NCBI GenBank assembly: GCA_002964805.2
Contig: PUDQ02000071.1
Coordinates: 1 to 64,000 of the forward strand
Direction of reading: 5' to 3'
DNA: 64,000 nt
Origin: Trametes villosa
Taxonomy: Eukaryota > Basidiomycota > Agaricomycetes > Polyporales > Polyporaceae
The notes beneath the pieces are model-generated. The model did not search any database, was not told where the DNA came from, and saw only the letters and a list, made by a program, of their open reading frames with translations. This document shows, piece after piece, positions 1 through 64,000 of the stretch (positions are counted from its first letter, which is position 1; every line of letters begins with the position of its first letter). The position numbers and the translations under genes are program-made.

Positions 1-67
1 AAAAGGACACAGCAATAGGCCGAGGAGGCTGAGCAGTCAGTGTCGGGTAGCGAAATCTGCAGATTAA

Positions 68-1648
68 GTCCCGAGATCGGGAGAGGACATCCTGGATCTT
101 GAGTGCGCCAACAAAGTCCACGCCTACGATTGCGACGACAAGGTTGACGTCTTCCGCGACGACGAGGACCTCTGGGCAGACTGCGCTCGGTTCCCCTGTC
201 CCAACCGTCTCTACTCCATCACCTCGCCGGAGAATCTATTCGACGACGAAACCACCCCTCGCCTCCAACCCACCTCCCTCAGCCAGATCAGCGAGTTCCT
301 CCCGGAGTTCACCCCGCTTCCTGACACACGGGCTCCCACACCAGCACCGCCCACGCCGGCCCTTCTCACACCGGTCCCCACATCACCCGTTCCATCATCA
401 CCCCGCACCCCTACCCCCGAACCTCCCCTGTCGCCCATCATGTCGACAGAAGCGCTCCAAGGACTCATCGAGGGGCAGGCCAACATCCAGGCCTCCCTCG
501 CCACCCTCACAGCGTCGCTTACGGAACTAGTCCAGACCCTCACCCCGCGGGCCCCGGCACAAGGCGAAGCAGCCGAAGGCGCCGCCGGCCCAGGTCCGGC
601 CGCCGCCCCCGCCGTTGCTGCCCCTCCCGCACGCTTCCTGGATAAAGCCATCCAGAAGCCCACCCCTTTCAAGGGAACTTCAAGCGCCGACGCGCGGCGG
701 TTCCTTGCCGCCTTCACCGCCTACGCCATGTCCACGGGGCCCCTTCTCAACAACCAGGTGGAAGGCGGCTACGAGGTTAACGATCAAAGGTGGATCCTCG
801 CCGCCCTCACCTACCTCCAGGACGAAGCCGCCATCTGGGGAACACCCTACCTCGAGCTGGTCGCGGAATCCACCCCCGCCAAGCGCCCCTTCCAGGACAA
901 TTGGAACGAGTTCCGGAAGGCGTTCAAAGCGCGCTTCGAGACGTCCTCGGAGGTGGTCGACGCCAAGAACGCGCTCGCCGCCTTGTGGCAGGGAAGCAAG
1001 ACCCTTCCCGAGTACGCCGCCAAGTTCAAGGAGATCATGGGCCGCACCGGCTATTCGGACGCCGACCTCCGCGACCGTTTCTATGAGCACCTCGCCAGCA
1101 ACATCAAGGACCTGCTCGCTCAGACCGAGCGCAGTACCGGCACCCTCGACGACCTCATCACCGTCGCCACGGACTTCGACTTCCGTGCTCGGCAGCGCAA
1201 GGCCGAGAAGGCACGCGAACAGGGCAAGCCGTCCTCGTTCCCCCGCTTCGGCACCACCACGACCACGACCCCGACCACCCCGTTCAAAGATCCGAACGCG
1301 ATGGACATTGACTCGACCCGCACCCGTGAGGCCTTCATCAAATTGATGACAGGCAAGTGCTTCGGCTGTGGGTCGACCGCCCACAACAAGCGCGACGGCA
1401 ACCACGAGCGCGACATCTGCGCGTGGTGCGGAAGGACGGGCCACCGCGAGGTGGTTTGCCAGAGCAAGTACATGGGTCAGCCGAAGAAGCAGCGCGTGGC
1501 AGCGACCGAGGAGGAAGCTCCCTCGGACACCGCAGCCGCCGCTACCGAAGCAACGGTGTCGGCCAGTCAGGTCGACATCATCGCCCAGCTCCTCGAAGGG
1601 CAGAGGCAGCTCGCCGCGCAGATCGAGGCGATGAAGCAGGCTTTTTAG
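68..1648 (+). CDS. gag: Gag polyprotein (capsid/nucleocapsid) of gypsy element 1
   Basis: The first in-frame ATG is at 440 and gives 402 residues ending at the TAG 1646-1648. The same frame is open back to 68, just after a TAA, and its 124 codons look coding (acidic start, then a proline/threonine-rich stretch) but lack an ATG. Real translation may therefore start at 440, at a non-AUG codon, or after splicing from an upstream exon. Residues about 75-270 from the 440 start form the retrotransposon Gag capsid-like domain. Near the C-terminus a histidine/cysteine cluster (CFGCGS..H.....H and CAWCGRTGHREVVC) is a zinc knuckle of CX2CX4HX4C type that binds RNA in packaging. The tail is a short Gln/Ala-rich segment. 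Pol follows by -1 frameshift. The boundary at 440 is safer than the one at 68. Confidence 0.85.
   Translation, partial: VPRSGEDILDLECANKVHAYDCDDKVDVFRDDEDLWADCARFPCPNRLYSITSPENLFDDETTPRLQPTSLSQISEFLPEFTPLPDTRAPTPAPPTPALLTPVPTSPVPSSPRTPTPEPPLSPIMSTEALQGLIEGQANIQASLATLTASLTELVQTLTPRAPAQGEAAEGAAGPGPAAAPAVAAPPARFLDKAIQKPTPFKGTSSADARRFLAAFTAYAMSTGPLLNNQVEGGYEVNDQRWILAALTYLQDEAAIWGTPYLELVAESTPAKRPFQDNWNEFRKAFKARFETSSEVVDAKNALAALWQGSKTLPEYAAKFKEIMGRTGYSDADLRDRFYEHLASNIKDLLAQTERSTGTLDDLITVATDFDFRARQRKAEKAREQGKPSSFPRFGTTTTTTPTTPFKDPNAMDIDSTRTREAFIKLMTGKCFGCGSTAHNKRDGNHERDICAWCGRTGHREVVCQSKYMGQPKKQRVAATEEEAPSDTAAAATEATVSASQVDIIAQLLEGQRQLAAQIEAMKQAF
1640..1648 (+). promoter_or_regulatory. -1 ribosomal frameshift site at gag stop
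   Basis: The gag frame ends GCT TTT TAG. Five Ts (1642-1646) let the Phe-tRNA on TTT re-pair one base upstream, still on TTT, so the next codon becomes TTA in the pol frame instead of TAG. Pol then reads on without interruption. The shift position is inferred from the frames and the T run. I did not identify a downstream stimulatory RNA structure. Confidence 0.7.
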
Positions 1649-4600
1649 ACCGGGTGCGCGCAAAGGCTACGACGCCGACACCCGCTGGTTTACGCACGGA
1701 CATCCCCTCCCCGTCTATCTATGATTCGGTCTCCTCATGTACATTCACTATACCTGAAATAGACACGACCAGTTCGCACTTCCGCATCAGTGTGAATCTC
1801 AAAGGGAGACACCGTAACGTAAACGCAGTAGCCATGATAGATTCCGGAGCCACGGGTCTATTCATCCATCAACGCTTCATCGATCAGCATCACGTTCTGA
1901 TCCACCCCCTCGCGCGAGCCATCCCCCTGCACAACATCGACGGATCACGAAACCGAGCCGGGAGCATTACCCACTTCGCACGTCTGGAGCTAGGCCTCGG
2001 ATCGCACAACGAACGCACCGAGTTCCTGGTCACGGACATCGGTCCTGAGGACATCATCCTTGGACTGCCCTGGCTCCGGAAGATCAATCCGCAGATAGAT
2101 TGGACGAATGGGAAGGTTGAGGTCGAAACGGACGGTCGGTCGGCGACCCCCGTGGAGGACCTCCCCCCGTTTGAGAAGATCTCGGCCAATCGGCGCCTGA
2201 GAAGGCAGTGGCAGAAGCTCGGAGTTCTGGAGGAAGCCACCGAGGAACTCTGGTGTGCCGCCGGGTTCACGTACTCCACCGAGCTCGCCGCCGAGGCCCA
2301 CCGCGCTAAGCCCGCAAAGACGTTCGAAGAGATGGTACCGGAGGAGTATCGCCAGTACTCCAAAGTATTCTCGGAGCAGGAGTCTGAAAGACTACCCGAG
2401 CACAAGCCGTACGATCACACCATAGATCTAAAGCCTGACGCTCCCGAGACCCTCCGGTCCAAGGTGTATCCGATGCCGGTCAATGAGCAGGCCGAGCTGG
2501 ACGCCTTCCTCGAGGAGAACCTTCGCAAAGGCTACATCACCCCGTCCAAGTCCCCCATGGCTTCCCCGGTCTTCTTTGTCAAGAAGAAGGACGGCAAGCT
2601 CCGCATGGTCCAAGACTACCGAAAGTTGAACGACATCACCGTGAAAAACCGCTACCCGCTACCCCTCGCATCCGACATCATCAATCGCCTTCGCCAATCA
2701 AAGTACTTCACCAAGTTCGACGTTCGTTGGGGCTACAACAACGTACGGATCAAGGAAGGCGACGAATGGAAAGCGGCCTTCACTACCAACCGGGGCCTGT
2801 TCGAACCCCGCGTTATGTTCTTTGGACTGACCAACTCGCCTGCGACGTTCCAGGCCCTGATGAATTCCATCTTTGGGGATCTGATCGCAGCCGGGAAGGT
2901 AGCGGTGTACTTGGACGACATCCTGATCTTTAGCGCAACGCCTGACGAGCACCGCAGGGTCACCCACGAGGTACTGCGGCGGCTCCAAGCCCACGATCTG
3001 TTCCTCCGGCCGGAGAAGTGCGAGTTTGATCAAACCGAGATCGAGTATCTAGGACTCGTGATCCGGCAAGGCGAAGTCAGCATGGATCCCGTCAAAATCC
3101 AGGCAGTACGCGATTGGCCCCACCCCCGCAACCTCCGTGAAGTCCGAGGCTTCATCGGCTTCGCCAACTTCTATCGCCGCTTCATCAAGGACTTCGCCAA
3201 GATCACTCGCCCCCTCCACGACCTCACTAAGAAGGATGCCCCCTGGGAATGGGGTCTCCGGCAGCGCATCGCCTTCGACAAGCTCAAGGAAGCCTTCACC
3301 ACCGAACCGGTGCTGGTGACCTGGGAGCCGGAGCGGCCAACCCGGGTAGAGGTGGACGCCTCCGGATACGCGACCGGCGGAGTTCTGCTACAGAAGCTAG
3401 AAGACGGGCTGTGGCATCCTGTGGCGTTTCGGTCCGAGTCTATGACCGAGGCGGAGCGGAACTACGAGATCTACGATCGTGAACTCATGGCCATCGTACG
3501 AGCCTTGGAGGATTGGCGCCACTTCCTGGAAGGGTTACCCGAACCCTTCGAAATCATCACCGATCATCGCAACCTCGAACACTGGAAGACCGCCCAGAAC
3601 CTTACTCGACGACAGGCTCGCTGGGCGCTCTGGCTCTCTCGCTTCGATTTCACGCTCACACACAAGCCGGGCACAGCCAACACGCAGGCCGACCCCCTGT
3701 CTCGAATCTCGGAGCTCCAAGTCAGTGATGCGGAGGACAACCGGGATCAGATCGTGCTCAAACCCGAGCGCTTTGTGGCCATTGCCGCCGCGGCGCTTCG
3801 GGTAGAGAACCCGCTGGATGGAAGGATCAGGGAGAGTAGTAGGAGGGAGGCGGAAGTCCTGAAGGGTTTGGAAGCCCTGCGGAAGGACGGGCCGCGGAAG
3901 TTGACGGATGGGACGTGGGAATGGGAAGAGGAGGGTGGGCTGGTGTACTACCGTGGTCGGTTGTACATCCCGCCCGAGGAAGGACTTAGGGAGGCCATTG
4001 TCCGGCAATGCCACGATGCGCCTACGGCTGGACATCCGGGCAAGCACGGGACACTGGAGTTGGTAAGCCGGCTGTACTGGTGGCCGGGGATTAGCGGGTT
4101 TGTCGAGAAGTACGTCCTTGGGTGCGACCGGTGCCAGCGCTACAAGGCCGCCGCGCACCCCCACGCGACGCTTCAGCCCCACGAAGTACCTGAAGGACCA
4201 TGGGTCGTCATGGGCGTGGATCTCATCACGGGTCTACCCTCGTCAAAAGGGTTCAACGCCATCGCCACGTATGTCGACCTGTACAGTAAGCAAGTCCACC
4301 TCGTAGCCACCACCGACACCGTCACCGCCGAAGGGATAGGCGAACTGCACTATCAGACCATCTTCCGGCTTCACGGCATTCCCCAGAAGATCGTGTCGGA
4401 CCGAGGACCCCAGTTCACCGCCCGAGTCACCAGGGCCCTGTACAAGCGCCTTGGCATCGAAAGCGGTCTCACCACGGCGTATCACCCTATGGCAAATGGG
4501 CAGACGGAGCGAGCCAATCAGGAGGTCGAGCAATACCTCCGGATCTACTGCGACAAGCGACAGGACGACTGGGCTGACCTACTTCCCACGGCGGAGTTTG

Positions 4601-5394
4601 TACTCAACTCTCGGGTACAGACGGCGCATGGACAGACCCCATTCGAAGTCCTATACGGCTACCGACCGGACTTCACCATCCCGGCGGGACGCCCCACGCA
4701 GATCCCATCACTCGACGCTCGGCTCACCAAGCTCCGGGAAGCACGGAAGGAGGCGGAAGCGGCACTGCGCATGAGTAAAGAGCGCATGAAGCAAGCTTAC
4801 GAAGACGGCAAGCGAAAAGCTCACACGTTCAAGGTCGGCGACTGGGTCTGGCTCACGGCCAAGAACATCCACATCCATCAAGCCACGCCTAAGCTAGGAC
4901 CTCGGCAGCTCGGCCCGTTCGAAGTCACCGAACGAATCGGAGACCTCGACTATCGCTTGGCCCTTCCCCCCGCCCTCAAGCTTCACGATGTGTTCCACGT
5001 TGACCGTCTATCCCCATGGAGGGGGAACGAGGTGAACGGACGCTTACCACCGCCACCCGAACCCGTGGAAGTGGAAGGAGAAGAAGAATACGAAGTTGAT
5101 CGGATCCTGGATAGCCGCCGCTACCGTAACCAGCTACAATACCTTGTGCGCTGGAAGGGGTACGGCGAGGGCGAGGACAGCTGGGAACCGGCATCAAACC
5201 TGACCAACGCACCGGAAAAGGTAGCCGAGTTCCACAAGCGCGCGCCCAGCGCACCTCGAAAGATCCAGGCCGTCGACTTCAAGAACCTTCCATGGCAGCC
5301 GCGGGTGACCTTCACCGACGCTGCGCCTCCGGACCGCGACTGGGAGGGCGGACGCTTCCCGGGCCGTGGGTCCATCAGGGACGATGGACAGTAG
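1645..5394 (+). CDS. pol: Pol polyprotein: PR-RT-RNase H-IN-chromodomain
   Basis: Numbering starts at the leucine read after the frameshift (1645), giving 1249 residues. The aspartic protease has DSGA at about residue 66. Reverse transcriptase carries YLDD at about 422 (2908-2919). RNase H has the VDASG, YDREL and TDHRN acidic motifs. Integrase has an HHCC zinc finger (H..H and CDRCQ) and the catalytic triad D859, D919, E955, which is exact DD35E spacing. The C-terminus (about 1147-1205) is a chromodomain with VDRILDSR, YLVRWKGYG and SWEPASNL, which in chromoviruses directs integration to marked chromatin. The reading frame is uninterrupted. It overlaps gag by four bases and depends on the shift at 1643-1648 for expression as Gag-Pol. 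All catalytic residues I looked for are present. Confidence 0.95.
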   Translation, partial: LDRVRAKATTPTPAGLRTDIPSPSIYDSVSSCTFTIPEIDTTSSHFRISVNLKGRHRNVNAVAMIDSGATGLFIHQRFIDQHHVLIHPLARAIPLHNIDGSRNRAGSITHFARLELGLGSHNERTEFLVTDIGPEDIILGLPWLRKINPQIDWTNGKVEVETDGRSATPVEDLPPFEKISANRRLRRQWQKLGVLEEATEELWCAAGFTYSTELAAEAHRAKPAKTFEEMVPEEYRQYSKVFSEQESERLPEHKPYDHTIDLKPDAPETLRSKVYPMPVNEQAELDAFLEENLRKGYITPSKSPMASPVFFVKKKDGKLRMVQDYRKLNDITVKNRYPLPLASDIINRLRQSKYFTKFDVRWGYNNVRIKEGDEWKAAFTTNRGLFEPRVMFFGLTNSPATFQALMNSIFGDLIAAGKVAVYLDDILIFSATPDEHRRVTHEVLRRLQAHDLFLRPEKCEFDQTEIEYLGLVIRQGEVSMDPVKIQAVRDWPHPRNLREVRGFIGFANFYRRFIKDFAKITRPLHDLTKKDAPWEWGLRQRIAFDKLKEAFTTEPVLVTWEPERPTRVEVDASGYATGGVLLQKLEDGLWHPVAFRSESMTEAERNYEIYDRELMAIVRALEDWRHFLEGLPEPFEIITDHRNLEHWKTAQNLTRRQARWALWLSRFDFTLTHKPGTANTQADPLSRISELQVSDAEDNRDQIVLKPERFVAIAAAALRVENPLDGRIRESSRREAEVLKGLEALRKDGPRKLTDGTWEWEEEGGLVYYRGRLYIPPEEGLREAIVRQCHDAPTAGHPGKHGTLELVSRLYWWPGISGFVEKYVLGCDRCQRYKAAAHPHATLQPHEVPEGPWVVMGVDLITGLPSSKGFNAIATYVDLYSKQVHLVATTDTVTAEGIGELHYQTIFRLHGIPQKIVSDRGPQFTARVTRALYKRLGIESGLTTAYHPMANGQTERANQEVEQYLRIYCDKRQDDWADLLPTAEFVLNSRVQTAHGQTPFEVLYGYRPDFTIPAGRPTQIPSLDARLTKLREARKEAEAALRMSKERMKQAYEDGKRKAHTFKVGDWVWLTAKNIHIHQATPKLGPRQLGPFEVTERIGDLDYRLALPPALKLHDVFHVDRLSPWRGNEVNGRLPPPPEPVEVEGEEEYEVDRILDSRRYRNQLQYLVRWKGYGEGEDSWEPASNLTNAPEKVAEFHKRAPSAPRKIQAVDFKNLPWQPRVTFTDAAPPDRDWEGGRFPGRGSIRDDGQ

Positions 5395-5402
5395 AGGGGG
5401 GG
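5393..5402 (+). other. Polypurine tract of gypsy element 1
   Basis: AGAGGGGGGG overlaps the pol stop codon and ends four bases before the LTR, with TAA between the G run and TGTCGTGG. It is the expected primer site for plus-strand DNA synthesis. Confidence 0.85.
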
Positions 5403-5405
5403 TAA

Positions 5406-5862
5406 TGTCGTGGAGACGACTAGACGCCCTGTATTTTTCCATATTTTTCCGCATTTTTCCTGCTTTTCTACGGCCATTCTACGGTACTTAGCATGCACGG
5501 GACTTAGAGTTAGAGTAGATAGATCACGTGACTCATCACCTGACCCCTACCTGCAGGTTGAGTGCATTGTGCGCACAGACCACCTCTACGTTTGTACATG
5601 TTTGGCTCCCCTTGCTTAGTATATAAGGACCCCCTGTAGCGACCCTAGCCCTCATCTTGACCTCTTGGTCTTTGGGCTAGGTAAGCCTTGTTTTGTATTC
5701 GCTCTTATGTTCTGAATGTTAACTTGGTCTTTGGGCTAGATTCGCCGTGAGAACCTACGCTCAGGTGTTGTGAGACCTTCGTCCACCACCCCGGGAGTTA
5801 GATCGCTTTAGTCTTCTTAGTTGTGTGCAGTACCTCGTCGTGCCGGGCCTAGCTCCGCGACA
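5406..5862 (+). repeat. 3' LTR of gypsy element 1 (457 bp)
   Basis: It begins TGTCGTGGAGAC directly after the polypurine tract and ends CTCCGCGACA. The 3' boundary is set by comparison with the solo copy at 59110-60240, whose end CTCCACAACA is fixed by a target duplication. A TATA box lies at 5620-5628, followed by a pyrimidine-rich stretch with a repeated TTGGTCTTTGGGCTAG motif. Confidence 0.9.
5620..5628 (+). promoter_or_regulatory. TATA box in LTR
   Basis: TATATAAGG, conserved as TATATAACG in the related solo LTR near 59325. This is the likely core promoter of the element; transcription start was not determined. Confidence 0.6.
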
Positions 5863-8088
5863 CAAAGGACTGAGATGTAAGCCAGCAAAGCTCAATGTGG
5901 CTGAACTGCGGCACTAATGGGGAATTGTTGCTGTAATTGTGAGTGCTATAGTGGACATTACATCATACTATTTACACAGTGTAATCCTACTCATAGATAG
6001 TTTCCTGCCAACACTTGTTTCACTTGATTTGGACTACCTGAGCTCGAGATACAAAGGGATTTGTGTGAAGAGCAAAACAAGACCAAAGCTCATGGCAGAG
6101 AGCGCAGATTCCGCATTCCCTGCCATCAGCTTTGGCTTTGTTTATTTTCAGCCACAGCTGACATCAATGTCCCTCCTTTCCTCTTGATATAATACATTCA
6201 ACAGCATGTAACACCTCAGCATTTGTCTGCCTAGTGCTCCACAAGAAATGTTTCATTGACTGAGCCATGGTATCATGCTGAAAATCTTGGACAAATTGAA
6301 TATACTATGCACTGCTGCCATTTTGATCACAATTTGAGTGTCTATGCAGCCTGTGATCACTCTGACAACAGATGGCATATCCCATTGAATAGCTATTGAA
6401 AGGCTGAATCCAATGGTATATAATACTTGGGGGGTTTGTGCACATTTTATCAGTAGTAGAGCGAGTATCGCATTCTATTTTGTACACCATTGGATTCTAG
6501 TCAATCATAGCTTTCTAATGGCATATGATACATGATATTTGGACTATCCAGTGGCCCAAAATGAAAGCATTTGTGTTGGGAGCCAAACATGTACAAAGCA
6601 AGTGGCACAACGCGAATTCGCGTTGTCGTGCCTCCTGCTTTGTACTTGTTTGTTCTCAACCACAGCTTACATAATTGCCCCCTCCGCTAGGACTTTTAGC
6701 CACTACTCCTCCAATTCTCCTTCAAATGGCATGTGTCATATACTGTTAGGAAGGTGCTCCTGAGCTCTACAATATGGGGGTATTAGTATGTAGTAATGAC
6801 CATTATGTCCTCTATAATACTTCATTGCAAGGACATATAAACCAGTTACTCAGCCTGTACGGCAGTGTACAGTCAATCTGAATTGATGACTAGAATCCCA
6901 TTTGACCCTGCTTATGTATGCAATCTATATATTGGTGGTGTAGTTGCGCTACAAGCACCTCTTTATCCCTCAAAACCACTAATGTTTCATTCACTCAAGC
7001 AAAAAGCAGTAAATCACTGTTTGCACAGTAGTCTCCTTACTAAATGGGGTATAGCTTCGCTCCATAATATGCTAGTGGTTAATAGCTACCTGATGTGATT
7101 GTTCCTGTGGCTCTATAGGCTCTAGTTATTGCGCTGCAGTGATTTTACTCCATTTGAAACAATGCTAGCACCCAAAAGCCTAGATCTGCTTACAAGTTGT
7201 TAGCCACAGCATATCCAGTTTTTGCTTAAACAACAAATGTAGTATACCCTTAGGAAAGCATTTTTGAGGGCTATCTAATGGTGATTTTTAGTTCTGACCT
7301 AAGTCATCACTGCTGCTGGTATGTGGCAAAAGAACACTTATGAGCACCCAATGAGAGACGGTGGGCAATGCATGGCCCATACCTCCTTCAATTTGTATCC
7401 AAAATGCATGTGTTATATACCATCAGGAGGCTGGTTTCAAGCTCTAACTGATCAGGGTACATCCTTCCAGAATAGCCTTAAGGCTCCATGGTTATGCACA
7501 ATTTGATGTCTTATCATTAAATAAGCAGCCAGAGATGCATTGACTGTAATACTTTGTTGTAAAGACCTCAGTATATGTGAAGAGACAGTGTGAGATGTTG
7601 GTGCAGTTACCAATCAAGCTGTTGTAGCCAGATCACACCTCGCTGTATTGTGACTAAAGTATGGTTGTGAAGAACGGGTACATCATCTCAGTATAGAATG
7701 ATGTTATGGCACAATTCCTGCTGTACTCCTGGTATGTGATCAACATGTATGCCCCTTATAAAAGTATTAGTATTATACCTTGTGGCTTCAAACAGTGGTG
7801 GGGAGAGTGATTCCCATGCTGTGCCACCTGGGGTTACACAGGCACCCAGCAGTCAAGCAGTCAGGGTGGCTGTGTGCATGATCTAGTCTCCAACCCTAGA
7901 TTTTCTAATGGACTGTGATCCTAACCCCAAGTTTGTATGTGGAAGTTCTATAGGGTGCTTGTTTCAAATCTAAGGTTGGATTATCTGAGTCTCAAGATGT
8001 TTTTCCCACGGGGTCGACTTTCCGTGACACGAGTTGGCGGGAAGCTCACCTCATAAGAAATGATTTTTTTGTTCCTTATCAATCGTAA
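5863..8088 (-). repeat. AT-rich repeat family, copy A (truncated)
   Basis: On the - strand this begins TTACGATTGATAAGG at 8088 and runs down to 5863, where gypsy element 1 interrupts it. Stretches match copy F (51.7-52.0 kb) in the opposite orientation, including the 5880-6190 segment with the two 'ccatcagctttgg'-like motifs. I see no convincing coding region, only short frames with no recognisable domain. Confidence 0.75.
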
Positions 8089-8315
8089 GAAATAAGATAC
8101 AACAGGCATAAATCCAGAGGACACGTGCCAAACACGACACCATGACATAACCACATGACATGCGACCTAGATGATGTTGGTACCGTGGAAACACACAGCC
8201 ACTGAGGAGTCATGCCGAGAAAACCTAAGGAAAAATGGGAGCCACCGAAGATGGGGCCGCAAAGAGGGTCCCTTTAGCTTGGAGGCTATCAGTTCGGGGT
8301 CCTGGATACCAGGAA
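8089..8315. other. Spacer between head-to-head repeats A and B
   Basis: 227 bp separating the 5' ends of two oppositely oriented copies of the AT-rich family. I see no gene or motif in it. Confidence 0.5.
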
Positions 8316-11248
8316 TTACGATTGATGAGGAACGAAGAAATCGTTTCTTATGGGGTGAGCTCCCAGCCAAATCCTGTAACGCCAATCCGACCCCGTGGGA
8401 AAATATTTTCAATCTCAGCTAACAAATCATTAGATCTGAAATAAGCGCCACATACAACTTCCACATACAAACATAGGGTTAGGGTCCCCATCCACTAGAA
8501 ACTTTAGGGTTAGACACTAGATCACCCACACAGCCACTCTGACTGCTGTGCTAATCTTGCTCTAATGCTCACGGGTGGGCGCCTGTGCAACCCTAGGTAG
8601 CACAGCATGGGCAATCACTTTGCCAACCGCTACCTAAAGCATCAGAGGGTACTAACAATGCTTCTATAGGGGCATACACATTGCTTGTCCCTTGAAAGTT
8701 GAATACTAATAGCACTATGGTATTGCACTGTGTTGACCATAGTTACCCTTTTGCTACAACCAAAGAACAATCACAACATCCAAGTTCGATACTCAAATAG
8801 GCAAAGTCTGCATGCCCCAGTGTAAAGATGTAGTGCAGGCAGTTGCTGGATGGACTACAGTGGACTGTACTAGAACACTATAATGGTTTGATTGGTAGAT
8901 GTGTTGAGTGCTGTATGTTATATGTTTACATGTACCATAGTCTTGACAACTTAGTATCGTGGTCAATGCCTCACTAGCTGCTATAGGCTTCTATTGAATG
9001 ATATGAACAGTGATGATTGCATAATCATGGATCATCAAGGGATCAAGCTATGGCACTGTACCTCCATCAGGTAGAGCTTTAGAGCTGCTTTATAGTGGTA
9101 TATAATGCATGCAATTTAGATACAAACTGGAGGAGGTGTGAGCCAAAAAGTGGCCATCATGGCTCCTAGTAGACACTTTCAAGCAGTATTTTGCTGAATT
9201 ACATGCATTGTGCAATGCAATTCCATCATTTCTCAGCACCATTCGATAGCCCTCAAAAACACCTTTCTGATGGTGTGCAATACTTGCAATTTGGAGAGAA
9301 AATGAATGAGTTATGATGAAAATACCGCAAAAAGCGCACATTTTTTAAGAAAATTTGGCTAAGGCCCTTAGGCGCTAGTAGAAGTCGCAGGTCCTGCGAC
9401 TTCTACTAGCGCCGGTCGGACTTAGCCATATCTCGCGTTTGGGCGCTTATTTTGCGGGAGGAAAAGGCTCCAGGAGGCTTGCTTGAAAATGTAGTAAAAT
9501 AGCTTTAGCGCAATAAGTAGAGGGTACAGAGCCACAGAAACAATCACATCAGGTAGCCCTTGACCATAGGTGTATTATGGAACAAAGATATACACCATTT
9601 AGTAAGGAGACGACTGTGTAAACAGCAATTTACTGCTTTTTGCTTGGTGAATAAGGCATTAATGGTCCAAAGGGACAGAGAGGTGCTTGTATCACAACTA
9701 CACCCTTGGATACTGTGCACACATGATCAGGGTCCAATGAGGTGTTAGGCATTCATACAGATTAGCTGTTAAATGCTGTACAAGCTCAATAAATGCTTTG
9801 TATACCCTGATGATGTGGAGATCTAAAACACTTTCCTAACGGCATATGACATGTGCCATTTGAAGCAGACCTGGAGAAGCAGTGACCCAAAAAACTAGAG
9901 GAGGGGGCAATAATGTAAACTATGGCTGAGAACAAACACAAATGCCTTCATTTTGGACCATTGAATGGTCCAAATTTTATAAATCATATGTCAACAGAAG
10001 GCTATGAGTCCGTAGAATCTAATGGTGTACATATTGGGATGTAATACCAACTCTAGCACTCATATGTCGGGCAACAAATGCCCATCAGTGCCACAATTCA
10101 GCCACATTCAGCTTCTACAGCTCTTATCTCAGTATAATGTGCACAAACCCCTCCCGTATTATATACCATTGGATTCAGCTTTTCACCCCTATACAATGGG
10201 ATATGCCACATGTTGCAAGGAAAGTCACAGGCTGTATGTATGCTCAAATCATGCTCAAAGTGGCAGCAGTGTCCAAGTGCTGAGCCATTGCTTTTGTGAA
10301 ATACATGAAATCCAGAAGGAAGGAGGGACATCAATGTAAGCTGTGGCTTTGTTTGGCTTGTGACACAAATCCCCTTGTGCCTCTAGTCCTAGTAGTTTAA
10401 CCAACAAGAAACAAGTCAATGGGATATTGGGACCGGCTTTCTACATCTATCCCATGGTGAATGATATGAGCCAAACATAGTCACAGGCCTTGAAACCATT
10501 GGTCATGTCGTATCACTATTTCTCTACTCAAGTGACCATTCAATTATGAATCACTTAGATGTACAGTAGCTGATTTTACCTGGGCAGATGCACCAATTTT
10601 GTTGAGCTGTCTCTGCTAATAGTCTGGGAATGCTAGTAGCATGATCTCACAAATGGATAAGACAGTAAGATTAAGGAGAAGACCCACTGAATCATCATAA
10701 AAAGCTTTTTGGCCAGTATTTGCCCACAAGCTGCAGCTCTATGACACCATGGCCAATTTGCAATGACTGTTGTTGGGGAATGTCATAGCTTATAAAGATG
10801 AACTGAGAACAGATACTCGTCCAGAATGCTTAGAAGCAAAACTTGTGTTTGAACATTCATTGATATATGATTATACATCCAGTACAGCTCAATCAGACAC
10901 AGACAGTAACATCAATAGCTTCCAGTTCTGTAGGGGCTGCCACCTAATGAGACAATTGCCACAAAGGGACATGTATGCTAACTGCTCCATCCATAGGAAA
11001 TAAAGCATACCCAGGGGAGTCAAGCAAATATTTTGTGGCCTTGCTGCAACAAGCAATATGCAGATCCAGATAACATGGTGTTGTCAGTGAATCTTGGATC
11101 TCGACATATGGAGGTACATGAAGGCCTTGCATCAAGGCGACACTATGCATGCTCCATATCAGCTTTTCAGTGTAGAAAGCATATAATCAAGATTGTTTAC
11201 AACACCACATCAATCGGATATGCCAGTATTGGCCCTCTTCCCCCAAGT
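8316..11248 (+). repeat. AT-rich repeat family, copy B (2.9 kb, full ends)
   Basis: It starts TTACGATTGATGAGG and ends with the conserved tail CATCAATCGGATATGCCAG ... TTCCCCCAAGT, both shared with copies C, D and F. The subterminal motif CGATTGATGAGG at the 5' end is the reverse complement of CCTCATCAATCG near the 3' end, a 12-bp internal inverted repeat. The AGGGTTAGGG-type motifs near 8475 and 8510 resemble the fungal telomere unit. There is no coding capacity I can support. It could be a large non-autonomous transposon; its class is unknown. Confidence 0.75.
9371..9413. repeat. Perfect 20-bp-arm palindrome inside copy B
   Basis: Arms 9371-9390 and 9394-9413 are exact reverse complements with a 3-nt loop. 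Outer arms continue imperfectly (GGCTAAG/CTTAGCC, then CCGCAAAAAGCGC versus GCGCTTATTTTGCGG), making a foldback about 140 bp long. The same hairpin sits at the equivalent place in copies C, D and F. Confidence 0.9.
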
Positions 11249-12767
11249 GCGTCCTAGAAACGGGACAGCAGTGGTCTGCACACTTGGAGCATGGAGCCGC
11301 GTAGGAGCACTTGCTAAAGAAGACAGTAGTATCCTGACCTGCGCACTGGACCTGTGCCTAGGCACGGGTGGGGCTGCACGAAGCCAATCTGTGGAGCTGG
11401 AATTGACTCGGAGGACAGCCACCTAGTTAGATAAACCCTGGAGGAAGCAAAAAACGCACTCGTGATCTTGGAGAACATCTCCAAAAGCCACGGAAGCCAA
11501 AAGGGGGGAGCCTGAGCCAAGGCCTGCAGCAAGAAGACATGGGCACTGGGGCAGCCTTGTGGACCCACAGTATGTGAACGAAGATGGACCCTGTTTCATG
11601 TGCCCAATAGAACCAGCAACGAGGTCAGTGACATGAAGTGCGGAAATAAGTGCCCCCAAGGGGCAGGGAACTTCACTGCAAGAACGGCCAGGGGCCCACA
11701 AAATATATATAAGGCACCTATAAATGACGGAAAAAATGCCAACACCCGTATGCCCATCATCCACCACACCCCAAACAAAGACTTACCTCCGCTCTTGCGC
11801 ATCCCTCCCACAGCCCAGGAGGACCGCTTCCACCACATCATTGAGTATGAGCATTGAGCGACTGGTCGCCAGGAGGCCCAGGGTGTCCAGCCGCCCGTGG
11901 TTTGAGCGGGGAGTGCAGTCCTGTTCCCAAACTGCATTGCCCCCTGGGCCAGCCACAAGTACATCAGCACGGTGGTCCTGAAGGATACCGAGGCAGACAT
12001 TGGTAACTCACATCACTATGGCAATGTGGTCTTCATCTTCTAGGAGACTGGCTTCATGGGCATACCAATATCATCCCTCAACAGGGGTGAGCAAGCCCCT
12101 ACCCCACCGAGAGCGAGGATCCGCACCCACCTTTTTCCAAGCACCACCGTACGCCCTTCGGCCCCCACCCGTCAGTCGACTCCATTGCGGCCACCAAACA
12201 AACCCTGACACCACGGCCATCAAACAAACCCTGACACTGCACTAGTCCCCTATGGACCTGTACACATTGGACTCATTAAAACACATTGGATAACAGCCCA
12301 CTGCTGCTAGGGCAGTACTAGCAAACATGTGGGGCTTAACATATCTAAGGGTATCTACGCCCTCTTTGTCATTTCCAGACATCGCAGCATCCATTGGATT
12401 ACACTTCTTCCAGTTGAATATCCCTGTGAATGAGTCATGCTCGGTATTCAGAGTGCCCCCATGCAGACACATGATTTCGATTTTGTTGACCCTATGCAGA
12501 CATCTTGACCAGTAGTGGAGCTTCAACTCACTAGCCAAAAGACTATTCTCTAGGCCGCTATGCCAAAGTCAGCGTCGATTTGAGCTTCCCATTTCTCATC
12601 TCAGTGTGATCTATCATTGATCTATCTCTGTATGCTGAGCTAGTAGTACTGCATACATCTTTTCTACACAGTATGGCACCATTGCCTGCACCTACTCACC
12701 TAGGGTTACACAAGCACCCGTTCAGGGGCATTAGAGGCAGGCAGCGGGCATTATGTGTGATTTATCA
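11249..12767. other. No supported gene; degenerate unique sequence
   Basis: More GC-rich than the flanking repeats. Several 80-130 codon frames exist on both strands (best on the - strand at 11596-12000 and 11423-11767), but none shows a recognisable domain. The coherent-looking pieces switch frame, so this is probably old decayed coding DNA. I did not recognise its source. Confidence 0.4.
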
Positions 12768-12875
12768 TGTCTGACAAGCTTTCCCATGCCTTCGGAGTTC
12801 AGAGCTCCACTTTCCCACACTTCGGAGCTGTCAACTCTGACTGGTTCCGGACTTAAAGCCCGCACGGCCCTAACA
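12768..12875 (-). repeat. Fragment of the TGTTAGGGCCGT LTR family
   Basis: Read on the - strand from 12875 it starts TGTTAGGGCCGTGCGGGC and continues with ACTTAAAGTCC-like and GGGAAAG motifs found at the start of the LTRs at 57425 and 58156. Only about 108 bp are present, so it is a 5' stub. Confidence 0.75.
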
Positions 12876-13618
12876 GCAGCTCATTGATCTGGCCACCCAT
12901 CCATTGCTTACTGGAGGAAAATCAGACATTCCCATCTACAGCAAGGTTGGTGTGTGCATTCCCCACTGGCTCAGGCCCACAACTCCTGCTGATGCATTCT
13001 CTACAGAATCCAATGACAAGGATGAGGACACTAGCCATCCTGCAGCCTATATCAAGATCTATGGTGCATTGATGAGCTCTTTAGAGACCAGCTGGGACCC
13101 ATTCCATACTCCACACTCTCCACCAGGAACAGCAGCAAGAGTGACAGCAATTACGGGCCAGCCCAGTACACCATTGACTACAATCTTCCTTTCCACATTT
13201 TCACAGGAAGCACATCAGACAGTGGCAGGCGCATGGACTCATCAAGTCCATGGAAACCCATCTCCACAATCTCAAATTCTTGCTCCCATCACTGCCGTCA
13301 AGCAACAATGTTACAGTACCCTGAACCACCTTACCCGCGATGGCTCCCAGCAGCACTTGGCACAGCAAGGGGTGACTACCAGCACAGCAGCAGGCACATG
13401 GACAAGCAACATTTAAACAATGTCCACGGTTAAAACAATGTTCTCCAAGGTTTGCCATGAACTCCCCCACAAATGTCTTGTCCATCAGAACAGCCACACA
13501 GAAAGGACCTACATGCACCACAAAGTTGCCCTAACATGAAAGCTGCTCAACATGAAGCCCAAATTTGTTCGAGCCTGATGCTGCTGAGAGCAAAGGCTGG
13601 AGCTCAAGTTGACAGTCA
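12876..13618. other. No supported gene; one 170-codon frame
   Basis: A + strand frame at 12904-13416 is rich in Ser, Thr, Pro and Gln and has no recognisable domain. Codon use is unremarkable and no introns or partner exons could be assembled. Listed only so the gap is not silent. Confidence 0.3.
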
Positions 13619-13745
13619 ACAAACTGTGGTCCAAGTTGAGCTGCTGAGGAAAGCAGACGACGCGGGCCGCAGGGAGAACGAGGCATGGGCCAGATATCTG
13701 ACAACAAACGCATTAAGTAAGCGAGCTATGGAGGAAACGAAATAA
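13619..13745 (+). repeat. Gene-fragment repeat, inverted partner at 17224-17345
   Basis: This reads as VQVELLRKADD, then a stretch rich in Arg/Glu, then ALSKRAMEETK and a stop. The DNA matches the reverse complement of 17224-17345, and a further scrap is at 17380. The pair flanks the broken copia remnant in opposite orientation. It is likely part of a repeated gene or element that I do not recognise. Confidence 0.6.
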
Positions 13746-14980
13746 ATGCTGTGAAGCGTTCCGTAAGAAAACCCAGAAGGTTGAGAGTTCAATTCCAGCT
13801 GGTGCCGGCGCATTTCTGGGCGCCGGCGCCTAAGAATTTCAGAATAGGAAGTAGGCACCGTGCGAGAGCACTGTGCAACGTCTGAAGTTACACGGACGCA
13901 AGGAACGTGAAGAATCACCGCATTCAACAAAATAACCCACTGGTGGGGTGCTCTACAACCAGTGTCATCCTGAGAGTGGTCAACAAGGTCGGCAGCAACC
14001 TGGACATTGTGAACTCCCTCAAAAGTAACACCATTGTCCTTGGCCACCTGATAAGCGGCACCCGCAATCATGCCTCTCACTGACCTTTAGCCATCTGCCT
14101 GTTTGCAGGTGTTCCGCCTCATATATCAGTTGTGTACTCTGGCAGTTACCACAACAATGACAGCGGGGCACCCACACATCCTCCCTGTGCTCAAGACATC
14201 ACCTGCAGCCAGGGGTACAACATATTGAGCCCAACAAGACTGTTGACATACTTCGGCCTGTGCTCTTATCCGCCCCAGGCAAGCTGGCATAGTTCCACTT
14301 TCTTGTCTGCGTTATCTCACCATGCAAAGAGGCCCGGCGCAAGCAGCAGGCACCCCCGTCTTTGCTCCCCGGCAATACCTTGAGATCATAGCTGTCCTAG
14401 AGCACACTCTCAACTTTGCACACACTTGACCACGCTACCCCATGCTCGATTTCAAGCTTTGTCTCCTTCATCAGACCCCAGAAGACTCTCCCGCACGTCT
14501 GTCAATATATATGCTCCCCTTATGTCTTTGTGTCCCACGCGGCAGCTCATTTATGGGAGTAGCATTACAAGGTAACCAGAATGTGTTGAGATGTGGGTAG
14601 TGGACTAACCCACTCTCAACAGATGTACAAATTATGACATCTCATGTCTACTTGGGGCAGGTCAAGGCTGCTGGGGGTCCAACCGCACAGAAACTCAGTA
14701 TCCTTGCCTACAGGCCTGTCAATGCATATTTGATAGACATCCAAATGTTCTGCAAAGAGCAGTTGTAGGGGTGGAATGACCACAATATCAAAGCTAGTCC
14801 TGACACTTCGTGGGCCTGCACCTACTGCACACTGTTCTGGCAGCGGCAAGACAAAATGTTGCCCCTCAGCTGGAGTGCCATCCCGGGTGGAAACTTCAAT
14901 TGTATTTCCGACATGTTCATAGAGAGCAAGGCTGAGATATAAAAGGCCCTTCCCAGGTATACTGACCCCACAGGATTCCC
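13746..14980. other. No supported gene; possible decayed coding on - strand
   Basis: The - strand frame from about 14940 down to 14616 (about 108 codons) has an even amino-acid mix and may be a fossil exon, but I cannot name it. The rest shows nothing recognisable. Confidence 0.3.
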
Positions 14981-16873
14981 TCAGATTTTCTGGGGAGAGG
15001 CCGTCTTCTTGCTGGTCCATGAGCTCAACCGGTCGTACTCCTCTGCCTGCCCAGATGCTACACCCTACGAGCTCTGGTATGGTCGCAAACCGGACGTGTC
15101 CCACCTCCGTGTTTGGGGCTGCACGGCATACATCCACGTCCAGCATGACCAGCGACAAGTCCTGTCTCCTCACATGGAGAAATGCGTCTTCATTGGGTAC
15201 CCGGAGGGCTACAAGGGCTGGAAGTTCTACAACCCCACGCCGAAGCGCACTGTCATCAGTGAACACGCTGAGTTTGATGAGCGGTTCTTCCCTGGTCTGA
15301 AGCGGTTGAGCACGGAGTCAGATCGCGTCGTTGCACCTCCAGCTCCCGCCCACGCCCCCGGGCCCATGGCCTCTCCCTACGCTGGCGAGCGCGATGCTCC
15401 TGTGCCGCATTTGGGGGGAGAGGACAAGGCTTTGCCTCCTGTGCAAAATGCCACCCAGGACCATCCCATTGCAGAGGACCCCCCGGAGCACGCCGACGAC
15501 AACTCCGATGTGGATGCGCCCTCGCCCCCAGGTCAGGCACCTGCCGGTCCACCTCCTCACGCAGTTGCGCCGCCGTCGCCGCCCATTCAGGCCTGGTGAG
15601 TGGGGGAAGGCCTCAAAGCCGCACTCCGCTGCCCCCTCTCCTGCGCCCTCTGCAGCTCCATCTCCATCTTCTCCTCCTGTCGACCATTCTGTGCGCCACC
15701 AGCATCCTCCCCTCAACTCCATCCCAGAGACCCCCTCGCCGCTCCAGTCGCCCCCAGACTCTCCCGTCGCGTCAGGGTCCATCTGGCACGCCCGCGAGCC
15801 CACGCCTGCGATTGCGGACTCTGAGGATGAGGATGAGAACGTCGAGGAAGCTGTCAACTTCGTCTTTGCTCGTTCTGAGCTCGATGATGATGAGGAGTGT
15901 GCACTCTTCGTTTCCGAGGCTGAGCCCTTGACATACGAGGAGGCCATGCGCCGTCCTGACGCGGACAAGTGGCGCAAGGCAATGGACGAGGAGCTGGCAG
16001 CGCATCGCTCCAATGGCACCTGGGAAGTCACTGCACTTCCCCCGGGCAAGTGGGCGATTGGCTGCAAGTGGGTCTTCTGCTTGAAGCACAAGGCAGATGG
16101 CTCCATCGAGCGCTACAACCTTGTTGCCAAGGGCTTCTCCCAGCGCCCAGGCTTCGAGTACACGGAGATCTTCGCCCCCACCATCCGCATGTCCTCCATC
16201 CGCCTCATCCTCGCTCAGGCAGTGCTCCAGGACCTCCACATGCGCTCCATCGACATCTCCCATGCCTTCATCAATGGCGACCTCGACGAGGAGCTGTACA
16301 TGAAGCCACCCCCTGCGTTCACCCAGAGCCAGTGGGGCGAGGTCTGGCACCTGCTCAAGTCGCTCTATGGCTTGAAGCAGAGCACTCGGATGTGGAACAA
16401 GAAGCTGCACACTGCGCTTCAGGAGCTGGGCTTCCGCCAGGTGCGCTCCCCTTGCCAGGTTCAACTCGACCCCTGGGGTCGCGCACTGGAAGGCTGCAAA
16501 GCATCTGCTTCGTTACCTGAAGGGCACAACCGACCTGCGCCTCACCTACCGTCCAGACCCGTCCCTTGACGCTGCGTTTGTTGCATTCTGCGATGCAGCT
16601 CATGGGGACAACCCGGACAACGGGAGGTCGACGGGAGGCTACCTGGTGCGCGTTGGCAGCGGTGCGATCAGCTGGAGCAGCAAACTGCAGCCCATTGTGA
16701 CGCTTTCCTCCGCGGAAGCTGAATTTGTGGCCGCAGTTGAGGCAGGCAAAGAGGTCTTCTGGGTGCGCAACATGTTCTCTGAGTTTGGGGCCCCAGTCGA
16801 CGGCGCATTCTTTTTTTGCATCGACAACCAGCCTGTGATAGAAGGAAATGCGCATGTGGACAAGGATGCTTAG
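14981..16873 (+). pseudogene. Ty1/copia integrase-RT-RNase H remnant
   Basis: Three pieces are visible. First, 14981-15599 is the C-terminal part of copia integrase (PYELWYGRKPDVSHLRVWG, then GYPEGYKGWKFY), ending in a TGA. Second, after a frame change near 15590, the frame to about 16440 holds the N-terminal half of reverse transcriptase (KWRKAMDEEL, CKWVFCLKHKADG, SIDISHAFINGDLDEELYM, LYGLKQS). Third, from about 16490 in another frame is RNase H (LRYLKGTTDLRLTY, STGGYLVRVG, LSSAEAEF), ending at the stop 16871-16873. The part that should carry the catalytic YVDD is deleted between the second and third pieces. No LTRs were found next to it. Confidence 0.9.
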
Positions 16874-17223
16874 GAAGTGGCACAGGGAAGCTCAAGCCCC
16901 GCACGCTTGCTGCCGGCATGCCTTCCGAAAAGCTCCCGCAGAGCGTAGGCTAAGGAAAAGGAGACCCACATTGCAGGGCGTCAGGAGCGTGCACGTGCAG
17001 CGTGGCCTTTGTTGCGCCGCAGCATGAAGTTGAAGGTGGTCTTGTAAGACACTGCATTTGAGGTAGCATCATGATGCAAAGCTGGTTGTGACACTGACCA
17101 GGTGACAGCCTTCTCAGCATGAACTCAACCCTGATGCCCGCCTTGTTTATGATCCAAAGTTCCTCTCTGCACCCTGAAGGTGGGTCTGTTGAATGTGGTG
17201 ATTCTTTGTGTTCTCACAGCACT
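16874..17223. other. No gene seen
   Basis: Sequence following the copia remnant. No LTR start, polypurine tract or supported frame was recognised. Confidence 0.3.
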
Positions 17224-17345
17224 TATTGTATGTCCTCCATAGCTCGCTTACTTAATGCTTTTGTTGTCGAATATTTGGCTCATGCCTCGTCCTCCCTGCG
17301 TTCCTTGTCGTCTGCTTTCCTCAGCAGCTCAACTTGGACCACAGG
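17224..17345 (-). repeat. Inverted partner of the 13619-13745 repeat
   Basis: On the - strand this again reads VQVELLRKADD, then a charged stretch with a TGA where the partner has Trp, then ALSKRAMED. A further 20-bp scrap of its start recurs at about 17380-17400. Confidence 0.6.
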
Positions 17346-18841
17346 TGAGATACAGGTTGTTTTTCATGTAATATACCCAGCAGCTCAACTTGGACCACGT
17401 GAGTGAGGAGAAAGAGTGGGAAGAGCATGAAAACAGGAGACAGCGAGACAGACGAGGACGCAGCAAGGAGTGCAGTAAGACAGAAGTGGATGAGGTGAGG
17501 AGGAAGAGAAGGTACAATGGTCCTCCCAATCTTACATGTTCCACCATCCCGACTCCGCCTGCCTCCGGCGACCACAAAATCCTTGTCAGATGTGCTATCA
17601 CCGAATAACACATCCATATCACTCTCGCTCTACCCCCTGAATGAACCAGAAATCTGAAGAATACAGAGGGAGAACTCGAGTATTTATCCAGGGGAAGGGT
17701 GAATGGAATCTGATAGTGCCAGAGATCGTAGAGGGTCAGGAGGGAGGGGACGGAGTGGAGGCTATGCGTGATGAAGGTAACGTATGAGGAGGCAGTGACC
17801 GTGAGGGCACCCGAGCATGACAAGAGAAGTGCCCATAGCCTCAACGGGCTCTGGTGTACGAGCGAGCGAGTATACATTCAGGGGCACACCAACCACCCGC
17901 CACTTTGTGGCACAACTGAATAGATTCCTGTTACAGATGTTCAAAAAAGAATATGGGCCCATCTTCGGTGACCTCCCCGTATTGAAACTTTGTCGTAGGG
18001 TTTAAAGGATGTACACATCAGACGGGCTCAGTCAATGCACGAGCGGACGGACCATATGGAGAGGATGGAGTGCACAGTGCACGTCCTCTTGTACATGTTG
18101 GTGATAGTTCACTCTTGCGGAAAGCATCCATGGTGCTCATCAAAATAGCATTCATGCGTGTTGCAGACGGCCAGAGGTCTGTCCAATCTGGGCACACGTC
18201 GCAAGCTGGCCTTGAACAACAACATACACTTCATGAGCTGCTCAGACAATGTCGCGCACCTCAATTACTCTTCAAGAGACCACCTCACTGGATCATCTTT
18301 GATTGGTTGGTCGGCGGCATTCGGGATCACGACAGAGGTCACCAGGGGGAGCACAGCAAAGTTGTGTTCTCCATGTGCTCGAAGATGGCGTGCCCATAGA
18401 ACAGCATGTGATCGTTGTCCTCGCTGCAGATGTATAGGATTTCCAGGGGCTCGATGTCTTCTGCGCGCATGCACCCCCCTGGGGTACGCAATGTTGGTGC
18501 ACGCCAACAAGGGGTTTGTGTACGATTCTTCTCCAGAAGCGCCTCACCGCACTGCGGATGGGTGCAGAACCCGTCTTGGGAGCATCAAAGGTGCCACTCA
18601 AGAAGTCTTGAACAGGCTGTTATGTATTCACACTCCCCATGTTGACATCCCCGCCCTAATAAATGGTCCCACCAATACCAGCCCTGGGTACTGCATGTTC
18701 ACCTATGCAAGAGTGCAGCTGTCCTAGGCCATTGCGACTCCTGGCACACTATCTCCCTGGCTCCACTGTGGTGTTAATGTGGCAGTTGGGGCCCCTGAAT
18801 CAGGCTGTTTCTGGTGAGCATAGACAAAACATCTCGACGTC
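17346..18841. other. Patchwork of short frames, nothing assignable
   Basis: The + strand 17390-17608 encodes a very charged short peptide. On the - strand, about 18500-18350 reads LEILYICSEDNDHMLFYGHA in one frame, which looks like genuine but decayed coding sequence. I recognise neither family and could not assemble a full gene. Confidence 0.3.
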
Positions 18842-19972
18842 TCAGCCCTCTCTCCCCCTAACCAGCGGTCTGAAGACGACCGAGCCCACCCCGGATGAGT
18901 AGACGACCTGGTTGTCCACCAGACGGATCGGAATGCGCAGAGGCTCGTAGTTGCGAAGCCAGGGACAGTGGGGAGTTGTATGAGACGTGGCCCCTGTGTC
19001 TGCATTCCAATCAACGTCAGCATCAAGCTGGAGAGGAGATAGAGCGTCCCCAGGGTCAGGGAGACGGAGACTTGCGCTGCCAGCAAACTCCTGGATGGAG
19101 GAGGACGTGGGGGACGTGTCCTGGGCCTTGTTTGCGCTCTCAGTGCGCGGCTTGCGCGGTTCCTGGGCCTGCTTCTGCGCGCGCTGGAACTTGAAGCACT
19201 GGGACATGGTGTGGTTGTCCCGGTGGCAGAACTCGCACTTGGAGCGAGGGGAGTGCGTTGCAGAGGCAGAGAGGGCGGTGGACGACGCCAGGGACGTCTC
19301 AGAGGTGTGGGAGCGGTTGATCTCGTGGTTCTGGAAGGCAGAGACGATGGTGGCCTTGCTGAGCTTGTCCTGGAGCAGGAGAGCGTCGATGAGGGAGGTG
19401 TACTGGTCCGGGAGGGCCCGGATGAGCGCCATGGACTGCAGCTCGTCGTTGAGGTCCTTCAGGGTGAAGTTCTGGGGGCGGAGATTCTGGATGGAGCGCA
19501 TGGACTCCTCAACGCGAGCAGAAAGCGAGGAGAGGGACTCATCCTCGCTTTTCCGGATGGAGAAGAGGGTGTTGTAGGCGTTGAAGCATGCCCCAGGGCG
19601 ACGGACGACGTGGGCAGCCTCCAGCTTCTTCCAGATCTCGACAGGATCGTCCTCAGAGCCAGCAAAGTGGATTCGCTGCTCAGGCTCCACAGCAAGGAAG
19701 ATCTCACCGGCAGCCTTCTCCTCGCGCCTCAGCCACTCCTTCTGCTTCTCCTCGTCCTCAGAGGGCATGGACTCGGTTCCCTTGACCAGAGACCAGAGGC
19801 CGTGCTTCGACAAGCATTGTAAGCATATTCCCTGCCATTGGTTCCACTGCCCATCACCTCTAGCAGCTTGAAAAGGACATTGGACCACATTTTGGAGCTC
19901 TCTAATGACAAACAAGACTATGCTCACGCGCCACACTTGTGCCCAATTGGGAGTGCATGGTTTGCATTGCAA
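18842..19972 (-). pseudogene. Ty1/copia Gag and protease fragment
   Basis: A 376-codon open frame runs from 19972 down to 18842. It contains a copia-type Gag domain (PVEIWKKLEAAH, then ALPDQYTSLIDALL), a zinc knuckle CEFCHRDNHTMSQC (CX2CX4HX4C), and the start of the aspartic protease (WNADTGATSH). The frame ends soon after the protease motif instead of continuing into integrase, and no integrase or RT follows on this strand. It is a 5' fragment of a copia element, opposite in orientation to the copia remnant at 14981-16873, so either an inversion split one element or two elements were joined. Confidence 0.85.
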
Positions 19973-21462
19973 GGTTCTACTGCCCTCATACCCTTGAATT
20001 CCTTTAATACTTGATGAGTCCTTTAAAACTCAACAACATGCTTCATAGACTATGTTTTACCCATCCCTCTTGTTACATTTTGTTTTGACAGTAACTGCAA
20101 TGAAGCATTTACCACTCTTTTCCTCTGCAAAGTGAGCTTGCACACCAGGCTGATCTCCGGCACACCTTGTTCAACTTACAATCTGTGCACCAATGGGGAA
20201 GGCAAAGGCAACAAAACATGACAACATTGCTGCTCCAGGTCAGTGCATGCTTAACACACTTGCCTCACCGGCCCAGTATCTATGACTCAGAGAAGTCTGT
20301 CACTCCCCCCCATCATTATTCGCAGTATATATACATGTTCACAAAGAAACGCGTCACCCACAGATGCCTGCTGTGGATTGGTCCAATAATCTCCGCAACC
20401 ACAGCAGCGCGCACCCAGGATGGCATTTCTTGCATTATGACAGACAGATCCTTCTCATTCACCACATGTGCCCTGGGGTTTGAGCTGTCAGCACCCCACC
20501 TCCTCCAGGAACACATGCTCACATGCACTGTGTATGCTATATGTGGCCTTGACAACATGTGGATGAGTGGTGAGTTGGACAACTGTAGTAGATGCATCAT
20601 GTACATCCGTAGTTTCTGAGACTGTTTTCCTTATCACAGGTGCTGCCAACTGACTTGGGCTCCACTGTGTCCCCTGATATAGGTATCAACACCTCCACCA
20701 AAACTTATATGCGCTGTCCAGATTCAATGCCCTTGCCATCCATATTAGGCACAAAGAGCTCGGTAGCTTTGCCCTTGCCCTTCACTTGGGATAAGCTATG
20801 CGTAAAGGCCTGTGGTTGTGCTTCTCACCTTAGACCCGGGATGGCCAAGGCAGTAGTGTTTGCGGAACTTTGTGCATTCATGCCCATGACACTGAGCATG
20901 CCTCTCCCTGTCTCAATGTATTGAAGCTGCTGCTGAGGAGTTTGGTTGTTTTGTACAGGGCTGCTGTGGTCATCCTGCTCCCAAGTGGTTTAGCAGAGCT
21001 GTTATTGATGTACTTCTGCTAAATCCTGTGGAGTGCTTTGTCAATGCGCTCCTCCACCATGAACATGTGCCTGTCAGTTGATTCCCACTCCAAGGCCAAG
21101 GCTACCTGCATGCAGCACATCTGCAGAATTTAAATGGCAGATTCTGGTGAACACTCATTTCAGCAAAGTTGTCGACAAGATCCCTAAGTGCCAAAGCCCA
21201 CTGGGTGCAGCAGATCTCCTGCTCGAGATCAATAAGCTGCTGCCCATCCTCTCAGAGCTTGCTTGTAGCCTTCTTCAAAGGGTGAGAGGTAGTAGAGGGA
21301 TTAGACTTAGGATGGTTTTCTGCTTTGCTGCACTCAATGTAGGACTGCTTGATGACAACATTTCCTAGAATGGGGAAGTCGGGAAGCAGCAAACAGGGCA
21401 ACCTTGAAACTGCTGACTTGTGATGTAGCCTTAGGGTGATGGGGGAGTGTTGCTGAGACTGT
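19973..21462. other. No supported gene
   Basis: Moderate GC, short frames on both strands (for example + 20167-20619), no domain recognised and no clear repeat boundary. Probably decayed element or gene sequence. Confidence 0.3.
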
Positions 21463-21957
21463 GGGGACCTGGGGGGAAAGGGCCAATACTGGCATGTCTG
21501 ATTGATGAGGTGTTGTAGAGTATTTTTATCAGATATAAACACTTCTTGGCACAATTCATAGTTACTGCGAACATCGCACTATCCGAATTGGACCTGAATC
21601 TGCCTGATTTCTTGATTAGCAACACCAGATGATATTCACTTAAGACTATCAAGCAAATTTACAGTCTTATGGACTAGACAAGCAGTGTACACAGATAGCT
21701 GCACTGATTGAGTTAATATGCATGTCAGTTGCAATAATTACTTTGTTACGCTATAGCCCTTACAGCATTATTAGCAGCTGATCTAATTTTTCTGCATCTG
21801 ATTAGAGATATATCCCAGCATTTTCCTCTCGTGGGTAGGTACCCTAGCATAGGAGGTCTGTCTCTATTGCCCATATATGTATATCTCAGAACACATAATA
21901 AACCAACTTGCTTGAAAGCAATACTAGTGTTTGAGCATTTATTAAGACCAATCACAG
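21463..21957 (-). repeat. AT-rich repeat family, copy I (fragment)
   Basis: It begins on the + strand with the complement of the family's 3' end (CTGGGGGGAAAGGGCCAATA ... GATTGATGAGG) and then follows family sequence. The next copy's end at about 21966 cuts it off. Confidence 0.65.
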
Positions 21958-21965
21958 CAGCATCC

Positions 21966-22730
21966 ACCAACAAATAGTACTTGGGGGAAGAGGGCCAATA
22001 CTGGCATGTCCGATTGATGAGGTTTTGCAGAGGATTATCATCATATATCAACATCTCTCAGTATGCTGGATAGCTAACATATAGCATTGCACTGTGTGGC
22101 TTTGACAAAGGGGCTGGATGTACCTCCATATGTCAAAGTTCAGCCTAGCATACAAGGGCTGGCCTTACTGATTATATCTCCCGATGTTTGAACACTAGTA
22201 TTTCTCTTCATCTTTTTATATGATTGTGTGCTCTAGTTACATCAGCTATGATGTTCACCATTCAGGGGTAATTGACTTGGTGTCAGAGTTGCAGTTTGTG
22301 TAAAAGGTACTGATTAAAGCTTTTTATGATGGTTTGACCTCCTTTCTTGCTCATTATGCTGACTCATGCATTTTCCAAGCCACCCTGCTAGCATTCTCAA
22401 ACCATAACAATTTTATCAGCAGGAACAGCCTAATAAGACTGGAAATATATACATCAGATGCAGCCAGTGAAATCAGCAGTTATAGATCTGAGGGATTGAC
22501 TTGGTTTGCTATCTCCACTGTGAGTAGGATCATAGTGATTGACTACTTGGATGTAGGGGCATCTTCATATATATATTCCACCTGCAGTGATACTAAATCA
22601 ACATATCAACAAAGGTTTTGTTTATTGATTTCTTCTATGTAGATGGTCTAACACTACTGATGGTTTCAAGGCCTGTAACCATGTTTGTGATATTCAGTGT
22701 GCACCATTGCATAAATATTAAAAAGCTTGA
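21966..22730 (-). repeat. AT-rich repeat family, copy H (fragment)
   Basis: The conserved end appears as ACTTGGGGGAAGAGGGCC in reverse orientation, followed by GATTGATGAGG and the segment found just inside the 3' ends of copies B, D and F. The 5' part of the family is missing where copy C begins. Confidence 0.65.
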
Positions 22731-24112
22731 TTACAATTGATGAGGAACGAAGAAATCATTTCTTATGGGGTGAGCTCCCAGCCAAAATGTGTGACGCTGA
22801 TCCGACCCCGTGGGAAAATATTTTCAATCTCAGCTAACAAATCATTAGATCTGAAATAAGCGCCACATACAACTTTCACATACAAACCTGGGGTTAGGGT
22901 CTCAGCCCACTAGAAACTTTAGGGTTAGACACTAGAATGCCCACACAGCCACTCTGACTGCTTGCTAGCCTTGCTCTAATGCTCGCTGGTGGGCGCCTGT
23001 GTAACCCTAGATGGCACAGCATGGGCAGCCGCTGCCAAAACCACTATCTGAAGCCATGGACTATGCAAAGAATGCTCCTGTCAGGGGTATACTCATTGAT
23101 TATACCTTGTAAGCATGGCAATTATCAATACCAGTGATATGACAACATCCCAGGGTTGTGGTTAGGTAGCCATTCTTCACCATGATACTCCAGTCATGAT
23201 ACATTGAGGTGTGGACATGTGGGAACAGCTTCACAGGTGACCATATCAACATTCAACACTGTTTCTTCACATATACTGAGGTCTTTACAGCACAGTATCA
23301 CAGTCAATGCATGCCAGGCTGCTACAGGCTCTCTTGAATGATACAAAGCAGGATTTTGCATAATCATGGAGCATCAATGTCTTCAGCTCAGTGAATGTAC
23401 CCTAATAAGATAGAGTTTGAAAACAGCTTCCTGATGGTATATAACACATACATTTTAGCTGCAAAGTGGAGCAAGTATGGGCAGTACATTGCCCACTATG
23501 GCTCTCACAGTGTGCTTAAAAATGATCCTTCAGCAAATACAAAAAGAATCAATGACTCAAGTGAAAACTGCATGGTACCATTAGATAGCATTCAAAAGTG
23601 CCTTCCTAACGGTATACTACACATACAGTTTGGATTAGAACTGGGCACACCATGGCCAAAACACTGCCAAAAAGCGCCCATTTTTCAAAAGAATTTGGCC
23701 AAGGCCCTTGGGCGCTAGTAGAAGTCGGGCCCCGCGACTTCTACTAGCGCCGGTCGGACTTAGCCATATCTCGCGCCTGGGCGCTTATTTTGCGGGAGGA
23801 AAAGGCTCTAAGAGCCTTGCTTCAAAATGTAGAAAACCACTTTAACGTGATAACTAGAGGGTATAGAGCCACAGAAACAATCACATCAGGAAGCTCTTGA
23901 CCACTAGTGTATTATGAAGCAAAGATATACACCATTTAGCGATTGAATGCTTGTTTTGCTTGAAGAATAAGATAATAATGGTTTTAAGGGACCGAGGGGT
24001 GCTTACGTCACAATGATACTCCTGGATACTTTGCAGACATAAGCAGGGTCTAATGATAGTATAGTGATCAGTTCAAATTGACTGTACACTACTGTACAGG
24101 CTGAGTAAGTGA
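22731..24112 (+). repeat. AT-rich repeat family, copy C, left part
   Basis: It starts TTACAATTGATGAGGAACG and aligns with copy F until 24112, where copy D begins. It continues at 27314. The palindrome of the family is present at 23711-23751. Confidence 0.75.
23711..23751. repeat. Conserved palindrome, copy C
   Basis: Arms of 17 bp (23711-23727 and 23735-23751) are exact reverse complements, with a loop different from that of copies B, D and F. Confidence 0.85.
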
Positions 24113-27100
24113 TTACGATTGATGAGGAACGAAGAAATCGTTTCTTATGGGGTGAGCTCCCAGCCAAATTCTGTAACGCCAATCTGACCCCATGGGAAAA
24201 TATTTTCAATCTCAGCTAACAAATCATTAGATCTGAAATAAGCGCCACATACAACTTCCACATACAAACATAGGGTTAGGGTCCCCATCCATTAGAAACT
24301 TTAGGGTTAGAGGCTAGATCACCCACACAGCCACTCTGACCGCTGTGCTAAGTTTGCTCTAATGCTCATCAATGGGCGCCTGTGTAACCCTAGGTGGCAC
24401 AGCATGGGCAGTCACTCTGACAACCGCTACCTTAAGCATCAGAGGGTGCTAACAATGTTTCTATAGTAGTAGCAATATGGTATTGCACTGTGTTGACCAT
24501 AGTTACAGTTACCCTTTCCTACAACCAAAGTTCTCTTATGTACATTAAGGTGATAAGAACAATCACAACAGCCAAGTTCAATACTCAAATAGGCAAAGTC
24601 TGCATGCCCCAGTGTAAAGATCTAGTGCAGGCAGCTAGTTACAAGCTCCTTCCTCAGTTATTGTTGCTAGATGGACTACAGTGCACTGTACTAGAACACT
24701 ACAATGGCTTGATTGGTGGATGTGTTGAGTGTTGTACATCATATGTTTACATGTACCATAGTCTTGACAACTTAGTATCATAGTCAATGCCTTACTAGCT
24801 GCTACAGGCTTCTATTGAATGATATAAACAGCAATGATTGCATAACTATGGACTATCAAGGGATTAAGCTATAGCACTGTACCCTCATCACGTAGAGCTT
24901 TAGAGCAGCTTCATAATGATATATAATGCATGCAATATAGATACAAACTGGAGGAGGTGTGAGCCAAAAGCTGGCCATCATGGCTCCTAGTAGACACTTC
25001 CAAGCAGTATTGTACTGAATCCTATGTGTTTTAATATTTAGTGCCATCATTGCTTGGCACCATTCAATAGCCCTCACAAACGCCTTCCTAATGGTATATT
25101 ATACTCGGAATTTGGATAGAAAATGAGTGAGCTATGGTCAAAATACCGCAAAAAGCGCCCATCTTTCAAGAAAATTTGGCTAAGGCCCTTCGGCGCTAGT
25201 AGAAGTCCATCCCAGCGACTTCTACTAGCGCCGAACGGACTTAGCCAGATTTCGCTTTTTGGGCACTTATTTTGCAGGAGGAAAAGGCTCCAAGAGCCTT
25301 GCTTCAAAATGTAGTAAAACAGCTTTAGCGCAATAGATAGAGGGTACAGAGCCACGGAAACAATCACATCAGGTAGCCCCTGACCATAGGTGTATCATGG
25401 AGCAAAGATATACACTATTTAGTAAGAAGACTACTGTGTAAACAGCGATTTACTGCTTCTTTGCTTGGTAAGTAAGACATTGATGGTTTGAAGGGACATA
25501 GAGGTGCTTGTATCACAACTACACCCCTGGATACTATGCAGACATAATCAGGGTCTAATGAGGTGTTAGGCATCAATACACATTAGCTATAAAATGCTGT
25601 ACAAGCTCAATAAATGGTTTGTATGCCCTTCTGACAAGGTATTGTGAGTGATATGGTGTTGATTAATGAACATCAATACCCTCATAATGTGGAGATCTGA
25701 AACACCTTCCTAACAGCATATGACATGTGCCATTTGAAGCAGAACTGGAGAAGCAGTGACCAAAAAAACTAGAGGAGGGGGCAATAATATAAGCTGTGGC
25801 TGAGAACAAACACAACCAAAGCTGATGGCAGGGACCATTGAATGGTCCACATATTATGAATAATATGTCAACAGAAAGCTATGAGTGAGTAGAATCTAAT
25901 GGTGTACATATTGGGATGTGATATCCACTCTAGCACTCATAAATAGGGCAACAAATGCCCATCAGTGCGACAATTCAGCCACATTCAGCTTCTACAGCTC
26001 TTATCTCAGTATAATGTGCACAAACCCCTGCAGTATTATATACCATTGGATACAGCTTTTTTACCCCTATTCAATGGGATATGCCACATGTGGCATGGAT
26101 AGTCACAGGCTGCATTAATACTCAAATTGTGCTCAAAATGGCAGCAGTGTTCAAGTGCTGAGCCATTGCTTTTGTGAAATACATGAAATCCAGAAGGAAG
26201 GAGGGACATCAACGTACACTATGGCTTTTTTTTGGCTTGTGACACAAATGCCCTTGTGTCTCTATTCCTAGTAGTTTAACCGACAAGAAACAAGTCAATG
26301 GGATATTGGGCCCGGCTTTTTAAATCTATCCCATGGTGAATGATATGAGCCAAGCATAGTCACAGGCCTTGAAACTGTTGGTCATGTTGTATCACCCCAT
26401 ATATAGATTCAGCCTATTTGCCTAGCCCCTGTGAGGACCACAAACAAATGGTCTTGCAGATGGAACATGTGTGGTAATGTCCCCATATTGGAGTAGCCAT
26501 AAGCTGTCATTAATTTTAGAGATAGTAAACCAATCTTGTAGCTGTTTCTCTACTCAAGTGACCATTCAATTATAAATTGCTTAGATGTACAGTAGCTGAT
26601 TTTACTGGCTGCATTGAAAGTATATCACAGTGCAGGCTGTCTACTATGCTGAGCAAATGCACCAATTTTGTTGAGCTGTCTCTGCCAATGGTCTGGGAAT
26701 GCTAGTAGCATGATTTCACAAATGGATAAGACAGTATAATTAACAAGAAACCCAACTGAATCATCATAAAAAGCTGTTTAGCCAGTATTTGCCCACAAGC
26801 CACAGCTCTATAACACCAATGCCAATTTGCAATGACTGTTGTTGGGGAATGTCATAGCTTATAAAAATGAACTGAGAACAGATACTCATCCACAATGCTT
26901 AGAAGCAAGTTTTGTGTTTGAACATTCATTGATATATGATTATACATCTAGTATAGCTTAATCAAACACAGACAGTAACATCAATTGCTAGCAGTTCTGT
27001 AGGGGCTACCACCTAATGAGACAATTGCCACAAGGGACATGTATGCTAACTCCTCTATCCATAGGAAAGAAAGCATGCCCAGGGGAGTCAAGCAAACATT

Positions 27101-27313
27101 TTGTGGCCTTGCTGCAATAAGCAATATGCAGATCCAAATTAACATGGTGTTGTCAGTGAATCTTGGATCTCAACATATGGAGGTACATCAAGGCCTTGCA
27201 TCACAAGGCTTCATATCAGCTTTTCAGTGTAGAAAGAGGTGTTAACATATAATTAAAATTTTCTACAACACCTCATCAATCGGATATGCCAGTATTGGCC
27301 CTCTTCCCCAAGT
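24113..27313 (+). repeat. AT-rich repeat family, copy D (3.2 kb, inserted in C)
   Basis: Both conserved ends are present (TTACGATTGATGAGG and TTCCCCAAGT). The sequence to the left (CTGAGTAAGTG) and to the right (TTATATGTCC) are neighbours in copy A (complement near 6840), so D lies inside C as an insertion. I cannot define a clear target duplication. Confidence 0.75.
25191..25233. repeat. Conserved palindrome, copy D
   Basis: 17-bp perfect arms 25191-25207 and 25217-25233 with a 9-nt loop. The flanking bases differ from copy B on both sides in a matched way: TTCGGCGC ... GCGCCGAAC here against TTAGGCGC ... GCGCCGGTC there. Confidence 0.85.
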
Positions 27314-29663
27314 TTATATGTCCTTCTAATGAGGTTTTACAGAGGAGATGATGGTCATTAATATATGGCAATACTCCCATGTTTTAGATCCTAATGGTAT
27401 ATGACACATGCCATTTGAAGCAGAACTGGAGAGGCAGTAGCCAGCAGAATTGGAGGAGGGGGCAATAGTGTGAGCTGTGGCTGAGAACAAACACAACCAA
27501 AGCTGATGGCAGGGAACGCGTTCCCTGCCATCAACTTTGTACATGTTTGGCTCCCAACACAAATGCTTTCATTTTAGGCCACTGGATAGTCTAATCATCA
27601 TGTATCATATGTCATCAGAAAGCTATGAGTGAGTAGATTCCGGTGGTGTACAAATGGTGATGTAATTATTACCATAGCAATCATGGTTAGAACTGCAATT
27701 TTCCATTAGTGCCACAATTCAGCCACATTCAGCTTCTAGGGCTTGTATCATGGGATAATGTGCACAAACCCCCAGAGTATTATATACCACTAGATTCAGC
27801 TTTTTAGTCCCTACCTGGTGGCGCTAACCTTGTACCTAGAATATGAGCATAAGCCGCATAAATGCTCGAACAATGCTAAAACTGATGTAGACAGTTTTTG
27901 GTATGATACAATGGTTCAGACCATTCAGCCCATGACATACCTGCTATGGTGTGCTAAACAGGAAAATTCTGAGCTGTCACTGCATATTCTCTGTAATAAC
28001 TCAAGAAGGAAGGAGGGACATCACTGTCAGCTGTGGCTGAGAGCCAACAAAGCCAAAACTAATGGACCCCTAAAGTGTTATATGTCATCATATTCAGCTT
28101 TTTGAGATGCATCCAACGTTAGACGCTGAATTTCCCAAACTTGGTCATAGGCCTTGACAGTATCAGTAGTGTGTGACCACATCTTATACAGAACAAGTCA
28201 ATGTATCTAACCCTTGGTGATATGTCAATTGAGTGTTACTGAAGATGGAATATATGCACAAGAATGCCCCTACATTCAAGTAGTTAATCACTACACTGCT
28301 ACTAACAGTAAAAATAGTAAACCAAGTCATTAGCTCTTTAATAGCAGATTGTCAATTACTCAGATCTATCATTTTGGCCCATTTTATAAACTCCTTTGTA
28401 TCTCTAGCCCTGGTAGTCCAAATGAAATGAAACAAGTGTTGCCAGGAAGCTATCTATGAGTAAGATCACACTGTGTTAAAAGTTAGGTGTGATATCTGCT
28501 ACAGTACTGTCTAACAGTGCTACATTCCCCACTAGTGCCACAGTTCAGCCACAACTGGTTTCTCTGGCTAATATCTTAGTACTTCATGCACCAACCCCCA
28601 GAGTGTTGTGTGTCATCAGATTCAGCTTTTCAATATCTATCTAATGGGTGACACTGATTATCCCAAGCTGTGTCCCAGGCCTGAAAGCCATCAGTAGCAT
28701 TGGATCACCCTCTATACAGGTCAAGGCAATATCTCCGACTCTGGTAAACATAACATGTATTCTTAGAATACAAATAGACAGAAAGGTCTTGCATTAAAGC
28801 AGTGATCAGCTACTAGCAATAGTTGAGCTAGCAATCTCAGTCAGTCAATGACAACCTTACAGCTGTTTATAATCAAGGCACTACTCAATTGTCATTCCCC
28901 TCAGTGGATGGTACATATATTACAGCCCAGGTTGTTTGCTATGTTGAGCCAATTTTCAGCTCTGTTGGACTGCTTCTACTAATAGCTATGTGAAGTATCT
29001 ATGATTTGAGAATACTAGCAGGATGGCCTAGAAAGATCAGCATGATAAACAAGAAAATAGACTGTATCATCAAAATATGCCTCAATCAGTGCCTGTACAT
29101 AACCCTCCGCTCTGTGACATCAGCTCAGATATGTGATTATTGCTTGCTGATGAATGGCATGGCTTATATGAATGATCTTGGAGCATATAATCACCCAAAC
29201 GGCCTAAAAGCAATACTGATCTATGAGCATCTCTGAACACATGAGGATATGGGTGGTGGAGCCACCCCTCCCGTGGTGGAGTGCCCACCCATTGGGAAGC
29301 ATTGGTGATATATTTCTTTGATGACATACACAAAATCCAGATGAGCTGCTAGCAATGCTATATGAGCTATTCTGTAATCAGACAATTGCTACAAGTGACA
29401 TGTAGATCAACCAAATCAATGCAGTTTCTTGTGCACATTGCTTGTCCTGTCCATAAAACAGTAGATTTGCTCTGTAGTATTGAGTAAATATCATCGGACA
29501 TTATTACATCTGGAAAATAAGCAGATTCAAATCAAAATAGTGTTGTCAGATTCATACACTATAGTGATGTAAAATGACTATTATGTGCACTGAGAGGTGT
29601 TTATAAATGGTAGAAATGCTCTCATTAATCGGATATGCCAGTATTGGCCCTCTTCCCCCAAGT
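27314..29663 (+). repeat. AT-rich repeat family, copy C, right part
   Basis: Continues copy C after the inserted copy D and ends with the conserved tail ATTGGCCCTCTTCCCCCAAGT. Contains stretches similar to 51.1-52.8 kb of copy F. No supported gene. Confidence 0.7.
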
Positions 29664-29753
29664 GTAGGAGACACTGCTGGATTGCTCGGGTTTGACATTA
29701 CTGGCATTGGGGTGTTAGTGGGTGGCGGTGGTGGCAGTCTCGGTGTAATTGGG

Positions 29754-30490
29754 CTAGGAGATTGGCATGTTGAATTGGGGAGTGTGAATGGAACCAGGGG
29801 TTACCATGCCGTCGATGAGAAGCGACGCACCAGGGAACAAGGTAATGATTGGGATTGTGTGCGCCATGGGAGCGGCTGGGGTGTCAGGGGACTTCTCGTG
29901 GTAACCGATGGGTGTTGGGGAATTGTTCACAAGCAGCACCTTGTGGTAGAGATGCCCACCTGCCGTGCCATCGTCGGAACAGTACTCTTGATCAGAGTCG
30001 GGCAGCTTGGATGGGAGCCCGATCGGGACGGTAGGAGGGGTGTTGTTCAGAATCTCGACCTCAGGCGGGAGAGTATCGGGTTTTGCCGGGGAGGATGGGG
30101 TTTCTTGCTTCAACACAGAGGTAGAAGTGGGATCACAAGGCTCGGGGACGCACCAGACACCAGTCATACGGGCGGGGCCCTGTGCCCAGCCGTGGAGGGC
30201 CTCTTCTAAGCTCTGGTATTTCCTGAATGCACACCTCAAATACCCACAGGTCATGGCCTGTGTTTGACCCCTGTGGGTATCAGCACATACTACAGAACTC
30301 AAGAGATCTGGCTCAATACTCACCAATCATACAATAAACCCACACATTGCCCGATCCATACAACATAAATGCACCCACCAGATTCCAGCTGGCCTATAGG
30401 AACCGGGTTGCCCTGGTCGTTGAGCCTTGGGGTTTGGCCGAGAGCTGTGACAACAGCATCAAAATTGCAAAGAAGGCTGGCGGAAGCCAT
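29754..30490 (-). CDS. RNase H1 N-terminal (viroplasmin-like) domain protein
   Basis: Two-exon model: 30324-30490 and 29754-30270, with a 53-bp intron (GTGAGT...CCACAG) that joins in frame to give 227 residues. Start ATG is 30488-30490. Residues about 35-80 show the pattern of the caulimovirus-viroplasmin/RNase H1 N-terminal fold: YVVWIGQCVGLLYDW, then QAM.CGY, then FRKYQSLEEALHGW. In RNase H1 this small domain binds RNA:DNA hybrids. No catalytic RNase H domain follows. The tail (from about 100) is Pro/Thr/Ser-rich and looks disordered. It lies in about 1 kb of non-repeat DNA between copies C and G of the AT-rich family. It may be a host gene or a domesticated element gene; the domain call rests on pattern recognition only. 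Confidence 0.6.
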
Positions 30491-30734
30491 TGTGCAGTTT
30501 GAGCAGGCAGTATGATGTTGATGGTATGAACAAGTGATTGATCACGATTGCAATTGTGCTGTGGCTGGCAGCGGGCTTCCAAATCTCATGATCCCCCGGT
30601 TCACCATTCTTCAGCGCTGTTTCAATTGTGCTCCATTTTGTGTACTAAGTCGAAAATCCTTAGCTGCTCACCATCTCAATCTGTGTCCTGACAGAAATTC
30701 TTACCAAAATTGTCTTCTGCAATTCTTTGTGTGC
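30491..30734. other. Upstream region of the RNase H1-N gene
   Basis: 244 bp between the start codon and repeat copy G. No certain promoter motif was picked out. Confidence 0.3.
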
Positions 30735-31484
30735 TAATCTGGAATCACGCTGAACGTAGTCTAGGTCTGCCTAGAGGGCCGTGCTATGAGACATATGTGA
30801 GAATGTCCCTATATCAAAGTAGTCATAAGCTGTCACTGGTTGTAGAGGTAGTGAACCAATATTGTAGCTGTTTCTCTACTCGGGTGACCATTCAATTATG
30901 AAGTGCCTGGACATACAGCAGCTGATTTTACTGGCTATATTGAATATATATCACAGTGCAGGCTGTCTACTTTCTTTGAGCTGTTTTTGCTAATGCTCAC
31001 GTCAAAAATCTATGGTCTGAGAACACTATTAGCATGACTTCACAAATCTATGAGGTCGCATAATTAACAAAAAAACTAGATAGAACCATGATGAAAAACT
31101 TTGGCTAGTATCTGCACACAAGCTGCAGCTCTATAACATCAATGCCAATTTGCAATTCCTGTTGTTGGTGAGTGTCATAGCATATAAAGATGAGCTTAAA
31201 ATGGTAACTGCTCTGTCCATAGGATAGTGAGCATGCTCAGTGGACTTGAGTTGGGGCCTCATTGCAACAAGCAATAGACAGGCCTAAATTAACATGGTGT
31301 TGTTGGTGAATCTTGGGTCTTGACCTACAGAGCTACATTAAGGTGTTGTGTTAAGTTCACACAATGCAATGCTCCATGTTAGCTTTTCAGAGTGCAGAGT
31401 ACAAAAAGATGTTTACATATGATCAAAATCCTTCACAACACCTCATCAATCGGACATGCCAGTATTGGCCCTCTCCCCCCAAGT
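30735..31484 (+). repeat. AT-rich repeat family, copy G (3' end only)
   Basis: Matches the last part of copy D (26.43 kb onward) and ends with the tail CAATCGGACATGCCAGTATT ... CCCCAAGT. The 5' boundary is approximate. Confidence 0.65.
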
Positions 31485-31635
31485 GTATGAAGGAGAGAGC
31501 ACCCCCTATCCTGCCGACCTAAACAGGAAATAAGTGCCCGCGCTCCGGGGCCACCAGAAAAGGAGGGAGGCCTGGGAGATAAGGGATGTGGCTGATCAGA
31601 AGAGATAAGGCTGCTATCTCTTCAGAATAGCTACA

Positions 31636-31922
31636 TGTAACGACCCTCTGCGGTCGTTATGGGTTCTTGCAGGACATAGCGCTAGTTGCGCTATGTCGCG
31701 AGCTGTACCTAGCGCTAGTTGCGCTAGGATAAGATACCGCGTAGATATCATGTAGTAGATAGACGCGTACGACGCGCGGGTATTCGGAGCCCGCGCGTCT
31801 GGTGAGGGCAGCCTTCTACATCTGCCCCACCATCTTCCGAGTACGCCGAGCCCTAATAGAGCCCGGACCAGAGTACTTGGAAGCCGCGGGCAACAGAAGT
31901 GCCCGACCCCGTGAGTTTTACA
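31636..31922 (+). repeat. 5' LTR (287 bp)
   Basis: TGTAACGACC...GTTTTACA, preceded by CTACA. It contains stems: GACATAGCGC/GCGCTATGTC, CCTAGCGC/GCGCTAGG and GACGCGCGGG/CCCGCGCGTC. The last is perfect here but has one mismatch in the 3' LTR. It differs from the 3' LTR by one base after GGTCGTTA and one in that stem. Confidence 0.95.
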
Positions 31923-32026
31923 CTTTTTTACTCTTACCGTGTTAGAATCGCCCGATTTGGGGCTCGACGTGCAACCACGTCATCGAACTCTAATCCCCTA
32001 GCAACCCCCATCCGCATCCAGCAAGA
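31923..32026 (+). other. Leader between 5' LTR and gag
   Basis: It starts CTTTTTTACTC. I could not match a primer-binding site to a specific tRNA. A GACGTG/CACGTC hairpin is present near 31965-31980. Confidence 0.4.
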
Positions 32027-32109
32027 ATGAGCCACCACAGCTCAAACAACCCCACGGACCCACGAACTCCGCAGGCCTCGACTTCTACCTCGAACCAACC
32101 CCCCCGCGC
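32027..32109 (+). pseudogene. gag: gag of hairpin element, 5' part before hAT
   Basis: Starts at ATG 32027 and encodes 27 residues rich in Ser, Thr, Asn and Pro before the hAT target duplication (CCCCGCGC, 32102-32109). The same frame resumes after the second duplication at 39651, so the insertion is what breaks the gene. Confidence 0.8.
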
Positions 32110-32110
32110 T

Positions 32111-33366
32111 AAGGCTGGCCTCGGATCTACCTACAGGTTATCCGGACCCAGACCTATAGGTATTGCCCGGTTCAGGGGGTCCCACCTAGACCCGGACATG
32201 ACCCGGACCCCGGATGACCCGGACCCGGGAGACCCGGACCCAGAACCTATAGGTTACCCGGTATCGGATCCGTACAATGAGAACTGGTTCATCCTCTTTG
32301 AAACTTCGTAGCAGCATTCCTAGACGTCCAAGCAGCGATTTTACAAAAAATCATCATGATCTGATTGATACTGTAGCCGCTATGGGCAGTACAAGCCTGA
32401 GGGTGCAAGAGGAGGCCAACCTTCTCCTCCTGAGCTATCTACCGGTTGAATACACCTGAAAACTACCCCTGGTGCTCTCTTGATAGCCCGGACCATGTTT
32501 TGGTAGTTTACATGGGCGACTGTGCTCCAAATAACGCGGCAGATAGCGAATGAAATCCGTCATGCGCAATTAAGCGCCCAGACTATCTGCTCCTCGAAGG
32601 TTACTGGCCTCTAGCTACACCGAGACCCGCACACTTGTGTAGGGTAATTCCAAGCCGAATGTGTTCCTACCGCCCGCGCACGGCCAGTTGTAGGCGCGCG
32701 CGGCCAACGCGCGTGCTTACGCGATTGGAATGTTCTTCCTTCCTGTATATATGTCCCTAGTAAGTGATCTCCAACCGGTGCGCAGCCCCGCGAGCCATCG
32801 CGCAAGCATAGCCGGCGTGAGGGCGCGTGGGTGTGACATTCGGCACGCCGCGATTTTCTACTGGGTATATGAGGTGTTAGGTGTCGCGCGTGAATACTGG
32901 TGAGGGGCGTGCACTAGCGTGGAGGTTGAGGCAGGTGAGGCCGGGTGCAAGTACGAGGCAGGGCAGACGAGACAGCTGAGGTCGCGCGCGCGAGTATTGT
33001 TGAAGCCGCGCGCGCGCATTGTCTCCTGGATGGACAAGGGCGGATGGGGACTGCCGACGTCATGCGCGGAAGGTGCGCAGAAGGTGCAGCCGCGCACCTT
33101 GCCTTGCAACCAAGCGCGGAGGACGTGCGGGGCTCAGAAGTGCACAAGCCCTTTCCGGAACTCGAGGGCGTTCATCCTCAGCCGTCAGCGTTGAACGCGG
33201 GAGCGGGAGGCAGTCGCCCGAAGGGAGCAGACAGCGCGCGTGCAAGATACAGAGCGCGCGTGCAAGATACATGAGGGACAAGGATACATGAGGGACAAGG
33301 ATACATAGTCTAGGAGCCGCGCTCGCGCGGCCCAGGAGTGCTTGGCAATACGACAACATTCGAAGA
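32111..33366. other. Left subterminal region of hAT
   Basis: Direct and inverted repeats of CCGGACCC/GGGTCCGG-like units occupy about 32125-32270. From 32600 on it is rich in GCGCGC tracts, with a short tandem duplication near 33235-33305 (ACATGAGGGACAAGGAT repeated). Short frames here look like chance. Confidence 0.5.
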
Positions 33367-36300
33367 CTACTCCAATTCAATGACCTCCGCATGTGCCGCG
33401 CCCGCGCGCGCAGATGGTCCCACCTCTGCGGCATCTCCATCGTCCTCCGCAGCGCGAGTCTTGCGGGTGGCATTCGGGGTGAGCACCTTCTCGAGGGCGT
33501 CCTGGTCGACAACTTCCGGGATGCGCGCCCAGGAACCCACGACGGTTCCGGAACGAACAGACTCGTCATTCAACGAATGACGCAGCCGCGAGACTGTGAG
33601 GTGGCCGCGCGAAAAAGCGCGCTCGGCATCAGTTGAGGAACCTATAAGGACGACAGGTAGTTAGAGCAAAGCAAGGTGGGTATTACGAGAGACCTACCGG
33701 GCGCAGAGAGGAAATCCAACGCCATCTGGGCTAAGGCGCGGTCCGAGGCGGCGGCGTCGCTGGTGCTCTTCAGGACGAGGTCCCAATACTTGAGGGGATC
33801 CTCGACTGTCGTGAGCGGGGGCGTCTCCAGGTACGTCTGCAACGCGTCGGCAGGCGTCTTGTTCTTCTTCGCGAGTGTGGAGAACAGTCGCTGGGTATTC
33901 CCAGCCGCGCCCTGCCACAAGAACACGTTAGAATACATGCACACCCCGGCGAGCTCGCAAGCGGGGTACGTACTCGAGTCGCCCCAGCTTGGGCACTCAT
34001 CCGGCCTTCCTTCCCTGTCGCGCTCGTCGCAGCCGACGCACCTGTTGCATCCGTCGCGCCCGTCGCGCTCGTCAAGGGAGGAGCATCAGCGCGCTCCTTG
34101 CCCTTGTTTACGGGCCAAGAGCGCGGGCGCGGGACATTGCGCGACGACGACGCGCTGTCTGTGTGTGGGGTCATGGTCAGCTCGTGAAAGTCTCCATCTA
34201 CATGCACACGTAGCGTACCGTTCGCGTTGCCGTCCGCGCGGTTCGGCGCAGGGGCCGGCGGCGGCTTGTAGTGCTCACGCCATTTGGCGGAGATGAGGTC
34301 GACAGCTTCTTCAATCCACTCTTTCGGCCACTCTTGCTGCGCGAAATATTCAGTCTTGTATGCCGGGTGCAGGACTATAGAATGCAGGCATGTCAGCTAG
34401 TAGATCAGGGAGAGGCTATCGGAGGATTATCTTACTCATGGAAACGCGATAGACGATGGACTCGTCTGTCAGCTGGTAGTACTTGTCCAAAATTGCGCGG
34501 CCGCGCTTCGCCGCCGCGCGCACGCAAGGCTCGAGCTTCTCGTTGCTTGCGAACTCGTCGACATGTCGGGTTAGAACGTCCGTGTACGGGATGATTTCGT
34601 GCACCAGGGTGCACGAGCTTGTCGAGATTTGGTGGGTAGCAAACAGAAAAGGCTGTAATTTATCCAGTGTCAGCGCAAGGAATATAGCGAGCAGGAGTGA
34701 ACGAGCGGAAGGCTCACATCAAGCAGCTCGGAGAGATGATCTAACATCGTCCATTCTTCGTCGGAAATAATGAACCGACGGAGCCGGACGCCGCCCTTCT
34801 TGTTGAATTGGGCCTTGTCACACAGCTCTGTCAGTACGGAGCGCATCTCGAGCGCACGCTGGATGACTTCGGTGACTGTGTTCCAGCGCGTCTTCACAGA
34901 GCGCACGAGGACGGACGCGTTGAGGTTCGCGTCGGCGGCGAGTTTCGCGAGCTCCGCGCGCACGGTAGGGCTATTCCACACTTTGCGCGAGAGTTTCATA
35001 ATCTACGAAAAGGTCAGCGAACGCCCAATGCGCGGAGCCTGCAACCATACCTTCTCGAGCGCGAGTTGCCCGAACGTGATCTCCTCGCGCGTGAGCACGA
35101 GCTCCGGGTTGTCCTCGTCGAGGTTGTCGAGCAGGAGCTCATCCGCAGCCTCGCGATCTTCATCCGCCTCTCTGGCCGCCTGGACTTCTTCGTCATCGAC
35201 GTCTCCATCGTCGAGATCGGCTACCGCTTGGGGAAGGTCTTCGCTCCCCGCCGGGTCGTCAGAGTCTTCGTCCGACGCACGTTTGTGGTGTCCAAACTGC
35301 GACAGGATAGCCTAGAATAGTGTGTCAGTTGGGATAGCACAAGGCGTATAGATGGAAGATCACCTTCACGATCAGATTGAGCACATGCCCAAAGCACCGG
35401 ACGTGGAGGGCAGTACTGCGGTAGCCGGGGATAAGCTCCATCATGCGCTTGAGCATGACGGTGTTGTTTTCGGCATTGTCGCAAGTAAGGACATGGATCT
35501 AATGCGAAACAGTCACGCGGAGTGAGCATCGAGCACCGAGCGCGAGCGCGAATGAGCCTGGCCTGCTTACCTTGTGCGCGATGCCGTAGTCGTTGAGACA
35601 CTCGACGAGGGCCTCGGCCAGATGCACGCCCGTGTGTGCCTTCGTTAATCTGTTATTTATGCTAGTCAGTACTGGAAGCCCGGCAGGGGCGGAGACATTC
35701 CAGACGAACCTGACAAAGTCGAGGATTACATGCTCAATCTCTCCCTCATGGTGCCAATGCGCCGTGACACCGAGGAAGGCGAGGACGTTGGGGGAAGTCC
35801 ACCCATCGACACAAATATGTATCTTCCCCGGGAGCTCCTGGAAGAGTGGGGCCGCCATGATCAGTACGGCGGCGGTAACAAACAGCGCGAGTGACGCCTT
35901 ACTGCAAGTAGCTTCTTCATATTCCCCTTGGCGTGCTTGTAGATCGTCTTGACGTCGCGAGAGACGGTCTTGCGGGAAGGGAGCTTGACCTTCCCATACA
36001 GCATGCGCAGTATCTGGCCGAACTCGGGGTCTTCGACGATGGCGAACGGGCGGTGTCGGCGAGCACACCAGAGGGCGAGTAGGACGCGAAGGCGCGCGGG
36101 CGAGTACTCGATGCCGCTCGCATACGCGGTGAGCAACTCCGCCTCCGGAGTGGCGTCAGGCTCGCAGGCGTCAACATGCCGCTTCAAGTTTCCGGTTGAG
36201 TCTTCGTAGTCAGTACGATCTACGTGCTTCGAAGGATGTCTACAGCACAAGGTTAGCAGATACTCAGAAGGGACTTGTGTGGGCGTCACTCACTTCTTGC

Positions 36301-36844
36301 AGACGAAACGGTACACCGAGGTCCCGTTAGGTCCGGCTACAATACGCGGCGCGTGGAAATGCTTATAAACGCTCGATCTCCACCCCTTCGAGACGACAGC
36401 TACATTGCGAGCGCGTCAGGAAGGCTCATAATTTAGTATGAAGGTCAAATGCTTACCGAGGATGGCCTCGGGGGTCATGCCCTTGTACCGCTCTTGAAAC
36501 CGGCCTCGCTTGGTGGTAGCAGAGAGTACCGTACGGCGGACGCGACTGGTGCGCACAGCCACCGCGGCCACGCCGCCATCAGTAGCGTCTGCGCCGTCGT
36601 CGCTGCCGCCCGCGTCAGCGGCGTTCTGTGAGCCGACGGGAGCAGCAGCGGCCAGACGCGGTGGACTCCCCTCGCGGCTGCTGCCGTCCGGCGGAGAGCT
36701 AGCAGCTCTCACCGGAGCGTCCTTGAGGCGCTTCTTGGGCGGGCTACGGACATCCGAGGGGCGCGACGAGCAACGTCCGTCGGCCGGCTGCGCAGCGCCG
36801 GAGTTGACGTCGCGGGAGCGCTTGGGAGCGGGGTTATCGGGCAT
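33367..36844 (-). CDS. hAT transposase, 941 aa, 12 exons
   Basis: Exons (+ coordinates): 36457-36844, 36294-36399, 35903-36239, 35710-35837, 35571-35649, 35364-35498, 35051-35311, 34718-35002, 34436-34652, 33974-34374, 33698-33911, 33367-33641. All 11 introns are 48-72 bp with GT/AG ends and the phases join to 942 codons. Residues about 130-200 form a BED-type zinc finger (VYKHF, CKKHPSKH, NLKRHVDAC). The RNase H-like core has D288 in VDGWTSPN, D353 in TCDNAENN and the HVRCFGHVLNLIVK motif, followed by KTRWNTV. A low-complexity Ser/Ala/Thr insert lies in exon 10. The C-terminal dimerisation region has YLETPPLTTVEDPLKYW and SSTDAERAFSRG. The protein would cut and join the ends of this element and of shorter relatives. 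The gene looks intact. Confidence 0.9.
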
Positions 36845-38074
36845 GGGTGTACGTAGGGCTGAGGGGCGAAGCGTGGGGTTAAGACGCGAAGAGATGGGGC
36901 ACAATGAGCGGTGGAGAGGCTCACTGAAGACGAGTGGGCACAGGCCCGCTTTTTAACCCGTTGAGACCTGCCGAGTGCGGGCCGAGCTCTGAGCGGACGA
37001 GCGGCCATGAGGAACCTGTCGACGCGCAATAAGTCAGCAGGCTAGAGCGATATAACGAGCAGCAACGCTCACCAAGCAGGAGCAGCTTTGGCACATGGTA
37101 CTGCTATCTGTAAGTCCAAGAGCGTTGATGGAGACTCGCCGCAAGGCGGGCAGCATGCTCTTGAGGTTGACGAAGGAGATAGCGTCGTTAGCCAATCGTA
37201 CAGCGGATGAAAAAAATCCTGAAGAGCTCACAGGGCGACCCAGAGCCCTTGAAGACCTGCGGGCTTGCGATTGAGACGTATCTCTCAGTTTTGCGCAGCA
37301 GAGACGATGTGGGCGGGGGAGAGATCAGAAGCACACACCAGGGACACTGGTGAGGCCCTTGCTGGAAGCTTCTTGTCAGTCGAGTCTCGCCATGGAGCCT
37401 GTGGATGGCACGGCCTACCGAAGATAAGTCCATCGATGGAGGCAAGGAGAGCCCGGGGGATACGTGGCGAAAGAGAGCAGCAGGCGAGCTGGATGTGCGT
37501 CTGTGCCCCCGCGCGGTTGACATCCGGTGCTCCCACACACCATTCTAAGACAGCTGCCCACGCACAGACCCGCGCGAGGGCGCCCGTAGTACATCTGCAC
37601 GTTCAACCGTCTCGACCTCGGACTCTACGTCCTGTAGCACGACACCAAGCGCAACAACAACAGCGGGTGCACGACTCCCATCGATACCGCCTTGTTTCTT
37701 ACTTGGGCTAGTGCGCCATTCCTGCTGATCCGCATTGTTCTGCTCAACCCGACCACGCACCTACGGTACATGCGCCTTGAAGACTAGCCCTCGTTCAACC
37801 CTGCGACGACCATATGCTTCCGTGGCATGTGGCCGGAGTGTTTGCGCCGATAACAGGGCACGAGGTCGTGCTCGTTCGACCTCGCAAAGATTGCGCCAGG
37901 CCGGCGGCGCGCAGACGAACATGCTTCCGCACGCGCTCGCGCTGCCCATTCCGCCCAAGCCCCCTGGCCGTCCGACGTATATCTACAGGTACGGTCCCTG
38001 TCCTTTCCATCGCCCTCACCCGCTGAATCGTCAACCCCGCCTTCGCCCGTAGCCCGCCTCTCCTCGTTGACGCT
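36845..38074. promoter_or_regulatory. Divergent intergenic region of hAT
   Basis: 1.23 kb between the two hAT start codons. It must hold both promoters; I could not pick certain TATA boxes. Several short frames occur, but none joins convincingly to either gene. Confidence 0.4.
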
Positions 38075-39319
38075 ATGATGAACGTAACCCTAGAAGGTGC
38101 TGACATGTACCTCCGCGTCGACTCGTCGCGCGTGACGCGCTATCTCGTCCACGACGAGCCAATGCCCGCCGTGACGCTCATCGTCTACGGGCCGACGTAT
38201 GCCTTGACGGTAAGCCATCCGCCGGTGTTGTGTTTCGTAACCGCTATGCGCCCATACTTACTATGCGCGACGCCGTACAGCTGCTCTTTCCCACGGACGA
38301 CCTCCAGGATCTCAGCCTCGCGAACGTCAACACCTGGATATCGCTGTTCCACGGCCCCCTGAGGTCTCAGTGCAAGGCCTCGGAGGATCAATTCGACACG
38401 CTTATGGACGTCGCCCTCACCTACCGCGCTTTTGCCACCCATCACGATCAACTCACCCCGCAAGACTTCGTCGACTTCACCGATCGGCTCATCCGGGCGG
38501 CCATGGAGCTCCATCCCCTCGAGTCCGCGGACGACGAGCTTCAAGAGCTCGTCGGCTGGCTGCACGTTAACATGCCTGAGGTACGCCCGCGCCACCGGCC
38601 TTGCTGCACTATCGTAGTACTAACTATCAGATCACAGGATATCTATGATTGTCCGGAACTCCGCGCCGACTACGCGAACGAGGCTCAACAAGTGCACGGC
38701 TCCCCGATCGCACCGTTCACAATACCGAACGCGGTCATGCGCACACTCCACCGCCTCTCCATCGACCGCGCTCGGCGCAACTCCGCGGGCGACGATACCC
38801 CGACTGCAGCTGGCGAACCCGCGGGCGAGAACGACGACCGTGCTCGCGCCAGCCCGGGCGGATCCCTCGCGACTACTGCGGCCACCGTCGGGCCTGCCGT
38901 GCTCAATGGCGCTACCGGCGCGCCTGGCGCCCCGCACACGATGGGTCCTCCTCACGCGTCCCCGCTCGGTGATACCGCGGGTCCGCGCGGACGCGCACCT
39001 TACAAGGACGCGCGCGTGCGCAGTGGTAAGGCTCTTCTGTGCTCTTCGATTGCAAAAGCCTCATGCTGATCTTTCATCAGCACACGGCGGACGCGCGACC
39101 GCCCAGGATCGCAGCGCACCCGCGCGCGCACCGCGCTCTCCACTTGGCACTAACACGGCTTCGTCGTCGCCGGCCACCCCGCCGCCTGCCACCCCGGACG
39201 ACTCGGTGAGCGACTGTGACTCTGACAATGACTCCGTCCCGTCTCTCGAGACGGTTACGGAGTCCGAAGATCCGGAGGGGGAGTTTTCCAGCGACGAGAA
39301 CGACAGTGACTTTGATTGA
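38075..39319 (+). CDS. hAT accessory protein of unknown function, 353 aa
   Basis: Four-exon model: 38075-38209, 38281-38580, 38638-39025, 39081-39319. Introns of 71, 57 and 55 bp have GT/AG ends, and the exons sum to 1062 nt, an exact reading frame. The N-terminal 200 residues look folded (LLFPTDDLQDLSLANVNTWI, then LTYRAFATHHDQLTPQDFVD, then ELQELVGWLHVNMPE). The middle is Ala/Pro/Gly-rich, and the last 50 residues are strongly acidic with Ser/Asp/Glu runs. No transposase, zinc finger or enzyme motif was recognised. It lies divergently from the transposase inside the TIRs, so it moves with the element. It might assist transposition, bind DNA or be cargo; I cannot tell which. Confidence 0.7.
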
Positions 39320-39650
39320 CTCTGATACTAACAAGATAGCGGTATAGTCCTCCTTAGTACTGCATACAAACACACTGTAGATCTGCTAGGGCTTTAGAAG
39401 AATGCGATATGATTGTCCACCGTCTCTCTGAACTCCAGCGGGTCTCCGATGTTGCAGTCTGTTGTGTGTTTTCGTCGATTGCGAGACCCTAACCCGCAGC
39501 GGATCGCCACCGGATCGGGAGGGGGCACCTAGACCCGCGCCCATCCGGGCGCCTAGGTCACCTAGATCCGTGCGAGCCGGACCTGTGGGTGCGGCTCCAG
39601 GTCCGGACGGGTTGAACCGGTCGCAGACCCGGAGCCGGTGGCCAGCCTTA

Positions 39651-41435
39651 CCCCGCGCTGAGTTCGGCGCGGGTCAACCCGCCACATCACTCCCTCGGTC
39701 TACAGAGGGCGAGGGTGGACCCTCGATACCACAATCAGTGGTATCCGGCGGCTTAGACGACACCACGAACCCTACTAGGGGTCGTGCGACTGCCAGCGTG
39801 CATGCTGGACGACCGGCTTCAGAACAAGCAGGCCCGTCACGACGATCGGGCTCCGCTGCAAGCTCACTTAACAGTCAGAGTCTTGCCAAAATTGGGCAAA
39901 ACTGGCAGGATCTGCGTGAAGGACGCTCGCAGCAGTTGGCTGCGAGCTCGTCAGTGCCGGCGGCACTGGCACTGAACCTTGCGCCGTTGCGCATGGTAGT
40001 TCGGGAATCGAAGAAACGATTCCGTCTGCTGCAGAAGCAGATACTCGAGGCAGAGAACGAGACGAATCTCGCTCTGCAGTCCGCACTAGCGGAATTAGGC
40101 CTAGGTAACCTAATGGATGAAGAAGACGAGGAGGACCTTACCGCTCGCGCCATAGCGGTAAGTGAGGATGCCGATGCAGGGCACCACATTCATCAGCCTA
40201 TCGTGGCTGGTGAGGATGAAAGCGACGAGTTGCCTATGACAAGGGCAACCATAGACACACATATCAGCTCAGCTGCTGATCCGCAAATGGAGAACTTCGC
40301 GGATGATCGCGAAGTAGAGGATGCACTTTTGGATCCTCGCCAGTGCATTGTCGCTGGCCGGATTGAACGACTGAGTCGTGCAGGGCTGTATGACCCACCG
40401 CACACAACGGCGCAACTACCGTCGTCCTCATCAGTTCGCCGCACTGGCGATGCACAGACTGCCGTTCCTACTCGGAACGAGGCATTCGATCATCAGCAAG
40501 GCTCGACCAGGGCTGCGCACGTCGCGCAGCCAATCCCATCCTCGCCCAGCGACTATCCCGCTGAGCCTATGTCTGCGTCCCAAGGACCCGCGTACCGTCA
40601 AGAACGGCCGCCTGGACTATGGGACTGGAAACACCCTCGACGCTCAATGGGAGTGTCTGCATATTACGGAGGATTACCTCCTATGCAGCCAGCGGAAACT
40701 ACGGAACCGCTGGCATACACGGGGCCTGTAGTAGGGCCTCGTGATGGTGTAACGATCAGCCGTCTCGTACGGATGATAGATGAGATGGTCGGATCACCTC
40801 CAGAGGGTGATCCCCCTGCGTACTTGAAGGTGGCGAAACTTGCGCCACCCAAGACGTACGAGGGGAAAGACAATCTCGATGCACTCGAGGTATGGCTGCG
40901 AGGCCTCCTCGAGTACTTCAACACGTTGAGGATCACGGGTCCTAGGATGGACCGTGACCGTGTCCGAATATTGGGCACTGCACTTAGCGGTGATGCCGCT
41001 ACGTGGTTCTACAACACTATACAGTCTCCATCGCGTGATAAGCGTGACTGGATATTCGAGGAAGCTGTAATAGCCCTCTATCGCAGATTCATCCATAAGA
41101 ATTTGAATCTGCTGGCGGAGCAACAATATGCTTCGCTAGTTTACCGCTCCAGTGACGGAGGGGTTGCAGCTTTATATGAGAAGCTGCTGTACATATCCGA
41201 ACGGATGTGGGAAAAGCCTACGCCCTTCCAATTGCGTAGGAAGTTTATTGAGGTGTTACCCGAAGACATCGAGTACCTACTTACCGTTGTTAACGGTATG
41301 TCTCCTCAAGAACACGACTTGGCACAGTTGTACCAAGTTGCTCAAGATATTGAGCAGAAGTCGCGCGCTATGCGGCTTCGCAAGTTAGCTCGCGAACCTT
41401 CGCGAGCACATACAATACCGAACACCCGGTGCTAA
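39651..41435 (+). pseudogene. gag: gag of hairpin element, main part
   Basis: Resumes the 32027 frame directly after the hAT target duplication and runs to a TAA at 41433-41435. A Ser-rich head is followed by a coiled-coil-like stretch (about 39990-40110) and, from about 40830, a retrotransposon Gag capsid domain (KTYEGKDNLDALEVWLRGLL, then WIFEEAVIALYRRF, then RKFIEVLPEDI). The next frame (+1) is already open through 41400-41470 and carries on with the nucleocapsid, so the stop is best explained by a 1-nt change near the CCC at 41425-41427. Two lesions therefore disable Gag here: the hAT insertion and this frame change. Confidence 0.8.
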
Positions 41436-42606
41436 GCCGACGGTAGAGGCACGCCCGCAACGAGGAGTGCGTAATGTACTTAGGAAGCCAACGGCTTCGG
41501 CTTCCCGTAGTAATAATATTACGACGCATAAAGCTACTACTGGCTTTAAACACCCTTCGACAGATGTGCGAGGTGGTTCGGTACCGCGTCAGTCTGGCGC
41601 AGTGCAGCAATCCGCGTCAACTGCGCGGATTGACAAGACTCAGAAAGCACCTCTTAAGTGCTATTCCTGTGGTCAAATAGGCCACTTCGCAAGCGACGCG
41701 AAATGTCCCAACTACGGGAAAAAATCTGCTACAGTACAGCGGATGTTCGCTCAGCGTGTCATCTACGACACGTCGGACGACGGCAACGAGCCGTCTGCAC
41801 AACAAGACGTTGCCGACAATAATGCGGCAACTCATCCCGAGGATCAAGAGCCTGAACTCGAGGCTCTTGCGGATAGCCCAGACGACAACGAAGAATATCC
41901 GTTGTCAGACTATGGTCTGGAAGGATCTCAGTATGATCCTGACGAGGATCATTACGCATCTCCGGGAGAGGGAGATGCAGATGAGTATTTCATCGCGATG
42001 CGTATTGCACCGCTAGAAGAGGCCGAAGCTGAGCCTCTTCGGTTACACACCATGGCTGTTGCACCCACGCGAGGGTACAAGCAGGCCTGGCTATACGACA
42101 ATAAGATACGTCGTATAGACGATCCCGCGGCGCAACCCGTGCGCACGCTCCAGGCCCAGCGCACGTTATGCACTGAGATTACCATCAATAAGGTCACAGC
42201 TCTGGCCTTATTCGACTCGGGCTGCACGACCAATTCGATTACGCCAGAGTTGGCGTATTTGAGTCGCGCAGATCGTATCGATCTGGCGCAGCCTGTAGGG
42301 CTGCAATTGGGAACCAAGGGCAGCAAGACGCGCATCAATTATGGTGCGCAAGCAGAGCTCAAGGTGGGCTCTGTGAATACTACGCAATATTTTGACGTAG
42401 TAGACATCGATAAGTACGATGTCGTGTTGGGAACTGCCTTCTGCAGGAAGCATGGAGTAATCCTAGACTTCCGTGCAGGTACGGTAGTAATCAACGGCAA
42501 GAGTTTGCCGTTGTTCGATCCTGAGGTTTCGACGACTGCGAAACCCGAACCCAAGAAATGGGTTCCTCGATTTCAATTCGAAGGTACTGCTAAACCTAAG
42601 CAGTAG
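41428..42606 (+). pseudogene. Nucleocapsid and aspartic protease of hairpin element
   Basis: The frame has no ATG of its own near the start and continues gag after a +1 change. A zinc knuckle CYSCGQIGHFASDAKC lies at about 41659-41706. A long acidic segment follows (about 41770-42010), then the protease domain with LFDSGCTTNSITPELAYL (about 42208-42260) and DVVLGTAFCRKHG. It ends at a TAG, 42604-42606. The same frame is open beyond the TAG to 42981, so the stop is isolated. Confidence 0.75.
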
Positions 42607-42892
42607 GACAACGTAGCGAGTTCCACAAGAGTGGAACCTCCCCACTCTCGTTACGACAAGTCCGGAGGGTCGTCAGGAGGGGGAGGGAACGGTGTAGAAA
42701 CCGTTAAGATTCCTGAACGACACCAAGGGCGAGCCAAAGATAGCTCGCCGCCAAACATTGGCGAAAAATTCATTCCGACGATGCATTCGTCGCGAGGTCC
42801 TAGAAGGGACAAGTATGGGTACGAGGATCCATACGGTATCAATGAGCTCTTGGACAAGATAGCCAAGGAGCAGTGGGAAGACAAACAGATCC
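42607..42892 (+). pseudogene. Linker between protease and RT
   Basis: In frame with the protease after the TAG, this reads as a Gly/Ser-rich, charged linker ending in IAKEQWEDKQIR. The RT frame (+1) then carries DEPTLDIMRPAPEHLPPF from about 42893, so a second frame change lies near 42885-42895. Confidence 0.6.
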
Positions 42893-45800
42893 GACGAACC
42901 CACGCTGGACATTATGCGTCCTGCGCCGGAGCATCTCCCGCCGTTCCGGGAGATCAACCACCATATCCCGCTCATCGATGAAGCGAAGAAATATCACTAT
43001 CATCTCCCACGTTGCGCGGACGTGGTGAAGCCAGAACTCATAGCGAAAACCAATCGCTATGTAAAGGCAGGCTGGTGGCGACCGGTAACGGTCACGCAAG
43101 CAGCGCCTCTGCTATGCGTTGCCAAGAAGAATGGCAAGCTGCGCACCGTACTCGATGCGCGACAACAAAACCAGAACACGGTGCACGACCTGACACCGTT
43201 TCCGGATCAAGACCAGATCCGGATGGACGTTGCTCGAGCGAAGTATCGCTCGAAGATTGATCTGTCCGACGCCTACGAACAGATCCGCATAGTTGCGGAG
43301 GACGTGTGGAAGACCGCGTTTGCGACACCTTACGGGATGTTTGTGAGCGAGGTCATGCAACAGGGCGACACCAACGCCCCGTCCACGTTCCAACGTCTCA
43401 TGACAGCCATATTTCGTGACTGTATCGGAAGGTTCGTCCATGTATATTTGGACGACATTTTCGTATTTTCGGACTCCAAGGAGGAGCACGAAGAACACTT
43501 AAGGATAGTGTTCGAAAAGCTTCGAGAGGCGAAGCTTTTCCTAAGCCGCAGCAAGTGCGACTTATACTCCAAAGATTTGGATTGCCTCGGTCACCGAATA
43601 GATGACAAGGGACTACACGCCGATAAGGACAAGATGAGCCGTATCAGGAACTGGTGGACACCTCGCTCGTATAACGAGGTGCAGCGGTTCCTCGGACTAG
43701 TGAACTATCTGGCACATTTTATGCCAGATGTAACGGCGTACACATCGCCGTTATCGGACATGGTCCATAATGACCGTCCGTTTGTATGGCGCGCACTGCA
43801 CGACAAGTGCTTTGAATCTATCAAAGCACTCGCGTGTAAGGTGCCCATACTGAAGCCGATAGATCCGGCTTCCACAGATCCCATTTGGTTGATCTGTGAT
43901 GCATCCGTGTATGGACTCGGAGCGTTATACGGGCAAGGACCCGACTGGCAAACTTGCAGGCCAGCCGGGTTCCTGTCGAAGAAATTTACGTCCGCACAAC
44001 GGGCGTATTGCACCTACGAGCAAGAAGCGCTCGCAATCATGGAAGGCTTGTTCAAATGGGAGGACAAGCTCATAGGACGAAAGCTCAATATAGTCACTGA
44101 CCATAGAGCTCTCGAGTTCCTTGAGGGACTCGAGCGTCCTAACCACCGTCAGATACGGTGGTACGAATTCTTGTCGAGGTTCGACAAGACGATTACCTAT
44201 ATTCCAGGTAAACTGAACAAAGTAGCGGACTGTTTGTCCCGCTACTTCGAACACGACGACATAGAGGAACTAGCCGAAGATTTCGACTATGTTAATGCCG
44301 ACTTGCGGCTAGATCCTGAAGGGGATGATCTCCCCTTCTCCCGACTCATCGAGCTACGCGCAGCTCGAGTGTTGCGTCGATCTGCGCGGAAACTCGCGCA
44401 GCTAGAAACAGAAAACGCGCACGCTACACGCGTGCAAGAACCAATAGAGGAACGAGTCGTAGAATCGGCTCGTTACGCTGCACACGCACCTATCTCGGTG
44501 ACTGCAGCAACCACGGACAGCGACAATGTGACGCTGTCGGACTCGCTATCTGCGGGTCCCTCTTTGCGTGTATGGGTAGAAGGAGACGACGGCTTTCTGA
44601 AAGCCGTCAAGTCAGGTTATGTTGATGACCCGACGTTCCAGAAAATACTGGAACGGCCTACTCAGCATCGCGCATTCGTAATGCGCGAGGGTGTGATATA
44701 CACCAAGAACCGCAAAGGCGACGAGGTACTATGTATACCTCGTGGTCTGTATCGGAAACGAGCACTACAAGAGCTCGTGTTAGACCAAGCGCATAGCGCG
44801 CTTGGACACCTTGGACCTCAGCGCACGTCAGAATACGTGCGCAAGTGGTTTTGGTGGCCCGCGTTGCGCAAGGATGTAGATAAATTCTGCATTTCGTGCG
44901 GCGTGTGCCACACCACGAAAATAAGTACACAGCCCCCTATAGGGCTGTTACATTCGCTACCGATACCTACGGTGCCATGGACGTCTATGTCCATGGATTT
45001 CTTCGGCCCGTTTCCGCCCTCGCACGGATACGACTACATATGGATTGTAGTCTGTCGGTTGACCTCGATGGTACACCTCATACCCATCAAGACAACCGAC
45101 ACAGCATCAGACCTGGTGCTGGTCTACTTCCGGGAAGTAGTCCGTCTACACGGGCTACCGGACTCCATAGTCTCTGATAGAGACTCGAAGTTCACTTCCA
45201 AGTTCTGGAAGGAGCTGCATCGCCTCATGGGGGCGAAGCTGCTTATGTCCACGTCATTCCATCCACAGACGGATGGATTATCTGAGCGTAGTATACGCTC
45301 AGTGTCGCAGATACTCCGTGCACTGGTAGCTCCTGACCAGTTGGACTGGTATGAGAAGCTACCGATAGCGGAGTTCGCTATCAACTCTGCGGTAAGTTCT
45401 ACCACAGGGTTCGCTCCGTTCGAACTGAACTACGGGTATCTCCCGTGTTCTATGAACGGAATCAGAACGGACACTCCGTTTCAAGGAGTGCGAGAGTTCG
45501 CACTCAGAGCCAAGGCGAATTTGGAGATGGCGCATGATGCCATCATCGAGGTGCGAGTGCGCCAGACACACTATGCGAATAAGCATAGGCAAGCCGAACC
45601 CGACTTCGAGGTCGGGGACAAGGTATACCTATCGACAAAGAATTTGTCGATACCTAAGGGTAGAGCACGGAAACTCGTGCCTAAGTACATCGGACCGTAT
45701 GCTATAATCGAAAGCATACCCAGTACGTCAAACTACGTACTGGAGTTACCAGAAGAACTCCAGAACCGAAGGATACACCCTCGGTTCCACGCGTCGCTAT

Positions 45801-46012
45801 TACGACGCTATGAACCAAACGACGATGCGGTATTCCCGCATCGTGAAGCGAAGTCGTATTACGACTTCGGCAATGAAGACTCCACCGAATGGTTGGTGGA
45901 AGAGATTATTGGCCACGAATGGAATGGCAACAAGTGCCAGTTCCACGTGCGGTGGACGATGGGGGACCATACCTGGGAACCCTACGAGCACTGCAAGGAG
46001 CTCGTAGCATGA
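42893..46012 (+). CDS. pol: RT-RNase H-integrase-chromodomain of hairpin element
   Basis: The first ATG in frame is 42914, but the conserved sequence begins slightly before it, so this is a segment of a longer Pol. Reverse transcriptase has KIDLSDAYEQIRI and YLDD (43445-43456). RNase H has ICDASVYGLGALYG, YCTYEQEALAI and VTDHRALEFLEG. Integrase has the zinc finger (H..H, CISCGVCH), the first aspartate in SMDFFGPF (44996), the second in VSDRDSKF, and the glutamate in QTDGLSERSIRSV. The C-terminus (from about 45884) is chromodomain-like (WLVEEIIGHEWNG, FHVRWTMGDHTWEPYEHC). The segment has no internal stop and all key residues. Many synonymous positions form perfect hairpins, for example 44821-44842 and 44975-44996. 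Confidence 0.9.
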   Translation, partial: DEPTLDIMRPAPEHLPPFREINHHIPLIDEAKKYHYHLPRCADVVKPELIAKTNRYVKAGWWRPVTVTQAAPLLCVAKKNGKLRTVLDARQQNQNTVHDLTPFPDQDQIRMDVARAKYRSKIDLSDAYEQIRIVAEDVWKTAFATPYGMFVSEVMQQGDTNAPSTFQRLMTAIFRDCIGRFVHVYLDDIFVFSDSKEEHEEHLRIVFEKLREAKLFLSRSKCDLYSKDLDCLGHRIDDKGLHADKDKMSRIRNWWTPRSYNEVQRFLGLVNYLAHFMPDVTAYTSPLSDMVHNDRPFVWRALHDKCFESIKALACKVPILKPIDPASTDPIWLICDASVYGLGALYGQGPDWQTCRPAGFLSKKFTSAQRAYCTYEQEALAIMEGLFKWEDKLIGRKLNIVTDHRALEFLEGLERPNHRQIRWYEFLSRFDKTITYIPGKLNKVADCLSRYFEHDDIEELAEDFDYVNADLRLDPEGDDLPFSRLIELRAARVLRRSARKLAQLETENAHATRVQEPIEERVVESARYAAHAPISVTAATTDSDNVTLSDSLSAGPSLRVWVEGDDGFLKAVKSGYVDDPTFQKILERPTQHRAFVMREGVIYTKNRKGDEVLCIPRGLYRKRALQELVLDQAHSALGHLGPQRTSEYVRKWFWWPALRKDVDKFCISCGVCHTTKISTQPPIGLLHSLPIPTVPWTSMSMDFFGPFPPSHGYDYIWIVVCRLTSMVHLIPIKTTDTASDLVLVYFREVVRLHGLPDSIVSDRDSKFTSKFWKELHRLMGAKLLMSTSFHPQTDGLSERSIRSVSQILRALVAPDQLDWYEKLPIAEFAINSAVSSTTGFAPFELNYGYLPCSMNGIRTDTPFQGVREFALRAKANLEMAHDAIIEVRVRQTHYANKHRQAEPDFEVGDKVYLSTKNLSIPKGRARKLVPKYIGPYAIIESIPSTSNYVLELPEELQNRRIHPRFHASLLRRYEPNDDAVFPHREAKSYYDFGNEDSTEWLVEEIIGHEWNGNKCQFHVRWTMGDHTWEPYEHCKELVA

Positions 46013-46331
46013 GACGAGTATTGTCGTCTAATGGGCGTGTCATCTTGGCGCGCGTTACCCAAGAAAGCATCCGCCAAAACTTAGCGGATGCACGAAGCGC
46101 AACATGCGCTCCGTGGTTAAGAACACCCGAATGGGTAGTCGTGGTGAAGGACAGAGCGCGCGCAGAGAGCGCGTGACCGTGAAGTAGTACATCACGTGCA
46201 GGCTCGCGTGCACGAGGCAGCCACCGACGTGTTCGGACTCCGCCGGCGCTTTAAGACGGCGACCTCGCGAATGCAGGGTCATAACCAACCTCTGTCAGCT
46301 CACCACCACCACCAACCACAACGCCCACACC
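46013..46331 (+). other. Gap between pol and extra frame
   Basis: Non-coding, with perfect hairpins such as GCATCCGC/GCGGATGC (about 46068-46092), CGTGCA/TGCACG (about 46195-46214) and AGCGCA/TGCGCT. It could hold a subgenomic promoter or splice acceptor for the downstream frame; none was certain. Confidence 0.5.
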
Positions 46332-47423
46332 ATGAACGACACCCCGCAAGACAATGCGCAAGCCAGTGGCTCCGGGCAGCAAGCCTCGGAGCAACAGGGG
46401 TCGCACCCAGCGGCCCCTCAACAACAAAACATCCCTTTCCCCCAACCCTCGCAGTTCTTGCTGCCGCAACAAGCGGCAGCTTCCGCGTTCTCGTCCATGC
46501 CAGGGGTAACCCACCCCCAGCAGTTCCCGCATGCCTTCTCGCAGGGCATGCCCGCCTACGGGTTTCCGTACGGCGGTGGCTTCCAGTTCCCGCATCAAGC
46601 GGGTCCTTCATTCCAGAGCGCGCCCAGCTCGAGCGCGCCAATGCCACAGACTGGTGGCATCCCCCTTATGCCCTTCTCGAGCATGACCTGGGCGCCCGTA
46701 GCGGGCCAACATTTGTTGGTCGCGCACAGCGACAACTGCGCTGTGTGCGCGGACTTTGTCCGCCACTACAACTCGGCGGTGTCAGACTCGACGTTCCAGG
46801 ACGCGCAGACGCGCGTCCAGTCAGAACTGCAGCAGCGGTTCTGGCGGCACTTCGAGGAGCACCAGAGGGTGGAGGAGGGGAGGAGCCGCGATCGGATCGC
46901 GGAGCTCGAGGCGAAGCTCCAGAAGATGAAGGAGCTCGTCGACGAGACGAAGTCGATCCGGGACAGGTACCGGAGCGAGCGTGAGGCCGCTCGCCAGGAG
47001 CGCAACGAGTACAAGCGCGAGCGCGACGAAGTGCGCTCGCAGTTGGAGGCTGAGCTCAGTCGGGCTCGGCACAGGAGGGCATCGCCTCCGCGTGACGAAC
47101 GACGACGCGACCCGAGGGAACTCAGCCCTCGGAGGAGGGATACTGCAAACGATAGATCGTTCGCATCGACATCAAGGAGCTCAGCGCCGTCCGCTGGGCC
47201 CAGCTTGATGCCGATCGTGTCGCTGCCCAGCGGGGCAGGACCATCGAGGACTGGAGCATCGCAGATGACGACGCCAAATGTGGCAGGACCGTCGAACTCG
47301 ACGGCGATGCCGACCTCGTCGACATCCGCGGACCGGGACCACCCTATGGTGGACTGGGAGAACGCGACGAGCGACGAGGACGACGATATCGACGAGAGGT
47401 GGATCGAGAGACTCGTCTCTTGA
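46332..47423 (+). CDS. Extra frame in env position, N-terminal part (363 aa)
   Basis: Starts at ATG 46332 and ends at TGA 47421-47423. Residues 1-120 are Gln/Pro/Phe-rich and look disordered. A short Cys/His-bearing piece follows (HLLVAHSDNCAVCADFVRHY). About 155-250 form a long, highly charged coiled coil (RIAELEAKLQKMKEL, then KRERDEVRSQLEAELSR). The end is Ser/Arg-rich, then acidic. No signal peptide, membrane segment or fusion-like region is seen, so it does not resemble an envelope protein. The frame stays open past the TGA to 48899. It is part of this element: it lies inside the LTRs and shows the same hairpin packing. I recognise no family. Confidence 0.7.
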   Translation: MNDTPQDNAQASGSGQQASEQQGSHPAAPQQQNIPFPQPSQFLLPQQAAASAFSSMPGVTHPQQFPHAFSQGMPAYGFPYGGGFQFPHQAGPSFQSAPSSSAPMPQTGGIPLMPFSSMTWAPVAGQHLLVAHSDNCAVCADFVRHYNSAVSDSTFQDAQTRVQSELQQRFWRHFEEHQRVEEGRSRDRIAELEAKLQKMKELVDETKSIRDRYRSEREAARQERNEYKRERDEVRSQLEAELSRARHRRASPPRDERRRDPRELSPRRRDTANDRSFASTSRSSAPSAGPSLMPIVSLPSGAGPSRTGASQMTTPNVAGPSNSTAMPTSSTSADRDHPMVDWENATSDEDDDIDERWIERLVS

Positions 47424-48899
47424 AACCGGTATCGTCGTGCTCGTCGCGACACTGGCCCGGCACATGCTCTGGGTCAGGGCGCGCCGTTTGGCACGCAACC
47501 TCCGCCGCAACCAGCGACGGATGTGGCGAGGGTCCCCGGGTGGCCGTACCACCTGTTGGCCCTCCCCACCGATTCGGACCCGCGTCTCGCGGGGCACTGG
47601 TACAACTACGTGCCGGTGTCCGTTGCGGACGCCAACAACATTATCATGGCTGCTCGCCGTGATACGGGTGAGGCGGCTCACCGCATCCGCGACCTAATTG
47701 GTCAAGTGAACTCCCGCTCGGAGTACACCGGAGTGGCTGGCCTCAACCAGCTACAATCGTCGTGGCGTCGAGAGGCGCCACCGCCGCTGATTGCGGCGGT
47801 TCAACGAGCCGACTCCCGGGGAAACACTCCCCCTGGACTCGAGCACGCGTCGACGGCGCACTTGCCGCCGCCGTCGTCAACCCTCTCGCGCAAGCGGACG
47901 CCCGCTGAGTGGCGGGAGGTCAAGCTGAAGCTGCGTGCCCAGCGCACGGCGCCGGCCCCAAACCAGCCGAGCTTCAGTGACCTGCCTGCTGTGTGGCAGG
48001 CCTGGTACGGCGTTGATGAACGCCGTATCCCTCTGTGGATGGAGCGGGAGCCAAATGGGCTTCCTACAACGCGCAGCGTGGAATACCACGTTGCCGTTCG
48101 AGCGATGCTGCCGCATGGCATGCCACTGGGGCCGCGAGGGCACTGGGTGACCCTCGCCCACTGGCTCTTCTCAGTGCCGGGGCTCTACCGTTACGCGGTA
48201 GAGCAGGGGCAGTACCCCGTAGGTACTAGCTACCACCCGGGCCCCTACCCCAACGACGTCGCAAGCATGACGTTGTTCCACCTAGCGCGCTGGTTTGCGG
48301 CGCGCAGCCTTACCCCAACGGCTGCGGAGCGGTGCCTACCGCTCGCCAGACTGTGCCGCAACGAGCGGAACGGGCGCGACCTTCGGTCGCTGCTGCCTCA
48401 AATGGATGGCGGCCCGAATTCGACCCTCGACGTCGGAGTCGTGCCCAGGTCGCGGGACTTGGGACCGGTCGCTACAGGCGGCCCACTACCACCCCCCAAC
48501 GCGCCCGCACCTGCACCCGCACCCGCACCCGCACCCGCACCCGCACCCGCACCCGCACCCCCGCAGGCGCCCGAGGCGCCTGCCGTTACCACCGACGACG
48601 TCGACATGACCGACGCGTCCACCACCACCGCCGCGACCGCCATAACTGCGGTCGCCGAACCGTCGAGCATTGCCTCGACCCCGTCACACGTAGTGGCGGG
48701 TACCTACCCCGATGACGGAGTCCCCCCTCCGCCGTACTCCCCCGCTCGTGCGATGGAGGACGTGCAGGAGGCACCCGTCGCCGGACCTTCCCAACCGCCT
48801 GCCGCTACTAGCGACAGGCACGACGAGAGCGAGAACGCGACGGGTGAGCAGGGATCCTCCCCTCTCACCCCGTCATCGCCCCACGACGACACCAGGTAG
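47424..48899 (+). CDS. Extra frame in env position, C-terminal part (491 aa)
   Basis: Same frame as 46332-47420, separated only by the TGA. It has no ATG near its start (the first plausible coding sequence is ARVPGWPYHLLALPTD at about 47523, preceded by GTG), which argues that it is translated as a continuation. The folded part, about 47530-48420, contains GHWYNYVPVSVADANNIIMA, then PAVWQAWYGVDERRIPLWME, then HWVTLAHWLFSVPGLYRYAV, then DVASMTLFHLARWFAARSLT. A (Pro-Ala)n run follows and an acidic Ser/Thr/Pro tail. Tryptophan- and tyrosine-rich, no membrane helix. Function unknown. A splice (GT at 47415, AG at 47476-47477, 63 nt, in frame) could remove the TGA, but the donor is poor. Confidence 0.65.
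   Translation, partial: NRYRRARRDTGPAHALGQGAPFGTQPPPQPATDVARVPGWPYHLLALPTDSDPRLAGHWYNYVPVSVADANNIIMAARRDTGEAAHRIRDLIGQVNSRSEYTGVAGLNQLQSSWRREAPPPLIAAVQRADSRGNTPPGLEHASTAHLPPPSSTLSRKRTPAEWREVKLKLRAQRTAPAPNQPSFSDLPAVWQAWYGVDERRIPLWMEREPNGLPTTRSVEYHVAVRAMLPHGMPLGPRGHWVTLAHWLFSVPGLYRYAVEQGQYPVGTSYHPGPYPNDVASMTLFHLARWFAARSLTPTAAERCLPLARLCRNERNGRDLRSLLPQMDGGPNSTLDVGVVPRSRDLGPVATGGPLPPPNAPAPAPAPAPAPAPAPAPAPPQAPEAPAVTTDDVDMTDASTTTAATAITAVAEPSSIASTPSHVVAGTYPDDGVPPPPYSPARAMEDVQEAPVAGPSQPPAATSDRHDESENATGEQGSSPLTPSSPHDDTR
48501..48565 (+). repeat. CACCCG hexamer array
   Basis: About nine near-perfect tandem copies of CACCCG inside the extra frame, encoding a Pro-Ala run. Probably length-variable by slippage. 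Confidence 0.85.
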
Positions 48900-49368
48900 G
48901 TGTCTAACAACAACTCTTCGAGTGCAACCATCATGCACTCGTCGTATACCATGACGGTATGACTGCAATTATTTGCAGTCCCTGTAGGAGACGATATTAT
49001 CGTCTCCTCGGGCATAACGCAACCGATCTGCGTCAAAAATTGATCGGTTCGTCCGCCATAGCTGCGGCACTAATGTACATAGCCGCACCTCACGGTGCGC
49101 GCATCCATAACCCAAAACAAAACATTACCATATCATGGTAGTGTAGTGTTATGACTGCTACTATCTGCAGTCGTGTATATATCCCACTACACTGCTGTGA
49201 CCACACTGTGAGCCTACTTGGCTCACTGACTCATTGTATATATGAGTTGCGCACGCACTATGCGCAACTCTTTGTATCATATAGTGCTAAGACTGCGAAT
49301 ATCAGCAGTCGTTCCTTTTATTATAATATTGTATTGTAGACCCGTACAACGGGTCTAGAGGGGGAGAG
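48900..49368 (+). other. Hairpin-string non-coding segment before 3' LTR
   Basis: Nearly all of it is made of short perfect inverted repeats. Examples: 48919-48926/48934-48941 (8 bp, loop 7); 48961-48968/48973-48980 (8 bp, loop 4); 48987-48995/48999-49007 (9 bp, loop 3); 49208-49214/49220-49226 (7 bp, loop 5); 49243-49252/49260-49269 (10 bp, loop 7). At least 11 stems of 5 bp or more occur in 48961-49360. A GACTGC/GCAGTC stem recurs at about 49153 and 49290. No coding frame of note. Confidence 0.85.
49356..49368 (+). other. Polypurine tract of hairpin element
   Basis: The purine run AGAGGGGGAGAG lies immediately before the TGTAACGACC of the 3' LTR, the expected plus-strand primer. Confidence 0.85.
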
Positions 49369-49655
49369 TGTAACGACCCTCTGCGGTCGTTACGGGTTCT
49401 TGCAGGACATAGCGCTAGTTGCGCTATGTCGCGAGCTGTACCTAGCGCTAGTTGCGCTAGGATAAGATACCGCGTAGATATCATGTAGTAGATAGACGCG
49501 TACGACGCGCGGGTATTCGGAGCCCGCGTGTCTGGTGAGGGCAGCCTTCTACATCTGCCCCACCATCTTCCGAGTACGCCGAGCCCTAATAGAGCCCGGA
49601 CCAGAGTACTTGGAAGCCGCGGGCAACAGAAGTGCCCGACCCCGTGAGTTTTACA
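49369..49655 (+). repeat. 3' LTR (287 bp)
   Basis: TGTAACGACC...GTTTTACA followed by the CTACA duplication. Stems: 49370-49378/49385-49393 (9 bp), 49406-49415/49421-49430 (10 bp), 49441-49448/49454-49461 (8 bp), and GGGCAG/CTGCCC and GGGCA/TGCCC further on. Confidence 0.95.
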
Positions 49656-49709
49656 CTACATCTGCTATCTCTGGGGAGCTAGCAGGCCTCCCGGAGGCTG
49701 CCTACCTTA

Positions 49710-52700
49710 TTACGATTGATGAGGAACAAAGAAATCATTTCTTATGGGGTGAGCTCCCAGCCAAATCCTGTAACGCCAATCCGACCCCGTGGGAAAATAT
49801 TTTCAATCTCAGCTAACAAATCATTAGATCTGAAATAAGCGCCATATACAACTTCCACATACAAACTTGGGGTTAGGGTCCCCATCCATTAGAAACTTTA
49901 GGGTTAGAGACTAGATCACCCACACAGCCACTCTGACTGCTGTGCTAAGTTTGCTCTAATGCTCATCAATGGGCGCCTGTGTAACCCTAGGTGGCACAGC
50001 ATGGGCAGTCACTTTGACAACCACTACCTCAAGCATCAGAGGGTGCTAACAATGCTTCTATAGGGGCATACACATTGATTATACCTCGTGAGCATGGCAA
50101 TACTAGTGATATGACATCATCCCTGGGTTGTGGTTAGGTAGCCATTCTTCATTAGGATACTCCAGTCATGATACACTGAGGTGTGGACATGCCACAACAG
50201 CATAATTGGTGGCTTTACCAACATTGAAAACTGTTTGTTCACATATACTAAATTCTTTACAACACAGCATTACAGTCAATCCCCCCTGGGTGCTCATTGA
50301 ATCACATGAAGCATCAATGTCTTCAGCTCAGTGAATGTACCCTAATCAGATAGGGCTTGAAAACAGCTTCCTAATGGTATATAACACATACATTTTAGCT
50401 TCAAAGTGGAGCAGGTATGGGCAATACATTGCCCACTATAGCATTCACAATGTGCTTAGAAGTGATCTATTGGCAAATACAAGGATATTGAATGACTCAA
50501 GTGAGAACTGCATGGTACCATTAGATAGCCCTCATAAATGCCCTCCTAACGGTATACTACACATGCAGTTTGGATTAGAACTGGGTGTACTGTGGCCAAA
50601 ACACTGCCAAAAGCGCCCCTTTTCCAAGAAAATTTGGACAAGGCCATTGGGCGCTAGTAGAAGTCCCATCCCAGCGACTTCTACTAGTGCCGAACGGACT
50701 TAGCCAAATTTCGCTCTTTGGGCGCTTATTTTGCGGGTAGAAATGGCTCCAGGAGGCTTGCTTCAAATTATAGTAAAATTGCTTTAGCACAATAACTAGA
50801 GGGTAAAAAGCCACAAAAACAATCACATCAGGTGCCCTTGACTACTGATGTATTATAGAGCAGAGATACACACCATTTGGTAAGGAGACAATGGTGTAAA
50901 CAGTGATTTATTGGTTTTTTGTTTCTGTTAATAAGACATTAATGGTTCAAAAGGACAGAGGGGTGCTTGTACCACAACCACACTCCTAGATACTTTCCAG
51001 ATCTATGCAGGGTCTTATGAGGTTATAGTGATTAGCTTAAATTGACTGTACACTTGTACACTGCTGTATAGGGTCAATAAATAGATCATGTTCTCTTATA
51101 ATGAAGCATTACAGCATAGATGAGGGACATTAATATATGTAAATACCCCCATGTTGTAGAGCTTAGAAACACCTTTCTAAGCATATATCATCCATCCCAT
51201 TTGAAGCAAAACTAGGGGAGCAGTGGCCAAAAGAACTAGAGGAGAGGGCAATAATGTAAGCTGTGGCTGGGGACAAACATGTACAAAGCGGGAGGCACGA
51301 CAACGCGAGTTTACATTGTTGTGCCACTTGCTTTGTACATGTCTGGCTCCTAACACAAATACTTTCATTTTGGGCCACTGGATAGTCAAAATGTCATGTA
51401 GCATATGTCATCAGAAAGCTATGAGTGATTAGAATACAATGGTTTACAAATGGTGATGTAATTATCACTTTAGCAGTCATGATCAGAACTTCAATGCCCC
51501 ATTGGTGCCACAATTCAGCAACATTCGTCTTCTATGGCTCATATATCAGCACAAAACCCCCAAGTATTATGAACTATTGGAGACAGCTTCTTAATCCCTA
51601 TTCAATTGGATATGCCATCTGTTGTAAAAGTAATCACAGGCTATGTTTTCAGCATGATATCATGGCCCAGTCAATCAAACACCTCCTGTGGTGTGCTAGG
51701 GAGCTAAATGCTAAGGTGTTACATCCTGTTGAATGTATTATAACAAAAGGAAAGGGGGACCATTGATAACAGCTGTGGCTGAGAATAAACAAAGCCAAAG
51801 CTGATGGCAGGGAACGAGGATTCTGTGTTTTGTGCCATCAGCTTTGGTCTGGTTTGGCTCTTCACACAAATCCCTTTGTATCTCAAGCTCAGGTAGTCCA
51901 AATCAAGTGAAACAAGTGTTGGCAGGAAACTATTCATGAGTAGGATCACACTGTGTAAAAGATATGATGTAACGTCCACTATCGCACTCACAATCAGATC
52001 AACAATTCCCCATTAGTGCCACAACTCAGCCACATTGAGCTTTACTAGCTTTTGTCCGGATTGTGTGTTACTGCAGGTGAAATATATAAGATATGCCCCT
52101 ACGTCCACATAGTTGATCACTATACTACCACTGATAGTGGCAATAGCAAACCAAGTCAACCCCTCAGATCTATAGCTGCATCTGATATATATCTGCTACA
52201 TCAGGTAAATTCCAAGTCTTGTTAGGCTGTTTCTACTGATAGAATCTCTATGATTTGGAAATGCCAGAAGGATGGCTTGGAAATCGAATAATTCAGCATA
52301 ATGAGCAGGAAAGAAGATCAGACCTTTAATATCATCCAAAAAGCTGAAGAGCAATACTAGTGTTCAAACATCTGGAGATATACTCAGTAAGACCAGCCCT
52401 GTGTTCAATTATCAGTAAGCAAGGCTCCTTCAATCAGATGCCACAAATCAGATCAATTGCTCATAATGCTGTAGGAGATGTACTCTAATAAGACAATGTC
52501 AGCAAAGGGACATGTATACTCACTCAATCAGAGCAGTGTCCAGTGTATGTTGCTTGTCCTATGTGTGAAATATTTAGCACTCCTAGTACTCTCTGGCAAA
52601 GGTCTTCTGGCCGCACTACATATGAAAAGTAGGCAGGAAAAAATCAACGGGATGTTGTCAGCAGGTCTTGAACTTCAACATATGGAAGTAGATTAGACCA

Positions 52701-52832
52701 CTTTGTCAAAGCCATACAATGTGATGCTCAGTGTTAGCTATTCAGCATACTTAGAGGTGTTGATATATGATGATAATCCTTTGCAAAACCTCATCAATTG
52801 GACATGCCAGTATTGGCCCTCTTCCCCCAAGT
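49710..52832 (+). repeat. AT-rich repeat family, copy F (3.1 kb)
   Basis: Complete by its ends: TTACGATTGATGAGGAAC at the start and CAATTGGACATGCCAG ... CCCCCAAGT at the finish. The family palindrome is at 50651-50690. No gene is supported. The longest frames lack domains and lie in both strands equally. Confidence 0.8.
50651..50690. repeat. Conserved palindrome, copy F
   Basis: Arms GCGCTAGTAGAAGTC (50651-50665) and GACTTCTACTAGTGC (50676-50690), with one G:T-type mismatch. Confidence 0.8.
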
Positions 52833-53499
52833 AAGGCAAGAGCCATCACTGATCCCAGAAGCCCCAGGGGGGTTCGCTTATAGCCGGTTATTTTTATATG
52901 ACAGCCCACACCACTGTCCGGTAAATGATGTATCATTTCTACACCAGATGGTGCCTGGGCGACCCATACGCGCAACCTGTGGCAGGTAGCCCTACCCGTG
53001 GTGAACCCTACATGATGGTCACTGACCACTGCTGGCAAGGCTGGAGGGACACACCGCTATTTCTGGGCATAGCCTCCGAAGTTCTTGATATTTTTGTAGA
53101 CCTTCACCTTATGCTTTGGCACCCCCGGCACCTCGCTGCTCCCACCCTACTAAAGCACTCAACTCTGGCTTGAGCAGCACCTGTTTGTGGGCTGGACGCC
53201 TCCACCTGACTTATAGCACTGAATATATTCGTTCTTCTTGGCTATGCACCCCAGTTTTCACGGAAAAATCAATAGGCTCAAGTACAGACCTTACAGACCA
53301 GATCCTTCCCAGAGGTTGTTGCCAATACCCTGCAGAGGAACCTTGTGGAAACCTCCTTGCACGGGGACGGAAGTAGCAGCTCGCATTCAGTTTTCTTTGC
53401 CTCCCCTCACCCAAAACGAGCTCGGTGTGATGCTGGAGGCATCACGTGATGTAGTCGAGTCTGTGTTGAGCCTACCTTATGCATGTCTGACATGCTACT
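52833..53499. other. No supported gene
   Basis: Follows the end of copy F. GC-balanced with short frames on both strands and no recognised domain. Confidence 0.3.
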
Positions 53500-53838
53500 A
53501 TGAGAGTGTACTGTTATACTGCAAGTATGACAGACCATATGTTCCACAGCTTCTTCCCCGCGACCCTAACCATCACACTCAACACTCCCCTTGCGCTCAC
53601 CAAAGTCATCATCAAGAACGACAATGCAGGCATCCGCAAGGATATGGAGGAAGAAGCCTCTGTTGCATGTAAAAGTGTGACGGGGACTCTGGACACATCG
53701 GATGCAGCAGAGATCCAGGAGGAGGGTAGGAAGGGAAATGAGGAAGAGACAGACTCAGACAAAGAAAGCTGGGATGCTTCGGAGATCTCATCGCAGCACG
53801 AGGAAAGTATTCTCGACATTGCTCACATTATGATGTAA
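53500..53838 (+). CDS. Hypothetical 112-aa protein with acidic tail
   Basis: ATG 53500 to TAA 53836-53838. The first half has a plausible beta-rich segment (ATLTITLNTPLALTKVIIKN). The second half is Glu/Asp/Ser-rich. No family recognised. It may be the last exon of a longer, decayed gene, since upstream sequence reads coherently but in other frames. Low confidence as a real gene. Confidence 0.25.
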   Translation: MRVYCYTASMTDHMFHSFFPATLTITLNTPLALTKVIIKNDNAGIRKDMEEEASVACKSVTGTLDTSDAAEIQEEGRKGNEEETDSDKESWDASEISSQHEESILDIAHIMM

Positions 53839-54023
53839 CCACCACAATCTTCAAAGTCACGTCTGTTTGTACAATCCCCTAACCAGTTCTAAAAAGTCAC
53901 AAGACCACAAGTCATGTGACTAGGAAAATCACTTCACATGATTCAATTATTACCTCTTATTGTGCGCAATCCTTTTTGTTCTGCATTCATTGTTCAATTT
54001 TCCCCATTGTCCATACTTTTATT
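53839..54023. other. Non-coding flank, left of inserted hAT relative
   Basis: Contains TATTGT/ATTGTTC-type repeats that resume after the hAT at 55100, so the hAT split this unit. The unit may be an old LTR: it starts TGTAACCACC after 53833 and carries TATATAAGG and AATAAA near 55290-55320. I found no matching 3' border or target duplication. Confidence 0.35.
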
Positions 54024-55099
54024 TAAGGCTGGACACGGATTTACCTACGGATCATCCGGATCCGGACCTACGGGTTTTGCCTGGATTTAGTGCTTGACCT
54101 AGAACCGGGCTGATCTGGGGCCACGGTTCACCTGGATCCGTGGATCCGGATCCAGGTAACCCGCGGGTTGACCTGCCCGAGCACTCAAAAAATAAATGGT
54201 GGAATTTCCGTATTTGTACAGCATAGATGTATAGATACCAGCCCTGCATGCATTCGTCAACTTGAAGTAAAGGAAACGGCGTCGAAATGAAGGAAATATG
54301 AGCTAAACTATGTGGGGAGGGGGAGGAGGAGGGCAGGGGAGTACCGGGCGACCCCGTGGACGGATTTGGACGGGAAGCATATCATTCAAAAGGGGATGCG
54401 TACGCAATTCTAACGCTGCCCTTTGCAAGCCGGTCCGCGGTGTAACGGTTCCGCTACACGCGATATAGCTGTGAGCCAAGGCTGACATCTTGGCTTGGCC
54501 ATAGAACTTCGTACACTGGATATAATTCGATGTGAATGGATGCAAATGGGAGGGGGGACACTGTGGTCAAATCTGAAACCTCGATGAGCGCAATAAACGA
54601 AGCCCAGAGAGGAGAGTGATTGTAAAAGCTGTAAAGTATGACTGTCCGTGAAGAATGGCTGATAGCGAACATTCTAACGGTTGGATTGAGACGTACCTGG
54701 ATGCGGCGGATAGCCCTTCTCGAGCCCGTCCTAACGAGCCCATTCGCAACTGTATACGCCCAGGAACGGCTCCAGAATCGCGAGATTTTTGATGCCATCA
54801 TCGCCTCCTGCAGGTCTTCCTGAACTTCTAGCCCTTCTGTTGGACAAAAAGGCATCAATGAGCAGTTCAATGAGTCCACAGACTAATAAGATGGGTGTGT
54901 AAAGCATTAGTTGTAGACTGTCTCGAGGTAAGCTGCTGCAGGACCAGGACAGAGGAGGATCTGTCCCAGGTACTCCGCATTGGCTAACCCTAACCTAGAT
55001 CCGGTTGACCTGGATCCGCCGGATCCAGCTCATTCCGGGTCCGGGTCCAGGTTTTCCCAGGTCTACCTGGGATTGACCCGGACCCGTTGTTCAGCCTTA
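54024..55099. mobile_element. Non-autonomous hAT, 1076 bp
   Basis: Ends TAAGGCTGGAC and TTCAGCCTTA match the TIRs of the complete hAT at 32110-39650. Subterminal GGATCCGG/ACCTGGATCC repeats are alike, and the flanking 8-bp duplication CTTTTATT (54016-54023, 55100-55107) is perfect. There is no transposase. The interior holds a - strand stretch (about 54870-54680) with an open frame and a possible exon-intron border, conceivably captured gene DNA, which I do not recognise. It would depend on a transposase such as the 941-aa one for movement. Confidence 0.9.
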
Positions 55100-55887
55100 C
55101 TTTTATTGTTCTCCTTGCCATTGTCCCTACTCCTATTGTTCTCTTTGCTATTGTTCTTTTTCTCTATTGTCTATGGTTTATTGTCCCTGCATCCATTTCT
55201 GCCTTCTTATTGTTCTGAAAGACAATTGTTCTCTGCGGATTTTATTGTTCTGTCGTGTACCACTATTTGTCCCATTTTCCCGCATGTACTTTATATAAGG
55301 CTGCAGGCCACCCAGAATAAAATAACACCCTTTTACCTGAATCTTCACGTTGCCAGTCAGTCATGGTCATAAGCAAAGTCTGTACTAGTCTCTGCACAAG
55401 GCAGGTTCTAGTTTAAGTGCGCAAGGGACCTAACAACAGGATCGAAGACTTGTTGCGCTTGAATACCTTCATCATCAGTCAATCTATCTTAACTAAGCAC
55501 ACACGTTACAACTTCCATACACTCAACCCAACCTATATAACCCCTCACTACTACTACTAACAACTGAGGTCATACCTGATTGTGTCCCGTACTGGTGTCC
55601 TCAGGTGAAGGTCATTTTATTAAACCGACTTTCACGCACATCAGTACTGAGAGAAAAACACTCCTTTCTCCCTTTGAATTTTGATTGCCTCATTAAACTG
55701 AGTAAAGCACAGTAAACTCGGTCTTCTCAATGGTTTATCTAGCAAATAGTGTATGTCTACACTCCAGAATTCTCTACTAGTCAAAGACTACATGATGGGA
55801 TTGTTTTTTTTCCATGGGTGTGTCTATATACTCTAGTTATTGCACAAAAGCAGGTTTTTTGCTATTTGAAGCAAGACTTCTGAAGCA
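55100..55887. other. ATTGTTCT-rich non-coding region
   Basis: At 55100-55290 degenerate repeats of TATTGTTCT/CTATTGTCC occur, then TATATAAGG (about 55290) and AATAAA (about 55316), then pyrimidine-rich unique sequence. No gene. Confidence 0.4.
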
Positions 55888-55982
55888 TTTTTCATCTGCA
55901 AAATGAGCACCCAGGGCGCAAAACCTGGCCAAGTCCGCTTGGCGCTCGTAGAGACCACTGGGATGGACTTCTACTAATGCCT
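55888..55982 (-). repeat. Fragment of the AT-rich family's palindrome
   Basis: TTGGCGCTCGTAGA ... GGACTTCTACTAATGCC and the flanking TGCAAAATGAGC resemble the foldback at 9325-9465 in a diverged form. It is cut at 55983 by TGTTAGGGCCGTGCGG, a 16-bp stub of the LTR family at 57425, followed by other sequence. Confidence 0.55.
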
Positions 55983-56131
55983 GTTAGGGCCGTGCGGTAG
56001 GGATCACCACGGGTCACCCTGGGTTTTTTTTGTGCAACCCGAACCCCCGTGCATCACAACACATGGGCACGACGGCCCTTGTGGTAGACAATGTTGATTG
56101 TCTTGCTATAGAAGGCATACACCAGCACCAT

Positions 56132-56659
56132 CTACTCAGCACTGAGGTGCTCTGCAGCACCAAGGTAAGTACACAGTTGATGCATGGCGGATGCATTGCT
56201 TACCCAGCCCCGTGTCAGAGGACTCTTCCTCGCTGTCCGTGTCCTTCTCCGGGTTGACTATCTTAATCTCCCTGTTGCTATTGTCGCAACACGAGGTGTT
56301 CGCTTGGCTCACACTTGAACCCTCCTCAACAATAACCACACCCTTGCACGTGAGCTCATCCACCTCTTCTTCCTCAGTGCAGCAAGTGACCTTGCGACTG
56401 CTACCACATGTCAAGAAGAAACCAACGGAGCTCTGTGACTCCATGCGCACAACCGGAACAGCGGCGCTCCGCAAGGGCACAAAGAGGGACAGGTTAGTAA
56501 CGAGTAACTGCAGCAAAGAAATGAGTTACTCACCTGATTGCCAGTGCCGCGCCATCCGCTGCCGCTCTGCGAGCTTGCAGCTCCCTTTGCAGCAATAGTG
56601 CCGGCCTTGTCGGCCGCACGCAGTTTCTTCCCAGACGGGAGGTGCACACCAATCAACAT
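56132..56659 (-). CDS. Hypothetical 124-aa protein, three exons
   Basis: Model: 56534-56659, 56204-56432, 56132-56151 (ATG at 56657-56659, TAG at 56132-56134). The 101-bp and 52-bp introns have GT/AG ends, a TACTAAC branch-like motif is in the first, and the exons sum to 375 nt in frame. The N-terminus is basic (GKKLRAADKAGTIAAKG). The middle is Cys-rich (FLTCGSSRKVTCC). The C-terminus is Glu/Asp/Ser-rich (EKDTDSEEESSD), similar in style to the 53500 frame. No family recognised. Could be a small host gene or an element gene. Confidence 0.4.
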
Positions 56660-57424
56660 GGCCACTCATTTTGCCATGGTAGGGTTCAGGGTATGTGGAT
56701 GAGTGTGTGAGAGGGGGAGTTGGTTAAGTTGGTTGGCAGGTTTCTGTTGTAAATACAGGATGAGTTGAGAATAGAATGAGCTGGGAGGTGAATCCTAGTT
56801 CAACGAGTCTCGAGTCGAGCGTGCGAAGGTTCCGCTGAAGCTTGAAGTACGATGGTGTGCAGCTTATTGGAGCTCAAACAACGTGTAGACAGAGCTAATC
56901 TTGGCTACTTAGAACAGCTAATGTCCACACAAGCACGTGGTGCTAAGACTGTATTGATGGGTAAAAAGAGGATGCATACTGAGCTCCGGGAGCTTGTTCT
57001 TATATACATACATCAGGATGGATACCAGGACTTTCTAGGGCATACCCGGGAACACGAGACAAGAGCGGAGACCATACAGGAGGAGTCAATATGGTAATGG
57101 AACAGAGGAGAAGAAGGGAGAAGCTTCAGGAAACCTCGTGTACGTATCGAGTCTATTCTTCATATAACTATTATCCATAACAGTTTCCGTCGTGTCAGAG
57201 ACACATTTTATGTGTTGCCAGGCAGCCCACATGTATCCAGTATTAGCTAAGAACTGCACAGTTCCCAGATGCTCAAATTTACTGTTTTGGGTGAAGCAGC
57301 AGTGCCCATCAGACGCAAGCGCTGGGTGTTCAGTATATGGGTGAATATATGTGGTAACCCACGGGTTTCCCGGGTCTCATCAAATGTGTAGGTGCCGGGT
57401 GTGCAGGTTCCTGGGTGCCATTTC
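56660..57424. other. No recognised gene; one 81-codon frame
   Basis: The + strand frame 56852-57097 (ATG start, charged, helical-looking) could be a small gene fragment; nothing recognisable. The rest is plain, ending in GTGCCATTTC, the target site of the next solo LTR. Confidence 0.3.
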
Positions 57425-58106
57425 TGTTAGGGCCGTACGGGCTTTAAGTCCGGAACCGGTCGGAGTTGACAGCTCTGAAGCGCGGGAAAGCGGACCTAGG
57501 CTCCGGAGGTCGGACTTGTCGGACGTAGCGGGGCAGAGGTCCGAACGGAGGCCCACACAAGGGAGGACTTCAGCGAAGCTATTAGCAACACCAGAGACCC
57601 TTGCCACTTGTCCTCAGATTTCGGAGGTGGACAGGTCCGATGTCCGGAGGTCCGATGCCGAAATGTTGGACTTACCAGACTAGGAAGGTCGGAGCTACCG
57701 GACGACGAGCGGAGGAAGCAGAAGAAGTAGATTCGGAGGGAAGTAGAAGGAGTGTACAGATGTAGGGGTAAACGAGATGGGTAATGAGTCAACGAGATAT
57801 CCGAACTGAGTAGCTACAACATACCAGCTACGTATACATAGACTAAGAGCTAATTGTCATGCCACAACAATAAGAGCGGACTAATAAGGAAGGTAGAAAG
57901 CGGAATAAGGTCGGAAGTTGAGGAAGACAGTAAGACTATTGTTCTAATCGGAATGGAAGCGGAAAAGCGGAGTAAGTAAGTCTGAAATGTCGGACAAGCG
58001 GAGTTGAAGTCCGATAAGAGCGGACTTAGCAGACCAAAAGCGGAGTAAATGCGGACCAAAAGCGGAGTTGAGTCTGCAGGTGTCGGAGGTCGCACGGGGC
58101 GTAACA
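57425..58106 (+). repeat. Solo LTR, TGTTAGGGCCGT family (682 bp)
   Basis: Begins TGTTAGGGCCGTACGGGC, ends GGGGCGTAACA, and is flanked by the 5-bp duplication ATTTC (57420-57424 and 58107-58111). No internal region is attached, so it is a recombination product. The sequence is full of CGGA/TCCG-containing words (GCGGA, GTCGGA). The class of the parent element is unknown. Confidence 0.9.
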
Positions 58107-58111
58107 ATTTC

Positions 58112-58155
58112 CCTACCCCTACCCCTACCCTTGCAACCCTTATCCGCAACCATGG
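58112..58155. other. CCCTAC-rich spacer
   Basis: Short run of CCCTACCCCTACCC units followed by ATGGTGATCCCTACCGTGC. The complement of the latter recurs near 55990, directly after an LTR stub, hinting at another small element end. Confidence 0.4.
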
Positions 58156-58877
58156 TGATCCCTACCGTGCAGGGTTGAACTCTGGAACTGGTCAAAGTTA
58201 ACAGCTGCCAAGCATGGGAAAGCGCAGCTCCGAACTCTGATGGTGCAAGAAAGCAGACCTGGGGCTTCAGAGGTCAGACTTGTCAGACGTAGCAGAGCAG
58301 AGGTCCAAATGGAGGCCCACACAAGGGAGGACTTTTGCAAAGCTATTAGCAACACCAGAGACCCTAGCCACTTGTCCTCAAATTTCGGAGGTGGACATGT
58401 CTGATGTTCAGAGGTCTGATACTGGAATGTCGGACTTACCAAACTAGAGAGGTTGGAGCTACTGGACAACAAGCAGAAGAAGCGGAAGAAGTAGATTCAA
58501 AGGGAAGTAGAAGGAGTGTACAGATGAAGGGGTAAACAAGATATCCAAACTGAGTAGCTACAACATACCAGCTATGTATATAAGGACTACAGGTTGATTG
58601 TTATGCCACAACAATAAGAACGGACTAACAAGGAAGGTAGAAAGCGGGATGTCGGAATTCAGGAAAGACAATAAGACTATTGTTATGAAGGAAATGGTGT
58701 GATGAAGGTTTTAAAATATAAGCGGAAAAGCGCAGTAAGTAAGTCTGAAAGTTGGACAAGCAGAGTTAAGTCCGATAAGTGCAGAGTAAGCGGGCTAAAA
58801 GCGGACTAAAAGCGGACCAACAGCGGAGTAAAGCGGAGTTGAGTCCACAGGTGTCAGAGGTCGCACGAGGTGTAACA
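58156..58877 (+). repeat. Second, diverged LTR of the same family
   Basis: Aligns along its length with 57425-58106 (for example GGCCCACACAAGGGAGGAC in both) and ends GAGGTGTAACA. The first about 17 bases differ, so the 5' end is truncated or replaced. No target duplication seen. Same orientation as its neighbour, 50 bp away, but too diverged and too close to be the two LTRs of one element. Confidence 0.75.
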
Positions 58878-59109
58878 CCTGTGTAAAACATTAAGTATTT
58901 CTAGTACTTTTTAGCAAGTATCTCTTGGTCGTACTACATGGTGTTGTTAGTATATCTTGAATCTTGACATATGGAGGTAGTACATCAAGCCCCTTTGTTA
59001 AAGCCACACAGTGCAATGCTCTATGTCAGCTATTCAGCATACTTAGGGGTGTTGACATATGTATATTCAACATTCTTTGCAAACCTCATTAATCAGACAC
59101 ATCAGTATT
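58878..59109 (+). repeat. AT-rich repeat family, copy J (3' end, interrupted)
   Basis: Matches the last part of copy F. It is interrupted after CAGTATT (59109) by a solo LTR and finishes at 60246-60259 with GGCCCTCTACCCCA. Confidence 0.7.
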
Positions 59110-60240
59110 TGGCCTAGAGACAACCAGACACCCTATGTTTTTTTTTTCATATTTTTCCGTATTTTCCTGCTTTTCTATGGCCATTTTATAGTACTTAGCA
59201 TGCACTGGACTTAGAGCCAGAAGTAGATAAATCACGTGACCCATCACATGACCCCTACCTACAGGTTGAGTATATTGTACACACAGACCACCCAACATTT
59301 GTATATGTTTGGTTTCTTTTGCTTAGTATATAACGACCCCCTGTAGCAATCCTAGCCCCCATCTTGACCTAGGCTTGGTTTTTGGGCTAGGTAAGCCTTG
59401 TTTTGTATTCACTCTTATGTTCTGAATGTTGACTTGGTTTTTGGGCTAGATTTGCCATGAGAACCTAGGCTTAGGTGTTAAGTGTTGGATGGAGTGTGGG
59501 GCGCCTCTGCCCTCACTCAGGGTCCTGGGGGCCATGGTGTCTGGGGTCCTCCCCTGGGTGCCAGCTTGCCGCTGTGCTGTAGCTACAGGTTTTCTTGGTA
59601 CCGCTACTGTACCAATCCACTCAATTTGACATGTCACACGTCACAGGGGTCCTAAAAGAGGACCCGGGCAACTTCACCAGATGTCCGGCCCTGGGGACCC
59701 CCCGATTTTGCCCTCAAATATGCTAAGTTTTGGGTACCAAATATGCTAACTTGGACAAGGGTCATTACCATATTTGGTACCAAAAATACACTATCTGGGC
59801 CAGACATCTGGTGAAGTTGCCCGGGTCCTCCTAAAAGTCGAAATTTCGTTCCCGGTCACCGGTCACAGGTGAATGTGTCGGAGAGGTCCTGGGCGCTTAT
59901 GGGCACTTAGAAGCTCCGCATGTCCGTGCGGCCCAAATCTGTCGAAATCTGGCAGTTTGTCACGGCCTCCGACCATCGATGTCGTATTTTCCCCCGGGCG
60001 GGAGGTGTCACAGATCACAGGGCCTGTCGGATTGAGTGGATTGGTACAGTATCTACTGCTCTACCTACCTGCTTGCTAGTCTGCTTGCTTGCTGCCCGAT
60101 ATCTGCTCGATATCTCTCTCGACTCAGCGCACCAGTTTCCGACATTAAGAGACCCTTGTCCTCTACCCCAGGGTTAGATTGGCTTTAGCTTCCTTTAGTT
60201 GTGCGTAGTTACTTGTCGCACCAGGCCTAGCTCCACAACA
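59110..60240 (+). repeat. Solo LTR of gypsy element 1 family, itself interrupted
   Basis: Aligns with the 3' LTR at 5406-5862 (AGTACTTAGCATGCAC, then GTAAGCCTTGTTTTGTATTC, then GTTACTTGTCG) and ends CTCCACAACA. Flanked by GTATT (59105-59109 and 60241-60245). The start TGGCCTAGAGAC corresponds to TGTCGTGGAGAC. A second LTR (59483-60144) is inserted within it. Confidence 0.9.
59483..60144 (+). repeat. Nested solo LTR (662 bp) with TTAAG duplication
   Basis: TGTTGGATGG...TTTCCGACA, with the 5-bp duplication TTAAG at 59478-59482 and 60145-60149. Removing it restores the host LTR alignment (GGTGTT then AAGAGACC). Inside are two inverted-repeat pairs: CTACTGTACCAATCCACTCA with TGAGTGGATTGGTACAGTA, and CAACTTCACCAGATGTC with its complement near 59800. 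The interior is therefore partly foldback. Confidence 0.85.
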
Positions 60241-60260
60241 GTATTGGCCCTCTACCCCAG

Positions 60261-60710
60261 AGTAAACATACACAGTGGTCAAAAGCCCAACCCTGGACAG
60301 AAGGTATGCTACAGATACCAATCTGGCTTGCTAGCTTTTCTGTTTAGTATCACACCCACATCACAATCACGCATACAGTACATATGTAGACAGACATATG
60401 CTCTGTTTCAGAGGAATATCCTCTCGTCTGGTAGGGCAACATCCCCCCAGCACTGTTAGTAGGGAGAAGCACGAGATTCCAGTTGGCTATCTCCTTTGCA
60501 AAGGCCTGTTGCATATAGCCTACCCTTTCAATTCATTTCAGCATTGTTTTTAGGGCCCTATTTGGCTCAGGTATCTAGCATACTGTAGCATTCAATGCAA
60601 CCCGGAGGTGGTGTGACACGGTGACATGGTGGAAAAAATCTGGAGACAAGGAGGCACCCATGTACCTTCCAAAAACAGGATGCAAGCACCTGGGAAGACC
60701 GTCAGAGTTA
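60261..60710. other. No gene seen
   Basis: Non-coding between the end of copy J and the TIR element. Short frames only. Confidence 0.3.
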
Positions 60711-61303
60711 GTGTTGCAGGGTCCGGTCCTAGGACCGGGACAGGACCGACGAAGGACCGGGACAGGACTACAAAAGACCGGATCAGGACCAGCTCCCAAC
60801 CGGTCCTGGTCCTCAGTCCAGTCCTGGTCCTCCTCCGACAGCCCTATGCTGTAGGACCGAGAGGACTGCATAGGACCGGTCTAGGACCGCATGAAAAAGA
60901 CCGGTACTACATACACACAAAGCAGTGCTCCCACTAGAAGCCAAGCATTGAAGACTAGGCATGGGTTAATGACCAGCTCACTGTTGATGTATACCTGCAG
61001 AACCTTGCCTTCATGCTTGTAGATGAGGTGCAAGTGATCAGTTCCATATGTTTTTGGGCTGTCCTTGTGTGTTTTCTGTGTAAAATTGGAGAAAGACCAG
61101 TCTTAGACTGGTCAGGACTGGTCCAGACCGTTCAGTGGTCTTAGACCGGTCCGGACCAGGACCGGACTGCGGTCCTTTCCGGTCTTTTGAGGACCGCAGT
61201 CCTGGTCCTGGTCCTGAATTTTTGGACCAGTCCTGTCCTGGTTCTGGTCCTGGTTCTCGCTCAAGAGGGTCAAAAGACCGGACAGGACCGGACCCTGCAA
61301 CAC
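60711..61303. mobile_element. TIR element with GACCGG repeats (593 bp, hAT-like MITE?)
   Basis: Perfect 20-bp terminal inverted repeats GTGTTGCAGGGTCCGGTCCT and its complement. The inner 180-200 bp at each side are dense in GGACCGG, GGTCCTG and GACCAG units in both directions. The centre (60900-61090) is unique. Flanks CAGAGTTA and, three bases out, CAGAGTCA look like an 8-bp duplication with one change, suggesting hAT, but that is weak. No transposase. Confidence 0.75.
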
Positions 61304-61968
61304 GACTCAGAGTCAGGTGCTTACTGCCGCAGAGGCCCCGGTGACAGGGGACCAGTGCCGAAAAAACCGGCAGCAGACCCTTGTGTGATGCGTTGATGAA
61401 CTCTGAACCCGGAAGGCTGTAAGCCGCACAAAGAGAGGTCTTCAGTCTGTGAGAGAACGACTATGATTGCATAGTACTGTACCTGTAAGCCGCACAAAGA
61501 GAGGCTACAAGTACTAGTAAGTAACATGTAAGAAACACATAGGTAATGAGGGACTTACTCTTCAGTCTGTGAGAGAACGACTAAAGAGCAGAGGCCTGCA
61601 GAGTCCTCCTTATATACTACTGAGGGAGGACGATGAATAAGCATAGAGAAGAGATCATATGACCGTCCAGAGGACGCTGACTGAGCGAGGAGGTACGCTG
61701 ACTGAGCGAAGGTAGGACGATGAGTAAGAACGAGGCATGTGATGTCCATGGATGAGTAACACTAAGCTCCAGACAGGTCTAGAATAGTCAGGAGCATCGT
61801 AGAACGTACCAGAAGCATAGGTAGGGATGGCAGGATGCCGAGTATGTACAGAACAAAAGAATGTACGTATATGGTAAGTAGGAAAGTCCATGCCGGCATA
61901 TCGTAGACGCACGGCCACTAACACTGCCACTCCCGGTCCGGCACAGCCGTAGACACGGAAGTTCAACA
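61304..61968 (-). repeat. 3' LTR of the Ty1/copia element (approximate)
   Basis: On the - strand the purine run GAGTGGGAG just before 61968 is followed by TGTTGAACTTCC, a typical LTR start. The other border is not fixed. Two internal direct repeats are visible: GTAAGCCGCACAAAGAGAGG (near 61420 and 61486) and TTCAGTCTGTGAGAGAACGA (near 61441 and 61561). Confidence 0.6.
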
Positions 61969-61979
61969 CTCCCACTCGT

Positions 61980-64000
61980 TCAAGATGCGGAGGACACCAA
62001 GCCAACACCCTGCCTGAAGCGCTCGAGAATGGAGAAGGGCACATTCTTGGTCAGAGCGTCGGCGAGTTGGTCCGCAGAAGCGACGTAGAAGATCTCGGTG
62101 TTCCCCAGTTCGACCTGCTCTCGAACATAGTGGTAGGTGATCTCTACGTGCTTGATCTTTCGGTCGTAAGCGGGGTTGACTGCGAGGAAGATCGATCCCT
62201 GGTTGTCTAAACACAGGGGAGTCGCTCGCGAGATGTCGTCCCCAAGCTCACTTCCAAAAGTCCTCAGCCACGCCATCTGACGACAAGCGTCTGAAGCCGC
62301 CTTGTACTCCGCCTCGGTCGAGGAGCCGGAGACTGTAGGCTGACGCCTCGATGCCCATGAAACGACACCGCCTGCCATCAAGAAAACGAAGCCGGATGTG
62401 GAATGCCGGTCATCGCGGTCCTCGGCCCAGTCCGAGTCTGAGTAAGACAAGAGACCGTCGTTGGACGCCCCGTTGTAGCGCAACTTGTAGTCCTTAGTAC
62501 CTTGGAGATAGCGTAGGATGTACTTGGCAAAGTTCCAGTGCGCGTTAGACGGATTGGCGTTGTACTTGGACAACCGCGTTACGGCGAAGTCGATGTCGGG
62601 GCGCGTCCCAAGAGTTGCGTAGAGAATACTGCCGATCAAACTCTGGTAGCGCTTCCGAAAGGAATCGGTGGCGGTCTGCTTAGATTTCTCTAAGACAGCA
62701 CCAGCAGGGAGAGGGGTGCGAGCCGGCTTGCAGTCGGCCATGTTGAAGTGTTCGAGGACGGACTGGATGTACTCCGACTGGTCGATGTCGATAGTACGCG
62801 TGCTACGGTCGCGGGTAATGCGAAGACCGAGGAAACGCTCGACTGGTCCTAAGTCCGTCATCTTGTACTGTCCGCTCAACGTGTCCTTGACCTGCTTGAT
62901 ATGGCTAGGCCGGTCGCCGAAGAGGAGTAGATCGTCGACATAGAGTACGACAATCGTAACGAAATCCCCCCCTTGTCGCCGATATACGTAGACTCCGGCA
63001 TCAGAGTACGTCCGTTTGAATCCCATGTCAAGGAGAGACTTGTGGATTTTGGCATTCCACTGACGAGACGCCTGCTTAAGGCCGTAGATAGCCTTCTTAA
63101 GCAAACAGACGTAGTTCTCCTTGCCGCGTACGGCCCAACCTTCCGGTTGTTCCATGTAGATCTCCTCCTCCAAGTCGCCGTTCAGGAACGCGGTCTTTAC
63201 GTCCATAGACTCGATGTCCCAGTCCTCAAGCGCGGCGTGCGCGAGGAGGTAACGAATCGATTCGAACCGCGCCACTGGCGAAAATGTCTCGTTGTAGTCC
63301 TCCCCCCAGATCTGGGTAAACCCCTTGGCTACGAGGCGAGCCTTGTACCGTCCATCATGCTTAATGTCATACACCCAATGATTGGCGACGACGTGACGGT
63401 TCTTAGGGCGAGGTACGAGGATCCAGGTCTTGTTCTCCAGAAGCGAGTCATACTCAGCTTTCTCAGCGGCTTGCCACTTAGACGCTTCAGGCGAACGCAT
63501 GGCATCCCGATGGGTATTCGGTAAGCCCGCCTTATACTGAGCGGCAGCGAGAAAAGCGAGCAGAGTCTCCGCTTGCTCATGCTGAGTACCATCTGCGTCC
63601 GTACGTGCATCAACCCGAGCAGGGGGTTCATCACCGTACGTACTGTCCCCATAGCGCTTAGGCGGTCTGACCTCGCGATGAGGCTTATCGCGCGCAATGC
63701 TAGGACCTCCCACTGGCTCATGACGGCGGCGCACGTGGGCAGGACGAGGAGGGGGAACAGGCGGAGGTGTGGGTGGACGTTCAGGTTCAGCAGGAGCTTC
63801 TGGCTCTGGAGCTGGAGGAGCAGGAGCGGGTGGCGGGTCCAGAACCTCAGGCTGAGGCTCAGGAAGTTGGACAGGAAGAGGAGGGAGCTCGTCGTCATCA
63901 GCGTTCGAGGCTTCATCAGACGGCTCGGTGTACTCTGGGAACGGACTATCATCCGGGGTAACAGGATGATCGCCGGGGGTTTTACGTGCAGGGAAAGACT
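61980..64000 (-). CDS. pol: Ty1/copia Pol, RT-RNase H half, runs off window
   Basis: The frame is open from the window end (64000) to the stop at 61980. A Pro/Glu-rich linker after integrase comes first, then reverse transcriptase (KWQAAEKAEYDSLLENKTW, then DIKHDGRYKARLVAKGFTQ, then ESMDVKTAFLNGDLEEEIYM, LYVDDLLLFG). RNase H follows (SDSDWAEDRDDRHSTSG, then SGSSTEAEYKAASDA, then LCLDNQGSIFLA), then the usual end HYVREQVELG and SADQLADALTK. All motifs are intact and no frame break is seen. Gag, protease, integrase and the 5' LTR should lie beyond 64000. It is distinct in sequence from the copia remnants at 14981 and 18842. Confidence 0.9.
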   Translation of the reverse strand, partial: SFPARKTPGDHPVTPDDSPFPEYTEPSDEASNADDDELPPLPVQLPEPQPEVLDPPPAPAPPAPEPEAPAEPERPPTPPPVPPPRPAHVRRRHEPVGGPSIARDKPHREVRPPKRYGDSTYGDEPPARVDARTDADGTQHEQAETLLAFLAAAQYKAGLPNTHRDAMRSPEASKWQAAEKAEYDSLLENKTWILVPRPKNRHVVANHWVYDIKHDGRYKARLVAKGFTQIWGEDYNETFSPVARFESIRYLLAHAALEDWDIESMDVKTAFLNGDLEEEIYMEQPEGWAVRGKENYVCLLKKAIYGLKQASRQWNAKIHKSLLDMGFKRTYSDAGVYVYRRQGGDFVTIVVLYVDDLLLFGDRPSHIKQVKDTLSGQYKMTDLGPVERFLGLRITRDRSTRTIDIDQSEYIQSVLEHFNMADCKPARTPLPAGAVLEKSKQTATDSFRKRYQSLIGSILYATLGTRPDIDFAVTRLSKYNANPSNAHWNFAKYILRYLQGTKDYKLRYNGASNDGLLSYSDSDWAEDRDDRHSTSGFVFLMAGGVVSWASRRQPTVSGSSTEAEYKAASDACRQMAWLRTFGSELGDDISRATPLCLDNQGSIFLAVNPAYDRKIKHVEITYHYVREQVELGNTEIFYVASADQLADALTKNVPFSILERFRQGVGLVSSAS

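Follow-up and report, generated by a model that had tools for sequence, protein, structure and literature searches.

Short perfect hairpins saturate a Ty3/gypsy retrotransposon of Trametes villosa and are likely kept by selection

Why should a retrotransposon carry short, perfect inverted repeats throughout its length, and what keeps them there? The question is raised by an element in the window analysed here, positions 1-64,000 of Trametes villosa contig PUDQ02000071.1 (GCA_002964805.2), for which an earlier note had suggested two origins, the perfecting of palindromes by template switching of the reverse transcriptase (RT) or selection for a folded genomic RNA. The hairpin-rich element at 31636-49655 (the focal element; all its copies form the focal family) is a Ty3/gypsy LTR retrotransposon, with near-identical LTRs (two differences in the alignment), a short target-site duplication and domains in gypsy order: zinc knuckle, protease, then RT, RNase H and integrase. 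The models zf-CCHC, RVT_1, RT_RNaseH, Integrase_H2C2 and SH3_Tf2-1 match above the Pfam cut-offs, and rve and three aspartic protease models match below them; the first gag frame has no Pfam family at E<=0.001. A search for known RNA families gave no Rfam match, and no tRNA genes were found within the 64-kb window. The parts of the element are as follows.

31631-31635, target-site duplication CTACA, left copy, read from the flanks
31636-31922, forward strand, 5' LTR (TGTAAC...TTACA), from LTR alignment
31923-32109, forward strand, leader as far as the site of the nested insertion, between the LTR and the inverted end
32110-39650, nested insert, putative hAT, with inverted ends TAAGGCTGGCC / GGCCAGCCTTA and 8-bp duplication CCCCGCGC
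39651-49657, forward strand, hairpin-saturated 3' part of the focal element
39759-41435, forward strand, first gag frame, assigned by position
41389-42606, forward strand, 3' part of gag (CCHC zinc knuckle) and aspartic protease, from Pfam
42863-46012, forward strand, pol (RT, RNase H, integrase with Tf2-1-like SH3), from Pfam
46067-46091, forward strand, hairpin with outermost pair G-C in the window and A-T in 23 other loci
46188-47423, forward strand, ORF3, extra frame 3' of pol
47424-48899, forward strand, ORF4, in the frame shared with ORF3
49369-49655, forward strand, 3' LTR, from LTR alignment
49656-49660, target-site duplication CTACA, right copy, read from the flanks

The nested insert, named hAT in the earlier note, was analysed apart from the focal element. 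Of 17 informative loci, 16 have a sense codon in place of the ORF3 stop.

Perfect stems of at least 7 bp with loops of 3-10 nt were counted against 40 dinucleotide shuffles per region. The 3' part (39651-49657) holds 106 such stems versus 4.5 expected, with 61 versus 1.15 at lengths of at least 8 bp and 25 versus 0.3 at 9 bp or more, and the stretch 31636-32109 holds 4 stems of at least 7 bp versus 0.12. Short perfect hairpins at about 24 times chance, across genes and ends, are a real and strong property of the focal element. Four perfect stems of 8-10 bp lie within 31638-31799 of the 5' LTR, and three LTR stems are perfect in the 3' LTR, at 49370-49393, 49406-49430 and 49441-49461. All ten stem pairs cited in the earlier note are exact inverted repeats; its frequency of one stem every 30-60 bp was overstated, the mean in 39651-49657 being one per ~94 bp for stems of at least 7 bp and one per 58 bp for at least 6 bp, but the excess itself stands. 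At 7 bp or more, pol carries a stem about every 72 bp, and ORF3/ORF4 are sparser, with one in ~140-165 bp. Hairpins had been described as lacking from three other elements, and counts are indeed at chance in gypsy element 1 (68-5700; 3 stems of at least 7 bp versus 3.3 expected) and the copia region (approximate bounds 13000-20100; 4 versus 3.8) and nearly so in the putative hAT insert (8 versus 4.8; 4 versus 1.2 at 8 bp or more). Other stretches of the window are mildly above chance, at 21-31 kb (11 versus 5.6), 49.7-56 kb (9 versus 3.0) and 56-64 kb (10 versus 3.6).

As had been claimed, the excess extends from the LTRs into every coding frame scanned. In synonymous-codon shuffles (1000 per reading frame, stems of at least 7 bp), the observed and mean shuffled counts were 14 and 0.91 for the first gag frame, 17 and 1.05 for the 3' part of gag with protease, 43 and 2.2 for pol, 9 and 1.17 for ORF3, and 9 and 1.7 for ORF4, and none of the 1000 shuffles matched the observed count in any of these five frames. 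The same comparison, which the earlier note had proposed as its check, gave no excess in gypsy element 1 (gag, 0 versus 1.2; pol, 3 versus 2.47, a count attained by 456 of 1000 shuffles). ORF3 has no stems of at least 9 bp, and hence no excess at that length. The two kinds of shuffle rule out chance, base composition and codon usage as the cause, and inserted mini-elements are ruled out in pol, where the hairpins sit with few gaps in a codon alignment of loci with near-complete pol cover (15 focal loci out of 30, and four out of seven copies of a sister family). The hairpins respect protein constraint: phase-3 stem pairings, which restrict the protein most, are depleted (19 versus 30.5 expected, P = 0.018 over phases), and the earlier view that stems are built via synonymous codon choice is largely right.

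Variation among copies bears on whether the hairpins are maintained. Variants were counted across 29 focal loci, L030 having been dropped as overlapping L026 (one copy, contig C112), and the results stand. Shared variants occupy 32 of 1428 stem, 36 of 574 loop and 194 of 4034 other sites (stem versus other, P = 1.3e-5), while one-copy variants at the same sites number 85, 30 and 246 (P = 0.9). Shared variants remain rarest in stems without CpG sites (18/1077 stem, 29/525 loop, 128/3195 other) and at third codon positions with L006 as reference (12/391, 19/144 and 129/1290). Pooling picks the longest stem per axis and so biases a test of stem ends, and stems were therefore also defined copy by copy. 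Defined in this way, shared variants were rarer in stems than at other sites for all eight reference copies (P = 1.6e-6 to 0.035, the references being overlapping and not independent), loops were the most variable class at third codon positions in all eight, and one-copy variants were slightly lower in stems in all eight, significantly so for one reference over all sites and two at third positions. The sister family shows a weaker trend (13/788 stem versus 280/7789 other, P = 0.0035; stem versus loop, P = 0.076); there, stems are poorer in one-copy variants as well (P = 0.047), and the contrast is not significant for stems of at least 8 bp. Because synonymous sites in stems hold fewer shared variants, while one-copy variants differ little, selection for folding is supported and is likely what maintains the hairpins. 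We infer that the depletion reflects purifying selection; it is incomplete, at about 2- to 4-fold in one genome, and some variants counted as shared may be parallel changes or come from duplicated contigs.

What form of folding is selected can be approached through the kinds of change that stems accept. Structure that matters in the sense RNA, as in the genome-scale ordered RNA structure (GORS) of RNA viruses, is expected to tolerate G-U pairs. Shared stem transitions are 14 GU-type and 16 AC-type in the focal family (one-copy, 40 and 36) and 7 and 6 in the sister family, or 21 versus 22 together, which rejects a 2:1 tolerance of GU at P = 0.012 on 43 shared changes and does not reject a weaker bias. 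Stems of 8 bp with one mismatch have 59 G.T and 51 A.C in the window, 28 and 32 in the sister family, and 15 and 7 in the relative L044, and among 111 hairpins the first outer pair beyond the stem is A.C 20 times and G.T 7 times. Stem variants rich in G-U, apparent from a listing of pol, were contradicted by the full count. At the first outer mismatch there is also an excess of same-base pairs (51 of 111 hairpins). Since stem changes of the GU and AC types occur equally often, the constraint looks strand-symmetric. The sense strand of the window copy folds at -36.5 versus about -27.1 kcal/mol per 100 nt in shuffles, and the excess per 100 nt is about -9.3 kcal/mol for sense and -8.6 for antisense.

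These results weigh on an explanation in which only the sense RNA matters, the hairpins serving packaging, nuclease protection or compaction of the genomic RNA. The slightly greater sense excess and the G.T surplus in L044 speak for it, as does the low diversity of paired sites, which is also described for a structured viral genome (PMC7642675). As far as that source describes GORS, the focal element resembles it in folding above shuffled controls along the whole genome and in paired sites that vary less, and differs in its many isolated, perfect, nearly strand-symmetric Watson-Crick hairpins of 7-11 bp, in the lack of G-U tolerance seen in the focal family, and in being an LTR retrotransposon. 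Neither family has the tolerance that this explanation predicts, and the outer pairs favour A.C; with no preference of GU over AC and a near-equal folding excess on both strands, an ordinary folded genomic RNA fits poorly, and we consider it possible but rather unlikely. Hence, of the earlier suggestion of selection for a folded genomic RNA, selection for folding is supported and the genomic RNA as such fits less well.

Template switching in reverse transcription, or another arm-to-arm conversion, could build and repair hairpins that do nothing for the element, an origin proposed for mitochondrial palindromes of hairworms and for RNA genes. It would account for stems that pair strictly by Watson-Crick rules, for the symmetry of the strands, for the turnover of positions and for the confinement of the trait to some elements. 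A template-switch route for creating and maintaining RNA hairpins, able to make perfect stems, has been outlined (PMC8794818), and two paired double changes exist here, at 46067/46091 in the focal family and in a sister LTR. The marks of that route as given in the same source, clustered one-arm and multi-base compensatory changes, are absent beyond these two. Paired substitutions, which the earlier note had proposed to test for across family copies, amount to 1 in 735 focal pairs and 1 in 414 sister pairs; unbiased copying between arms, had it carried half of the missing changes across, would have given ~18 in the focal family. The arms are equal in their differences from the sister family (100 in 5' arms, 108 in 3' arms), with a dispersion of 62 versus a null of 98 +/- 27 (32 hairpins), no more one-sided than random windows. 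Dense mutation clusters that fit a switch are 0 of 24 in the focal family and 4 of 140 in the sister, in comparisons of five focal loci out of 30 and four sister copies out of seven, and stem differences among sister copies read mostly as single steps. Arm-to-arm copying has left next to no sign, template switching is not supported, and we regard it as quite unlikely here; the focal element thereby contrasts with template switching as a source of perfect hairpins. Hairworm (Nematomorpha) mitochondrial genes offer a further comparison, with palindromes in coding sequence whose arms reach 284 bp (PMC6649704, PMC10380579) and for which repeat conversion was deemed likely (PMC6649704). In the accounts available, both systems have perfect coding inverted repeats that come and go at changing positions, and phase 3 is disfavoured among the long hairworm repeats, whereas the focal arms are 7-11 bp, number dozens per gene and fail the tests for conversion.

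Hairpin geometry raises another alternative, that a family-specific protein (the Gag or ORF3/ORF4 product) binds hairpins of set geometry as dispersed sites. Median span is 22 nt in the focal and 26 nt in the sister family (P = 7e-5), longer stems tend to have shorter loops (rho = -0.30 in the focal family and -0.39 in sister copy C28), more strongly than an inward-extension model gives, loop parity differs (P = 0.007, stems of at least 8 bp), and seven sister hairpins have an exact 10-6-10 geometry, all closing with C-G. The geometry tests were exploratory, however, and for stems of at least 7 bp neither C45 nor L044 shows a significant correlation; loops are the most variable parts, positions turn over, hairpins are randomly spaced along gag and pol with no regularity found, and a protein recognising stems in RNA would be expected to accept G-U pairs often. 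We think such binding quite unlikely. In the 3' third of the element the hairpins are somewhat clumped (95% of null sets are less clumped).

We propose that self-folding of both strands is selected for, which the data support, most likely because it would avoid pairing with antisense or small RNAs. That selection during replication keeps the hairpins, because each of the two strands would have to fold back on itself, has in our judgement an even chance of being correct. Stems would arise through point substitutions in each arm, and the presumed agent of selection would see both polarities. Dense local self-folding of the sense RNA, the antisense RNA and the derived small RNAs would block their mutual pairing, and the element might therefore partly escape RNA silencing, a benefit that is the weakest step of the proposal. 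The commonest hairpin spans are 21 and 23 nt in the focal family and 26 nt in the sister. Lengths of 21 and 23 nt lie within the usual small-RNA size range; the focal spans fit it, and the sister's fits less well. The fuller statement, that a lineage recoded its synonymous codons into a strand-symmetric coat of perfect hairpins, each roughly as long as a small RNA, which counters silencing over the whole sequence and arose to varying degree in more than one lineage of the gypsy clade, is tentative and rather unlikely. If true, it may be a new way for a mobile element to live with RNA silencing. The genomic RNAs of yeast Ty3/Ty1, of the same broad class, are described as a mosaic with stable local regions of up to 30%, an account that does not extend to saturation with perfect hairpins (PMC11381356), and among the matches listed from the titles and abstract openings of open-licence literature no retroelement with hairpin saturation is described. 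The focal element is a strong case of a single nucleic-acid property that pervades an entire mobile element, in coding and non-coding sequence and without fixed sites, and selection is the most likely cause of that spread.

The relatives of the focal element show how variable the trait is. The excess in pol is ~17-fold in the focal family and 5-7-fold in the sister family and one third lineage, and hairpins are near chance in several cousins of the same gypsy clade (L045, identical to L044 in pol, was left out). Because related elements of a single genome range from a ~17-fold excess to none, the cause of the trait is open to comparative and experimental testing; and because the close cousins L042, L046, L048 and L049 live in the same host with no hairpin excess in pol, escape from silencing is not a general need. 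One scan of viral contigs found no relatives in other species' DNA. Hairpin axes coincide with a focal axis in 3 of 13 distinct sister axes and 1 of 13 in L044, so the focal hairpins were for the most part not inherited in place from a common ancestor with the sister, yet stem columns shared by the two families (91 versus 53 by chance) overlap enough that turnover must be incomplete. Stems are no less diverged from the sister family than other sites, and if anything slightly more so (170 differences versus 150 +/- 11 in random windows), and so the stems are young or the constraint is recent. No host-wide effect was seen, six other gypsy-type stretches drawn from 149 RNase H matches having 0, 3, 0, 0, 0 and 2 stems of at least 7 bp versus 0.6-1.5 expected. 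Mild excesses occur among these controls in L052 (3 versus 0.7 at 7 bp or more) and L055 (10 versus 4.9 at 6 bp or more).

We find that the Ty3/gypsy LTR retrotransposon at 31636-49655 carries short perfect hairpins far in excess of chance. The element, with a CTACA duplication and two LTRs that have 2 differing sites, contains zinc knuckle, protease, RT, RNase H and integrase domains plus two extra frames 3' of pol, and its protein relatives include, among the matches listed, Trametes sanguinea (75%). Two of its features are as follows:

32110-39650: nested insert with inverted ends TAAGGCTGGCC and an 8-bp duplication CCCCGCGC
46188-48899: ORF3 and ORF4, one shared frame split by a stop in the window copy

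Sixteen of the 17 informative loci have a sense codon in place of this stop. ORF3 has, by eye, a long charged, arginine-rich, coiled-coil-like part, and it has a single relative, from Lenzites betulinus, among 7991 scored candidates; together with the Trametes sanguinea match, this relative makes a polypore host probable. The window copy differs in pol by ~3% from other copies (loci L003-L017), most other full-length copies being within ~1% of L008, with L004 and L005 at ~2%; near the pol start the other copies have 66 bp more than the window copy, between two matching pieces.

The ten hairpins cited in an earlier note on this DNA are all exact (10/10). Scanned for perfect stems (≥7 bp, loops 3-10 nt) with dinucleotide shuffles as the expectation, the 3' part of the element (39651-49657) has 106 stems versus 4.5 expected and 31636-32109 has 4 versus 0.12, and in the 3' part the excess rises with stem length (61 versus 1.15 at ≥8 bp; 25 versus 0.3 at ≥9 bp). 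As the note had observed, hairpin saturation is absent from the nested insert, which it called a hAT, from gypsy element 1 and from the copia region (bounds approximate), where counts are at or near chance (8 versus 4.8, 3 versus 3.3, and 4 versus 3.8, respectively); three further stretches of the window are 2- to 3-fold over chance. Its expectation of a density above codon-preserving shuffles also holds, with 0 of 1000 synonymous-codon shuffles matching the count in either gag frame, pol, ORF3 or ORF4. With loops of up to 12 nt, 108 of 111 hairpins are free of overlap; the hairpins are spaced at random through gag and pol, with some clumping in the 3' third. Just beyond the stem, the first unpaired bases of the two sides are identical in 51 of the 111 hairpins of 39651-49657, with ~38 estimated from base frequencies.

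In the assembly (46.7 Mb, 140 contigs), the focal family of the window copy and its closest relatives has at least 32 further matches longer than 600 bp (nucleotide identity 95-98%; some are pieces of one copy), and a sister family is present at ~70-73%. Stems of ≥7 bp in pol (loops 3-12 nt) number 44-45 in the focal family versus a codon-shuffle mean of ~2.5 and 9-13 versus 1.8-2.0 in the sister family. Among other gypsy families of the clade there are 13 versus 2.4 (L044), 8 versus 2.3 (L047), 6 versus 2.4 (L043), and 1-4 versus 1.4-2.4 (L042, L046, L048, L049 and L050). The trait is therefore graded across relatives, and the excess in L044, L043 and L047 hints at repeated gain or loss within the clade; a clear excess was not found in six additional gypsy-type stretches. 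Hairpin positions mostly differ between families, with 3 of 13 distinct sister axes and 1 of 13 in L044 coinciding with a focal axis, and focal and sister stem columns overlap beyond chance (91 versus 53). Searches of open-licence papers, as far as the text retrieved from them extends, gave no retroelement described with such saturation, the closest kinds being structured RNA-virus genomes and hairworm mitochondrial coding palindromes, each of which the element partly resembles and partly does not.

We propose that the hairpins probably arise by point changes in both arms and that selection likely keeps them while the element replicates. Across 29 focal-family loci (L030 was dropped since it overlaps L026 and is the same copy), variants shared by at least two loci occupy 32/1428 stem sites (2.2%), 36/574 loop sites (6.3%) and 194/4034 other sites (4.8%), and one-copy variants, which we take to be mostly post-insertion, are alike across these classes (6.0, 5.2, and 6.1%; stem versus other, P = 0.9). 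The shared-variant contrast holds without CpG sites (18/1077, 29/525, and 128/3195) and for variants in at least three loci (16, 25, and 103 of the same sites). As a guard against picking bias, stems were additionally defined copy by copy in eight reference copies, and with all eight the shared variants occur at a lower rate in stems than at other sites (P 1.6e-6 to 0.035), third codon positions giving 2.2-3.7% in stems, 7.8-18.0% in loops and 6.0-11.2% elsewhere. One-copy variants are slightly less frequent in stems with all eight, significantly so with one over all sites (L012) and with two at third positions (L012 and L015). The sister family has a weaker trend (shared variants 13/788 stem versus 280/7789 other, P = 0.0035; stem versus loop, P = 0.076; one-copy variants also lower in stems, P = 0.047), with no significant shared-variant contrast for stems of ≥8 bp. 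In our reading, the depletion of shared variants in stems reflects purifying selection that acted on pairing while the lineage was active.

The earlier note had suggested that the RT perfects palindromes by template switching, which ranks third among the rival explanations and which the comparisons do not support. Between focal and sister families, 45 hairpins differ at 100 sites in 5' arms and 108 in 3' arms, and the per-hairpin arm imbalance (32 hairpins with complete columns) is lower than in random windows (62 versus 98 ± 27). A local inverted copy fits 0/24 focal and 4/140 sister clusters of at least three differences in 12 bp between copies (one place is counted twice), and paired Watson-Crick to Watson-Crick changes are nearly absent (1/735 focal and 1/414 sister pairs). 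Arm-to-arm copying as the fate of the missing stem variants is likewise not supported, with 1 double seen and ~18 expected if copying is unbiased and stems mutate at the same rate as other sites (P for ≤1 = 2e-7).

In the sense RNA, a stem transition leaves a G-U pair or an A-C pair. Changes of the two types (G-U:A-C) stand at 14:16 (focal) and 7:6 (sister) among shared variants and at 40:36 and 17:10 among one-copy variants; without CpG sites the focal splits are 8:9 (shared) and 21:12 (one-copy). One-mismatch 8-bp stems (G.T:A.C) are split 59:51 in the window, 16:18 in the pol of another copy and 28:32 in the sister family, and the folding-energy excess, per 100 nt, is ~-9.3 for sense and ~-8.6 for antisense. 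Given these even splits and the similar folding excess, the focal constraint behaves as if both strands count, or perfect pairs alone. Of the earlier idea of selection for a folded genomic RNA, the selection is supported and the genomic RNA as such fits poorly. The first-ranked rival is a structure of the sense RNA only, and the one-mismatch 8-bp stems of L044 (G.T 15 versus A.C 7) lean, in a small sample, away from the symmetry of the focal family.

The strand symmetry of the focal family points to a selecting pressure that involves both polarities, which could be genomic RNA and first-strand cDNA, or sense and antisense RNA with small RNAs. We favor the latter, in which the benefit would be escape from RNA silencing, proposed with low confidence as the single most likely benefit because the commonest focal spans are of small-RNA size and there is little constraint on loops, positions or spacing. 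Lengths of 21 and 23 nt are within small-RNA size, and 46 of 121 focal hairpins have one of these spans. In these geometry tests, which were exploratory with many cuts tried, longer focal stems tend to have shorter loops (rho -0.30, P = 0.0008), a correlation of which a chance inward-extension model accounts for part, not all. The correlation is -0.39 in the sister copy C28, where the commonest span is 26 nt (9/47), and negative, not significant, for stems of ≥7 bp in C45, another sister copy, and L044. The families differ in median span (focal 22 nt, sister 26 nt; P = 7e-5) and, at stem lengths of ≥8 bp, in loop parity (P = 0.007), and a family-specific protein that binds the hairpins is the second-ranked rival.

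Phase 3, third position against third, is the pairing most restrictive for protein according to PMC6649704, and it is seen in 19 of 77 pairings versus 30.5 predicted by codon shuffles. On the branch leading to the focal family, second positions changed slightly more often in stems (raw counts 11/222 versus 21/657), and stems have 170 differences from the sister family, slightly above random windows (150 ± 11). The sister locus L039 has seven hairpins with exactly a 10-bp stem and a 6-nt loop, all C-G closed and two of them in the LTR. At its reversed-locus positions 5920-5958, two adjacent hairpins have common bases and behave as if in competition, the upstream hairpin being complete in C45 and the downstream hairpin in other copies.
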